Part shown: one piece after another, positions 1-64,000 of the stretch
Layout: each line of letters starts with the position of its first letter
Numbering within the stretch: position 1 is the first letter of the stretch
NCBI RefSeq assembly: GCF_008831285.2
Contig: NC_045144.1
Location: 18,429,716 to 18,493,715 of the forward strand
Reading direction: 5' to 3'
Source of the DNA: Nymphaea colorata
Lineage: Eukaryota > Streptophyta > Magnoliopsida > Nymphaeales > Nymphaeaceae
Length of the DNA: 64,000 bases
Made by a program: the position numbers and the translations under genes
Notes under the pieces: model-generated
Seen by the model: the letters and a program-made list of their open reading frames with translations, nothing else
The model's database searches: none
What the model was told of the DNA's origin: nothing

Positions 1-159
1 ACCTTTATCATGTTAACCACAGAGAGAGAGAGAGAGAGAGAATGAGAAATTAAACCAACAGAAATTCTCTCACTAGCTAGCCCCACGTACTTCTTTCCAA
101 TCAACAGATATATATAATTTTGTCAGAATGTGGAATAGAATTTGTAAGGAAACAATTAC

Positions 160-3100
160 CGTTGTGAAGATAAAAAACCGCGTTCTTGCATCTCCAAATA
201 CGCTAGGATTGACCTTGAGCATAAAAGAAACAAAAGGTTAAATAAAAATGGAAAGGAGTCAAACAAATAAGCAAACCCTAGTTATTATAAGCAGTGATAA
301 TCTCTTTGTTAATGTGAATAAAGGGATGAAACATACCATCCAACCAGCTTCCAGTGCCATATAAATCTGATGTTGTGCTGCATGTACAACCCAAACTTGT
401 GAAAGGCTCATCTCACTCCTGTCCTCTATGTTAGGTCCCCAAACACTAAAAGTTCCTTCCCCTCCTCCATAGGTTCCGCTTACCGTACCTTTTGCATACT
501 ATAATTAATCCATGTATATGTTAAAGAAAGCAATATACTACCAGGCCTTCGTTGCTCAAGTGCAAAGCAAGCATAAACTGGGTGAGAAGAAAGATTAATA
601 GATGCTAATTAAGAAGAGGATGTTGAGGAGCACTCTAAAAAATTAGTATTTTACAGAATTCAAAAAACATCAGTAAAGGTAGAACAAATGTGGGTGAAAA
701 CTATCACCGGCATTTTCTCTACACACTTCGGATGTCAATAATAATTTTCACCGACGTTTACCAAACATCGGTAATAATTTTTAATGGTTAAGGTAAAATG
801 AATGTCGGTGAAAACTTTCAATGACATTTTCTCTGCACATTAGCAAAGGTAGAACGAATGTTGGTGAAAACTATCACCGACATTTTTTCTGCACACGTCG
901 GTGTGGACACCTTCACTGATGCATGATGAACATAGTTAAATAAACAATTATCAACATCTACTGATGTTAGTGATCATTTTCACTGACGCTTACCAAATGT
1001 CGGTAAGAATTTTTAGTGGTAAAGATAGAACGAATGTCGATGTAGGTAAAAGTAGAACGAATGTCAGTGAAAACTAGAACGAATGTCAGTGAAAGTTATC
1101 ACCTACATTTTCTCTGCAGATCGGTAAAGGTAGAACGAATGTCAGTGAAAACTATCACCGGCATTTTCTCTGCACAAGTCGGTGTGAACATCTTCAGTGA
1201 TGCATGATGAACGTACTTAAATAAACTATTATCAACATTTACCGGACATCAGTAATAATTTTCACCGACATTTATTGAACGTTGGTAAGAATTTTAATGG
1301 TAAAGGTAGAACGAAGGTCGGTGAAAACTATCACCGACATTTTTTCTGCGCATGTCGGGGTGGACGACACTGATGCATGATGAACGTAGCTAAATAAACT
1401 ATTATCAACATCTACCGAATGCCAGTAATAATTTTCACCGACGTTCACCGCACTTAGTAACAATTTTCAACGACACTCGGCTGGATGTTGGTCAAAAGTA
1501 CACCGACATTTATCCTAATGTTGCTAGGTGAACGTCAGTAAGAATATTCACCGACACTCGGCCGGATGTTGGTCAAAAGTACACCAACATTTATTTTCAT
1601 GTCGCTAAATCTTTGACCAGTGTTCAGCTTAACGACGAGGACGAATTAAGCATAAGCAAAAGAATTAGAAGTGGTAAGGAAAGGGTATATAATAGATACC
1701 GGACCTCATGGTCTGCAGGATTGTCGATAGCCAATGTTTTCATGGCTTTTGATTTGAGAAACGACCTGGCACGTGAACTTGCAAAATCTTGAAGAGCACT
1801 GAAATTGAGAGGCCCTGCCTTGGTGGCCTTGAGAACTGGAAAACTTCCTGGTGGGCAGCTTTCACTTTCTGTTCCACTTTCTGCTATTCTGCTGTCTCTC
1901 AACTTGTCACTTGTCTGTATATTCATGAGAAATATTATTAGCTGTTGTTACTGGTCTTTGTAGCGGAATTTTTTCCTTCAACTCTAGTCACATTTAGTAA
2001 GTTCACAAACACAAAAAGGCTTAACTTCAAGTGAATCTTGCTTTACAAAGAATGGCAGAGCTTAGATGATTATAAGATCGCCTGATTTCATCCTCCAACT
2101 CTTCTGCTATATGAGTTAGAGTGTGGGTTGCAAATGAGAGGGAGAGGTCAGAGGTGCATTTAAAATAATCTTATATGTACATATAATTTTAAAAATATGT
2201 GTGCAACTAAATTAAAATATGTCATCGAATTGAATTTAGGTTTACGTGTACATTGGCAAGCCTTTGTGATGTATAACCTGATGAAATTTAAAGATTACAT
2301 CTCAAACAAGGATTGAGTTTAAATAAATCAAGAATGTACTGACATACACTTGGTTTTTTCTCTAAACCTAAGTGTGCACTTGCTAAGAAATTTAAAACAC
2401 AATGAACAAAAAATCAATCATCGACCATTCGAAACCAATTCATGATCAGACTCTTCTTTCTCAGACATAAAAAACCCACTGGGCATTTTCCAAATACTAA
2501 ATTTGGAGAAGATGCGAAATAGAAAATTAAGCATACCTGCTTCTTTCTTTTGGATATTGAAATGTTCCTTTTGCTAGGCTGACTATGAATTTTCTTGCAA
2601 TCGTAGATGTCTCCATCATCCATCTGAAAATTCGGCAAAAACTTATTATGGTCAGATGAAGGGGAGGAAGGAGTTTTTAGCCTTCATCAAATTTACAAAT
2701 TTCATAAATCAATTATATATGTTTCAGTCTGCAGCCCTTCCTTAAGTGGCCATGGGATTCAAATAGAGCCCAAAAATCCAATTGCTCCCAAGTTTAGACT
2801 ATACTACTTAGAAATAATGATCATAGACTGGAAAATTATTATTGCTATCTATTGCTTAACATTAATTAGTTGTCGCGCCCATGAAGAATCTTGCATCAGA
2901 TCTGACTGCCTAGTGCAGTTATCAACAATGTGAATATCAATCTCGGAGATGTAGTGATTCACATTTGCTTTTTAGATTAATATCTGAATCCAAACTTCGA
3001 ACCAAATCTGGTTGATTTTCAAAATGTAAGAGCATATGATATAAGATATTTATTTAAAACTAAATCCGATCCAATTTTTTAATCAGATTTTTTTTTGTAT

Positions 3101-3390
3101 CCATTTTTTTTGTGATGGTCCAGTTGAATATCCGATCCAAATCAAATATATTGGCATCCCTACATTTTAGCCACACCTGCATCTGCTACGGGAGAACCAC
3201 GACGAAAAGTGTATGAGAGATAAAAAGGGATACGTACCGTGATGGTCTTTATTGGGAGCTCCTTTGGATAATATTTGCTCTCGAGGATGTGCCTGCCGCC
3301 TTCACTCAACATGCCATGATTGAACAAGAAGATCAAAAGAAGGAGAAGCATACACAGGGGTTTGGAACTCATATCCAGGTCTCTGAGCAT
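160..3390 (-). pseudogene. Neprosin-family gene copy 1, divergent, broken, 3' end outside window
   Basis: Recognisable exons, read on the minus strand, are: 3,238-3,390 (signal peptide, ending PIKTIT), 2,537-2,623 (MDDGDIYDC, first part of the propeptide exon), about 1,705-1,970 (CPPGSFPVLKATKAGPL, second part), 337-498 (YGGGEG...LEAGWM with the first catalytic Glu) and 160-213 (VFGDARTRFF). The last two exons would lie left of base 1. The propeptide exon, single in the other copies, is split here by about 560 bp with a donor at 2,536. Its second half carries a net 4-nt insertion near 1,910 that puts a stop in the paralogous frame. Start is MLRDLD at 3,390 or MSSKPL at 3,372. Exons 3 and 4 remain open, so alternative splicing could rescue a product, but a pseudogene is more likely. 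Confidence 0.7.
660..1630. repeat. Block of repeated ACCGACATTT-type motifs (CACTA-like subterminal repeats)
   Basis: About 1 kb in the intron between the propeptide exon and exon 3 of copy 1 is built from variants of GTCGGTGAAAACTATCACCGAC, each a short motif and its own inverse complement around a small spacer. They alternate with GGTAAAGGTAGAACGAATGT and GATGCATGATGAAC (near 919, 1,199 and 1,372). Dense short inverted motifs of this kind are typical of the subterminal transposase-binding regions of plant CACTA/EnSpm elements. No transposase gene or clear terminal repeat pair is visible, so the assignment is tentative. Copies A-E lack this block. Confidence 0.5.
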
Positions 3391-3399
3391 TCTAGACTG

Positions 3400-3760
3400 C
3401 ATGGTGAAACCCAAAATCTAGCTTTTGGTGTAGCAGTTTACATTTTATAGCAAAAGAGAAATGATTTTTTCCAGGAAGGAAATTTATTTGGTGAGGTAAC
3501 AAATAGGAATTACAAGAAAAGACAATAAAACCAAAATCCTATCTTTCTTCAAGCAGATAAAACGGCCTGCTTTTGTGAATCCTTGATCGTGCAACTTCAC
3601 TCGTTTTTTTGGTAATGATCGATACCGTCCTTTGTATGTTTAGTTCATAAATCTTTCGTACACAGGTGGCATTAATTCCACGTCAAGATTGATTCTTTGT
3701 GATATTAGGTAAGGCAAAAAGCTTGGAAAGTCTTTTCCTAAAAAAATGTTCAAATATTGT
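3400..3760 (-). repeat. 5' flanking module of copy 1
   Basis: Upstream sequence shared with the other gene copies and relics (near 6,930, 12,990, 23,660, 33,060, 34,880, 40,570, 51,370 and 58,410). Shared words include the TATA region, a run like AAATTTATTTGGTGAGG and TCCTTTCTTTCTTCAA. It is non-coding and marks the duplicated unit. Confidence 0.6.
3443..3451 (-). promoter_or_regulatory. Candidate TATA box of copy 1
   Basis: On the minus strand this reads GCTATAAAA, 55-75 bases upstream of the possible start codons of copy 1. The motif and its distance match those in front of copies A-E. Confidence 0.5.
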
Positions 3761-4270
3761 TTTAGTTCACCAAATTAATAAAACCTTGAAGCTTGCGCGA
3801 AAGAAAAGGAAGCTTGCCATAACATTCAGATATCTGTTGTGAATGGGATGAAAACCACATTTCCTTTTTGTTGTTCTTGTTGTCAGCAATTTGTGAGGCA
3901 GAGTTTCTGTAATCAGCGAATTTTACATATGGAACACTGAAGCAGATGCCTAGGCCATGGCCCCACCCCAACCAATTTTGTTTTTTAAAAATCTAGTGTA
4001 AAAATTGAATTTTTTTTGTCTCAATGATTTTTTGAATATAAGTTCAGTTTGGTCCTACCCAAATCCAATCCACAAAACTCAGTCCTCATTTGACCCGCTC
4101 TTACGAAAAATCCTGGTTTCGCTCCTACAGGGGAGCTATGCATGGTGCATATCGGTGCACATAACTCTCTCTCTACACAAGCTACATTAGCATAGGATAA
4201 CACATGTCATGCGTCAAGGAGCTGTGCATTGTGCATCCGGGTGCACATAACTCTCTCTCTACACGACCTC
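3760..4270. repeat. Degenerate gene-flank module with a tandem GTGCAT segment
   Basis: Resembles the segments at 18,085-18,430, 26,480-26,760 and 35,230-35,610 (words such as CATAACATTCAGATAT and GAAACCACATTTCC). Within it, two direct repeats at about 4,135-4,180 and 4,221-4,266 share GTGCACATAACTCTCTCTCT. No coding potential is seen. Confidence 0.5.
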
Positions 4271-4380
4271 GCCAACTACATTCGTGTCTTCGTAAGTTCT
4301 GAACAGTGTGCACACCACCAAACCCAACACGGGCAGCATGTACATGAATACGCTCCCTAGCATCAGAGAGGGAAAAAATC

Positions 4381-4402
4381 CAAACCCTAAACCCTAAACC
4401 CC
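4381..4402. repeat. Short interstitial telomere-type motif
   Basis: About two and a half units of CCCTAAA, the Arabidopsis-type plant telomere repeat. A run this short is a telo-box-like motif, not a telomere. Confidence 0.45.
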
Positions 4403-4949
4403 AACAACTATTTGGATCTTATTATCTTTGCTAGTGACATTTGAATGACTTATCAGACATCTGATTGGGTGTTGCATAGGTCAATTCATGACATCACCTT
4501 TTAAGGGCTGTTTAACAGTAGGAATACCATATACCTGTTTCATAAATATGCTCCAAAGATTGAGATAAATTCAAGGAATAGTAGAACAAGTGTTCCTTAC
4601 ATCAGCCTTAATCCTGGGGGAGTAAGTGAAGGTAAGAGAGAATGGACAGCAAACTAGCTAGAAAAGGGGGAAAAAGTGTAGCACTCCTTATCAAAATGTA
4701 TCAAGATGAAAACTATAAAAACTGATGTGATGATAGCAAAATAAAAAATGCATTAAGAGAAATTATTAATAGAATCAGAATACAGAATACATGAGTGATT
4801 GGTAGGCACCAAATCATTTGGGTACGAGATTAAAACCAGACCCTCTTAAATTCACGTTAAAAAGCGTTTTAAACAAAATATGAACCTTTTAATATGTTTA
4901 TGAACACTAATTTAACATAAATCATGTTTAGTTCAAGTCATTTTTTTAA

Positions 4950-4955
<6 letters not shown>

Positions 4956-4982
<27 letters not shown>

Positions 4983-4984
4983 TA
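4956..4984. repeat. (TA)n(CA)n microsatellite
   Basis: A TA run followed directly by about ten CA units. The neighbouring 4,400-5,030 is AT-rich with no recognised feature. Confidence 0.85.
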
Positions 4985-5036
4985 CGTATTTATATATATC
5001 TTTATACTTTCAAAATTTTGATGTTATAAGAGCCGT

Positions 5037-6240
5037 TTAATTAAATATTTTAAAAGATTTAGGCATGCAAATAATTTGGTTGGATTAATTACATGGGAGA
5101 AAATTTAATTGACTTGTAGAAGAAAAATTGGATTGACATCTCTATTCTCCTGGTCCATCCGTGACTGAAATAAAATAAATGCATGGCATGCAAACAGTAG
5201 GAGAACGAGATGATGTTAATGTGCAACGAATTTTCTCAGATCTCACTATCTCCATTCTTTGTTTGGTTCCGACGGGCTTTACTCTTGTAGCAAATTTTTG
5301 TATATTTTTAATTAACATCTTATTTTTAGTGTGCATGGATTTGAGATCCAATTGTGGGGGTGTTGGATCTCAAAACCGTGGATCTGAGCTTGATCTAAGA
5401 TCCTATTCAATTCGATTGGTATCTGGATTCTGGAGTTCTGTCACGGACTCGGCCGACTTTGGCATTATTAAATGTACCCAAACAACTAACAATTAAGATA
5501 TTTGCCAAATAAGCAGTTTTAGATGATTTGAAAATATCTAAAAATATTGAATTTCCGACTATAAAACGGGCACCAGAGATCCTTGCTAACCTTCTTTCCC
5601 CTTCCTAGAGGAATCAAGAGGAAGCTTCAAGGGTTCTCTTCCACTTTCTTAGTGGTTTTTTTCTTTATTTTCTTCGAAAAGAAAAAAAAGAAGAAGAAGA
5701 AAACCGCTAAGAAGAGGAAGAGAACCCTCTGAGCTCCCTCTTTAAAGATTCTTTGGAAAGGAGAAAGAAGGTTAGGAGAAAGAAGGTTAGCATGGGCACC
5801 CAATGTGCCCCTTTTATAGCCGGAAATTAAATATTTTTTGATACTTTCAAGTCATCTAAAATTGCTTATTTAACAAATAATTAATTGAATATTGTTAATT
5901 GGTGGGGTACTTTTAATAATGCCAAAATCGGCCGAGTCCTCCGACGTGAAATCCATATACCAAACGGATTTAATGGGATTAATGGGGTTTGCACTTCAAA
6001 ATATCTGGAATATAACCAGCTCAACAAAAAATAACGGAGTTAAATTGCAGTCTGCCCTCCTCAATAGCCAAACTCACGACCTTCTTAGCTCATGCCATTC
6101 TACCTTCTATGCTTATGCCACTGTAATGTTTCTATTTTTTTTTTAATAACTAACCGTGTGATTCCATTATGGACAATGGACAATGAGGTTGCATTTGATA
6201 GCCTCAGATCTAAGATCAAATGTAGCATAAAAAAGTTTGT
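5037..6240. repeat. 1.2-kb duplicated segment, copy 1 (partner 9,558-10,700)
   Basis: Direct duplicate of 9,558-10,700. Both begin with TTTTAAAAGATT...CATGCAAATAATTTG, pass through GATGATGTTAATGTGCAA and GTTGGATCTCAAAACCGTGG, include a foldback element in the middle, and end near GAGGTTGCATTTGATAGC. Divergence is clearly visible, so the duplication is old. Open frames inside are shadows of the palindrome. Confidence 0.75.
5411..5968. mobile_element. Foldback (long inverted repeat) element, copy 1
   Basis: Imperfect palindrome with arms of about 270-290 bp meeting near 5,676 in TTCTTCGAAAAGAA. The left arm contains GACTCGGCCGACTTTGGCA and the right arm contains its inverse complement with few changes. 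Further paired blocks are AACCTTCTTTCCCC and its partner, and GGGTTCTCTTCC and its partner. No transposase gene is present. It could be a foldback MITE or a decayed non-autonomous DNA transposon. A second copy lies at 9,931-10,453 and a decayed third at 9,150-9,460. Confidence 0.7.
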
Positions 6241-6464
6241 TTTCGAGGGTCGATGATTTCAATAGCTTAACATGTTAAATCCATGCTATATGTTAAAAAC
6301 TATGTATTTAATGTCGGATTGAAAAGAGGTCTGACTTCAAATCCATGGATCTCATATCCAAGATGAAACAAGCACAACTTTGTAATCATTATCCAACAAA
6401 CAAAGACACACACACTACATCTTGCATGTATATTATGTGCACCACCTTGATGCATGCAACTCAC

Positions 6465-6560
6465 TCTCGGATATGTTCGACAAAAAGTGAATGAGATAAA
6501 AAGGGGGGCACATAACATGATGGTTTTGATTTGAAGTTCTTTGGGATAATATTTTCAGGT
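6465..6560 (-). pseudogene. Neprosin exon-1 3'-end relic
   Basis: Resembles the donor end of exon 1 and the start of intron 1 in copy 1 (3,210-3,290): words like GAATGAGATAAAAAGG, CATGATGGTTTTGATT and TTTGGGATAATATTT occur in the same order. The reading frame is lost. Confidence 0.5.
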
Positions 6561-6749
6561 GTGGGAGAGGTTCATCCTACCCCCCGAAAAGAGACCCGAA
6601 TGCCCCCCTCTATTCCCCCTGCTTCTAGGGTTCTGAGCTGCGTAGCGATAGCAATGGTGCACCCTTTAACTTGGATGTTGTACTCTACTACCTTAAGACA
6701 CATGAACATTGTGCCCACAGAAATCGAATTAGAGACTTACCTTTATATA

Positions 6750-6990
6750 AGATCCTAGCTCGACCAGCTATATGCCCGTTAAGCTCTTTTAGATAATATT
6801 TGCTCTTGGGTACGTGTTTGCTGCCTTCACACAACATCGAAGCACGACTGAACATAAAATGTGAAGGAGAGGCATACACAGAGTTTTGGAACTCACGTCA
6901 TGGGCTTTAATCATTCTCGACTGCACTCGACTGCACCATGAAACCCGAGATCTACCTTTTGGTGAACCTCAACGTGAAGCAATTGACATT
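6750..6990 (-). pseudogene. Neprosin exon-1 and promoter relic
   Basis: On the minus strand the stretch keeps the outline of exon 1 (SSKTLCMPLL, then in another frame GSKHVPKSKYYLKEL), but frameshifts and a stop break it. The upstream promoter words, including a TATA-type TTTTATAGC (reverse orientation) near 6,990, are retained and the 5' flank continues to about 7,330. No later exon follows on its left, so this is an orphan first exon. Confidence 0.6.
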
Positions 6991-7329
6991 TTATAGCAAA
7001 AGACCCATGATTTTTTTAGAGAAATAAATTTATTTAGTGAGGGCACAAATAGGAATTACAAATAAAGACAATAAATCCAAATCCTTTCTTTCTTGATGTA
7101 GAGAAAATGGCCTCGTTTTGTGAACCCTTGATTGTTTTACTTCATTCATTTTTTATAATAATGGATACATTCCTCTTTATATTTGGTTCACAAATCTTTC
7201 ATGTAAGGGTGACACTAATTCAATGTCAAAACTGAATCTTGATTATATGAGAAGGTTAAACTTAGAAAGTCTTTTCTCAAAAAGATTTAAATGATGGTTT
7301 TAGTGTAACAAATAAATCTTGCACGCTTG

Positions 7330-7680
7330 GTCTATCGCACACCATGAAGCATAGCATCTATAACCAGTGAGTTTACATTTGGCCACCGATGCGGTTTTCA
7401 CGGGTTAAGCCATAGTAGGGCCAAATTGTAATTTTTGAAAATTTAAGCAGTAAAATTTCAGTTGTTAAAATCTGAGGGTCTCCTTTGGGAGTCGTCTTAT
7501 AGAGAGCGTAACATTGGTTCAGTTCTCGTGAGTACTGCTCATGTAAACTTACAAACAATGAGATGCGACACTATAGTTGATAGGAATGTGAAGTTCACCC
7601 TAGAACGCAATGGTATGTATGATTGGCAATGCAGCCATTGCTTCCCTACATTCGATAGACAAAAAAAAGTGATATTTCTT
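7330..7680. other. Unassigned stretch, possibly part of the LINE relic
   Basis: A 73-codon plus-strand frame ends near 7,683, with LPTFDRQKK-like residues in an alternative frame. This fits the region just before the zinc-binding domain of LINE reverse transcriptases, but it is too broken to call firmly. Confidence 0.25.
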
Positions 7681-7792
7681 TAGCTAACATATGTGTTTGT
7701 GTTGTCTCAAGGACGAGGAGTCAGCCCACCACATCCTTATATCTTGCCCACACTCTTCAAAATTTTGGAAGTTTGTAGCTACTAAGTTGGAT
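7680..7792 (+). mobile_element. LINE relic: zf-RVT-like fragment
   Basis: In one frame the plus strand reads CLCCLKDEESAHHILISC followed by PHSSKFWKF. The pattern C-x2-C...H-H...C-P...W matches the zinc-binding reverse-transcriptase tail (zf-RVT) seen in plant non-LTR elements. Only about 35 residues survive. Confidence 0.55.
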
Positions 7793-8020
7793 GGTAGCGC
7801 ACTGGGCGTCTAGGTGGTCCTGCTCCTCTAACGGCTTGGTTCGAGTCCTTAGAGCGACCACTATCACGTCCCAGCGCGCGCCACTTCCTAGCCCGTAAAA
7901 GGGCCCGACGCAGCTCTGTGAAAACCCTGAAGGGTGGGCACAGAAGGGGGGCCGAAGGCCTCTCTTAGGGGCGGTGGCAATGAACCGCTCACCCCTAAAT
8001 TCGCGACTAGCTTGTGATGA
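7785..8020 (+). mobile_element. tRNA-derived SINE
   Basis: An A-box-like TAGCGCACTGG lies at 7,795-7,805 and a perfect B box GGTTCGAGTCC at 7,838-7,848, with spacing normal for a tRNA-type RNA polymerase III promoter. No clover-leaf can be drawn for a real tRNA, and an unrelated body of about 170 bases follows. It directly follows the LINE fragment. The 3' end is uncertain. Confidence 0.6.
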
Positions 8021-8289
8021 TTAATTCGCTAAGTACGTACATATGTTCTGAATGAAAGTAAATGAACCCGTAATTCTGGTTTTCAGAAAACATCTAATTA
8101 TATTTTACACCTTGAGCGAGCAATCCAAGTATTGATCCTTATAAGGTTAAGTTTCCAGAAACTAGCTTATTGTACATGCCACATGTATTTGTCATAATAA
8201 AGTTACAATACACCATATGTATATAAATGGTCCATAAGAGTTGCTATACATCAAAAGCTATTAATACAAGGTTTTATGCATTCAGGATT

Positions 8290-8680
8290 AATAACCTAAA
8301 ATGCCATATGGTTTTCATGTTTTGAGCAAAGCCTTTAATTTCTTGGTTTACTATATACTTCGAGGTCACATAATTACCTTGTCGGTAGAGGTGGAGAGAT
8401 CCTAATCAAGTATCCAAGTTTTTTATTCTTTTTCACTTTTTTAAAAAAAGTCAGAAAAAATCAGTTCACTTTTGTTCATCATGACCCGCGCTTTAGGCTA
8501 AACCATCTAACCGGGTTGGATTCAATCCACAATTTGTCTCATCTTAGTGGTACAAATTAATTAATTTGTAATGTTTATCATAATTAAACATTTTAAAAGA
8601 TTTAGACATGCAAACAATTCGCTTGGATTAACTACATAGTAGAAAACTTATTCGACTTGTAAATATAGTAGATTTATAAA
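8290..8680. repeat. Gene 3'-flank module, degenerate copy
   Basis: Aligns by eye with 18,580-19,030: GATTAATAACCTA, CATATGGTTTTCATG, GGGTTGGATTC, GTGGTACAA.TTAATTAATTT and TTTTAAAAGATTT..ACATGCAAA occur in the same order. The GT/GA microsatellite of the other copies is absent. Confidence 0.55.
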
Positions 8681-9120
8681 ATAATGAGACAAATTTACGG
8701 TAAATTCTTAGGACAGTAATAATGGGTTATTGCTAAATGATCCCCAAATATTTCAAGTGATGGAACATCTTTTATTTTCCATATAGGTTGATTTGGCGAT
8801 GAGCCGCTATGTTCATGATCTTCTATAATAAGCAAGAGGGCAGACGGTCCTGGAGATCGAAGCTTGTGTATACATGCACAGGAGTGTAATGACTAAAATG
8901 TTTTCAAAAAAGTGAAAAATAAAAACTTTTGAAGGATAAAATGAAAATTATGAAAATGTTAAAAGACTAAAGCGTACATAACTTAAAAAAAAAAATTCTA
9001 AAATGCCATAGTTTTCTTCTTCTTTCCTTCTCCTTGGTGCATATTTGTTGCGTACACAAACAACTCAATTTCCATGAAGACGAGGGAAGACCGCAATTTG
9101 GCTCCGTTATTTTGTTTGGG
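8680..9120. other. No recognised feature
   Basis: AT-rich sequence with short A and T runs. No open frame with recognisable protein similarity is seen. Confidence 0.5.
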
Positions 9121-9149
9121 CAGGTTATATATTACCGATATTTTAGAAT

Positions 9150-9460
9150 GCAAACATGGTTAATCCTATTAAATCCGATTTGTGTCTGGATTTCACGTCC
9201 ACGGACTCTGATAATTTTGGCATTATTAAATGTAACCAACAATCACTTAAGGAAACCCTTTTTCTTTTCCTCTTTCTAAGAAGGATCTCCGAGAGTTCTT
9301 TTCCCCTTTCTTTTTAAAGGTATTTTAATTTTCTTTTTTTCCTTTCTTTTCTTTTAAAGAAACCCTTTTTCTTTTTTCTTTTTCTTTCTTTAAAAAGAAC
9401 CCAACACAAGAAAGAAAATAAAGAAAAAATAAAAATAAAATACCTCTAAGAAAACGAAAC
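9150..9460. mobile_element. Decayed third foldback element
   Basis: Contains ATTTTGGCATTATTAAATGTA and GGATTTCACGTC as in the two better foldback copies. Complementary TC- and GA-rich arms (TTTTAAAGGTATTTTAATTTTC and its rough inverse) flank a centre near 9,370. Confidence 0.4.
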
Positions 9461-9557
9461 TAAGTTAATATGTGTTTCTCATATAATATCATGTGTTTAC
9501 GAATGGCTTTCTTTTTTATTCATCATGACCCGCGCTTTATCAATTTGCTGTGTATCT

Positions 9558-10700
9558 CCTAATTAAATATTTTAAAAGATTCAAGCATGAAAATAATTTG
9601 CTTGGCTCAATTACATGGGATAAAATTTAATTGACTTGTAGAAGAAAAATTGCATTGACATCTCTATTCTCCTGTCCGTCCGTGAACGAAATAAAATAAA
9701 TGCATAACATGCGAACAGTAGGAGATCAAGATGATGTTAATGTGCAATGAATTTTCTCAGATTTCACAATCTCCATTCTTTGTTTGGTTCCGACGGGCTT
9801 TACTCTTGTAGAAATTTTTTTGTTTATTTTTAATTAACATCATATTTTTAGTGTGCATGGATTTGAGATCCAATTGTGTGGGTGTTGGATCTCAAAACCG
9901 TGGATCTGAGATTGATCTAAGATCATATCCAATTCGATTGGTCTCTGGAAGTCTGTCATGGAGTCAGCCGATTTTAAATGTACCCAAACAACTAACAATT
10001 AAGATATTTGTTAAATAAGCGATTTTAGATGATTTGAAAATATCTAAAAATATTGAATTTCCGACTACAAAAGGGGCACCAGACAGCCTTGCTAACCTTC
10101 TTTCCCCTTCCTAAAGGAATCAAAAGGAAGCTCCAAGGGTTCTCTTCCTCTTTCTTAGGGGTTTTTTTCTTTATTTTCTTCAAAAAGAAAAAAAAGAAAA
10201 AAACCACTAAGAAAGAGGAAGAGAACCCTCTGAGTTCCCTCTTTGATTCTTTAGGAAGGGGAAAGAAGGTTAGCATGGGCACCCAATGTGCCCCTTTTAT
10301 AGCTGGCAATTCAATATTTTTTTTATATTTTCAAGTCATCTAAAATTGGTTATTTAACAAATAATTAATTGAATATTGTTATTTGGTGGGGTACATTTAA
10401 TAATGCCAAAATGGGCCGAGTCCGCCGACGTCAAATCCATATACCAAACGGTGTTTGCACTTCAAAAATATCCGGAATATAACCAGCTCAACCAAAAATA
10501 ATGGAGTTAAATTGCAGTCTTCCCTCCTCAATAACCAACTCACGATCTTCTTATCTCATGCCATTTTACCTTATAGCTTTTTTTTTTTTTTACTAATTAA
10601 CCTTGTGATTCCATTATGGACAATGAGGTTGCATTTGATAGCGTCCGATCTAAGATCAGATGCTTCATAACAAAAGTTAGTTTTGAGAATTCAATAGCAT
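9558..10700. repeat. 1.2-kb duplicated segment, copy 2 (partner 5,037-6,240)
   Basis: Second member of the duplicated pair, with the same order of landmarks and several small deletions relative to the first copy. Confidence 0.75.
9931..10453. mobile_element. Foldback element, copy 2
   Basis: Palindrome centred near 10,180. Nearly mirror-image open frames on opposite strands (10,053-10,343 plus and 10,025-10,309 minus) both begin with residues of FRLQKGH and KFNIF type, a by-product of the inverted arms and not of genes. Confidence 0.65.
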
Positions 10701-10857
10701 GGATTTTAAATTCATGTTAAAAACTATGAATTTCAACATGAAACAAACATGATTTCATAATCACTATCACACACACACAAATTTATATATATAAAGGATA
10801 TTGCAGTTAATCCTGAAGGAAGACTAAAAGCCGAAGAGAGTTGGGGTGGATGGTGTT

Positions 10858-11190
10858 ACCTGCAGAGGTAGCTCCCATCCCTGATGTAATGGCGTAGTTG
10901 GAGAGCGAGCCGCTTGGAGTAGAAATCCTGCATGGCCGTCTCTATGCACAAGCTCACGATCTCATCCCGCAACTTGCCAGAATCGAGAATGACTCCGTCC
11001 TTCAACATTTGTTGGCAGTGAAGTGACTGCCGGCGAGGAGCAAATTAAGGTGCAGGGAAAACCCACTCGGAGTTGCATCTTGGTCCCGCTCCGGCGAGGA
11101 TAGGGTTCTTGCAGGTAATTTGGTAACAGAAACGAAGGATTTTTATGGAGTACTTTGTTGTTTTCTCCACAGGTAAAAAACAAAAAATGC
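10858..11190 (-). pseudogene. Exon-like fragment of an unrecognised gene
   Basis: The minus strand has an open stretch (about 11,010 to 10,860) reading LKDGVILDSGKLRDEIVSLC and then ETAMQDFYSKRLALQL, ending LCR at a good donor, CAG|GTAACACC. Codon use is balanced and GC is higher than in the surroundings, unlike the nearby repeats. I do not recognise the family. The GC-rich stretch to about 11,120 may be a second piece or a UTR. It may be a captured fragment of a host gene; no complete gene surrounds it. Confidence 0.4.
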
Positions 11191-11211
11191 AAGAAATTTT
11201 CTCTGTTTCAG

Positions 11212-12497
11212 GGCGATTCTCGAGTTCATGCCATGAGAAGAACGATAGTCAACGCAAATGTGCTCTATACTGCATGCGATTAAAAACAAGAAAACAGAAG
11301 ACAAAAACGAAAATGCTGTCAAGTAGACGAAGAGACATCGTCATCGTTGCTTCATGCATTTCCTTTCAGATAAGGACGCCATTGTTTACGTAAACTCTTC
11401 TTTCTTATTCTGCATCTCCACATACTCGTTTTAATGTGTTCTTGCTTACAGCTAGATCATCACTCCATGAAAAAGTATTCTGCTCTCCGTAAGGTGGCCT
11501 TTTCTCAAAAAAAAAAGAAAAAAGAAAAAAAAACGGCTTCGGATCACGTTGAAGATCAATCTCTCTCTCTCTCTCTCTCTCTAGCTCACTCTCTTACACA
11601 CACACACAAGTATATTGGGCATTCAGGTAGTTCTAATTGATTATTGTTGCCAAAAAAGCAGAAACGGGGGAAAAACTTTGCTTCCTTGGTCTCTCCATCA
11701 TCTTTAAAAAAAAAACAAAAAAATCAATGTTTTCTCATTGATTTCATATCTTGATGGCAAAGTTAGTCCCAAAAAAAATATGAAAATTAAGCTCCAAGTA
11801 CCACATTGTTACATCTTAAAATATCCTTCATTTTCTTGCGTGGAGTTTTGAACACTGCAAACGCGGCCGAACATATAAAAGACTGCATTGAATTTCTCCT
11901 GAGATGTCCATGGAGTTGGTTTTCTTTTAATATGAAAGCAACAAGCAACACCAGCCGGCCAGTCAGCATGCACGATAGAGATTACGAATTGCAGCACTCA
12001 TGCTTTTACCAAGTTCGGTATATGAGAAGATCAGCACTTAAACCTTTTTAATCAATTCTAGTTTTGTTACTGAACTTGGTAAAAGCACCAGTGCTGCACT
12101 CCCTAATCTCTATCTTTTAGTTAGACGGTGGGTTGAACTAGGTGCATGCTGGCTGGTGTTGTTTGTTGCTTTCATACTAAAAGAAAACCGACTCCATGGA
12201 CATTTCTTAGGTGGAATTCAATGCAGCTGGTTACTTTTCGGGCGGCGCTTGGAGTGTCGACATTGCGGCAACCTGTTCATGCAAGAAAATGATGGATTTC
12301 TGAGGATGCAACAATGAGGCACTTGGAGGTTTTGACATTTTCCATGAGACACTTTGCCATCGAAATAGGAAATCAATGACAAAACATGGGTCATTTTGTT
12401 TGCATGAAAAAAAGAAAGAGACACCAAAGAGGAAAGCTTTTAGCCTTCTTCAACTTTTTTTGCAACTAATGCTCAATATATGTATGTGCGTGTGTGC

Positions 12498-12578
<81 letters not shown>

Positions 12579-12893
12579 GTTGATACGATCAAAGTCATGC
12601 AACTATTTTTCCTGATATCGCTTTTCAGGAAAGGCCTGCACCCTGCAAAGTGCAAAGTACTTACATGGAGTGATGGATTTAGTTGTAAGAACAAACTAAA
12701 AGGAGTGCATGGAGATGGAGAAAAAGAAAGAAAACCTTTAAGTAAACAATGGCGTCCTCATGTGGAAAAAAATGCATGAAGCAACGATGGTGATGTCTCT
12801 TCGTCTTCTTCACAACATTGTCGTTTCTGTTTCTTTCAATCGCATGCAGCAGAGAGCGCATTGGTTCTTCTCATGGCATGAACTCGAGAATGC
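11212..12893. repeat. 1.7-kb imperfect palindrome (long inverted repeat)
   Basis: Left arm 11,212-12,020 and right arm about 12,068-12,893 are inverse complements through nearly their whole length, around a spacer of about 47 bases. Paired landmarks, outside to inside, are: CTCGAGTTCATGCCATGAGA with its partner near 12,870; CATCGTTGCTTCATGCATTT with its partner near 12,780; TCACTCCATG with its partner near 12,670; a CT/CA tract at 11,560-11,610 with the GT/GA tract at 12,484-12,571; AACACCAGCC...AGTCAGCATGCA with its partner near 12,160; and TTTTACCAAGTTC with its partner near 12,070. The right arm has an insertion of about 29 bases near 12,120 and a longer microsatellite. A transcript would fold into a long hairpin. 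Confidence 0.8.
12484..12571. repeat. (GT)n(GA)n compound microsatellite
   Basis: GT-rich run followed by about 25 GA units. It sits in the right palindrome arm and pairs with the shorter CT/CA tract of the left arm. Confidence 0.9.
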
Positions 12894-12894
12894 C

Positions 12895-13045
12895 AAGAAT
12901 TTCAAACTCCATCCTTGCCCGAGGATTTGCCTGCTGCCTTCGCTCAACAAGGCAGGATTGAACAGAAAATGAGAAGAAGGAGAGACGGAGGGCTTTGCGC
13001 ATTCTAGACTGCACGTCAGACGATTGGTATTTTATAGCAAAAACA
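12895..13045 (-). pseudogene. Neprosin exon-1 relic with TATA box, next to the palindrome
   Basis: The minus strand retains exon-1 landmarks (CTAGAATGCGC at the start, GTTGAGCGAAGGCAGCAGGCA downstream) but in a shifted frame: the ATG at about 13,004 gives MRKALRLSFFSF and runs out of frame into the right palindrome arm, stopping at CCATGA. A TATA-type motif (TTTTATAGC on the plus strand) sits near 13,035, and the usual 5' flank extends to about 13,330. No intron-1 donor is visible. Confidence 0.6.
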
Positions 13046-13560
13046 AATGATTTTTTTTAGAGAAAAAATTTTATTTGGTGAGATAGCAAATAGGAATCAC
13101 GAGAAAAGACATTAAATCCAAATCCTTTCTTTCTTCAAGTAGAGAAAATCGCATTGAGCATTCTTCAATCATTTTTGGTATTAATGGATACCATCCTTTT
13201 TGCATTTGATTCACAAATCTTTCATATATGGGTGATATTAATTCAATGGCAAAATTGATTCTTAGTGATATGAGAAGGTTAAACTTGGAAACTATTTTAT
13301 TAGAACAAGTTCAATTATTTTTTTAGTCCACCAAATAAATCTTGCGAAAAGAGGGTAAGTCAAGAGGAAGACCATAAAATCCAGATATATGTTGTCAATA
13401 AGGAAACCTTTTTTTTTTTTTTTTGGTTTTCCATTGTTAGCCACCCTTTCAAGCAATTTGCTTTGTCTCTCCCACACCATGAAGCAGAGTATTTATAATA
13501 AGCGAGTTTAATGAATGAAGCTGGCTGTGTACACACTGCTGCGCATAAAAAATTATACAC
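12990..13560. repeat. 5'-flank relic joined to part of a 3'-flank module
   Basis: The first half matches the upstream flank of the neprosin copies (CCAAATCCTTTCTTTCTTCAA). The second half (13,320-13,560) matches the start of the flank module at 18,085 and 35,230 (CAGATATATGTTGT and ACCATGAAGCAGAGT). Confidence 0.55.
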
Positions 13561-14940
13561 TTTAGGGTCTACTATAACCAAAATGCCCTTATTAAAATAA
13601 AAAAAAAGTTTTAGGACAGAAAAATATTTTGAAAAAGTTGAAATGTCTAAAACGTCCATTATTTTTAAAAATTTAATAAAAACCCCATCTCTTTTTGGTG
13701 TGCACGCAACTCGATTGGCTTAATGAAAGGCAGAGGAGTGGGGGACAAGGCCAAAAATACTTATGAAGATTCTTACCGATGCCAAAATTTAATTTTTAAA
13801 ATTTTAAGCTTGTAAAATTTATTTATTTTTAAATATGAGGAACAGCCTTGGCGCCAACCATTTCCTTTATTTTCGCAGCACTGAGGACAATCTAGAGGTC
13901 ACCATTGAACGATGGGTCGTTAGGATAGTGGAGGAATTCAAGTAATTGGAGAACAAATTCCAGTTTTTCAGAGTCTGCGTCTGAGTTGGGTGCAATGCAC
14001 CGATGAATCATATATCTGTAATATGAAAAAATAGCATTTACAAGAATCGAATTGAGCGGCCTGCATGGGCCCGTTCTACCTTAATTAAAAAAAACAAATT
14101 ATATGTGAACTGTAAAAAATTTCACTTGCCCTATAAAAAAATTTACATGTATATCATAAAAAATTTATAGCTCTGTCTCTAACTATGGCTATCGAAATTA
14201 TCACGCTCTGATGTTGAGAGAAAGGAACAGGCTGAACACGCAGGCTCCGTGGTGAGAAGGCTGCCCACCTAATAACTCCAATCTTGGTGTCATCTGTAGC
14301 AAGCGGAGCCATCGATTGAAACTCATGGCAAGCCAACTTCGCATTGGTCAACTTCTTAAACCATCTTCTCCCCGTGCGCCTTCAGGAGGCCAACTTTTAC
14401 ACTGTGATTTGATCCTTCAAGAAATCATAATCTAGGGTGGACGCTTTCTCTACTTCAATATTTGTTGTAATATTGTCTCCCCCCCTCCCCTACCCTCCAT
14501 TTAGCGGTCAACTATTTCACATTGAATAGTTTAATTTGAATTGGCCGATTCAGGCCGAGTTTAATGGATGACATCAATCCCTTTTCATCACTCTAAAGCA
14601 ATTATTATAAAGTAGTCAGTAGTGGCGCCAGAAAAATTTTGTAGGGTTACCATTCATAAATTTTTATATCTAAAAATAAAGAAAACATCGAATTGCCCAC
14701 ACTGCCCGGATGAGGTCCGACTTCTGATAACATGGATGACAATATTGTGCAACACCAAAAGAACTAAAGTACAACGTTAACGTTTCTTAATTTGGCATCT
14801 GAAATTAAAAATTTTAACTCAAGATGTTAAAGGATCTGGCGAGAATCGGTGCAACAACAATTGATACCACGCAGATCGAGTGCTGCCAGGTGCCAATCGG
14901 TTCTCAATCCTCACTGGAGAGGAGAGGCTGAGAAGGATAA
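13560..14940. other. No recognised gene
   Basis: AT-rich. A minus-strand open stretch at 14,154-14,351 has balanced composition, but I see no family signature in it. The remainder shows only short homopolymer runs. Confidence 0.4.
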
Positions 14941-14947
14941 GTAGTAA

Positions 14948-15575
14948 GCCTGGGCGTCGGGCCCGACCCGACTCTCTCTCCCTCCTCCTCTCTGCTCTCG
15001 CTCTCCATCTCCGTTGTGCTCCCCGTCTCCCTCTCCGCTGCGCCCCTCCTCTCCCTCTCTGCTCCCCCTCTCCCTTGCGGCTTCAGCTCTGCTCCCCGTC
15101 TCCCTCTCCCTCTCTGCTCCCCAATCTCCCTCTCCCTCTGCCCTCCCTTCCTGTCTCCCTCTCCCTCTCTGCTCCCCCTCTGCTTCCCCCCCCCTCTCCC
15201 TCTCCACTCCCCCTCTCCTCTCCCTTCCCGTCTCCCTCTCTGCTCCCGTCTCCCTCCCCCCCTCTCCATCTCCCTCAACCTCCTCCTCCGTCGCCGTTGC
15301 TTTTGCCGGAGGGCGGGGGGAAAGGGGGTCGGCTCCGTCGCCGTCTCCATTGCTGCAGTCGGAGGGCGATAGGAGGGAGGGGGAAAGGGGGTCGGGAGGC
15401 TCAGGAGGGCGGGAGGAAAGGGGTGAATAGGGCGGCCGGGTTGGGCCGAGCCGGGTTCGGGCCAGAATGAGCGGCCCGACGGGCCGGGAAGAGACCCAGG
15501 CTATCGGGCCGGGCCTGGGCCCCTCGCCCAGACGGGTCGGATCGGGCCAGCCCTTACCGGGCCTGGCCAGCCCAA
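14948..15575. mobile_element. GC-rich element, CT-rich core, related to the insert at 63,271
   Basis: Starts GTAAGCCTGGGC, as does the insert at 63,271, has a long CCTCTCC-type core, and ends in GGGCC/CCGGGC-rich sequence (CCGGGCCTGGCCAGCCC) directly against the truncated copia LTR. Such GGGCCGGG-rich termini occur in plant non-autonomous DNA elements. The long open frames on both strands are low-complexity artefacts. Confidence 0.5.
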
Positions 15576-16118
15576 AGCAACAAGCCTCTTTCTTTTCTTC
15601 TTTCTTTTGTAAGGTCGGTGGATGTAATGATTAAAGAAAATAAAATAATTAAAAAATTAAAAGTGTAGAAATAGGTGGAAACATCATCCATCCACTTATT
15701 CATCCCTATAATAGCATTGTGAGTTGGGTTGAGTCTCCTTTGAGCTAAAGTTGGTGTGCTCATTTTGTGAGCTGATGTGTAAGAATTTTTAGTGTGTGCT
15801 CAAGTGCAAGAGCGTCAGGCTTGGAAGTGCTTGGGTGTGGAAGATCACTATGTCAGCTTAGGTGAGTTTTCTTGAGTCTCTTTCTGTAATATTCATTTTG
15901 ATGAATAAAGTAGTTTACATTTTGAGATTATCAACCGGTTGGGCTTTAGCACTTTTTTATGAGCTATTTTCGTTTGGTTATTAAGTTTTTACCAGACATA
16001 CTTTATCAAGTTTATTATTGAGAATTATTTTGGAAGTTGAGACTCTGTCGGTTTTTGTTTGCATAAATTTGAGTTTGGATCTAAATTATATCTAGGGCCC
16101 ACATTCGTTTTTCCTACA
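15576..16118 (+). mobile_element. Truncated copia LTR (element 1)
   Basis: From CAAGCCTCTTT to TTTTTCCTACA this matches the LTR at 60,998-61,607: GTGGATGTAATGATTAAAG, AAAGTGTAGAAAT.GGTGGAA, CATCCCTATAA and GGGCCCACATTCG occur in the same order. About the first 85 bases of the LTR are missing where the GC-rich element abuts it. Confidence 0.75.
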
Positions 16119-16120
16119 AG

Positions 16121-16131
16121 TGGCATCAGAG
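16121..16131 (+). other. Primer-binding site of copia element 1
   Basis: TGGCATCAGAG, one change from TGGTATCAGAG, the complement of the initiator-tRNA-Met 3' end used by most plant copia elements. It begins two bases after the LTR end. Confidence 0.8.
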
Positions 16132-16197
16132 AGAGGTTCAGTTTAAGGACCGATTTACTAGTTAGATTAATTGGGCCAATTATATTTTGAAATTATA

Positions 16198-17078
16198 GCA
16201 GCATTAGCGGTTGCATTAAATAATATTGAGAAGCTTAACAATAACAATTATGGCTATTGGAAATCATGTGTGGGGTCGTATTTTCTTGGACAGAAATTAT
16301 GAGAGATAGTATTGGGATTAGACATAAATATTCATGTTGATGGGGAAGCTAAAAAGAAATGGATGATTAAAGCAAGAAAAATTCTATTTGTAAGTGAATC
16401 AATTAAAAAAGATTTATTAGAGCATATACATAATGCTACGACTCCTGAAGAAGCATGGAATGCTTTTGCAACACTATTTTGTCGAGCTAATGACGCCCAC
16501 CTACAACTGCTAGAAAATGAGTTAACTACATTAACTCAGAGAAATATGTCCATAGCAGAATATTTTATGAAAGTTAAAAATATTTATAAAAAGATTTCTC
16601 AAATTGACCCTGAGTCTAAGATTAGTAAAGCCGTTATATGGAGAATTCTTGTTCGTGGACTTCGTTCAGAATTTAGCAGTTTTATAATTAGTGTTCAAGG
16701 TTGGCAAGTTCAACCAACATTGTTGGAGTTAGAGAATCTATTGATCAATAAAAAAACAATAGCGAAGCAAATGGCTGGACTTTAGCGAAGCAAATGGCTG
16801 GACTTTCACTCAAAGTAAATAATGTGGAAGCTTTGTTTAGTAAGGGTCAAATATCACGTTCGTTTTTCCTACACGCTCGACCTTCCCAGCTACATGATAA
16901 GGCTGAATATAAAACAGCTAGCAACCAATCTTTCAACCAGGGAGGAAACAAAACAAGGCTAGTGATCCTAAAGCCACTGAATGGAAAGGCAAATCGAAGG
17001 TAACAGCAGTTATGCTTCTACCAGTGCAACCACCAACTGGCGGGCAGTAACGCAACTAACCCAAACCCTATTTCCAAT
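16198..17078 (+). pseudogene. Copia gag relic (element 1)
   Basis: The Gag nucleocapsid-precursor region (UBN2/Retrotran_gag type) reads YWKSC, KKWMIKARK, MSIAEYFMKVK and LRSEFSSFI on the plus strand. The first codon is ATA instead of ATG. An in-frame TGA replaces the expected Trp after QKL (about 16,300), and a tandem duplication of about 23 bases at 16,760-16,806 introduces another stop. The open part is 16,312-16,785. After about 17,040 the element ends and the sequence becomes a neprosin-type intron. Confidence 0.8.
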
Positions 17079-17455
17079 TTAAACTAAATTAAAACATGAC
17101 ATCGAATTGACTTTGGGTTAAGGTGTACATTGGCAAGCCTTTGTGATGTATAGCCCGATGAAATTTAAAGATTGCATCTCAAACAAGGATTGAGTTTAAA
17201 TAAATCAAGGATGTACTGACATACACTTGGTTTTTTTCTCTAAACCTAAGTGTGTAGTACTTTGTAAGAAATTAAAAACTCAAGTTGAAGATAAAATATT
17301 GATGACTCGGTCAAGTACTTAATGAACAAAAAATCAATCATCGATCATTAGAAACCAATTCATGATCGAACTCTCCTTTCTCAGACACTAACCCACTGGG
17401 CATTTTCCAAATACTAATTTTGGAGGAGATGCAAAATAGAATTTTCTCAGACAAT
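17079..17455 (-). pseudogene. Orphan intron fragment of a copy-1-type neprosin gene
   Basis: Nearly collinear with 2,205-2,540, the sequence that splits the propeptide exon of copy 1: TGTACATTGGCAAGCCTTTG, ATCTCAAACAAGGATTGAG and GTACTGACATACACTTGG are shared. It stops just before the exon part, so no coding sequence remains. One side is joined to copia gag, the other to a repeat at about 17,505. Confidence 0.65.
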
Positions 17456-17504
17456 ATATATATATTGGATGGTTAAAAGTAATGTGTGTGGGCATTAGAA
17501 TTTT

Positions 17505-18080
17505 CTTACGTCAAAGTTCCAAAAATACAAAATAATGATCGCTTTTGTATCAAAGCACAAAAATATCGCAAGCCTATGCATTCTGAGCACGCCATCCACG
17601 TGCCTCCATGGACCGCTGTAAACACCTTACTTAATTTCTACGCTGTTATTACTGTTCGTTTTCTTCAACGAACATTTCAAGTGCGTTACTAAATTTATTT
17701 TGCTCAGCTTGGAGTCTTGACAATGCATCTTTTAGCAACGCATTTGCATATTGGCGTTAGGAAATCATCTGGGTGTACCACTTTCTCCAAAATGAGTGGC
17801 GATTTGCGTTAGCGAAGCAAATGGTGTTTGGGGATTTACCAATGCATTATCTTATGTGCTAGAGAATAACCTTCATTGCAGACGCACCATCGTCCTGCAT
17901 TAAGAAAAAACCCTAACACTGCGCCCTATTTCCAAACGCAGCTTTTTCCTGCGTTACGGAAACCCGACCAGCTAAATTATAATCTCCTGCGGTTTTCTTC
18001 TTTTTCTCCTTCCTCATTCCTCTCGTGCGAAGGTCGTTTCTGAGTGTAATCGCCTTCAGAAGCTGGACGATCGCTCGTTT
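17505..18080. repeat. Dispersed repeat R1, copy 1 (CACTA-like fragment)
   Basis: Matches 25,916-26,480 along its whole length and 43,910-44,055 in part. Shared words are AAATACAAAATAATGAT, TGTTCGTTTTCTTCAAC, GAGTCTTGACAATGC, TTAGCAACGCATT, GTGTTTGGGG and CTCCTGCGGTTTTCTTC. Repeated CAACGCATT/GCGTTA words suggest a subterminal region. At 43,889 the related copy begins with CACTACTACAAGAA, a CACTA-type end. Confidence 0.6.
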
Positions 18081-18084
18081 CTTT

Positions 18085-18690
18085 AACATTCAGATATATC
18101 TTGTGAATGAGAACAAAACCACATTTCCTATTTGTTGTTGTTGTTGTGGTTGTTAGCGATTTGTTTGGTCTTTCCGACCCCATGAAGCAGAGTTTCTGTA
18201 ACCAGTTAATTTTAGATATGGGCCACTGATGCAGAGGATTCTCAAAATGGCCGTAAGAACTGAACGGTTGGCCTTTTCAAACGCACACAACTCTACTCTA
18301 AGGTGGTTATATGCATAGGCCCTGTGTACCACAAGCTCATGTGCATGACATATACCTCTTGATTTTGGCACAGAAAAACACATGTCATGCACCAGGGGCT
18401 GTGCATGTTGCATCTCGGTGCACATAACTTCCCATGAATTAGGGATGACTTGAAAATATGATGCTGATGAAGATGACTGATTGTTGAACTGGAAAACTTG
18501 GGCTGTTCCAAGAAGAACGGGATGTTCACTCCGAGAAGGATAACAAGACAGGGCAGTAAAAAAGGTCCTGGAAATTTAAGATTAATAACCTATAATTGCT
18601 ATATGGTTTTCATGTATAATTTAAGCGAATTCATTAAGACTTTAATTCTTGGTAATTACCACATATATTTTCAGGTTACGCACATTAAAT

Positions 18691-18741
<51 letters not shown>

Positions 18742-19210
18742 CTAACTAAATATGAATTTTTTTCCTTTTCATTTTTGTACAAAATTGCCAGTAACAATGA
18801 CTTTCACCTTTCTTATTCGTCCAGTCAAGTGCTCTAGTCTAAACCATCAATTATCGGGTTGGATTCCATTCATAATTTGCTTCACTGTAGTGGTACAATT
18901 AATTAATTTGCAATGTATCCCGGCATAGTTAAATATTTTAAAAGATTTAAACATGCAAATTATTTGCTTTGATTTACACAGGAGAAATGATAATCGACTT
19001 GATGGAAAATAAGATTGACATATGATCTATTACCTATGAGGTACTTGACCCAGCTGATGATGAACACATATGCCATGATAAGTGTTCCTTAGTGGCTATT
19101 GAAATCACTTGCATGACATTTCAGAGGGCGGTGGTGCAACAAATAGGGTCAGTATTGGTAAACAGTCAATCTCTATTTCCAATTCCCATGGAAACAGCCC
19201 TTATTGAAAT
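18085..19210. repeat. Gene 3'-flank module downstream of A
   Basis: A module found downstream of each array gene: after A here, after B (26,480-28,215, partly duplicated), after C (35,230-36,400), after D (46,930-47,300, truncated) and after E (52,510-52,650, truncated). Landmarks are ACATGTCATGCACCAGG..CTGTGCATG, CCAAG.AGAACGG, the GT/GA microsatellite, GGGTTGGATTC, ATCGACTTGATGGAAAATAA and TACTTGACCCAGCTGATGAT. No coding potential is seen. Confidence 0.65.
18693..18738. repeat. (GT)n(GA)n microsatellite
   Basis: GT run followed by GA run inside the 3'-flank module of A. Confidence 0.9.
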
Positions 19211-19481
19211 ATGAGTGGTCAGTTCCCGAAACACTAAAAGCAGATGATAAGTTGAAGGGGAAAAGTTTCAACCTTCACTGCGGCGTGGGGACTAGCTTAG
19301 CGGTCACTCGGAATCACATGCATGACACCACTTGGAGAAGAAGATGGTGTAGTGCAATGACTTTTCTCATGCCTCAAAATTGACCTCATTTATTCAAGGA
19401 ACACCACAAAACAAAACGTACAAAAAGAAAAGGAATTACTTAACAGTGCAGATTAGCATCGATAACAGTCTAATAAGAAGA

Positions 19482-22400
19482 TCAAGGACATTTTCTTCTA
19501 TCATAACCAGGCCCACCGAATGTTATATGCTGGCCATATTCATCGTCAGATGGGGAATATTTGAGATCATAGCAGTCGGGCTGGGGAACGTGTACATTGA
19601 TCGCTTCGGGAGCATGATAACGATCCATGTTGAGGTCGTATATGGCCATGTGACTGATGTATGCAACCCTCCCTATTGGTGCGCTCGAGAAATGGCCATT
19701 CCCCATCTGGGTTGACGTGTGCCTTCCCCTTGTCCGCTCATTCACTATCTCACCTCCCCATACAATTTTGTTTGCATTGCGTGCCCTGTAATTTGATCTT
19801 GGCCAAAAGCCGATCATGGTTTCATCCACCCAAAGTTCCCAGTCTTGATCGTCGTCCTACCAAACATGAAAATACATTAGCAATCCACTAATCAATAAGA
19901 CATACCTTTTCTCTGTTCTCTGCCTAGCTAAGTTATTTGTTTTCAGTTTTTCTTTTATTTTCTTTAGTTTTTTGGTTTGGAAGATTTTCGAGTGTGATGT
20001 AATTGGAACTTCGATTCTGAGCTATATTTTAATGCAAATAACAGACCAAAGTATTAAGTGCATGTTCTTGGGTGTGTGCAAGAAGAATATTACCTTCTAC
20101 TTTCCATGAAGAGAGCAGAAGCCTCCACTTAACCTCTTGGATCCATAGGATATAGGGCAGGCATGCATTGGTGCCTTAAAAAGCCGCCACCGTCACTCGT
20201 CAACTTGCATGTCAGTGCGCATCGTTTTGTCAGCATGGAGAGTTGACTCCTACTAGCACACGTCGCACCGACAGTTGTTCTAACTTCTTCGAGGACTATT
20301 AACTCCATGTTTAATTCTTTTACTTGCAAAGCAGCTTAGATATTAATTTGGGCTATGATGTGGCTCATGCAAGGTCTTTACCAAGTCGGTTGGTAAATGA
20401 CAGATATTAGTTGATTTGGCGTCATATTGTCTTAGGGGGTGTTTGGAATATTGTCTCAAAGACTTGATTTTCAAAGAACCTGGTTCGGTTAAAACCTTGT
20501 TTTTTAATTGCCTGTTTGGATGAAAAGGGAATAACAGGTTTTCACTTTCAAAACCTGGTTTTAAAATTTGGTTTGCCTGTTTCACTTTCACTCTCAAATA
20601 TAAATTTTCATTTACGTATAGTCTTAACAAATTGGACACCCTTACACTATGTCATGCTGAAAGTTCACTTGTACACATCCCCAATATCATTTAGTGAGCT
20701 TACTTGTGCCTGTTGGTTAAACATATAATAAGTATAAGATGCGCATAGTCCACTCAAAAGGCATGAATTGAAGCAGAATGTGGCTATTTGAACTTTGAAT
20801 TCACTTACTGGAAGGAAAGTCGATTAGTCTACCATAACTTAAGTCGTTCATATTTGAATCCTCCACGCCTGCTAACTATGGTAAATTCTACTCCCGACAA
20901 CAGAGCATTTAGCCATGCTTGGACGTATTAGGTATTCATCCCCACATCAAAACACTGTTTTGTGAAAACATGGTTTATTCGTGTGATCCAAACACAATCA
21001 AAAACTTGGTTTTGGGGTTGTCAGCCATAAATTTAAATAAACATATATATGTGCTAATAGTCCAGCCGATACTGGAGTATAAGTTGTATGTATTGCTTGA
21101 AAAATATTTTGGCTTTGGACCCAAAATTGGGCTCATTTAAGTACAATTGAGAACTTCTTTTGTTCAGCCCATATAAACACACATACAAACACAAAAACAC
21201 ACAGATACACACAAAGAAATTGGATACTCACCTGTTTGATGATGATTTCAAGTTCAGTGTTAGACCCACCCATAGTTGAACAATCAAGTTGCTTGCCGAA
21301 GGGCATATAATAATCCATTCTTGTGAACTGCAGACGATTCTCTGGTGGTTTTCTGCGGTCATCATTATAGAGCCATGTGTTGTAGCCGTCATTCTGTTGA
21401 AACAATGGAAATATAATAAGTCTTATAGCATTCACACTACATTTCTCCTAATTTGTCATGATGACCATTTAATTAAAAGAGAAAAAGCAGCCTGTTTGTT
21501 GCTTCACATATAAATGGAGATAGTTTCGCAGAGAGGGATTTTATAGGAATGACAGGAAAACATCGACAGCTGAATCCCTTTTTAGCACAATATCTATATT
21601 ACTTTCCAGAGTCTGATTTCATAAGTAAAGTATGAGAGTGGGTTTTATAAGAATTGTTAATTGAATAAGAGAAAGGACAGCATCATGCGTATCCTTCAGA
21701 GCGTAAGAAATTTCTAATGCACACACACATTACTTTTAACCATCCTGTATATATATATATATATATATGGCATTAGTGATGGCTTGTAGGTGCAGCAACT
21801 TTAACTTTATATGGTGCTTTAATCGACAGATTTTTAATTTCAACCATCCAGCAACTATGTTAAATCTGGTATATTTAAATATTCCTATTTATCTATACTT
21901 GGTCCATGTTATAAAGTACTAAATGTTATTATGTGATTTTGAAGCTAAAAGCCGTCTTCAGAACAGTTTCGCCATTCAAGTCAATGAGTGAAACGTGCAT
22001 TTGCATTTGCTAGTGTGTTATAGGTGCTCTAAAAATCAACACCAATGGAGTTAGGCACAGTCATTTACCGTGGTGAAGGCAAAAAACCGCGTTCTTTTAT
22101 CTCCATATAACATAGGATTGACCTTCACCACAACAAAGACAAAAGGTTAAATAAAAGTGGAAGGAAGGCAAAACAAATAAGGCTAACTTGAATTATAAAA
22201 AAGAAGGCATCATCACTTTTCTTGATGTGGACAAAGGAATCAAACATACCATCCAACCGGCTTCCAGTGACATAGAAAAGTCATTCGGCGTTCTATTTAA
22301 AATCCATATTTGTGATAAGCTCATCTCACTATTGTCCTCAAGCCTAGGTCGCCAAATACTCAAAGTTCCTTCTCCGCCTCCATAACTTCCGGTTACCGAA

Positions 22401-23649
22401 CCTGTTGCATACTGTACATAATCCATGTATATGTTACAAACCAATGCATTCTAAGGCCTTTGTTGATCAAGCACAACACACAAGATAAAATGAGTGCATG
22501 AAAGATCAATAAATGCTAAGAAGAAGAAGAAGCAGAAGGAGAAGACTGATCGGAAAAGGTTGTATAATAGATCAGACCTCATGTACTGATGAACGATCCT
22601 CATCATCAAGCGGTTTTGTGGTTTTTGATTTGAGAAACGATCTGGCACGTGAACTTGCAAAACTTTCGATGGCACTGAAATTTAGCGGCCCTGCTTTGGT
22701 GGCCTTGAGAACCGGAAAGCTTCCCGGTGGGCAGCTTCCTTTTTCTAATGCTCCGGCCTTTCTCAGCTTGTTCCTTGTCGATTCATGATCGGAATTGTTA
22801 GCTGTTGTTCTTGTTCCATGTAGCGAAGGCTTTTCCCTCGACTGTATCTTTCTTATAATCGAAGGGCTCCTCTTTCGATTATGACTATCAAGTTTCATGC
22901 AATCATAGATGTCTCCATCGTCTACCTGAAAATCAGAAAAAACTATTACGAAAAATTAAAGTTTGGAGAGCTAGGAGTTTTATCCTTGCTTAAATTTGCA
23001 ATTGTCATATTTTCTAAGCAAATATCTTTCAGTTTGTTTGAACAATTTGATAAAACAGTTACTGCGCTTCCTTTAGTGGCCATGGGATCCAAATAGAACT
23101 CAGAGGATCTTGCTTCCATGTTTGGACCATATTACTTAGAAAGAATGATCATAGATTGAAAAGTTACAATCTATGGTTTAACTTTAGTTGGTGCATCATG
23201 TACAATCTTGCATCAGATCTGGTTACCTTGTGGACTTTTATGGTTTACATATCAATGTTGTCAATATTAATCTCTAGTGATCTTCAAGACAGTGTTCCAC
23301 TAAATTAATATGCATCTGTCCAGTAAGGCCTACATCAACCTTTTGGTGTTCGTATTGAAAAATAATTTGAAGCTCATTATAAAAATTATAATGAAGAAGG
23401 TAGCCATATATATAAAGAAGGCAATTTTTGTAGCTGGTCACACTTGCCATTGCATCCAAAAAGGTATAATGAGAATAGGAAAATGGGAAATAAAAGGGGG
23501 ACATATACCGTGATGGTCTTGATCGGGATCTCCTTTCGATAATATTTTCCTCCCTCGAGCATGTGCCTGCTGCCTTTGCTCAACAGGGCATGATTGAACA
23601 AGATGATCACAACGAGAGGAAAGCACATAGTTTTGGAACTCAAATGCAT
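19482..23649 (-). CDS. Neprosin-family secreted glutamic peptidase, gene A (six exons, 413 aa)
   Basis: Exons on the minus strand are 23,509-23,649, 22,578-22,925, 22,250-22,411, 22,069-22,122, 21,232-21,393 and 19,482-19,856. All introns are GT-AG and phase 0. Residues 1-26 form a signal peptide (hydrophobic core PLVVIILFNHALL). KTIT-VDDGDIYDC spans exons 1 and 2 and marks the Neprosin_AP propeptide; CPPGSFPVLK follows. The catalytic domain holds LEAGW (Glu213), LYGD, GFWP, WGGE (Glu325), HTSTQMG and a C-terminal CYD...KCP pair. In Nepenthes neprosin, Glu residues in these two motifs form the catalytic pair, so activity on proline-containing proteins outside the cell or in the vacuole is likely but inferred. 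The start at MHLSS is the one conserved in every copy; MLNMHL, three codons earlier, is possible. The Asp tract is short (DDE). Length is normal for the family. No defect is seen. Confidence 0.88.
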
Positions 23650-23723
23650 ATTGAGCATTCTAGACTGCACGGAAAAATCCAAAATCTGGCATTGTTTGGT
23701 CCTCAAAGTGAAGCAATTGCTAT

Positions 23724-23732
23724 CTTATAGTA
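23724..23732 (-). promoter_or_regulatory. Candidate TATA box of gene A
   Basis: On the minus strand TACTATAAG, about 80 bases upstream of the chosen start codon, at the position conserved in all copies. Confidence 0.5.
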
Positions 23733-23734
23733 AA

Positions 23735-25900
23735 CAAAAAGCGATAATTTTTGGGAAAGAAACTTACTTGGTAAGGCCGCAAATAAGAGTCAAAAGACCA
23801 TAAAATCAAATCCTTTCTTTCTTCAAATAGAGAAAGTGGCCTCGTTTTGTGAACCCCTTGTTCTGTAAGTTCACTCATTTTTTGGTTATGTTGGATTCCA
23901 TGCTTTTTTTTTTTTTTTTGCATGTGGTTGGCAAATCTTTCATATATAAGTGGCATTAATTCAGCATCGTAGCTGATTCTTAATCATATCAGAAGGTAAA
24001 ATTTAAAAATTGTTTTCCCAAAAATACTTCAATAATGATTTTAGTCCACCAAATTTAAGAAAGAAAAAAAAATCTTGTGTGCTTGTGTAAAAGAAAAAGG
24101 TGGCTAAGTGAAGGAAAGGCCTTAAATTCAGATGTATCTTGTGAATGAGAAAATCATTTCTTTTTCTTCTTCTTCTTCTTCTTCTTCTTCTTCTTTAAGT
24201 TTTCCATTGGTAGTTACTGTTCAAGCAATGAGTTTGATGTGCCGTTTTGAGAGGAAGTACTTGAAAAAGATGTTTTCCATGAAACACGGTGTAGGCGAAG
24301 CACCAATTGCATATACCAACCTGCACTTGAATGCACGAGGACCGTCATACACAGCAGAACATCCAAGAAATCAATTTTGCTAATTACCTAAAAACCAGTT
24401 TGTAGAATATCTTTAAAAAACCCAACAAACCAACTACAAATTATTTGAAATTTGGTCTGCACTTAGTTGTCACATGGATTACGTAAAAATTTAGAATTAA
24501 AATTCATCCAAAATCCACATGAAATGGAGTATGCTAAAGATGATTGGAAATTTTCAGTATATAATCTTCAATAGTCTTCTATAAGAACTTATTTCGTTTA
24601 CTATGTATAGTATTCCCGGCCGAAAAATTATTGGGTAAAAACCATATATATTTAAAACAGTGCGCAAACGTAAAATAGTTAGGCTAACCTAAAACATGAA
24701 CCAAATCCACACGATCAAACACGAAAGGAAACCCTATAAGTATTGACTAGAGGCACCGATGAAAAAGTGAGCCTAAATACACCTCCTAGAGGGACCCATG
24801 CAATCACGTAAATGCAATTTTAACTAAACTAGATGAAATAGCGCACGTATAAAATGCACTCTAATGAAATCTAAATTAAATGAAATGCAAATTAGATTGA
24901 ATGCAATTAATTGAAATGCAACACCAATTAACCTGGATGAAAAGCTAATCCAAATGAATAAGAGGATGAGAGAGAAGAGAAGGGAGCCCGAGCAGGGGCG
25001 GAGCCAAGATTTTGTTTAGGGACGAGCCAAAAAATCCAACCTCAAATTTGAGTAGGGCCAAAATGAATTTAAATAAAAAAAAATACATTCAACAACTAAA
25101 TTTTTTTTATTTTTCTAATGTAAATTTTTTTTCTTCAGCTACCTCGGGGCGGGCCACGGCCTAGGCGGGCCCTCCCCTCCCTCCGCCCTTAAGCCCTAGA
25201 GAGAGGGAGGGTGGGAACTAGGCTGCCCAATTCGAGGAATACCTAGCAATATGGAGAGTGAGTTGTGTGTGTGTTAGGTGCACGCAACCCATATACACCA
25301 AAAGAAAAAAGGGGAGATTTTTGTAATTATTTGAAAAAGAAATGCCCTTTTTAATCTTTTCAGTTTTTATGATTTCTTTTTTTGTCAACACAAAAAGTTT
25401 TCTGTTTTCATTATCCGGTAGTATTTTCGTCATTAAACCTATTTGGCCAAGGAAAAATTCGTACACTAGTATGGCATACATAACTATGTTCAAGCAATGT
25501 GGATCCTATGGAATCTCTAATCTTACAGCCTGCTTGGATAGAAGGGAAGTGTGTTTGGATGGGAAAAAAATGGGAAAAAAATAAAGAAAAGAGGTGAAGT
25601 GTGTTTGGATGGCGAACTAAGACTAGGACCTGGGAGAAGTTATACTCCAAGATGTAATCCATGTGAGCGTATTCATACAATCTCAAATCCAAACGAAAAC
25701 AAAATTAATCCAAAATATGCAAGTGCAAACTAATTGCACCCCTATAACTTTTTAAAAGAGATCTCTAGAAGGATTTCATCAAATGTGTGGTGTGCGTAGG
25801 ACTCTAATCCAACGAAATGCAATCCTATTGATTTTAGATTAGCATTAGTAGTTATCAAAATTAATGAAAGTGTTACGTTAATTTTCGGTAAGTGTTCATT
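23735..25900. repeat. 5'-flank module of gene A
   Basis: Shared with B (33,060-34,670), C (40,570-42,500), D (51,370-52,330) and E (58,410-59,810). Landmarks include GTGGCATTAATTCAG, TGAGAGGAAGTACTT, CAACCTGCACTTGAATGCACG, TCCACATGAAATGGAGTA, GATGAAATAGCGCACGTA and GGGAGCCC. A hAT-type MITE interrupts this copy at 24,993-25,191. Open frames in the module are short and differ between copies. Confidence 0.7.
24993..25191. mobile_element. hAT-type MITE with 8-bp target duplication
   Basis: A 199-bp insert beginning CAGGGGCGGAGCC and ending CTCCGCCCTTA (imperfect terminal inverted repeats). It is flanked by AGCCCGAG and AGCCCTAG, an 8-bp target duplication with one change. The same place in the flanks of B (about 34,345), C (about 41,855) and E (about 59,750) has one uninterrupted GGGAGCCCAAGA, which is the empty site. 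Eight-base duplications and CAGGG ends fit the hAT superfamily. Confidence 0.75.
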
Positions 25901-25915
25901 ATCAAAGTGATCGCT

Positions 25916-26480
25916 TACGTCAAAGTTCCAAAAATACAAAATAATGATTATTTTTGTATCAAAGCACAAAAATATCACAAGCCTACGCATTCTCAGCAGG
26001 CCATCCATGGACCGCTCTAAACACCTTAGTTAATTGTTACACTGTTATTACTGTTCGTTTTCTTCAACCAACATTTCAAGTGCGCTACTAAATTTATTTT
26101 GCTCATCTGAGAGTCTTGACAGTGCGTGTTTTAGCAACGCATTGGCATATTTGCATTAGGAAATCATCTGGGTGCACCACTTTGTCCAAAATGAGTGGCG
26201 AATTGCGTTAGCGAAGCAAAAGGGTGTTTGGGGCTTTACCAACGCATTAGCTTATGTGTTAGAGAATAACCTTCATTGCAAAAGCACCATCATCCTGCGT
26301 AAACAAAAAAAACCCTAACACTGCGCCCTATTTCCAAACGCAGCTTTTTCCTGCGTTACGGAAGCCCGACCTGCGAAATTATAATCTCCTGCGGTTTTCT
26401 TCTTTTTCTCCTTCCTCATTCCTCTCGTGCGGAGGTCGTTTCTCAGTGCAGTCGCCTTCATAAGCTGGACGATCGCTCGT
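25916..26480. repeat. Dispersed repeat R1, copy 2
   Basis: Second long copy of the repeat at 17,505-18,080, in the same orientation and again lying just before a gene 3'-flank module, so it duplicated with the gene unit. Confidence 0.65.
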
Positions 26481-27557
26481 TCTGTAACCAGTGAATTTTA
26501 CATATGGAACACTGCTGCAGCGGACGACTGTCAAAATGATTGTAAGAACTGAACGGTGGACCCTTTCAAACGCATATAAGCCCAAAGTGGTTATATGCAT
26601 AGGTCTGTATGCACTTATGTACCGTGCACAAGTTCATGTGCATGACATATATCTCTTGACATTGTGCATGACATATACCTCTTGACATTGGCACAGAAAG
26701 ACACATGTCATGACCCAGGAGCTGTGCATGTTGCATCCCAGTGCACATAACTTCCCATGAATCCGGGATGGCTTGAAAGTCTGATGCTGATGAAAATGAA
26801 CGAACTTCGTTGAACTGGAAAACTTCGGCTGCTCCAAGCAGAACGGATGTTCACACCGGGCAGGATAACCAGACAGGGCTGTCAAAAAGGCCTTGGGAAA
26901 TTAAGATTAACAACCTATAATTGCTATATGACATTCATGTATAATTTAATCGAATTAATTAAGACTTTAATTCTTGGTAATTACTATATATTTCCAGGTT
27001 ATGCACATTAAATTGTGTGTAGTGAGAGAGAGAGAGAGAGAGAGAGAAGAGTCCTGAATTAAATATCAATCTTTTTTCCTTTTTATTTTGTAGAAAAAAA
27101 GCCAGTAACAATGACTTTCCCGTTTCGTATTCGTCTTGTCAGGCGCTCTAGTCTAAACCATCAATTATCGGGTTGGATTCGATTCATAATTTGCTTCACT
27201 GTAGTGGTACAATTAATTAATTTCCAATGTATGCGATAATTAAATATTTTAAAAGATTTAAACATGCAAATTATTTGTTTTGATTTACACAGGAGAAATG
27301 ATAATCGACTTGATGGAAAATAAGATTGAAATACGATCTATTCCCTATGAGGTACTTGACCCAGCTGATGATCAACATATCTGCCACGATAAGTGTTCCT
27401 AAGTGGCTATTGAAATCACATGCATGACATTTATGAGGGGGCTGGTGCAACAAATAGGGTCAGTGTTGGTAAATACTCAATCTCTATTTTGAATTCCCAT
27501 GAAGATGACCAATATACTTAAAAAAAAAAAAGCAAAAAAAGGACATCGATATGCAAA
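26480..27557. repeat. Gene 3'-flank module downstream of B, first copy
   Basis: Same landmarks as the module at 18,085-19,210, with a GA microsatellite at 27,018-27,047. The part from 26,901 is duplicated in tandem (next entry). Confidence 0.65.
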
Positions 27558-27673
27558 GATTAATAACCTATAATTGCTATATGACATTCATGTATAATTT
27601 AATCGAATTAATTAATACTTTAAATCTTGGTAATTGCTATATATTTTCAGGTTATGCACATTAAATTGTGTGT

Positions 27674-27708
<35 letters not shown>

Positions 27709-28215
27709 TCCTGAATTAAATATCAATTTTTTTCCTTTTTATGTTGTAGAAAAAAAGCCAGTAACAATGACTTTCCCGTTTCGCATTCATCTTGTCAGGC
27801 GCTCTAGTCTAAACCATCAATTATCGGGTTGGATTCGATTCATAATTTGCTTCACTGTAGTGGTACAATTAATTAATTTCCAATGTATGCCATAATTAAA
27901 TATTTTAAAAGATTTAAACATGCAAATTATTTGTTTTGATTTACACAGGAGAAATGATAATCGACTTGATGGAAAATAAGATTGAAATACGATCTATTCC
28001 CTATGAGGTACTTGACCCAGCTGATGATCAACATATCTGCCACGATAAGTGTTCCTAAGTGGCTATTGAAATCACATGCATGACATTTCTGAGGGGGGTG
28101 GTGCAACAAATAGGGTCAGTGTTGGTAAATAGTCAATATCTATTTTGAATTGCCATGGAGACAATCAATATACTCAAAAAAAAAAAAAAAGCGAAAGAAG
28201 GACATCCATATGCAA
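27558..28215. repeat. Tandem second copy of the B flank (about 657-bp unit)
   Basis: Begins AAGATTAA.AACCTATAATTGC like 26,901 and repeats the whole stretch up to the poly-A-rich CATATGCAAA, including a GA microsatellite at 27,677-27,704. The two units differ at few positions, so this is a recent direct duplication of 26,901-27,557. Confidence 0.75.
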
Positions 28216-28476
28216 ATTGAAATGTAAGTGGTCAGTTCCCAAATAAGGAGAAGGTGAAAAGTTTCAACCTTCAATGGGGCATGAGGACTGGCTTAGCAGT
28301 CACTTGGAATCACATGGATGACACCAATAGGAGATTAATATTGGTGTTGTGCAATCATTTTTCTCATGTCTCTAAAGTAACCTCATTCATTGAAAGAACA
28401 CAAAGCAAAATGCAAAAAAAAAAAAAGGAATCACTTAACAGTGCAGATTAGCATAGATAACAGTCTAATCAGAAGT

Positions 28477-28707
28477 TCAAGGACATTTTATTCTATCATA
28501 ACCAGGCCCACCGAATGTTATATGCTGGCCATAGCCTTCATCATCGTCATCATCATCGTCATCGTCATCGTCATTATCATCGCCATCGTCATCGCCATCG
28601 TCATCGCCATCGCCATCGCCATCGTCATCATCATCATCATCGTCATCCCCATCGTCATCACCATCGTCATCGCCGTCATCGTCGTCATCATCATCATCAT
28701 CGTCATC

Positions 28708-28803
<96 letters not shown>

Positions 28804-29962
28804 GTCATCGTCATCGTCATCGTCAGATTGGGAATGTTTGAGATCATAGCGGCCAGGATTGGTGACGTATACATTGTCATGGCCATCGGAAGATTGGGAA
28901 TATTTGAGATCATAGCAGCCAGGATTGGTGAGGAATACATTGACTGCTTGGGGAGCATCATAACGATTCAGGCCGAGGTCGTATAAGGCCATGTGACTGA
29001 TGTATGCAACCCTCCCTATTGGTTCGCTTGAGAAATGACCGTTCCCCATCTGGGTGGACGTGTGCCTTCCCCTTGTCCGCTGATTCACTACCTCACCTCC
29101 CCATACAACATTGTTTGCATAGCGTGCTCTGTAATTTGATTTTGGCCAAAAGCCGATCATGGTTTCATCCACCCAAAGTCCCCAGTCTTGATCTTCGTCC
29201 TGCCAAACATGAAAATACATTAGTAATCCACTAATCAATAAGACATACCTTTTCTCTGGTCTCTGCCTGGCTAAGTTATTTGTTCGCAGTTTTTCTTTTA
29301 TTTTCTTTAGTTTTTTGGTTTGGAAGATTTTTTAGTATGATGTAATTGGAACTTGGATTCTGAGCTACATTTTAATGCAAATAGCAGACCAAAGTATTAA
29401 GTCTATGTTCTTGGGTGTGCAAGAGGAATATTTCCTTCTACTGTCCAAGAATAGAGCTGAAGCCTCCCATCTAACCTCTTGTCCCCATAAGATATAGGGC
29501 AAGCATGCATATGTGCTTTAAAAAGCCGCCACCGCCACTTTTCAACTTGCATGTTAGTGGCTCGTTCTTTCTTTTAGCATAAATAGTTGATTTCTACTGG
29601 CACTCCTCGCCCCTAATGTTGTGCTAACTTCCTGGAGAACTATTAACTCCATGTTCATTCTTTTACTTGCAAAGCAGCATAGATATTAATTTGGGCTACG
29701 ATGTGGCTGATGCAAGGTCTTTACCAAGTCGGTTGATAAATGACAGATAATAATTGCTCTCGCGTCATGTTGTCGTAGGGGGCGTTTGGAATATCGTCTC
29801 AAACACTTGATTTTTGCAGAACCTGGTTCCGTTAAAACCATGTTTTTTAATGTGTTTTTAAAATGTGGTTTGCCTGTTTGGATGAAAAGGCAATAACTGG
29901 TTTTCACTTTCAAAACCTGGTTTTTGTTTGTATGATAAAAACTGAGTTTTTGAGGATACTTG

Positions 29963-30009
<47 letters not shown>

Positions 30010-31102
30010 ATAAGAATATTATTCTCAAATATAAATTTTCATTTACGTATAGTCTTAACAAATTGGACACCCTTACACTATGTCATGCTGAAAGTTCACT
30101 TGCACACATCCCCAATATCATTTAGTGAGTTTACTTGTGCCTGTTGGTTAAACATATAATATGTATAAGCATGCACATAATCCACTCGAAAGGCATGAAT
30201 TGATGCAGAATGTGGCAATTTGAACTTTTAATTCACTTATTGGAAAGAAAGTCGATTAGTCCACCTTAACTTAAGTCGTTCATTTTTTAATCCTCCACTC
30301 CTGCTAGACTATGGTAGGTTCTACTCCCGACAACCGAGCATTCGGCCTTGCTTGGACGTATTAGGTATTCATCCCCACATCAAAACACTGTTTTGTGAAA
30401 ACATGGTTTATTCGTGTGATCCAAACACCACCAAAAACTTGGTTTTGGGATTGTCAGCCAAAAATTTATATAAACATGTATAGATGCTAATGGTCCAGCC
30501 CATACTGGACTATAAGTTGTATGTATTGTTTGATAAATATTTAGGCTTTGGACTCAAAATTGGGCTCATTTTAGTACATTTGAGAACTTCTTTTGTTCAG
30601 CCCATATAAACACACATACAAACACAAAAACGAACAGATACACACATAGAAATTGGATACACACCTGTTTGATGACGATTTCAAGTTCAGTATTATCCCC
30701 ATCGATAGTTGAACAATCAAGTTGCTGACCGAAGGGCATAAAATCATCCGTTCTTTCGAACTCCAGACGATTGTTTGGTGGTTTTCTGCCGTTATCATTA
30801 GAGAGCCATGTGTTGTAGCCGTCATTCTGTTGAAACAATGGAAATATAATAAGTCTTATAGCATTGACAGTACATTCTCTTAATTTATGCAGTTTTTACT
30901 TGATCATGACTACCATTTAATTAAAAGAGAATCCCCATTTAGCACAATATGTATATAACTTTCCAGAGTCTGTTTTCTTAAGTAAAGTATGAGAGTGGGT
31001 TTTATAAGAATTGTTAATTGAATAGGAGAAAGGACAGCATCATGCGTATCCTTCTGACCCTAAGAAAATTCTAATGCGCACACACATTACTTTTGACCAT
31101 CC

Positions 31103-31162
<60 letters not shown>

Positions 31163-33043
31163 TATGTATATTGTTGTAAGGATGGTTAAAAATAAACAAT
31201 ACATGTTAAAAAAAAGAAGTAACCATACCGAGGCACTAGTGATGGCTTATAGGTGCAGCAAAGGTATATAACCTTAGCATCACTTTCACTTTATATGGTG
31301 CTTTAATCGACAGATTTTTAATTTTAACCATCCAACAACTATGTTAAAGCTGGTATATTTTAATATTCTTACATATGTATACTTGGCCAATGAGTGAAAC
31401 GTGCATTTGCATTTGCTAGTGTATTATAGGCCCTCTAAAAATCAACACCAATGGAGTTAAGCACAGTCATTTACCGTGGTGAACCCAAAAAACCGCGTTC
31501 TTCTATCTCCAAATAACATAGGATAGACCTTCACCACAACAAACAAAAGGTTAAATAAAAGTGGGAAAAAGGGAAAATTAAAAAGAAAGGATCATCTCTT
31601 TGCTTGATGAATCGAACATACCATCCAACCAGCTTCCAGTGACATAGAAAAGTCAAACGGCATTCTGTTTACAACCCACATTTGTGATAAGCTCATCTCA
31701 ATATCGTCCTCAAGCCTAGGTTGCCAAATACTCAAAGTTCCTTCTCCGCCTCCATAAATTCCAAATACCGAAGCTGTTGCATGCTATACATAATCCATGT
31801 ATATGTTACAAACCAATACATTGCAAGGCCTTTGTTGATCAAGCACAACACACAAGATAAAATGAGTGCATGAAAGATCAATAAATGCTAAGAAGAAGAA
31901 GAAGAGTGATCGGAAAAGGGTATATAATAGATATCAGACCTCATGTATTGTAGGGTCGAAATCAATCAGCGGTTTTGTGGTTTTTGATTTGAGATACGAT
32001 CTGGCACGTAAACTTGCAAAACTTTCGATGGCGCTGAAATTTAGCGGCCCTGCTTTGGTGGCCTTCAGTAACGGAAAACTTCCCGGTGGGCAGCTTACTT
32101 TTTTGAATGCTCCGGCCTTTCTCCGCCTGTTCCTCGTCGATTCATGATCAGAATTGTTAGCTGTTGTTATTGTTCCATGTAGCGAAGGCTTTTCCCTCGA
32201 CTGTCTCTTTCTTAAAATCGAAGGGTTCCGCTTTCGAGGATGACTACCAAGTTTCATGCAATCATAGATGTCTCCATCATCTACCTGAAAATCAGAAAAA
32301 ACTATTAGGGACAATTGAAATTAGGAGAGCAAGGAGCTTTATCCTTGTTTAAATTTGCAAATTTCATATTTTCTAAGCAATTATCTTTCACTTTGTTTGA
32401 ACAATTTGATAAAATGGTTACTGCGCTTCCTTTAGAGGCCATCGGATCCAAATAGAACTCAAAGGATCTTGCTTCCAAGTTTCGACTGCATTACTTAGAA
32501 AGAGTGATCATAGATTGAAAAGTAACTATCTATGGCTTAAGTTGAGTTGGTGCATCCATGTATAATCTTGCATCAGATCATAGATTGTTACCTTGTGGAC
32601 TTTTATATTTTACCTATCAATGTTGTCAATATTAATCTCTAATGATCTTGAAGACAGTGTTCCACCAAATTAATATAATTGATCAATATTTATTAGGGCA
32701 TGTTCTTTCACTTTTTAACAATTAAGGGGTACTAATAGCAGTAATTTTAAAATTCAAATTGCATTCATATATAAATAAACAAAAAGAAGAAGGTAGCCAT
32801 ATATATAAACAAGGCAATTTTTTGTAGCTGGTCACACTTGCCATTGCAACTAAAAAGGTATGATGATAATAGGAAAATGGGAAATAGAAGGGGGGCATAT
32901 ACCGTGATGGTCTTGATGGGGACCTCATTACGATAATATTTTCCTCCCTCGATCATGTGCCTGCTGCCTTTGCTCAACAGGGCATGATTGAAGAAGATGA
33001 TCACAAGGAGAGGAAGGCACAAACTTTTGGAACTAAAATGCAT
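28477..33043 (-). CDS. Neprosin-family peptidase with giant poly-Asp loop, gene B (six exons, 528 aa)
   Basis: Exons: 32,903-33,043, 31,940-32,284, 31,622-31,783, 31,475-31,528, 30,665-30,826 and 28,477-29,199; all GT-AG, phase 0. The signal peptide, VDDGDIYDC propeptide, LEAGW (Glu212) and WGGE (Glu324) are intact. The last exon is about twice the usual size for two reasons, both in frame. First, a 66-bp tandem duplication (28,825-28,890 and the next 66 bases) repeats the NPG-CYDLK segment, and the second copy has Arg in place of Cys. Second, codons 414-508 are 85 Asp, 9 Gly and 1 Asn. The frame then returns to GYGQHITFGGPG and the final KCP stop. The insert lies between the two C-terminal cysteines, so it would form a long acidic loop on a normal catalytic core. 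Transcription and folding are unproven. Confidence 0.8.
28540..28824 (-). repeat. In-frame Asp-codon (GAT/GAC) repeat tract in gene B
   Basis: 95 codons. The 29 from 28,717 to 28,803 are an uninterrupted GAT run; the rest mixes GAT, GAC and nine Gly codons with one AAT. The mixed part looks older and the pure part like a young slippage product. The antisense frames (Ile, His and Met runs) are artefacts. Confidence 0.95.
29965..30007. repeat. (AT)n microsatellite in intron 5 of B
   Basis: Pure AT run. The equivalent place in C has about seven units (37,796-37,808), E has about 28 (54,018-54,073), and A and D lack it. Confidence 0.9.
31087..31170. repeat. (AT)n microsatellite in intron 4 of B
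   Basis: Interrupted AT run. Gene A has a shorter one at the same place (about 21,747-21,769). Confidence 0.9.
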
Positions 33044-33116
33044 ATTGAGCGTTCTACTCTACATGGTAAAATCCAAAATCTAGTATTCGTTGTCCTCAAA
33101 GTGAAGCAATTGCCAT

Positions 33117-33125
33117 CTTATAGTC
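33117..33125 (-). promoter_or_regulatory. Candidate TATA box of gene B
   Basis: Minus strand GACTATAAG, about 75-80 bases upstream of the start codon. It lies inside the tract that shows no difference from gene C. Confidence 0.5.
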
Positions 33126-33129
33126 AATA

Positions 33130-34690
33130 AAAAGTGATAATTTTTTGGAAAGAAAATCACTTGGTAAGGCTGCAAATAAGAATCAAAAGACCATAAAATC
33201 AAATCCTTTCTTTCTTCAAATAGAGAAAGTGGCCTCGTTTTGTGAACTACTTGTTGTGTAACTTCACTCAATTTTTGGTTATGTTGGATTCCATGCTTTT
33301 TTTTTTACATGTGGTTGTCAAATCTTTCATATATAAGTGGCATTAATTCAGTATCATAATTGATTCTTAATCACATCAGATGAAACTTAAAAAGCATTTT
33401 CTTAAACTATTTCAATAATGATTTTAGTCACACCAATTTTTTTTTTTTTAAAAAAAAGATGAAAACCTTGCGTGCTTGTGTTAAAAAAAAAGGTGGAAAA
33501 GTGAAGGAATGGCCTTAAATTCAGATGTATCTTGTGAATGAGAAAATCTTTTATTCTTCTTCCTCTTCTTGCTGTTCTTTAAGTTTTGCATTGGTAGTTA
33601 CGGTTTAAGCAATGAGTTTGATGTGTCTTTTTGAGAGGAGGTACTTAAAAAGGATGCTTTCCATGAAATACAGTGTACACGAAGCACCAATTGCATATAC
33701 CTACCTGCACTCGAATGCACAAGGAACGTGAATTATATCAGAACATCCAAGTTTGGAGAATACCTTTAAAAACCCAACAAAGTCAAATAGAAATTAGATG
33801 AAATTTCGTCTGCACTTAGTTGATACGTGGATTACTTAAAAATTTAGAATTAAAATTCATCCAAACTCCACATGAAATGGAGTATGCCAAAGATGATTGT
33901 AAAATTTTCAGTCTATAATCTTCAATAGTCTTCTGTAAGGACTTTTTTTGTTTACTATGTAAAGTATTCCCGGCCAAAAAAAAATATTGGATAAAAACCA
34001 CATATATTTAAAACAGAGCGCAATCGTAAAATCATTACGTTAGACTAAAACATGAACCAAATCCACAAGATCAAAGATTCAAACACAGAAGAAAACTCTA
34101 AGTATTGACTAGAGGCACCTATGAAAAAGTGAGCCTAAATTAAATGAGATGAAATCACGTAAATGCAATCTCAACTAAACAAGATGAAATAGCGCACGTA
34201 TTAAATGCACTCTAATGAAATCTAAATTAAATGAAATGCAAATGACATTGAATGCAATTAATTGAAATGCAACACCAGTATACCTGGATGAAAAGCTAAC
34301 CCGAATGAATGAGAGGATGAGAGAGAAGAGAAGGGAGCCCAAGAAAGATGGAGGGTGGGAACTAGGCTGCCCAATTCGATGAATACCTAGCAATGTGGAG
34401 AGTGAGTTCTGTGTTTCGTTGGGTGCACACAACCCATATATGCCAAAAGGAAAAAAGAGAGGTTTTGGTAATTATTTAAAAAATGAATGTCCTTTTTAAT
34501 CTTTTCACTTTTTTACGATTTTCCTTTTCTCTTTACAAAAAGTTTTCTTTTTCCAATAGCCGTATTGGCGCATGAAAAATTGCTGGATAGTACTTCGTCA
34601 TTATCCGTATTTGCGCATGAAGAATTTGTACACTAGTACACCGTACATAACCAGGTTCGAGTAATGGGGGTCCTACCAAATCTCTACTTA
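33130..34690. repeat. 5'-flank module of gene B
   Basis: Collinear with the flanks of A, C and E (see 23,735-25,900), without the MITE found in A. Confidence 0.65.
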
Positions 34691-34707
34691 TAAATAATTA
34701 CTTGTGA

Positions 34708-34880
34708 CATTCATTGCGTCTGTAAATCTTCTCTTTACTGACGCTAGGGAAAAAACGTCAATAGTTACGTTAAAGAAGAACGTTGGTCCATGGGGGGAAG
34801 AAAAAAAAATTAGAAAGTTGGAAAAGTTGTAATGTTAAATAACAACTTTAGAGCTCTACATGCCATCCCCACAATCTAGA
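34708..34880. repeat. Dispersed repeat R2, copy 1
   Basis: Near-identical to 43,098-43,268: GACATTCATTGCGTCTGTAA, TTTACTGACGCTAGGG, AACGTCAATAGTTA, GTCCATGGGGGGAAG and CTACATGCCATCCCCACAATC. A diverged piece is at 42,787-42,880. The ACTGACG/CGTCA words suggest the end of a CACTA-like element. Confidence 0.6.
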
Positions 34881-35225
34881 CTGCATGGTGAAATCCAAAT
34901 TCTAGCTTTTGGTAATCCCCAAAGTGAAGCAGTTTACATTTTGTAGCAAAAGAGAAATGATTTTTTTTTAGAGAAGGAAATTTATTTAGTGAGGTGGCAA
35001 ATAGGAATTACAAGAAAAGATAATAAAACCAAAACCCTTTCTTATCGATACCGTCCTTTGTACATCTAGTTGTAAATCTTTCGTACATAGGTGACATTAA
35101 TTCAATGTCAAGATTGATTCTTTGTGATATTAGGTAAGGTAAAACTTGGCAAGTCTTTTCTTAAAAAAAAAAATCAAGTATTGTTTTAGTTCACCCAGTT
35201 AATAAAATCTTCAAACTTGCACGAA
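34880..35225 (-). pseudogene. Orphan neprosin promoter without exon
   Basis: Begins exactly at the TCTAGACTGCATGGTGAAATCC that precedes exon 1 in other copies, and continues rightwards through a TATA-equivalent (TTTTGTAGC, decayed) and the copy-1-type 5' flank. To its left, where exon 1 should follow, repeat R2 starts instead. Exon 1 and the whole gene are gone. Confidence 0.6.
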
Positions 35226-35229
35226 GGAA

Positions 35230-35861
35230 AACGACGGTAAGTGAAGGGAAAGGCCATAACATTCAGATATATGTTGTGAATGAGATCGAAACCACATTTC
35301 CTATTTATTGTTGTTGTTGTTGTTAGCAATTTTTTTGGTCCTTCCGACCCCATTTTCTGAAATCAGTGAAATTTTACATATGCAACACTGATGCAGCGGA
35401 CGGTCAAAATGGCTGTAAGAACTGCACGGTGGACCTTTTCAAACACATATGACCCCAAAGTGGTCATACGCATAAGCCTGTATGCACCTATGTACCTTGC
35501 ACAAGTTCATGTGCATGACATATACCTCTTGACATTGGCACAAAAAGACACATGTCATGCACCAGGAGCTGTGCATGTTGCATCCCAGTGCACATAACTT
35601 CCCATGAATCTGGGATGGCTTGAAAGTCTGATGCTGATGAAAATGAATGAACTTCCTGGAAAACTTCGGCTGCTTCAAGCAGAATGGATGTTCACACCGG
35701 GCAGGATAACCAGACAGGGCTGTCAAAAAGGCCTTGGGAAATTAAGATTAACAACCTATAATTGCTATATGACATTCATGTATAATTTAATCGAATTAAT
35801 TAAGACTTTAAATCTTGGTAATTACTATATATTTTCAGGTTATGCACATTAAATTGTGTGT

Positions 35862-35896
<35 letters not shown>

Positions 35897-36400
35897 TCCT
35901 GAATTAAATATCAATTTTTTTCCTTTTTATGTTGTAGAAAAAAAGCCAGTAACAATGACTTTCCCGTTTCGCATTCATCTTGTCAGGCGCTCTAGTCTAA
36001 ACCATCAATTATCGGGTTGGATTCGATTCATAATTTGCTTCACTGTAGTGGTACAATTAATTAATTTCCAATCTATGCCATAATTAAATATTTTAAAAGA
36101 TTTAAACATGCAAATTATTTGTTTTGATTTACACAGGAGAAATGATAATCGACTTGATGGAAAATAAGATTGCAATACGATCTATTCCCTATGAGGTACT
36201 TGACCCAGCTGATGATCAACATATCTGCCACGATAAGTGTTCCTAAGTGGCTATTGAAATCACATGCATGACATTTCTGAGGGGGGGGTGGTGCAACAAA
36301 TAGGGTCAGTGTTGGTAAATAGTCAATCTCTATTTTGAATTGCCATGGAGACAATCACTATACTTTAAAAAAAAAAAAAGCAAAAAAAGGACATCCATAT
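35230..36400. repeat. Gene 3'-flank module downstream of C
   Basis: Full copy of the module, with a GA microsatellite at 35,865-35,892. From about 35,740 it is nearly the same as 27,558-28,215. Confidence 0.65.
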
Positions 36401-36668
36401 GCAAATTGAAATATAAGTGGTCAGTTCCCAAATAAGGAGAAGGTGAAAAGTTTCTACCTTCAATGGGGCGTGGGGACTGGCTTAGCAGTCACTTGGAATC
36501 ACATGGATGACACCAATAGGAGATGAAGATGGTGTTGTGCAATCATTTTTCTCATGTCTCAAAAGTAACCTCATTCATTCAAGGAACACCACAAAACAAA
36601 ACACACAAAAAAAAAAAAGGAATTACTTAACAGTGCAGATTAGCATGGATCACAGTCTAATCAGAAGG

Positions 36669-39600
36669 TCAAGGACATTTTATTCTATCATAACCAGGCC
36701 CACCGAATGTTATATGCTGGCGAAAGCCATCGTCATCGTCATCGTCGTCGTCGTCGTCGTCGTCAATCTCAAATTGGAAATATCTAACATCATAGCAGTC
36801 AGGGTTGTTGATGTTTATACTGATCGCTTGAGGGGCTTCATAACGATCCAGGTCGAGGTTGTATAATGCCATGTTACGGGTGTATGCAACCCTCCCAATC
36901 GGTTCGCTCGAGAAATGGCCGTTCCCCATCTGGGTGGATGTGTGCCTTCCCCTTGTCCGCTTATTCACTATCTCACCACCCCATGAAACTTTGTTTGCAT
37001 TGCGTGCCCTGTAATTTGATTTTGGCCAAAAGCCGATCATGGTATCATCCACCCAAAGTCCCCAATCTTTTTCTTCATCCTGCCCTACATGAAAATACAT
37101 TAGTAATCCACTAATAAATATGACATAACTTTTCTCTAATCTCTGCCTAGCTAAGTTGTTGTTTGTTTGCAATTCTTCTTTTATTTTCTTTAGTTTTTTG
37201 GTTTGGAAGATTTTCTAGTGCGATGTAATTGGAACTTCGAATTTGAGTTAAATTTTAGTGTAAATAACAGACCAGAGTATTAAGTCCATGTTCTTGGTTC
37301 AAGAAGAGAGCCGAAGCATCCACCTAACCCCTTGTCCCCTTAAGGATATAGGGCTGTCATGCATTGTTGTCTCAAAAAGCCGCCACCACCACACCTCAAC
37401 TTGCATGTTAGTGGGCCTTGTCTTTTTAGCATAGAGAGTTGATGCCTACTAGCACACGTCGCACCGACAGTTGTTCTAACTTCTTCAAGGACTATTAACT
37501 CCCTGTTCAATTCTTTTACTTGTAAAGCAGCTTAGATGTTAATTTGGGCTATGATGTGGCTCATGCAAGGTCTTTACCAAGTCTGGTTGATAAATGACAG
37601 ATATTAGTTGATTTGGCATCATATTGTCTTAGGGGGTGTTTGGAATATTGTCTCAAAGTCCTGATTTTCGCAGAACCTGGTTAGGTTAAAACCTGGTTTT
37701 TTAAAGAGCTTTTAAAATTTGGTTTGCCTGCTTGGATGAAAAGGCTAAAACAGGTTTTCACTTTCAAAACCTGAACTTTTGAAGATACTTGTAATATATA
37801 TATATATAAGAAAAATATTATTCTAAAATATAAATTTTCATTTATGTATTCTTAACAAATTGGACACCCTTACACTATGTCATGCTGAAAGTTCACTTGT
37901 ACACATCCCCAATATCATTTAGTGAGTTTATACGTGCCTGTTCGTTAAAACATATAATATGTATAATCATGCACATAATCCACTCAAAAGTCATGAATTG
38001 ATGCAGAATGTGGCTGTTTGAACTTTGAATTCACTTATTGGAATGAAAGTCGATTAGTCCACCTTAAGTCGTTCATATTTGAATCCTCCACGCGTGCCAG
38101 AACATGGTAGATTCTACTCCCGACGAAAAGAGCATTTAGCCTTGCTTGGACGTATTAGGAGGTATTTATTCCCAAATCAAAACACTGTTTTGTGAAAACA
38201 TCGTGTGATCCAAACACCACCAAAAACTTGGTTTTGCTGTTGTCAGCCAAAAATTTATATAAACATATATATGTGCTAATGGTCCAGCCGACACTGGAGT
38301 ATAAGTTGTATCCATTGTTTGAAAATATTTTGGCTTTGGACCCAAAATTGGGCACATTTTAGTACAACTGATTCTTTTGTTGATCTCGTTTAAACACACA
38401 TACAAACACAAAAACACACATACAAACACAAAAACACACATGTACACACAAAGAAATTGGGTACGCACCTTCTTGATGACGATTACAAGTTCAGTGTTAT
38501 CCCCATCGATAGTTGAACAATCAAGTTGCATACCGAAGGGCATATAATCATCCACTCTTGAGAATTCCAGGTGATTGGTTCGTGGTAATTTGAAGTTGTC
38601 ATTATAGAGAAATGTGTTAAAGTTGTCATTCTGTTGAAACAATGGAAATATAATAAGTCTTACAACAGAGAAAAAGCCGCCTATTTGTTGCTTCACATAT
38701 AGGAATGACACGAAAACATCGCCAGTTGGATCCCCTTTTAGCACAATACCTATATAACTTTCTAGAGTCTGATTTCTTAAGTATGAGAGTGGGTTTGACA
38801 AGAATTGTGAATAGGATAAGAGAAAGGGCAGCATCATGGGTGTCCTTCAGAGCATAAGAAAATTCTAATGCGCACACACATTACTTCTAAAAATCAACAC
38901 CAATGGAGTTAGGCACAGTCGTTTACCGTGGTGAAGGCAAAAAACCGCGTTCTTCTATCTCCATATAACATAGGATTGACCTTCACCACAACAAAGACAA
39001 AAGGTTAAATAAAAGTGGAAGGAAGGCAAAACAAATAAAGCTAACTTGAATTATTAAAAAAAAGGGATCATCTCTTTTCTTGATGTGAACAAAGGAATCA
39101 AACATACCATCCAACCAGCTTCCAGCGACATAGAAACGTCATTCGGCGTTCTATTTAAAACCCATACTTGTGATAAGCTCATTTCACTATCGTCCTCAAG
39201 CCTAGGTTGCCAAATACTCAAAGTTCCTTCTCCGCCTCCATAACTTCCAATTACCGAAGCTGTTGCATACTATACATAATCCATGTATATGTTACAAACC
39301 AATACATTCTAAGGCCTTTGTTGGTCAAGCACAACACACAAGATAAAATGAGTGCATGAAAGATCAAAAAATGCTAAGAAGAAGAAGAAGAAGCAAAAGA
39401 AGAGTGATCGGAAAAGGGTATACAATAAATATCAGACCTCATGTGCTGATGGAGGATCGTCTTCATCTTCATCAGAAGACAGCGGTTTTGTGGTTTTTGA
39501 TTCGAGAAACGATCTGGCACGTAAACTTGCAAAACTTTCGATGGCACTGAAATTTAGCGGCCCTGCTTTGGTGGCCTTGAGAACCGGATAACTTCCCGGT

Positions 39601-40556
39601 GGGCAGCTTACTTTTTTTAATGCTCCAGCCTTTCTCCGCCTGTTCCTCGTCGATTCATGATTAGAATTGTTAGCTGTTGTTATTGTTCCATGTAGCGAAG
39701 GCTTTTCCCTCGACTGTAACTTTCTTAAAATCGAAGGGTTCCGCTTTCGAGGATGACTATCAAGTTTCATGCAATCATAGATGTCTCCATCATCTACCTG
39801 AAAATCAGCAAAAACTATTAGGGACAATTGAAATTAGGAGAGCAAGGAGCTTTATCCTTGTTTAAATTTGCAAATTTCATATTTTCTAAGCAATTATCTT
39901 TCACTTTGTTTGAACAATTTGATAAAATGGTTACTGCGCTTCCTTTAGAGGCCATCGGATCCAAATAGAACTCAAAGGATCTTGCTTCCAAGTTTCGACT
40001 GCATTACTTAGAAAGAGTGATCATAGATTGAAAAGTAACTATCTATGGCTTAAGTTGAGTTGGTGCATCCATGTATAATCTTGCATCAGATCATAGATTG
40101 TTACCTTGTGGACTTTTATATTTTACCTATCAATGTTGTCAATATTAATCTCTAATGATCTTGAAGACAGTGTTCCACCAAATTAATATAATTGATCAAT
40201 ATTTATTAGGGCATGTTCTTTCACTTTTTAACAATTAAGGGGTACTAATAGCAGTAATTTTAAAATTCAAATTGCATTCATATATAAATAAACAAAAAGA
40301 AGAAGGTAGCCATATATATAAACAAGGCAATTTTTTGTAGCTGGTCACACTTGCCATTGCAACTAAAAAGGTATGATGATAATAGGAAAATGGGAAATAG
40401 AAGGGGGGCATATACCGTGATGGTCTTGATGGGGACCTCATTACGATAATATTTTCCTCCCTCGATCATGTGCCTGCTGCCTTTGCTCAACAGGGCATGA
40501 TTGAAGAAGATGATCACAAGGAGAGGAAGGCACAAACTTTTGGAACTAAAATGCAT
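36669..40556 (-). CDS. Neprosin-family secreted glutamic peptidase, gene C (six exons, 429 aa)
   Basis: Exons: 40,416-40,556, 39,438-39,797, 39,108-39,269, 38,927-38,980, 38,469-38,630 and 36,669-37,079; GT-AG, phase 0 throughout. The protein has the same signal peptide as B (MHFSSKSLC), the VDDGDIYDC propeptide, LEAGW (Glu217), WGGE (Glu329), HTSTQMG and the CYD...KCP pair. The end of the propeptide exon is unusually acidic (DEDEDD), and the C-terminal loop has 12 consecutive Asp (36,728-36,763), between the values of D and B. Exon 5 is the most diverged of the set (NDNFNTFLYND, ending VIKK). Exon 1, intron 1 and the promoter show no difference from B over about 950 bases. No disabling change is seen. 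Confidence 0.87.
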
Positions 40557-40629
40557 ATTGAGCGTTCTACTCTACATGGTAAAATCCAAAATCTAGTATT
40601 CGTTGTCCTCAAAGTGAAGCAATTGCCAT

Positions 40630-40638
40630 CTTATAGTC
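40630..40638 (-). promoter_or_regulatory. Candidate TATA box of gene C
   Basis: Same sequence and position as in gene B. Confidence 0.5.
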
Positions 40639-40644
40639 AATAAA

Positions 40645-42500
40645 AAGTGATAATTTTTTGGAAAGAAAATCACTTGGTAAGGCTGCAAATAAGAATCAAA
40701 AGACCATAAAATCAAATCCTTTCTTTCTTCAAATAGAGAAAGTGGCCTCGTTTTGTGAACCCTTTATTGTGTAACTTCACTCACTTTCTGGTTATGTTGG
40801 ATTCTATGCTCTTTTTTTTTTGCATATGGTTGGCAAATCCTTCGTATATAAGTGGCATTAATTCAGTATCATAGTTGATTCTTAATCATATCTGAAGGTA
40901 AAACTCAAAGAGTTTTCCTAAAAATATTTCAATAATGATTTTAGTCCACCAAATTTAAAAAAGAAAAAGAAATCTTGCGTGCTTGCGTAGAAGAAAACGG
41001 AGGGCAAGTGAAGGAAAGGCCTTATTGCGTGACTTCTTTTTCTTCTTCTTTAAGTTTTCCATTCGTAATTACTGTTTAAGCAATGAGTTTGATGTGTCTT
41101 TTTGAGAGGAAGTACTTCAAAAAAGATGTTTTCCGTGAAATACAGTGTAGACGAAGCACCAAATGCATATACCAACCTGCACTTGAATGCACGAGTACCC
41201 TTATTCATGTCAGAACATCCAAAAAATCAATTTTGCTAATACTTAATTTCCTTGACCCGAACAGGTCAAAAAAAATTGCAGTGCCGAAAACCAGTTTGGA
41301 GAATATCTTTAAAAACCCAACCAAATCAACTACAAATTATATGAAATTTGGTCTGCACTTAGCTGACACATGGATTACGTAAAAAATTAGAATTAAAATT
41401 CATCCAAAATCCACATGAAATAGAGTTTGCTAAAGATGATTGGAAATTTTCAGTATATAATCTTCAGTAGTCTTTTATAAGGACTTATTTCGTTTACTAT
41501 ATAAAGTATTCCCGGCCAAAAAATTATTGAATAAAAACCATATATATTTAAAACAGAGAGCAATCGTAAAATAATTAAGCTAACCTAAAACATGAACCGA
41601 ATCCACAAGTTCAAACACGAAAGGAAACCCTATAATAATTGACTAGAGGCACCTATGAAAAAGTGAGCCTAAATACACCTCCTAGAGGGACCCATGCAAT
41701 CACGTAAATGCAATTTCAACTAAATGAGATGAAATAGCGCACGTATTAAATGCACTCTAATGAAATCTAAATTAAATGAAATGCAAATGACATTGAATGC
41801 AATTAATTGAAATGCAACAACAATAAACCTGGATGAGAGAGAAGAGAAGGGAGCCCAAGAGAGAGAGAGGGTGGGCAACGTGGTGAGTAAGTTGTTGGGT
41901 GCACGCAACCCATCTACACCAAAAAGAAAAGAGGTAAGGTTTTGGTAATTATTTGAAAAAAGAGTCTCCTTTTTAATCTTTTCACCTTTTGTGATTTCCT
42001 TTTTTGTCCTCACAAAAAGTTTTCTTTTTTAGTTATCTGGTAGTATTTTCGTCATTAGCCCTATTCGCGCAGGAAAAAATCATACACTAGTATGGCGTGC
42101 ATAACCAGGTTCGAGCAATGTGGGTCCTACAAAATCTCTCGTTACAAAGCGTGTGTGGAGAGGGAGGGAAATAATGGAAAAAAAAAAAAAAGGTAAAGTG
42201 TGTTTGGATGGCTAATTAAGACTGGGACCCGGGAGAAGTTAAACTCCAAGATGTAATCCATGTGAGCGTATTCATACAAGCTCAACTGCAAATGAAACAA
42301 AATTAATCCAAAATATGCAAGTGCAAACTAATTGCACCCCAATTAACTTTTTAAAAGTGATCTCTAGAAGGATTTGATCAAATGTGTGGGATCCATGGGA
42401 CTCTAATCTAACAAAATGCCATCCTATTGATTTAAGATTAATATTAGTAGTTATCATAATTAATGAAAGTGTTACGTTAATTTTCGCTAAGTGATTATTA
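40645..42500. repeat. 5'-flank module of gene C
   Basis: Matches the flanks of A, B, D and E. The piece 42,180-42,500 also matches 25,560-25,900 upstream of A (GTGTTTGGATGG, GGGAGAAGTTA, CCAAGATGTAATCCATGTGA). Confidence 0.65.
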
Positions 42501-42509
42501 TCAAGGTGA

Positions 42510-42665
42510 TCGCTTACATCAAAATACCAAAAAATACAAAATAATGATCACCTTTGTATCAATGCACAAAAATACTTTGTAGTTATGCCTCAAGGGACCA
42601 CTCTAAACACCTTGGTTATGTTCTAATTATGTTGTACTTTGTAGTGGAACATAATGTGCCAAAGT

Positions 42666-42699
<34 letters not shown>

Positions 42700-42966
42700 G
42701 ACACACACACACATATATCATCTCAATAACATGCCACAATATAATCTCCTACATATAATGAACTAGTCATATACATATAAGTAGTGACATTCATTGTGTC
42801 TGTAAATCTTATCTTTACTGAAGCTAGGTACAAAAGTCAACAGTTATTCACCTTTACTGATGTTTAAAGAAAAGCGTCATCCATGTGCCTCCATGGACCG
42901 CTCCTAACACCTTATTTAATTTCTATGCGAGTGCTTTCGATTGCAACATAATGTCCCAAAGTTTTA

Positions 42967-42997
<31 letters not shown>

Positions 42998-43098
42998 ACA
43001 CACTCACTCACACACGCGCACATATCATGTCAATAACATCCGACATAATACAATCTCCTACATATGAACTTATCATATACTTATAAGTAATTGCTTGG
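42510..43098. repeat. Two tandem units of about 300 bp with CT microsatellites
   Basis: 42,590-42,890 and 42,895-43,170 share the order GGACC.CTC.TAACACCTT, AACATAATGT.CCAAAGTT.TACTCTCT, a CT run (42,671-42,698 and 42,967-42,994), CACACAC, AATCTCCTACATAT and ACATTCATTG.GTCTGTAAATCTT. The start at 42,510 is a piece of repeat R1. Confidence 0.65.
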
Positions 43099-43268
43099 GA
43101 CATTCATTGCGTCTGTAAATCTTCTCTTTACTGACGCTAGGGGAAAACGTCAATAGTTAGGTTAAAGAAGAACGTTGGTCCATGGGGGGAAGAAAAAAAA
43201 ATTAGAAAGTTGGAAAAGTTGTAATGTTAAATAACAACTTTAGATCTCTACATGCCATCCCCACAATC
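43098..43268. repeat. Dispersed repeat R2, copy 2
   Basis: Near-identical partner of 34,708-34,880. Confidence 0.65.
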
Positions 43269-43458
43269 ATCAAGATGAAGTGAATTTGCAGTAAGCTTCA
43301 AAAAGTATGCCAAACAAGCTATTAGCGATTGAGCACAGACCTGCTATGTTAATTTAAGAAGATCAACATACTAAACAACTGGTTAAATGAATCAAATCCA
43401 AAATTAAGCATAAACGTGTGCAGAATGTCATATAGCTTCAAAATGTACACCAAGCTAT

Positions 43459-43641
43459 GAATGGGATGCCGATTGCTTTCGCTGGAAGCCTTGAACAGCC
43501 ACCAAAACCCTCACGAGTGGAATGGGATGTCGATTGCTTTCGCGGGAAGCCTTGAACAGCCACCAAAACCCTCACGAGTGGAAGGGGATGTCGATTGCTG
43601 CGGCTGGAATTCTTGAACAGCCACCAAAACCCTCACGAGTG
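43459..43641. repeat. 61-bp tandem repeat, three units
   Basis: Units at 43,459-43,519, 43,520-43,580 and 43,581-43,641 each end CAGCCACCAAAACCCTCACGAGTG in the form ...AACCCTCACGAGTG. Units 1 and 2 differ at two or three places; unit 3 is more diverged. There is no spacer, so this is not a CRISPR. Confidence 0.9.
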
Positions 43642-43887
43642 GCGCTGGTCTTCAACCGCAACCGGCTGAGCAAAGATGGCTGCGACGAGCGAAACGGGTG
43701 TTCCAGGGGCTGTGCAGCGCATGGTGACATGCGGGGAGGGTCTTCAATTAGGGCCCTGCAGCAAACAACGACCAGCTAAGAGGAGGCAGAGGACCGAGGA
43801 GAAGTCCTGCTGACCTTGGATTTCAACGTATTCGTATTGTTACCCAAAACCTGGCAATCGATTCCCCTTGCCTAACTTTCACTACTA

Positions 43888-44055
43888 CAAGAATTCTAAT
43901 ATACGGCAACGCAATAAATGAAAACGCTGTTATTAGTGTTCGTTTTCTTCAACGAGCATTTCAAGTGCGCTACTAAATTTATTCTGCTCAGCTCAGAGTC
44001 TTGACAATGCGTGTTTTAGCAACGCATTGGCATATTTGCGTTAGGAAATCATCTC
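43888..44055. mobile_element. CACTA-type terminus with R1 sequence
   Basis: Starts CACTACTACAAGAA, a typical plant CACTA element end, followed by ACGGCAACGC and then the R1 words TGTTCGTTTTCTTCAACGA, GAGTCTTGACAATGCG and GCAACGCATTGGC. The other end was not found. This copy gives the class for repeat R1. Confidence 0.5.
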
Positions 44056-44059
44056 TTGT

Positions 44060-45608
44060 TAAAAATATTTTTCTTTATCTCATCTCCTCCTTATTTGCTG
44101 CTTATCTTAATGATAAACATTTCATTTGGATGAACTCGCGTGAAGAGAGTGTTGGAACTTTGCGAAGAATCTAGATAGCGCATAAACGAAAATGCAGAAA
44201 TCGAAAGAGACATTCATGATTCATGTGTTTCATATAAGGCGAAAGAAGAATCTGTAGAGGCGACTGCCGACTGAATGTCGACAGCTGTAGGAAGAACGGC
44301 TACAGTCCCCATAGAGTCGTTCCCCAGCGACATTGGCGGCGGCGGCAATGGGTTTCTCTTCTAAGCCATAGCAGCTCAATGATGGGAACAGACAATTCAC
44401 GTATAACTAAGGGGGCCGATTACCCAGACGGTAAAAAACTGAATGTGTCTCACACCATCACAAGACAAAGTATTTATACTTAAGGGTTCGAAACGGATAT
44501 GAACCCGTATCACAACACTATCCAAATAGAGAAACTCGAAAGTTGTGGGATAAAATTAGCCACATGTTGTTGAAATCTTGTACAAATTTTTTGTATATAA
44601 GTCTCCCTATATCCCTCTCTCTGCGCCCAACTCGTTTCTTTCTCTCCTCATCTCGTTCAGCGCTCGTCTCATGTGTCAGAGCAACTCATGGTCGATGTAA
44701 GGCAAGGCATGATGGCCTCACCGTGCTTCAGTTCGCTGGTTCAGTCTGGCTGATGCGGACCTTCCACCAGCAAGATCTTCTCTGGTGTCTTCATTGTTGG
44801 ACAGTAATGACTTACACTAGCGTCTTCTCTTCTATTCCCTGCGATTGAAGAGTCCTGGTCATTGCTGCTCCTGCTTGCCCAATTTCCAGTCGGTTGGGAA
44901 TTGTTGCGCAATATCAGAATTTTTTAGTCGTCTGTGGAGCAATCGATTTTCCAAAGCTCAGCCAGGAAGCTGCCTGCGGCTACCAACGGAGAATCACCAC
45001 CGCCCCCTCAATTCTATTTTTAGATTTGGGATTTTTACAAACCCTCTTGATGGAGCGGAAGAACAGTCAAGCCTCTGCTGCTGGTGAACCAGGGAGAGCC
45101 TGAAAATTACAGCGAGGACAATCCTCGACAGTTTCCACAATTCTATTCAAAAGATTGGGTTTTGACCTATCTCTGAAGTCTGCGAGCAAGAAGAAGTTAG
45201 GCACAACAGGTAGGAACCGAATGTGGGAAGCCTCTGCGTCCGCCGGCTGCCTGTGTGCCATTCCTTCTTGTTTCAGAAACCTGAGGGCCATCGCTGCAGA
45301 AATCGCCCTCCCTCTGTATTCTGCCTCCTCCCTTCTGATTCCTGAAGTAGAGTAGCAGGGCTAACAGAGGGGACCAGATGGGTGCTTAGGACACAAGCAA
45401 ATACGACTGCCTACGTTTGCGACTGAGAACCTGTTGTCGAACTGAATCTGTAAGCTGAGAACAGGAGCTGCCGAGAGGAGATTTTTGCGTCCGCCGGTGC
45501 TTACCGGCAATTGCTTCCTGCATCCCTATCTCAGTCACAGACTGGGGCTTAATTGATTTCTGGAGAACAGGTTTCATATCTGCAGAAAGAGAAGAGAGAA
45601 GGCCAGGC

Positions 45609-45652
<44 letters not shown>

Positions 45653-45860
45653 CTGTTTCAGTTGCTGCAGGCCGTGTGCAGCCTAGAAGGAGTCGCCCCT
45701 CTTTGCGTTTCAAGTTTTTTTTGCCCCTTTTTTTCTTCGCATGGCGGCAACTCTTGCTCGACCGGAGACGTAACCAGAACCGACTGTTGTCACGCACCGT
45801 TGTAACTCGAGTGAAGGCACACAAGGTGGTGGTTCAAAAATGAATTTTCGTCACTACTAA
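44060..45860. other. Unassigned stretch, possible decayed retroelement or gene fragment
   Basis: Higher GC than the array and several unrelated open frames of 60-100 codons on the plus strand (44,543-44,848, 44,845-45,087, 45,155-45,355), none with a motif I recognise. It precedes a copia pol relic and could be its LTR and leader region, but no terminal repeat pair or primer-binding site was found. Confidence 0.35.
45610..45650. repeat. (AT)n microsatellite
   Basis: About 20 AT units. The open frames with Ile-Tyr runs that cross it are artefacts. Confidence 0.9.
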
Positions 45861-45899
45861 TTGCGGCGACCATTCATAATCAAAGGCCGGTGGATCTCC

Positions 45900-46950
45900 A
45901 AGCAAGCGATGGTACTAGTTTTTTTTTACAATATTAGACAATCATCTAAGGAAGTTGTACCTTCATTCACTATGGATGGGCATCATAAACTCTTATCACT
46001 TGTTAAAACTCCATCTGCTTCTATCAATTTCGCAGGCAATTATGTTCATCCCATCTTCTTTGGATTATCGATTCTGGAGCAAGAGCTCTCTACTTCAAAA
46101 ACCAACAATTTGTCAAGTACCTATAATCTTACCTAATTGACATATAATAACTGTTAATCAATCTAGTGATGTTAAACTACCACCTTTCACTCTTGAAAAT
46201 TTCTTGCATATTTCTTTTTTCAAAGTGAACCTACTCTTTGTAAGTCCATTGACCAAAGCATTAAATTGTTCCGTAACTTTCTTTCTTACCCATTGTGTCT
46301 TGTAGAACCTAGCGTTGAGGACGACGATTGGTCAAAGAAAAGAAAGAGAATGCATATATGAATTCAATCTAGTGACTTCATCTACAAGCTGCTTTACTGT
46401 GTCCTCTTCCCAATATCTCTGGCATAGGCGGTTCGGTCATCTTTTTCTTTCTCATCTTAAACTTGTTGATTCTTATATAGGTTTGAATTGTGATTTGAAT
46501 AAAGAAATTTGTTGTGATGTTTGTCATCGCGCAAAGCAAACTCGCTTGAAATTTGATTTAAGTAGTGTTGAAACATCAAAGCCTTTTGAATTGATACACT
46601 GTCATATTTGTGGGTGGTATAATCAGTTCACTCTTATTGGAGCACATTATTTTTTAAGTATAGTTGATGACTATACAAGATCTACATGAGTTTTTCTAAT
46701 GAGACATAAACATAAAACATTTCATTGTATGAAAAAATTTTTGTCATGATTAAAAATCAGTTTGGAGTCTGTATTAATAATGGGCGCTCAGATAATGGGT
46801 CTGAACTTTTTTTATATGAGATAAAATCTTTCTTTCAAATGCAAGGTACTTTACAACAACACAATTGTATCGCTACTCCACAACACAATGGAGTAGTAGA
46901 GTGGAAACATCGACATCTTTTAGAAATTGCTAAACATGCAAATTATTTGT
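45900..46950 (+). pseudogene. Copia pol relic: protease and integrase fragments
   Basis: Plus strand: WIIDSGA, the copia aspartic-protease active-site motif, appears near 46,065 out of frame with its surroundings. The GAG-pre-integrase segment (LWHRRFGHL, CDVCHRAKQTR) is open at 46,315-46,689. The integrase core follows with IVDDYTR, RSDNGSE and HNGVVEWKHRHL, carrying the three acidic residues of the DDE triad. There is a stop after DDYTRST and a frameshift in the next 40 bases; Trp replaces the usual Arg before KHRH. At about 46,935 the frame passes straight into the 3'-flank module of gene D. No reverse transcriptase is present. It is unlike the copia elements at 16 and 61 kb. Confidence 0.8.
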
Positions 46951-47300
46951 TTTGATTTACTCAGGAGAAATGATAATCGACTTGATGGAAAATAAAATCG
47001 ACATATAATCTATTCTCTATGAGGTACTTGACCCAGCTGATGATGAACATATCTGCCATGATAAGTGTTCCTTAGTGGCTATTGAAATCACATGCATGAC
47101 ATTTCTGAGGGGGGTGGTGCAACAAATAGAGTCGTTATTGGTAAACAGTCAATCTCTATTTCTAATTCTCATAGAAACAGCCAATATACTTAAAAAAAAA
47201 ACAAACAAAAAAAGGACATCGATGTGCAAGTTGCAATATAAGTGGTTGGTTCCGGAAACACAAAGAACAGATGATAAGGAGAAGGTGGCTTAGCAGTCAC
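46930..47300. repeat. Truncated gene 3'-flank module downstream of D
   Basis: Begins AAACATGCAAATTATTTG, within the module, exactly where the copia integrase relic ends. The microsatellite half is missing. Confidence 0.65.
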
Positions 47301-47480
47301 TTGGAATCACATGGATGACACCAATAGGAGATTAATATTGGTGTTGTGCAATCATTTTTCTCATGTCTTTAAAGTAACCTCATTCATTCAAAGAACACCA
47401 CAAAGCAAAATGCAAAAAAAAAAAAAAAAAGGAATTACTTAACAGTGCAGATTAGCATCGATAACAGTCTAATGAGAAGG

Positions 47481-50400
47481 TCAAGGACATTTTATTCTAT
47501 CATAACCGGGCCCACCGAATGTTATATGCTGGCCATAGTCATCATCATCGTCAGATTGGTAATATTCGAGATCATAGCAGTCAGGCTGGGGGACGTATAC
47601 ATCAATCTCTTCGGGAGCATCATAACAATCCAGGTCGAGGTCGTATATGGCCATGTTACTTGTGTATGCAACCCTCCCTATCGGTTCGCTCGAGAAATGG
47701 CCGTTCCCCATCTGGGTTGACGTGTGCCTTCCCCTTGTCCGCTCATTCACTATCTCACCTCCCCATACAATTTTGTTTGCATAGCGTTTTCTGTAATTTG
47801 ATTTTGGCCAAAAGCCGATCATGGTATCATCCACCCAAAGCTCCCAGTCTTGATCTTCGTCCTGCCGAACTTGAAAATACATTAGTAATCCACTAATCAA
47901 TAGGACATACCTTTTCTCTGATCTCTGCCTAGCTAAGTTATTTGTTTGTAATTTTTTCTTTTATTTTCTTTAGTGTTTTGGTTTGGAAGATTTTCGAGTG
48001 CGATGTAATTGGAACTTCGATTCTGAGCTACATTTTTATCCAAATAATAGACCAAAGTATTAAGTCCATGTTCTTGCCTTCCTTACACTATGCCATGATG
48101 AAAGTTCATTTGTACACTTCCCCAATATCATTTAGTGAGTGTACTTGTTCCTGTTGGTTAAACATATAATATGCCTAAGCATGCACACAATCCACTCAAA
48201 AGGCATGAATTGATGCAGAATGTGGCTATTTGAACTTTTAATTCACTTATTGGAAAGAAAGTCGATTAGTCCACCTTAACTTAAGTCGTTCATTTTTTAA
48301 TCCTCCACTCCTGCTAGACTATGGTAGGTTCTACTCCCGACAACCGAGCATTCGGCCTTGCTTGGACGTATTAGGTATTCATCCCCACATCAAAACACTG
48401 CTTCGTGAAAACATGGTTTATTCGTGCGATCCAAACACCACCAAAAACTTGGTTTTGGGATTGTCAGCCAAAAATTTATATAGACATGTATACATGCTAA
48501 TGGTCCAGCCCATACTGGACTATAAGTTGTATGTGTTGTTTGATAAATATTTAGGCTTTGGACTCAAAATTGGGATCATTTTAGTACATTTGAGAACTTC
48601 TTTTGTTCAGCCCATATAAACACACATACAAACACAAAAACGCACAGATACGCACATAGAAATTGGATACACACCTGTTTGATGATGATTTCAAGTTCAG
48701 TGTTATCCCCATCGATAGTTGAACAATCAAGTTGCTTACCGAAGGGCATATAATCATCCGTTCTTGTGAACTCCAGACGATTGTTTGGTGGTGCTCTATA
48801 GTCGTCATTATAGAGAACTGTGTTGTAATCGTCATTCTGTTGAAACAAAGGAAATATAATAAGTCTTATAGCATTCACACTACATTTCTCCTAATTTATG
48901 CGTTTTTTACTTTGTCATGATGACCATTTAATTAGCACAGAAAAAGCAGCATATTTGTTATTTCACATATAAATGGAGATAGTTTCGCAGAGAGGGATTT
49001 TATTTTAAACAATATATGTTAAAAAAAGGTAACAGGGCATTAGTGATGGCATATAGGTGCAGCAAAGGTATATGGTACCCTTAGCATCACTTTCACTTTA
49101 TATGGTGCTTTAATCGGCAGATTTTTAATTTTTAACTACTCAGCAACCATGTTAAATCTGGTTTGTTTGAATATTCCTATATATGTATACTTGGTCATGT
49201 GATTTGAAGCTAAAAGCCGTCTTCAGAATGGAAGGGAGGAAAAATCAATGAGTGAAACGTGCATTTGCATTTGCTAGTGTGTTATAGGTGCTCTAAAAAT
49301 CAACACCAATGGAGTTAGGCACAGTCGTTTACCGTGGTGAAGGCAAAAAACCGCGTTCTTCTATCTCCATATAACATAGGATTGACCTTCACCACAACAA
49401 AGACAAAAGGTTAAATAAAAGTGGAAGGAAGGCAAAACAAAAAAGGCTAGCTTGAATTATTAAAAAGAAGGGATCATCTCTTTTCTTGATGTGAACAAAG
49501 GAATCAAACATACCATCCAACCTGCTTCCAGTGACATCGAAAAGTCATTCGGCGTACTATTTAAAACCCATATTTGTGATATGCTCATCTCACTATCGTC
49601 CTCAAGCCTAGGTCGCCAAATACTCAAAGTTCCTTCGCCGCCTCTATAACTTCCGGTTACCGAAGCTGTTGCATACTATACATAATCCATGTATGTGTTA
49701 AAGAAACCAATAAATTCTGAGGCCTTTGTTGATCAAGCACAACACACAAGATAAAATGAGTGCATGAAAGACCAATAAATGCTAAGAAGAAGAAGAAGCA
49801 AAAGAAGAGTGATCGGAAAAGGACATACAATAGATATCAGACCTCACGTCTTGGCTGAGAAACGTCATCAACGAGCGGCTTTGTGGTTTTTGATTTGAGA
49901 AACGATCTGGCACGTAAACTTGCAAAACTTTCTATGGCACTGAAATTTAGCGGCCCTGCTTTGGTGGCCTTGAGAACCGGAAAACTTCCTGGTGGGCAGC
50001 TTACTTTTGTGAATGCTCCCGCCTTTCTCCGCCTGATCCTCGTCAATTCATTAACAGAATCGTTAGCTGTTGTTACTGTTCCAGGTAGCGAAGGCTTTCC
50101 CCTCGACTGTATCTTTCTTAAAATCGAAGGGTTCCGCTTTCGAGGATGACTATCAAGTTTCATGCAATCATAGATGTCTCCATCATCTACCTGAAAATTA
50201 GAAAAAACTATTAGGGACAATTGAAGTTAGGAGAGCAAGGAGCTTTATCCTAGCTTAAATTTACGGATGACATATTTTCTGAGCAATTATCTTTCAGTTT
50301 GTTTGAACAATTTGATAAAACAGTTACTGCACTTCCTTTAGTGGCCATCGGATCCAAATAAAAGTCAAACGATTTCCAAGTTTGGACTGTATTACTCAAA

Positions 50401-51358
50401 AAGAATGATCATAGATAGAAAAGTAACTATCTATGGATTAAGTTGAGTTGGTGCATCCACGTATAATCTTGCATCAGATCTGGTTACCTTGTGGACTTTT
50501 TACCTATCAATGTTGTCAATATTAATCTCCAATGATCTTCAAGACAGTGTTCCACCAAATTAATATGCATCTGTCCAGTAAGGGCTACATCAACCTCTGG
50601 CTGTTTGTATAAAATAATTATGAGCTCATTATAAAAGTTATAAACAAATAATAATGTTTAATTTAGAGTGGGATCAACAACACTTTATGAGAGGTCAAAT
50701 GGATGCATATTAGTTAATGGAATATAGTAATGGCTACACCAATACTTGCTAAATGTAGAAAACAAAAAAATAAAAGATTTTAAATGTTATAAAATATAAG
50801 ACTCATCATAAAAGCTATTTTAGGGTAATGGCGACCTTGTTAGTACTAATAAGACGAATCAGCTCTAATTGATCAATATTTATCAGGCCATGTTCTTTGA
50901 CTTTTTAACAATTAAAAGCTATTTTAAATTATGTACACTAGAAAAAACAAAATCAAACATGTTTTATGTTTCTGGACCATGTGAAACCGATATTAGTGAA
51001 ACAAAAACAAACAGTCGTGGTGGCCGACCTGTTAGAAATTTCTGGCTAAGGGGCACCGATATTTTAAATTTTAAAAATCAAATTGCATTCAGATATAAAT
51101 AAAGAAAAATGAAGAAGGCAGCTATATATATAAAGAAGGGCAATTTTTGTAGCTTGTCGCACTTCTAAAAAGGTATAATGACAATAGGAAAATGGGAAAT
51201 AAAAGGGGTGCACATACCGTGATGGTCTTGATGGGGACCTCATTACGATAATATTTTCCTCCCTCGAGCATGTGCCTGCTGCCTTTACTCAACAGGGCAT
51301 GATTGATGAAGAAGATCACAAGGAGAGGAAAGCACAAAGTTTTGGAACTCAAATGCAT
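47481..51358 (-). CDS. Neprosin-family secreted glutamic peptidase, gene D (six exons, 415 aa)
   Basis: Exons: 51,218-51,358, 49,843-50,190, 49,514-49,675, 49,333-49,386, 48,675-48,836 and 47,481-47,861; all GT-AG, phase 0. It shows a signal peptide (MHLSSKTLCFPLLVIFFINH), VDDGDIYDC, CPPGSFPVLK, YRGGEG, LEAGW (Glu213), WGGE (Glu325), HTSTQMG and CYD...KCP. Longer N-terminal starts (MLNMHL, MLDSVQ) are in frame, but only the MHL start is conserved in all copies. The C-terminal loop has five Asp. The propeptide exon ends in a variable tail (VDDVSQPRRE) ahead of the donor, as in every copy. Intron 5 is short (about 0.8 kb) because part of the repeat-rich filler found in the others is deleted. 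The coding sequence appears intact. Confidence 0.87.
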
Positions 51359-51422
51359 ATTGAGCATTCTACGCTGCACAGAATCTAGCATTGGTTGGTC
51401 CTCAAAGTGAAGCAATTGCTAA

Positions 51423-51431
51423 TTTATAGTA
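51423..51431 (-). promoter_or_regulatory. Candidate TATA box of gene D
   Basis: Minus strand TACTATAAA, about 70 bases upstream of the start codon. It lies inside the tract that shows no difference from gene E. Confidence 0.5.
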
Positions 51432-51434
51432 AAT

Positions 51435-52340
51435 AAAAAGTGATAATTTTTTGGAAAGATAATCACTTGGTAAGGCCGCCAATAATAATCAAAAGACCAT
51501 AAAATCAAATCCTTTCTTTCTTCAAATAGAGAAAGTGGCGTCGTTTTGTGAACCCCTTATTGTGTAACTTCACTCACTTTTTGGTTATGTTGGATTCTAT
51601 GCCTTTTTTTGCATATGGTTGGCAAATCTTTCGTATATAAGTGGCATTGATTCAGTATCTTAATTGATTCTTAATCATATCAGAAGGTAAAACTTAGAAA
51701 GTGTTTTCCTAAAAATATTTCAATAATGATTTTAGTCCACCAAATTTAAAAAAGAAAAAGAAATCTTGCGTGCTTGTGTAGAAGAAAAAGGAGGGCAAGT
51801 GAAGGAAAGGCCTTATTGCGTAACTTCTTTTTTTTCTTCTTTAAGTTTTCCATTCGTAATTACTGTTTAAGCAATGAGTTTGATGTGTCTTTTTAAGAGG
51901 AAGTACTTCAAAAAAGATGCTTTCCATGAAATACAGTGTAGACGAAGCACCAATTGCGTATACCAACCTGCACTTGAATGCACGAGTACCCTGATTCATA
52001 TCAGAACATCCAGGAAATCAATTTTGCTAATACTTAATGTCCTTGACCCGAACAGGTCAAAAAAATTTGCAGTGCAGAAAACCAGTTTGGAGAATATCTT
52101 TGAAGAGCCAACCAAATCAACTACAAATTATATGAAATTTGGTCTGCACTTACTTGACACGTGGATTACGTAAAAATTTAGAATTAAAATTCATCCAAAA
52201 TCCACATGAAATGGAGTATGGTAAAGATGATTGGAAATTTTCAGTATGTAATCTTCAATAGTCTTTTATAAGGACTTATTTCGTTTACTATATAAAGTAT
52301 TCCCCGCCAAAAGATTATTGAATAAAAACCATATATATTT
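51435..52340. repeat. 5'-flank module of gene D, short
   Basis: Same landmarks as the other flanks, but it breaks off near TATATATTTAAG, so gene E begins only 1.5 kb away. Confidence 0.65.
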
Positions 52341-52509
52341 AAGCTAATCGAGATGAAATATTGCACGTATTAAATGCACTCTAATGTAACGTTGGAAAGT
52401 ACGTTAAGGAATGATCAACAGTAACGTTGCTGCTTGACGATACCAAAGGAGGGTAAGTGAAGGGAAAGGCAATAAAAATCAGACGTATCTTGTGAATGAT
52501 CAGAAAATC

Positions 52510-52650
52510 TGTTCTGAGCAGGATAACCAGACAGGGCAGTAAAAAATCCCTTGGGGTATTAAGACTAATAACCTATAATCGCTATATGGTTTTCATGTAT
52601 AATTTAAGCTAATTAATCAAGACTTTAATTCTTGATAATTACTTAACAGT
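52510..52650. repeat. Remnant of the 3'-flank module downstream of E
   Basis: GAGCAGGATAACCAGACAGGGC and TAATAACCTATAAT match the module; the rest is deleted. 52,340-52,510 is unassigned AT-rich sequence. Confidence 0.6.
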
Positions 52651-52857
52651 GCAAACAAAGCACTTACCCTCCTTTTTGAATGAATATGGTTTTAGTACGT
52701 CTTGGTAATTAAGGATTTCATGCAATGATTTTTCTCGTGTCTCAAAAGTAACCTCATTCATTCAAGGAACACCACAAAACAAAACGTAAAAAAAAAAAAA
52801 AAAAAAAAGAATTACTTAGCAGTGCAGATTAGCATCGATAACAGTCTAATAAGAAGA

Positions 52858-54014
52858 TCAAGGACATTTTGTTCTATCATAACCAGGCCCACCGAATGTT
52901 ATATGCCGGCCATATTCATCGTCAGATGGGAAATATTTGAGATCATAGCAGTCCGGCCGGGGAAGGTATACATTGATCGCTTCGGGAGCATGATAACGAT
53001 CCATGTCGAGGTCGTATATGCCCATGTTACTGATGTATGCAACGCTCCCTATTGGTTCGCTCGAGAAATGGCCGTTCCCCATCTCGGTTGATGTGTGCCT
53101 TCCCCTTGTCCGCTTATTCACTACCTCACCTCCCCATGAAATTTTGTTTGCATAGTGTCTTCTGTAATTTGATTTTGGCCAAAAGCCGATCATAGTTTCA
53201 TCCACCCAAAGCTCCCAGTCTTCATGTTCGTCCTGCCAAACATGAAAAATACATTAGCAATCCACTAATCAATAAGACATACCTTTTCTCTGATCTCAGC
53301 CTAGCTAAGTTGTTATTTGTTTGCAGTTTTGCTTTGAGTTTCTTTAGTTTTTTGGTTTGGAAGATTTTCGAACTTCGAATTTAAGATACATTTTAGGGCA
53401 GATAAATAACAGACCAAAGTATTAAGTCCATATTTTTTGTTGAGCAAGAGGAATATAACCCTCTACTAACCAAGAAGAGAGCCGAAGCATCCACTTAACC
53501 ACCTAACCCCTTGTCCTCTTACAATATAGGGCAGGCATGCGTTGGTGCCTTAAAAAGCCACGACCGCCACTCCTCAACTTGCATGTCAGTGGCCATCATT
53601 TTTTTCAGCACAGAGAGTTGTTTTTTCAGCATAGAGAGTTGATGCCTACTAGCACTCGTCCCCCCGACTGTTGTACTAACTTCTTCGAGAACTATTAACT
53701 CCATGTTTAATTCTTTTACTTGCAAGGCAAGCTTAGATATTAATTTGGTGTATGATGAGGCCGACGCAAGGTCTTTACCAAGTCAGTTGATAAATAACAG
53801 ACATTAGTTGATTTGGCATCATATTGTATTAGGGGTGTTTGGAATATCGTCTGAAAGACTGATTTTCGCAAAACCGGATTCAGTTAAAACCTGGTTTTTT
53901 AATGAGTTTTAAAAATTTGGTTTGCCTGTTTGAAGAAAAAGGCAAAAATAGGTTTTCACTTTGAAAACCTGGTTCTTGTTTGTATGACAAAAACTGAGTT
54001 TTTCAGGATACTTG

Positions 54015-54075
<61 letters not shown>

Positions 54076-57000
54076 AAAAATATTATTCTCAAATATAAAT
54101 TTTCATTTACGTATAGTCCTAACAAATTGGACACCCTTAAGCATGCACATAATCCACTCAAAAGGCATGAATTGATGCAGAATGTGGCTATTTGAACTTT
54201 GTGAAAGAAAGTCGATTAGTCTGCCATAACTTAAGTCGTTCATATTTCAATCCTCCACGCCTACTAGACTATGGTAAATTCTACTCCCGACAACAGAGCA
54301 TTTAGTCTTGCTTGGACGCATTAGGTATTCATCTCAACATCAAAAACCTGGTTTTGGGATTGTCAGCCAAAAATTTATGTAAACATATATATATATGCTA
54401 ATGGTCCAGCCGATACTAGAGTATAAGTTGTATGTATTGTTTGAAAAATATTTTGGGTTTGGACCTAAAATTGGGTTCATTTTAGTACAATTGAGAACTT
54501 CTTTTGTTCAGCCCATATAAACACACATACAAACACAAAAACGCACACATACACACAAAGAAATTGGATACTCACCTGTTTGATGATGATTTCAAGTTCA
54601 GTGTTATCCCCACCCATAGTTGAACAATCAAGTTGCTTACCGAAGGGCATATAATTATCCATTCTTATGAACTGCAGACTATTGATTAGTGGTTTTCTGC
54701 GGTCATCATTATAGAGCCATGTATTGTAGCAGTCATTCTGTTGAAACAATGGAAATATAATAAGTATTATAGCACAATCCCTATATAACTTTCTAGAGTC
54801 TGATCTTTTAGGGGTCGTTTGATGAATCTTTTAGGGGTCGTTTGATGAATTGGAAATATGTAATTGAAAAAATATTTTTAGGATTGAGAAAAATATGGAA
54901 ATATGTAATTGAAAAAATATTTTTAGGATTGAGAAAAATATTCTCATTTTGATGTGTATATGATGATTGAGAAATAAAATTCCATAAATTTGTTTAAAAT
55001 AATGGAGTTCCACGAAAATCCTATCTCTGCGTCATTTCATCAAATACTTGCCTAGCCTCTTTGAAGCTCTTGCATTTCCCATATATATCTATCCAAGGAG
55101 TTGCATACCACAACATCGTCCTGTAAACTATGGTCCCTAACATAACTACGAATCTTTCTGCCTCTTTCAACGTCCCCCTTTGCTGCTAACACTGACAGAA
55201 TCCCGGTTGTGGTATAGTTGCTGAGTTCGATTCCTTCTGCCATCAGCCGAAACACCTCCAAAGCTTCAACAATCTACATCTTTGCGCATACCCGCTATTC
55301 ATCGAGTTCCACAATACAACGTCTCGCTCAATCATTTTATCAAACAGTTGGCGTGCGTAATCTGGAGCATCAAATTTCAAGTAGAAATTGATCAAGGAAG
55401 CAGAAATGAAAGCATCCAAACGCAACCCCACCCCCTTAAACAGGCGAGCATGGACTTTCTTGCCTTCCCAAGGGTCCTGCAGATTGGTCCAAGCCTTGAG
55501 CACGCATGGGTAGGTGAACTTGTCTCCACGGACATGGCTGGCATTGATCTCGTGATAGAACCCAACTGAGAAGTAATGATCGTGAACCAGGCCAGCAATG
55601 AGGGCGTTCCACGAGCACATTCGGTTCAATTGTGTGACGGAAAACCTTGACAGCTTCCCATGGCTGGTGGCACTTCGAGTATACATATTGATAAGGCTGG
55701 TGACCAAGAAAGGGATCTGCTGTAAGCCGCTGATGATAATCCATGAGTGAGCCTGCTGTCCACGGTTGACAGCTCCGTTGGACGCACACGATTGGAGAAG
55801 AAAGACGCATCTGCTGACGTTACTGTTGGGTGGTTGTGAGACTAAAGATCTCAGAATGGTAGAACTCATCTGCTGTTCCTTTTTTTCCATCTTCAACAAA
55901 CGAACACAGAGGGGAGACAAAGATGACGGACGTGGAACATCGGAGGGCAGGGGATTGAAGCGGCTCCTCGCAGGTGGCTCGATCGTCTTCAATGGCAGAA
56001 TTGGGGGAATTTACCTAATCTCATCCTCAACCCATCGACGGCTCGCTCCGTGATCATCAATCGGAGGAACCGGCATCTGCAGAGGTTTACTGCTGAGAAT
56101 CGGAAAACAAGGATCGATACATGGTTTGGATTGTTTTGTGAGGACGAAGGCGTGAGCGTGAGGACGAAGCCCTGACGGGCAAAAAAAAAGACCCGGAAAA
56201 ATCTTTTCACCTCTCCCGAGAATCAAACGGCCCCAACGAACCAACTAAAGTATGAGAGTGGGTTTTACAATAATTGTCAATAGGATAAGAGAAAGGGCAG
56301 CACCATGGGTATCCTTCAGAGCGTAAGAAAATTCCAATGCGCGCACACATTACTTTTTTAACCATTCAGCAACCATGTTAAATCTGGTATATTTGAATAT
56401 TCCTATATATGTATACTTGGTCCATGTTATAAAGTACTAAATGTTATTATGTGATTTTGAAGCGTCTTCAAAATAGTTTCGTCATTAAAGTCAATGAACG
56501 AAACAAGCATTTGCATTTGCTAGTGTGTCATAGATGCTCTTAAAATCAACACCAATGGAGTTAGGCTCAGTCAATTACCGTGGTGAAGATAAAAAACCGG
56601 GTTCTTCGATCCCCATATAAGCTAGGATTGACCTTCACCACAACAAAGACACAAGGTTAAATAAAAGTGGAAAGAAGGCAAACAAATAAAGCTAACTTGA
56701 ATTATTAAGAAGAAGGGATCATCTCTTTTCTTGATGTGAACAAAGGAATCAAACATACCATCCAACCTGCTTCCAGTGTCATCAAAATATCATTCGACGG
56801 TCTAATTAAAACCCATATTTGTGATAAGCTCATCTCACTATCGTCCTCAAGCCTAGGTCGCCAAATACTCAAAGTTCCATATCCGCCTCTATAACTTCCG
56901 GTTGCCGAAGCAGTTGCATACTATACATAATCCATGTATATGTTAACGAAACCAATGCATTCTAAGGCCTTTGTTGATCAAGCATTACACACAAGATAAA

Positions 57001-58396
57001 ATGAGTACATGAAAGATCAATAAATGCTAAGAAGAAGAAGAAGCAAAAGAAGAAGAGTGATCGGAAAAGGGTATATAATAGATATCAGACCTCATGTTCT
57101 GATGGATGGTCATTAACCAGCGGTTTTGTGGTTTTTGATTTGAGATACGATCTGGCACGTGAACTTGCAAAACTTTCTATGGCACTGAAATTTAACGGTC
57201 CTGCCTTGGTGGCCTTGAGAACAGGAAAACTTCCAGGTGGGCAGCTTTCTTTTTCTAATGCTTCGGCCTTTCTCAGCTTGTTCCTTGTCCATTCATGATC
57301 AGAATTGTTAGCTGTTGTTCTTGTTCCATGTAGCGAAGGCTTTGCCCTAGACTGTATCTTTCTTACAATCGAATGGCTCTTCTTTCGAGGCTGACTATCA
57401 AGTTTCATGCAATCATAGATGTCTCCATCATCTACCTGAAAATCAGCAAAAACAATTAGGGACAATTGAAGTTAGGAGAGCAAGGAGTTTTAGCCTTGCT
57501 TAGATTTGCAAATGTCATATTTTCTAAGCAATTATCTTTCAGCTTGTTTGAACAATTTGATAAAACAGTTACTGCACTTCCTTTAGCGGCCATCGGATCC
57601 AAATAGAATCAAAGGATATTGCTTCGAAGTTTGGACTGTATTACTTAGAAAGAATGATCGTAGATTGAAAAGTAATCATCTATGGCTTAAGTTTAGTTGG
57701 TGCATCCAAGTATAATCTTGCATCAGATTTGGTTACCTTGTGGACTTTTATGGTTTACCAATCAATGTTGTCAATATTAATCTCTAATGACCTTCAAGAC
57801 AGTGTTCCACCAAATTAATATGCATCTGTCCAGTAGGTGCCACATGAACCCCTTGCTGTTTTATTAAAAAATAATTGTATGCTCATTATAAAAATATAAA
57901 TAAATAATAATGTTTAATTTAGAGTGGGATCAACAACACTTTATGAAATATAAGACGAGTCAGCTCTAATTGATCAATATTCATTAGGCCATGTTCTTTC
58001 ACTTTATAACAATTAAAAGCTATTTTAAGTTATATACACTAAATGAAAAATCAAACATGTTTTAGGTTTCTGGACCATGTGAAACGGATATTGGTGAAAC
58101 AAAAAACAATCAGGTGTAGTGGTTGACCTTCTGGCTAAGGGGCAGCAGTTTAAAAATTTTAAAATTCAAATTGCATTCAGAAGGTAGGTATATATATGAA
58201 GAAGGCAATTTTCGTAGCTGGACACACTTGCCATTGCAGCTAAAAAGGTATATACCGTTATGGTCTTGATGGGGACCTCATTTCGATAATATTTTCCTCC
58301 CTCGAGAATGTGCCTGCTGCCTTTACTCAACAGGGCATGATTGATGAAGAAGATCACAAGGAGAGGAAAGCACAAAGTTTTGCAACTCAAATGCAT
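52858..58396 (-). CDS. Neprosin-family secreted glutamic peptidase, gene E (six exons, 412 aa)
   Basis: Exons: 58,256-58,396, 57,091-57,435, 56,759-56,920, 56,579-56,632, 54,576-54,737 and 52,858-53,232; GT-AG, phase 0. Signal peptide MHLSCKTLCF..., VDDGDIYDC, CPPGSFPVLK, LEAGW (Glu212), WGGE (Glu324) and CYD...KCP are present. Oddities: HTSTEMG in place of the HTSTQMG of the other copies; an extra Cys at the start of exon 5 (NDCYNTW), where family members elsewhere carry a Cys and the other copies here have Gly, Asn or Asp; and YRGGYG in place of the YGGGEG type. Intron 4 is 1.84 kb because a transposon-like insert with a PPR fragment sits in it. Exons 2, 5 and 6 resemble gene A most, while exon 1 and the promoter resemble gene D. 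The coding sequence is open; whether the enlarged intron splices well is unknown. Confidence 0.84.
54018..54073. repeat. (AT)n microsatellite in intron 5 of E
   Basis: About 28 AT units, the longest of the set at this place. Confidence 0.9.
54808..56246 (-). mobile_element. Transposon-like insert carrying a PPR gene fragment, in intron 4 of gene E
   Basis: The left end has GGGGTCGTTTGATGAAT (twice, by a small tandem duplication). The right end, read inverted, has GGGGCCGTTTGATTC, giving imperfect terminal inverted repeats of about 15 bases. Intron 4 of A, B and C reads straight through GAGTCTG.TTTC.TAAGTA at this place, so it is an empty site. The insert holds a PPR fragment at 55,021-55,992 and its 5' leader, on the same strand as gene E, and no transposase. 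The layout fits a Pack-type element (MULE, hAT or PIF/Harbinger). The target duplication could not be settled. Confidence 0.6.
55021..55992 (-). pseudogene. PPR protein fragment (PLS class), broken
   Basis: From an ATG at 55,992 the frame runs 249 codons with the repeat signatures of a plant organellar PPR protein: LLQSCASNGAVNRGQQAHSW, FLVTSLINMYTR, CSWNALIAGL, FTYPCVLKAW, ISASLINFYLKF, ARQLFDKMIERDVVLWNSM and SGYAQ. A frameshift near 55,260 moves the protein to another frame (EVFRLMAEGIEL, TGILSVLAAKGDVERG), and a second near 55,090 moves it again (YGKCKSFKEARQVFDEM, stop at 55,021). Only the N-terminal part of a normal PPR gene is present. Such proteins bind organellar RNA; this piece cannot make a full product. 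Confidence 0.85.
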
Positions 58397-58460
58397 ATTG
58401 AGCATTCTACACTGCACAGAATCTAGCATTGGTTGGTCCTCAAAGTGAAGCAATTGCTAA

Positions 58461-58469
58461 TTTATAGTA
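58461..58469 (-). promoter_or_regulatory. Candidate TATA box of gene E
   Basis: Identical in sequence and position to that of gene D. Confidence 0.5.
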
Positions 58470-58474
58470 AATAA

Positions 58475-59815
58475 AAAGTGATAATTTTTTGGAAAGATAA
58501 TCACTTGGTAAGGCCGCCAATAATAATCAAAAGACCATAAAATCAAATCCTTTCTTTCTTCAAATAGAGAAAGTGGCGTCGTTTTGTGAACCCCTTATTG
58601 TGTAACTTCACTCACTTTTTGGTTATGTTGGATTCTATGCCTTTTTTTGCATATGGTTGGCAAATCTTTCGTATATAAGTGGCATTGATTCAGTATCTTA
58701 ATTGATTCTTAATCATATCAGAAGGTAAAACTTAGAAAGTGTTTTCCTAAAAATATTTCAATAATGATTTTAGTCCACCAAATTTAAAAAAGAAAAAGAA
58801 ATCTTGCGTGCTTGTGTAAAAGAAAAAGGAGGGCAAGTGAAGCAAAGGCCTTAAATTCAGATGCATCTTGTGAATGAGAAAATCATTTCTTCTTCTTCTT
58901 CTTCGTCTTCTACTTCTTCTTTAAGTTTTCCATCCGTAATTACTGTTTAAGCAATGAGTTTGATGTGTCTTTTTGAGAGGAAGTACTTCAAAAAAGATGC
59001 TTCCATGAAATACAGTGTAGACGAAGCACGAATTGCATATACCAACCTGCACTTGAATGCACGAGGACCCTTATTCATATCAGAACATCCAAGAAATCAA
59101 TTTTCCAAATACTTAATGTCCTTGACCCGAACAGGTCAAAAAAATTAGCGGTGCAGAAAACCAGTTTGGAGAATATCTTTAAAAACCCAACAAAATCAAC
59201 TACAAATTAGATGAAATTTCGTCTGCACTTAGTTGACACATGGATTACGTAAAAATTTGGAATAAAAATTCATCCAAAATCCACATGAAATGGAGTATGC
59301 TAAAGATGATTGGAAATTTTCAGTATATAATCTTCAATAGTCGTCTATAAGGACTTATTTCGTTTACTCTATGAAGTATTCCCAGCCAAAAAATTATTGA
59401 ATAAAAACCATATATATTTAAAACAGAGCGCAATCGTAAAATAATTAAGCTAACCTAAAACATGAACCAAATCCACAAGATCAAACACGAAAGAAAACTC
59501 CAAGTATTGGCTAGAGGCACCAATGAAAAAGTGGGCCTAAATACACCTCCTAGAGGGACCCATGCAATCACGTAAATGCAATTTGAACTAAACGAGATGA
59601 AATAGCGCGCCTATTAAATGCACTCTAATGAAATCTAAATTAAATGAAATGCAAATGACAGTGAACGTAATTAATTGAAACGCAACACCAATAAACCTGG
59701 ACGAAATGCTATTGCGAATGAATGAGAGGATGAAAGAGAAGAGAAGGGAGCCCAAGAGAGAGGGAGGGTGGGAACTAGGCTGCCCAAATCGAGGAATACC
59801 TAGCAATGTGGACAA
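58475..59815. repeat. 5'-flank module of gene E
   Basis: Collinear with the flanks of A-D, ending in GGAGGGTGGGAACTAGGCTG and CCTAGCAATGTGGA, after which unrelated sequence begins. This is the right edge of the duplicated array. Confidence 0.65.
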
Positions 59816-60280
59816 GAGTAGGGACGTAATCTTGTTTTTCTTTAGTAACGACAGTAAAGGTTCTCCCCTCTTCGCTTCGCCAAAAGATGTTAGCAAACAT
59901 TCACCCTTTTTTGGATATATATATATATATATATATATTAAACCATCAGTAAAGGGGTCGATTATATACTGACATATCTAACGAAACGTCATTGAGAAGT
60001 TCTTTTTTCTTTCTTTCTTTTATCGAGGGACTGAAGTAGTCGACATTTTCACTAGTATAAATCCCACTCTCGGTTTTCTTTGTAAAAGTTCTCAAAGTAT
60101 TAATTTTCAATGACATTTCTCTGAAAAAAACTAACTAAAGGTTCTGCAGTCTTTGGACATTTACTGTCATTTCTCATAAATCATTAGTAAAAGTCCTTTG
60201 GGTTCCTCAGTGACGTTTTTTAGTCTAACGTCGTGGGCTTCAACTATGTTTTTCTGAGAAGTGTCAGTAAAAGTTCAACG
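59816..60280. repeat. CACTA-like ACTGACATTT-motif sequence with AT microsatellite
   Basis: An AT run at 59,916-59,938 is followed by scattered words such as CTGACATAT, CGTCATTGAGAAGT, CAGTAAAAG and GACATTTCTC, in alternating orientation, resembling the motif block in copy 1 and repeat R2. The ends are not defined. Confidence 0.35.
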
Positions 60281-60997
60281 TTTGATGTCCTACGCTCCCT
60301 TTTTTTTGGATTTCAGAAACTTAGCTGTGTGACCCGACATTTTCTTGAGTAAGGGTTCATTTTTAAATTCTAGCCCAACCTTCATTTCCCCTTTTGAGCT
60401 TTACATTTTAACCTTTTCAGTCACTGATATGGGGGTATTATAGAACGATGAATTTCTCGGGTATAATATGGCAAAGTTGTATATCTCAGGTATATCTTTA
60501 GAAAATCTCGGTAAATTTTTTAAAATTTTAAAACATTTAATAAATCCTAAAAATTACAAAAAAATAAAAAAAACGAAAAACAAATAAAACTCATATAATC
60601 ACGTTTTTTTATTTCTAGCATTTTTTGTTTTCTAGCCTCAATTATAATCTTCTGTGAGGAGTCATTCTGCTTGGTATGACCTTACTTATGTATGACCTTG
60701 CTTATCAGTAGTGTCTGTTTCATTTGGTTTGCAGGTTCCAAGGTCTGACAGTGGCATTATTTTTATTCGAGATCCAGCAATATATCAAAACAGAAAAAAG
60801 TTTAAATGATGATTGAAAGATAGCCATATTTCTGAAGGTATTCACTTCACCTTAGTAAGCATGTAGTTTTATATTTTACGTGCAGATATCATCCCTCAAT
60901 AGTCCCACAGCAGCTTGGTAGATGCATGTTGCAAGTTATGAGATTATGAAAATTTTGGTTGGAGGCAACACAATATCTATCCCTTTTTGGTAGTAGG
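60281..60997. other. No recognised feature
   Basis: AT-rich, with no open frame that resembles a protein and no repeat shared with the array. Confidence 0.5.
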
Positions 60998-61607
60998 TGT
61001 TGCGATTGTAAAGAGTGATCACCGACTCTTGAGAAGAGTCGAGAGAAGTCAAGAGGCTACAAGCCTCTTCCTTTTTTTGTAGGTGGGTGGATGTAATCAT
61101 TAAAGAAAAATAAAATAAATAAAAATATAAAGTGTAGAAATTGGTGGAAGCATCATCCACCGACTTCTTCATCCCTATAAACAGGGATGATGGGCATATT
61201 GAGGAGCGTGTGAAAAAGAAGAGTGTTGAGTGGGTGTGCTCACTTCATGAGCTGCTTGGGTGATATGAGTACAGCAAGGGGTGTGGGTGTCTTCTTTTGT
61301 AAGTGGGGTAGCTCATTACATGACCTAGTGAGGTGAGTCTTTCTTAGACTCTTGGTGTTCATATAATAGTTTATTGTTAAAAATAGTTATTCATGGTTTA
61401 AGTGTTGATGCACATGTTATATTGTTGTTTGGTCAAGTTCATTTTGTGAACTTTATTGGTGTTGTTATTAAGTTCCTCCTAAGTATACTTTGTTAAGTTT
61501 ATTATTGAGAATTATTTTGGACGTCGAGACTCTGTCAGTTTTTTTCTTCGCATAAATATGGGTTTGGATCTAAGTTATATATAGGGCCCACATTCGTTTT
61601 TCCTACA
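60998..61607 (+). mobile_element. Copia 5' LTR (element 2)
   Basis: 610 bp from TGTTGCGATTG to TTTTTCCTACA (TG...CA ends), directly followed by a primer-binding site. CATCCCTATAAACAGG near 61,170 is a possible TATA region. It matches the truncated LTR at 15,576-16,118. The 3' LTR is beyond the window. Confidence 0.8.
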
Positions 61608-61609
61608 AG

Positions 61610-61620
61610 TGGTATCAGAG
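61610..61620 (+). other. Primer-binding site of copia element 2
   Basis: TGGTATCAGAG, complementary to the 3' end of initiator tRNA-Met, two bases after the LTR. Confidence 0.85.
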
Positions 61621-61683
61621 TGAGGTTACGTCTAAGGGCCGATTTACTAGTGAGATTAATTGGGCCAATTATATTCAAAAATT

Positions 61684-63270
61684 ATGGCGGCATTAACAGT
61701 TGCATTAAATAATATTGAGAAGTTTAACAATAACAATTATAGCTATTGGAAATCTTGCATGGAGTCGCATTTTCTAAGACAGAAATTATGAGAGATAGTT
61801 TTGTGATCAGACTGTAATATTCATATCGACGAGGAAGCTAAGAAGAAATGGGTGATCAAGGCAGAAAAAACTCTATTCGCAATTAAAGTATCAATTAAAA
61901 AGGATTTATTAGAGCATATACGTGATGCTCCGACTCCTAAAGAAACATGGGATACTTTTGCAACATTATTTTCTCGTGCTAATGATGTTCACCTACAACT
62001 ACTAGAAAATGAGTTACCTACATTAACTTAAGGAAACATGTCGATAGCAGAATATTTTATGAAAGTTAAAAACATTTGTAAGGAGATTTCTCAAATTGAC
62101 CTTGAGTCTAAGATTATTGAGGCCCGTATGCAGAGAATTCTTATTCGTGGACTTCGTTCAGAATTTAGCAGTTTTATAATTGATGTTCAAGGCTGGCCAG
62201 TTCAACCAACATTGTTGGAGTTAGAGAATCTTTTGATTAATCAAGAAACATTAGTGAAGCAAATGGCTGGGCTTTCACTCAAAATAAATAATGAGGAAAC
62301 TTTGTTTAGTAAGGGTCAAAGGTCACGTTGGCCAGCTAAGTCAGTCATTAGGTCTCCAAGTAGAAATATTGATAAAAAGAAAAAGAAAAATATAGAAAAG
62401 AGAACAAGAGAAACTACAGAGCAGTGGAGACCAAAGAAGAAGTGTTTTAGATGTAAAATATATGAAGGAAATACAGCCACGACAAGTAAACAACGTGGGG
62501 AAGCTAATGAGACTGTATAGAAAAGTTCATTTTTATACACAATGGAGATTAAAGAGGATATTACACAAGAAAGATGCAATTCTGTTCATATAAAACCTGT
62601 AAAAGAAAAAGAAGAGAAGTTCAATTATCAACTGCTTAGATAATTGATTCTGAATGTTCAAATCATATAACTGGTGATGAGAGCAAGTTTTTAAGTATGA
62701 AAGAATATGACGAAAATCAAGTTGTTGTTACTGCTAATTACACAAAGCTCCCAGTGGCACACGATGGAGAAGCAAAGGTTATAGCTAACCTAGGCAAAGG
62801 CCGGATTTTACGAAACATTTATCATGTTCTAGGAATGACAAAGAGCATATTATTTGTGTGACAACTTACAGCTTTAGGCCACTATGTTGTGTTCGGTCTT
62901 AATAATGTGAAAGTTTATAAATACGCAGATGTTCAAGGAACTCCCATATTTGAAGGAAGAAAAGTTGAGTCAATATATGTCATATCAGCAGAAACAGCAT
63001 ATATTGACAAAATAAGGAAACATGATACTTCAGATATTTAGCATGAGAGACTTGTTCATATTGGATATAACAAACTTCAGGAGATGTCTAATAAAGGTCT
63101 GTTGATTGGTCTGCCAAAGCTTGAAGTATGAATAGACAAAGTATGCCCTGGATGTCAATATGAAAAGACACACAGAAGGCCATTCAAAGAATCCAAGTAC
63201 AGAGCTAAAGCACCATTCGAGCTTGTGCATTCAGATGTCTTCGGCAAAGTACCAGACCCATCAGTTGGAG
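61684..63270 (+). pseudogene. Copia gag-pol relic (element 2)
   Basis: Starts MAALTVALNNIEKFN. Gag continues to 62,520 with MSIAEYFMKVK and LRSEFSSFI and half of a zinc knuckle (CFRC, second half lost). Next come the protease region (IIDSECSNHITGD, where the active-site Gly of DSG is Glu) and GAG-pre-integrase (HERLVHIGYNKLQEM, VCPGCQYEKTHRRPF), then the first residues of integrase (FELVHSDVFGKV). Stops: TGA after QKL as in element 1, TAA near 62,029, and further ones near 62,860, 63,040 and 63,130. A GC-rich element interrupts it at 63,271. It is not functional. Confidence 0.85.
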
Positions 63271-63460
63271 GTAAGCCTGGGCACCAGGTCAGACCTCCGT
63301 GGGGTACCTGGTACCCGGCCCGCCACGGGCCCAGGCCCGACCTTGAAAAATTGAGTTTCGGGCTTTTTTTCTCGGGCTTGGCCCGGCCCGGTAAATAAAG
63401 GATCGGGCTTGGGCTTGCCGCTGTGATCGGTGGCGGCCCAAGAAGCCCGACATTATTATT
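63271..63460. mobile_element. GC-rich element inserted in copia element 2
   Basis: Begins GTAAGCCTGGGCACC, as does the element at 14,948, within integrase codons, and continues with GGCCCGGCCCGGTAAATAAAG and AAGCCCGACATT. The right end is uncertain. Confidence 0.5.
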
Positions 63461-64000
63461 ATAGTATTATTTCATTTTTTTTACAAAATTGAACTTAGGT
63501 AACTTAGGATTTTGGACTTTTTTTTGTAAAAAGCTTCATCCCCATCATCGAGACTGCCTCCTCTCATCCTCCTCATCGGCCCTCGGCTGCCTCCTTCGGT
63601 CCTTCCCATCATCGTCGTTGCCGCCGCCGCACAGCCGTCGGTCCTCTCCGTCAGCCTTTGGTCCTACCCTTCGCCGTCGCAGTGAAGGTCCGACTTTTTT
63701 TCGACGATTTTTGTCTGCCAGTTAGGGCTTCTTCCATCGCGCTCCTCTCCCTCACTACTGCCTCTTCATCACACTCTCCCTCGCTTCTCGTTTTCATCGC
63801 AACCAGTTGATCATTTTTTCATTTCATCGCCAGATTTTGCATTCCAATTGACTGTCCACCACAACCACTCGATCGAGAATGAGGAAAAGAAAGAAGAAAT
63901 AATCAGGATCAACCTTTGCCATCTCATTCGAGCGAGGAAATTCTTGTCTACGTTGGAACCCTTTGAAGTTCTCATCTACAGCCCCCTACCTTGGAAGCTT
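63461..64000. other. Unassigned, TC-rich in part
   Basis: Contains CT-rich and CGCC-rich stretches with a low-complexity plus-strand frame (63,489-63,725) of Ser, Pro and Arg. It may be the core of the GC-rich element, as at 14,948, or its flank. No gene is recognised. Confidence 0.35.

Follow-up and report, generated by a model that had tools for sequence, protein, structure and literature searches.

Neprosin of Nepenthes (PDB 7zu8, 9qr8; PF03080 with the pro-domain PF14365) is a close described relative of the genes studied here, and as in these genes a pro-domain is followed by a beta-sandwich peptidase. The catalytic Glu pair, Gln173, Trp175 and the positions of C358 and C379 are kept in the array genes, whereas a counterpart of C219-C224 is missing and residue 134, 136 or 214 is changed in several members. 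Neprosin also differs at one turn, which holds 3-4 residues there but a 95-codon tract and a duplicated segment in gene B. LOTR1 of the Arabidopsis Neprosin-AP/Neprosin family has a role in Casparian strip positioning, and its cysteine pair C255/C260 is taken as the active site; unlike in the array genes, no Asp tract is mentioned for LOTR1 or its family in the accessible part of that report (PMC8794472).

Outside this family, the D-repeat of asporin is similar in that a secreted protein carries a repeat-coded Asp run of variable length, which binds calcium, but its 8-19 Asp lie N-terminally in a leucine-rich-repeat protein (accessible part of PMC6771297). In the array genes up to 95 codons lie inside the fold, between two cysteines, and no homology to asporin is claimed. 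In general, coding microsatellites grow by copies of their unit and show a pure core with interrupted flanks. The tract of gene B shares both traits, while the array tracts differ from such repeats by recurring at one homologous turn in tandem siblings and by their six-base register. The repeat in B is real and rather extreme, and sits at a recurrent site of a known peptidase family.

A neprosin-type gene array with Asp tracts at one turn

The window, the whole stretch of 64,000 nucleotides of Nymphaea colorata that was analysed, covers only part of an 11-gene array; the genome searched comprised 407.8 Mb in 783 contigs. Together with a lone exon (H) and a dispersed copy (Z), the array forms a clade of 13 members (support 100/95). 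The minus strand encodes genes A-E; every one of them has six exons bounded by GT/AG, free of internal stops. The features are as follows (window positions unless marked G000).

19482..23658, minus strand: gene A, six exons (splice/frame model and Pfam)
19482-19856, minus strand: last exon of gene A, DDE at the loop, Asp codons 19542-19547
28477..29199, minus strand: last exon (exon 6) of gene B with the long Asp tract (splice sites, open frame, PF03080 E 2.3e-22)
28540-28824, minus strand: 95-codon tract of B, pure GAT core at tract positions 8-36
28876..28941, minus strand: B duplication copy 1, cysteine kept (NPGCYDLKYSQSSDGHD)
28810..28875, minus strand: B duplication copy 2, Cys changed to Arg; takes in the first five tract codons
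32903-33043, 31940-32284, 31622-31783, 31475-31528, 30665-30826 (span 30665..33043), minus strand: exons 1-5 of gene B
36669..40556, minus strand: gene C, six exons; Asp tract 36729-36764, 12 codons, GAC-rich
47481..51367, minus strand: gene D, six exons; Asp tract 47538-47552, 5 codons
52858..58405, minus strand: gene E, six exons; DDE at 52915-52923, Asp codons 52918-52923
160..3381, minus strand: exons 1-4 of gene F, exons 5-6 lying left of the window
G000:C7:18427486-18427878: last exon of gene F, loop of 5 Asp

PF03080 (Neprosin) was matched by the last exon in 5/5 window genes, with E-values from 2.3e-22 to 3.3e-26, above the curated cut-off, and most of gene D could be aligned to the solved neprosin (E 2e-35). 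The activation peptide PF14365, for which exon 2 of B was the only one scanned, scored 29.9 bits (E 8.5e-7), under the cut-off of 39.2. The catalytic Glu188 and Glu297 and the essential Gln173 and Trp175 (motifs EAGW, WGGE and SQxW; numbering counted from chain positions of the neprosin alignment) were kept in 12/12 genes. Judged by these sequence matches, the array genes can be classed as neprosin-type glutamic peptidases. By motif, ancillary His134 was retained in 8/12 genes (Arg in D, G, I and J), Tyr136 in 11/12 (His in B) and Tyr214 in 10/12 (Phe in C and Z). A change of residue 134, 136 or 214 to alanine is reported to leave neprosin with about a fifth of its activity, a loss of about 80% (PMC9343461).

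The counts of Asp codons in the original prediction were recovered throughout: 2 in A, 2 in E, 5 in D, 12 in C and 95 in B, at the same turn of the last exon and all in frame. The composition given for B likewise held, with 85 Asp, 9 Gly and 1 Asn (67 GAT, 18 GAC, 7 GGC, 1 GGT, 1 GGG and 1 AAT codons) and a pure core of 29 GAT codons. The span assigned to the series, 28477..53232, does hold the tracts of B-E, but the last exon of A (19482-19856) falls outside it. As had been proposed, the tract lay between the last two cysteines in 5/5 genes, which are separated by 27 residues in A, 143 in B, 39 in C, 29 in D and 27 in E. Each of these last exons reads in frame into the same C-terminus. Because a 3-base repeat cannot shift the frame, the in-frame state is weak evidence by itself; the intact conserved C-terminus past the tract is better evidence. 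The usual short-loop codons in A, E and G are TCT GAC GAT GAA/GAG.

Runs of at least 4 Asp at the C-terminal turn were found in 6/13 clade members versus 0/35 readable relatives outside, two further outside relatives being cut short and not among the 35; the series is thus longer than first noted. Across the remainder of exons 2-6 in the 12 full-length genes (exon 1 not counted) there was no run of at least 4, the longest being 3. The Asp runs at the turn exceed chance. Across the 408-Mb genome, the core of B was the longest of nine sites with at least 12 pure GAT units (29, the next 17), and at the other eight the Asp frame is open across 38 to 235 residues of the stretch examined. Gene M (L027, G000:C7:18525357-18525797) carries 13 pure GAC codons in the loop, the same site with the other Asp codon, and lone last exon H (L061, G000:C7:18407241-18407633), located just past gene G and a near copy of the F last exon, reads DDHDD there. 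The genes form a natural set in which one peptidase fold bears an acidic insert of 0, 1, 2, 5, 8, 12, about 20 or 95 codons at a single turn.

Architecture and place of the tract

Overlooked in the original prediction was a tandem duplication of 66 bp (22 codons) in gene B at 28810-28941, just before and into the tract (TRF row 28806-28942), by which the loop also grew. The two copies differ at 8/66 bases; 4 of the 51 bases before the tract differ, and all four differences change the amino acid. The view of the tract as a pure core with older mixed flanks stood insofar as mixed sequence surrounds the GAT core, but the flanks are better read as one (GAC GAT)n array that keeps a single register across the whole tract. 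On both sides of the core the non-GAT codons fall on odd positions (25/28, against 3 on even ones; Fisher p 8.7e-7, a value that is too small since copied codons are not independent). This bias is, as far as the codons tell, the mark of a six-base array. In the 3' flank, 443/20000 shuffles reached the observed period-2 match count, a moderate signal.

The tract aligned to G366-E369 of neprosin (positions hand-counted), between C358 and C379. The equivalents of both cysteines are present in the five window genes and in 8 other clade members, and would form the disulfide reported in the neprosin structure paper (PMC9343461). According to the same source, the main difference between the two crystal forms of mature neprosin is one of 3.8 A at the b21b22 loop tip; as b22 is the last strand, this loop is probably the tract-bearing turn. 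That the protein may tolerate a long acidic loop, as suggested originally, is therefore plausible, given the shared in-frame site between cysteines and the mobility of the turn in solved neprosin. Structure prediction of the isolated exon gave a pLDDT of 37.

Origin of the tracts

With a probability of roughly two in three, we consider the tract a coding repeat running away at a tolerated turn, and the Asp run would then have no selected task of its own. The starting point would be a GAC GAT pair coding for the tip of the last beta-hairpin turn, which the C-terminal disulfide would close off. In several members this pair would have become (GAC GAT)n, presumably by slippage or unequal exchange, and in B growth would have reached 95 codons, parts turning into pure GAT and the 66-bp segment beside the tract being duplicated. 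Because loss of the single CpG in GACGAT gives GATGAT, the pure core may have arisen from decay as well as slippage, plausibly by CpG loss followed by more slippage. As the turn probably faces outward and sister genes are to spare, selection would leave such growth in place. Against the runaway stand the lack of decay in B, the moderate period-2 signal of the 3' flank and some constraint on the clade as a whole; moreover, B's 10 non-Asp codons within the 95 include no stop and no Glu, as conservation of acidity would also give.

In exons 3-6, the substitutions private to B were 14 nonsynonymous and 3 synonymous against a neutral 3.33:1 (p 0.78), consistent with no constraint. J was the sole gene with clear constraint (4:9, p 0.0005), and in nine genes pooled 84/124 private changes were nonsynonymous (p 0.019), which indicates some constraint in the clade overall. 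Pairwise dN/dS over the coding sequence ranged from 0.63 to 0.92.

The original prediction saw one repeat at different stages in sibling genes. In its strict form, a single expansion in the common ancestor of B, C, D and Z now at successive stages, this finds agreement in the exon-2 tree, which unites these four genes (96/95), in the five-gene CDS tree, where D, B and C stand apart from A and E (97/97), and in an additional GGC codon that B, C and Z share on the right side of the tract. The exons 3-6 tree, with the loop left out, disagrees: B groups with A, D and E (87/86), the body of D thus siding with A and E, and C groups with Z (93/92). On these exons monophyly of all six run-bearing genes (at least 4 Asp; p-AU 0.0005), B+C+D+Z (0.016) and B+C (0.006) were all rejected, while B+C+Z was not (0.10). 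M and F form a separate branch with their own Asp runs, the core of M being 13 GAC and not GAT, and each of the two trees requires no fewer than 3 changes of state. Given the exons 3-6 tree, these rejections and at least three changes, the claim was not borne out as put, and we consider a single ancestral expansion unlikely; a single start in B, C, D and Z whose trace gene conversion then obscured is possible. Between B 32297-33247 (minus strand) and C 39810-40760, 951 bp are identical (exon 1, intron 1 and flanks) against 82-96% identity elsewhere in the gene, and to judge by the sequence gene conversion has occurred here, or else a very recent exchange. D and E share 407 identical bp in their upstream regions (window 51374-51780 and 58412-58818).

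We also doubt that the length of B is wrong, or that B is a silent gene heading to decay. Long pure repeats are hard to assemble, but mixed codons in one register over 95 codons are unlike a collapsed or stuttering assembly, and the published water lily assembly, if it is the same one, is reported to rest on PacBio reads (PMC7015852). Silence would fit the upstream ATG lost in B (and in C and Z), the His in place of tyrosine at neprosin position 136, the duplicated strand without its Cys and the unconstrained private changes; however, B shows no signs of decay, with an open frame, splice sites for six exons and the catalytic residues kept. It seems quite unlikely that selection maintains the loop as a polyanion binding cations or basic partners, such as its own pro-domain or wall proteins, possibly as a pH-dependent clamp that releases when Asp is protonated in acid. 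Such a role would agree with the repeated growth of Asp, and no other residue, at one site, with the calcium binding of asporin (PMC6771297), and with neprosin, described as having an acidic mature part (pI 4.3) and a basic pro-domain (pI 9.5; PMC9343461) and as activating itself at acid pH. The same split was found in 9 window-clade genes (exon-2 pI 9.4-10.4, mature part 4.05-5.39), and more loop Asp goes with a higher charge over the first 70 residues of exon 2 (rho 0.85, p 0.004, 9 genes). The link weakens for whole exon-2 charge (rho 0.35, p 0.35) and for the charge of the Cys-to-Cys segment in 12 genes (rho 0.54, p 0.07; one-sided permutation 722/20000), and M runs against it with 20 Asp and a charge of +6. 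With one exon-2 ancestor in common, B, C, D and Z count for little more than a single data point in this test, and the private changes of B look unconstrained. Tested in these three ways, a charge clamp with the basic pro-domain is not established. A still bolder idea, which we hold to be very improbable, is that the hairpin turn is an evolving polyanion module by whose repeat length siblings tune net charge, activation pH or tethering to the wall or pro-domain; if true, a fast-mutating coding repeat at one fenced loop would be a dial on a secreted enzyme.

Whether such repeats at turns are neutral runaways, as we favor, or tuning devices can be tested with this set, which also offers a way to gauge directly the amount of charged disordered insert tolerated by a beta-sandwich enzyme and its zymogen, and links repeat growth to gene conversion inside a young tandem array.

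Other features of the locus

At the upstream ATG used in A, D and E, genes B, C and Z have ACG (window 33044-33055 in B, 40557-40568 in C, and L066), and J likewise has ACG at this position; the gene models start at the next in-frame ATG. The end of exon 2 in gene C (window 39438-39797) carries a second acidic stretch, SSDEDEDDPP, near the expected pro-domain linker, a region that varies between siblings. In F, K and M exon 2 is interrupted by an extra intron (F: window 1624-2623); for F and K, a stop is met in one reading of the second exon-2 piece, and a later acceptor probably applies. Window 43459-43642 holds a tandem array of 3 copies of a 61-base unit. From the look of its translation, we take an open frame inside intron 4 of gene E (window 55243-56010, minus strand) to be a piece of a PPR-type gene, and those at 16303-16785 and 62032-62520 (plus strand) are presumably retroelement pieces.
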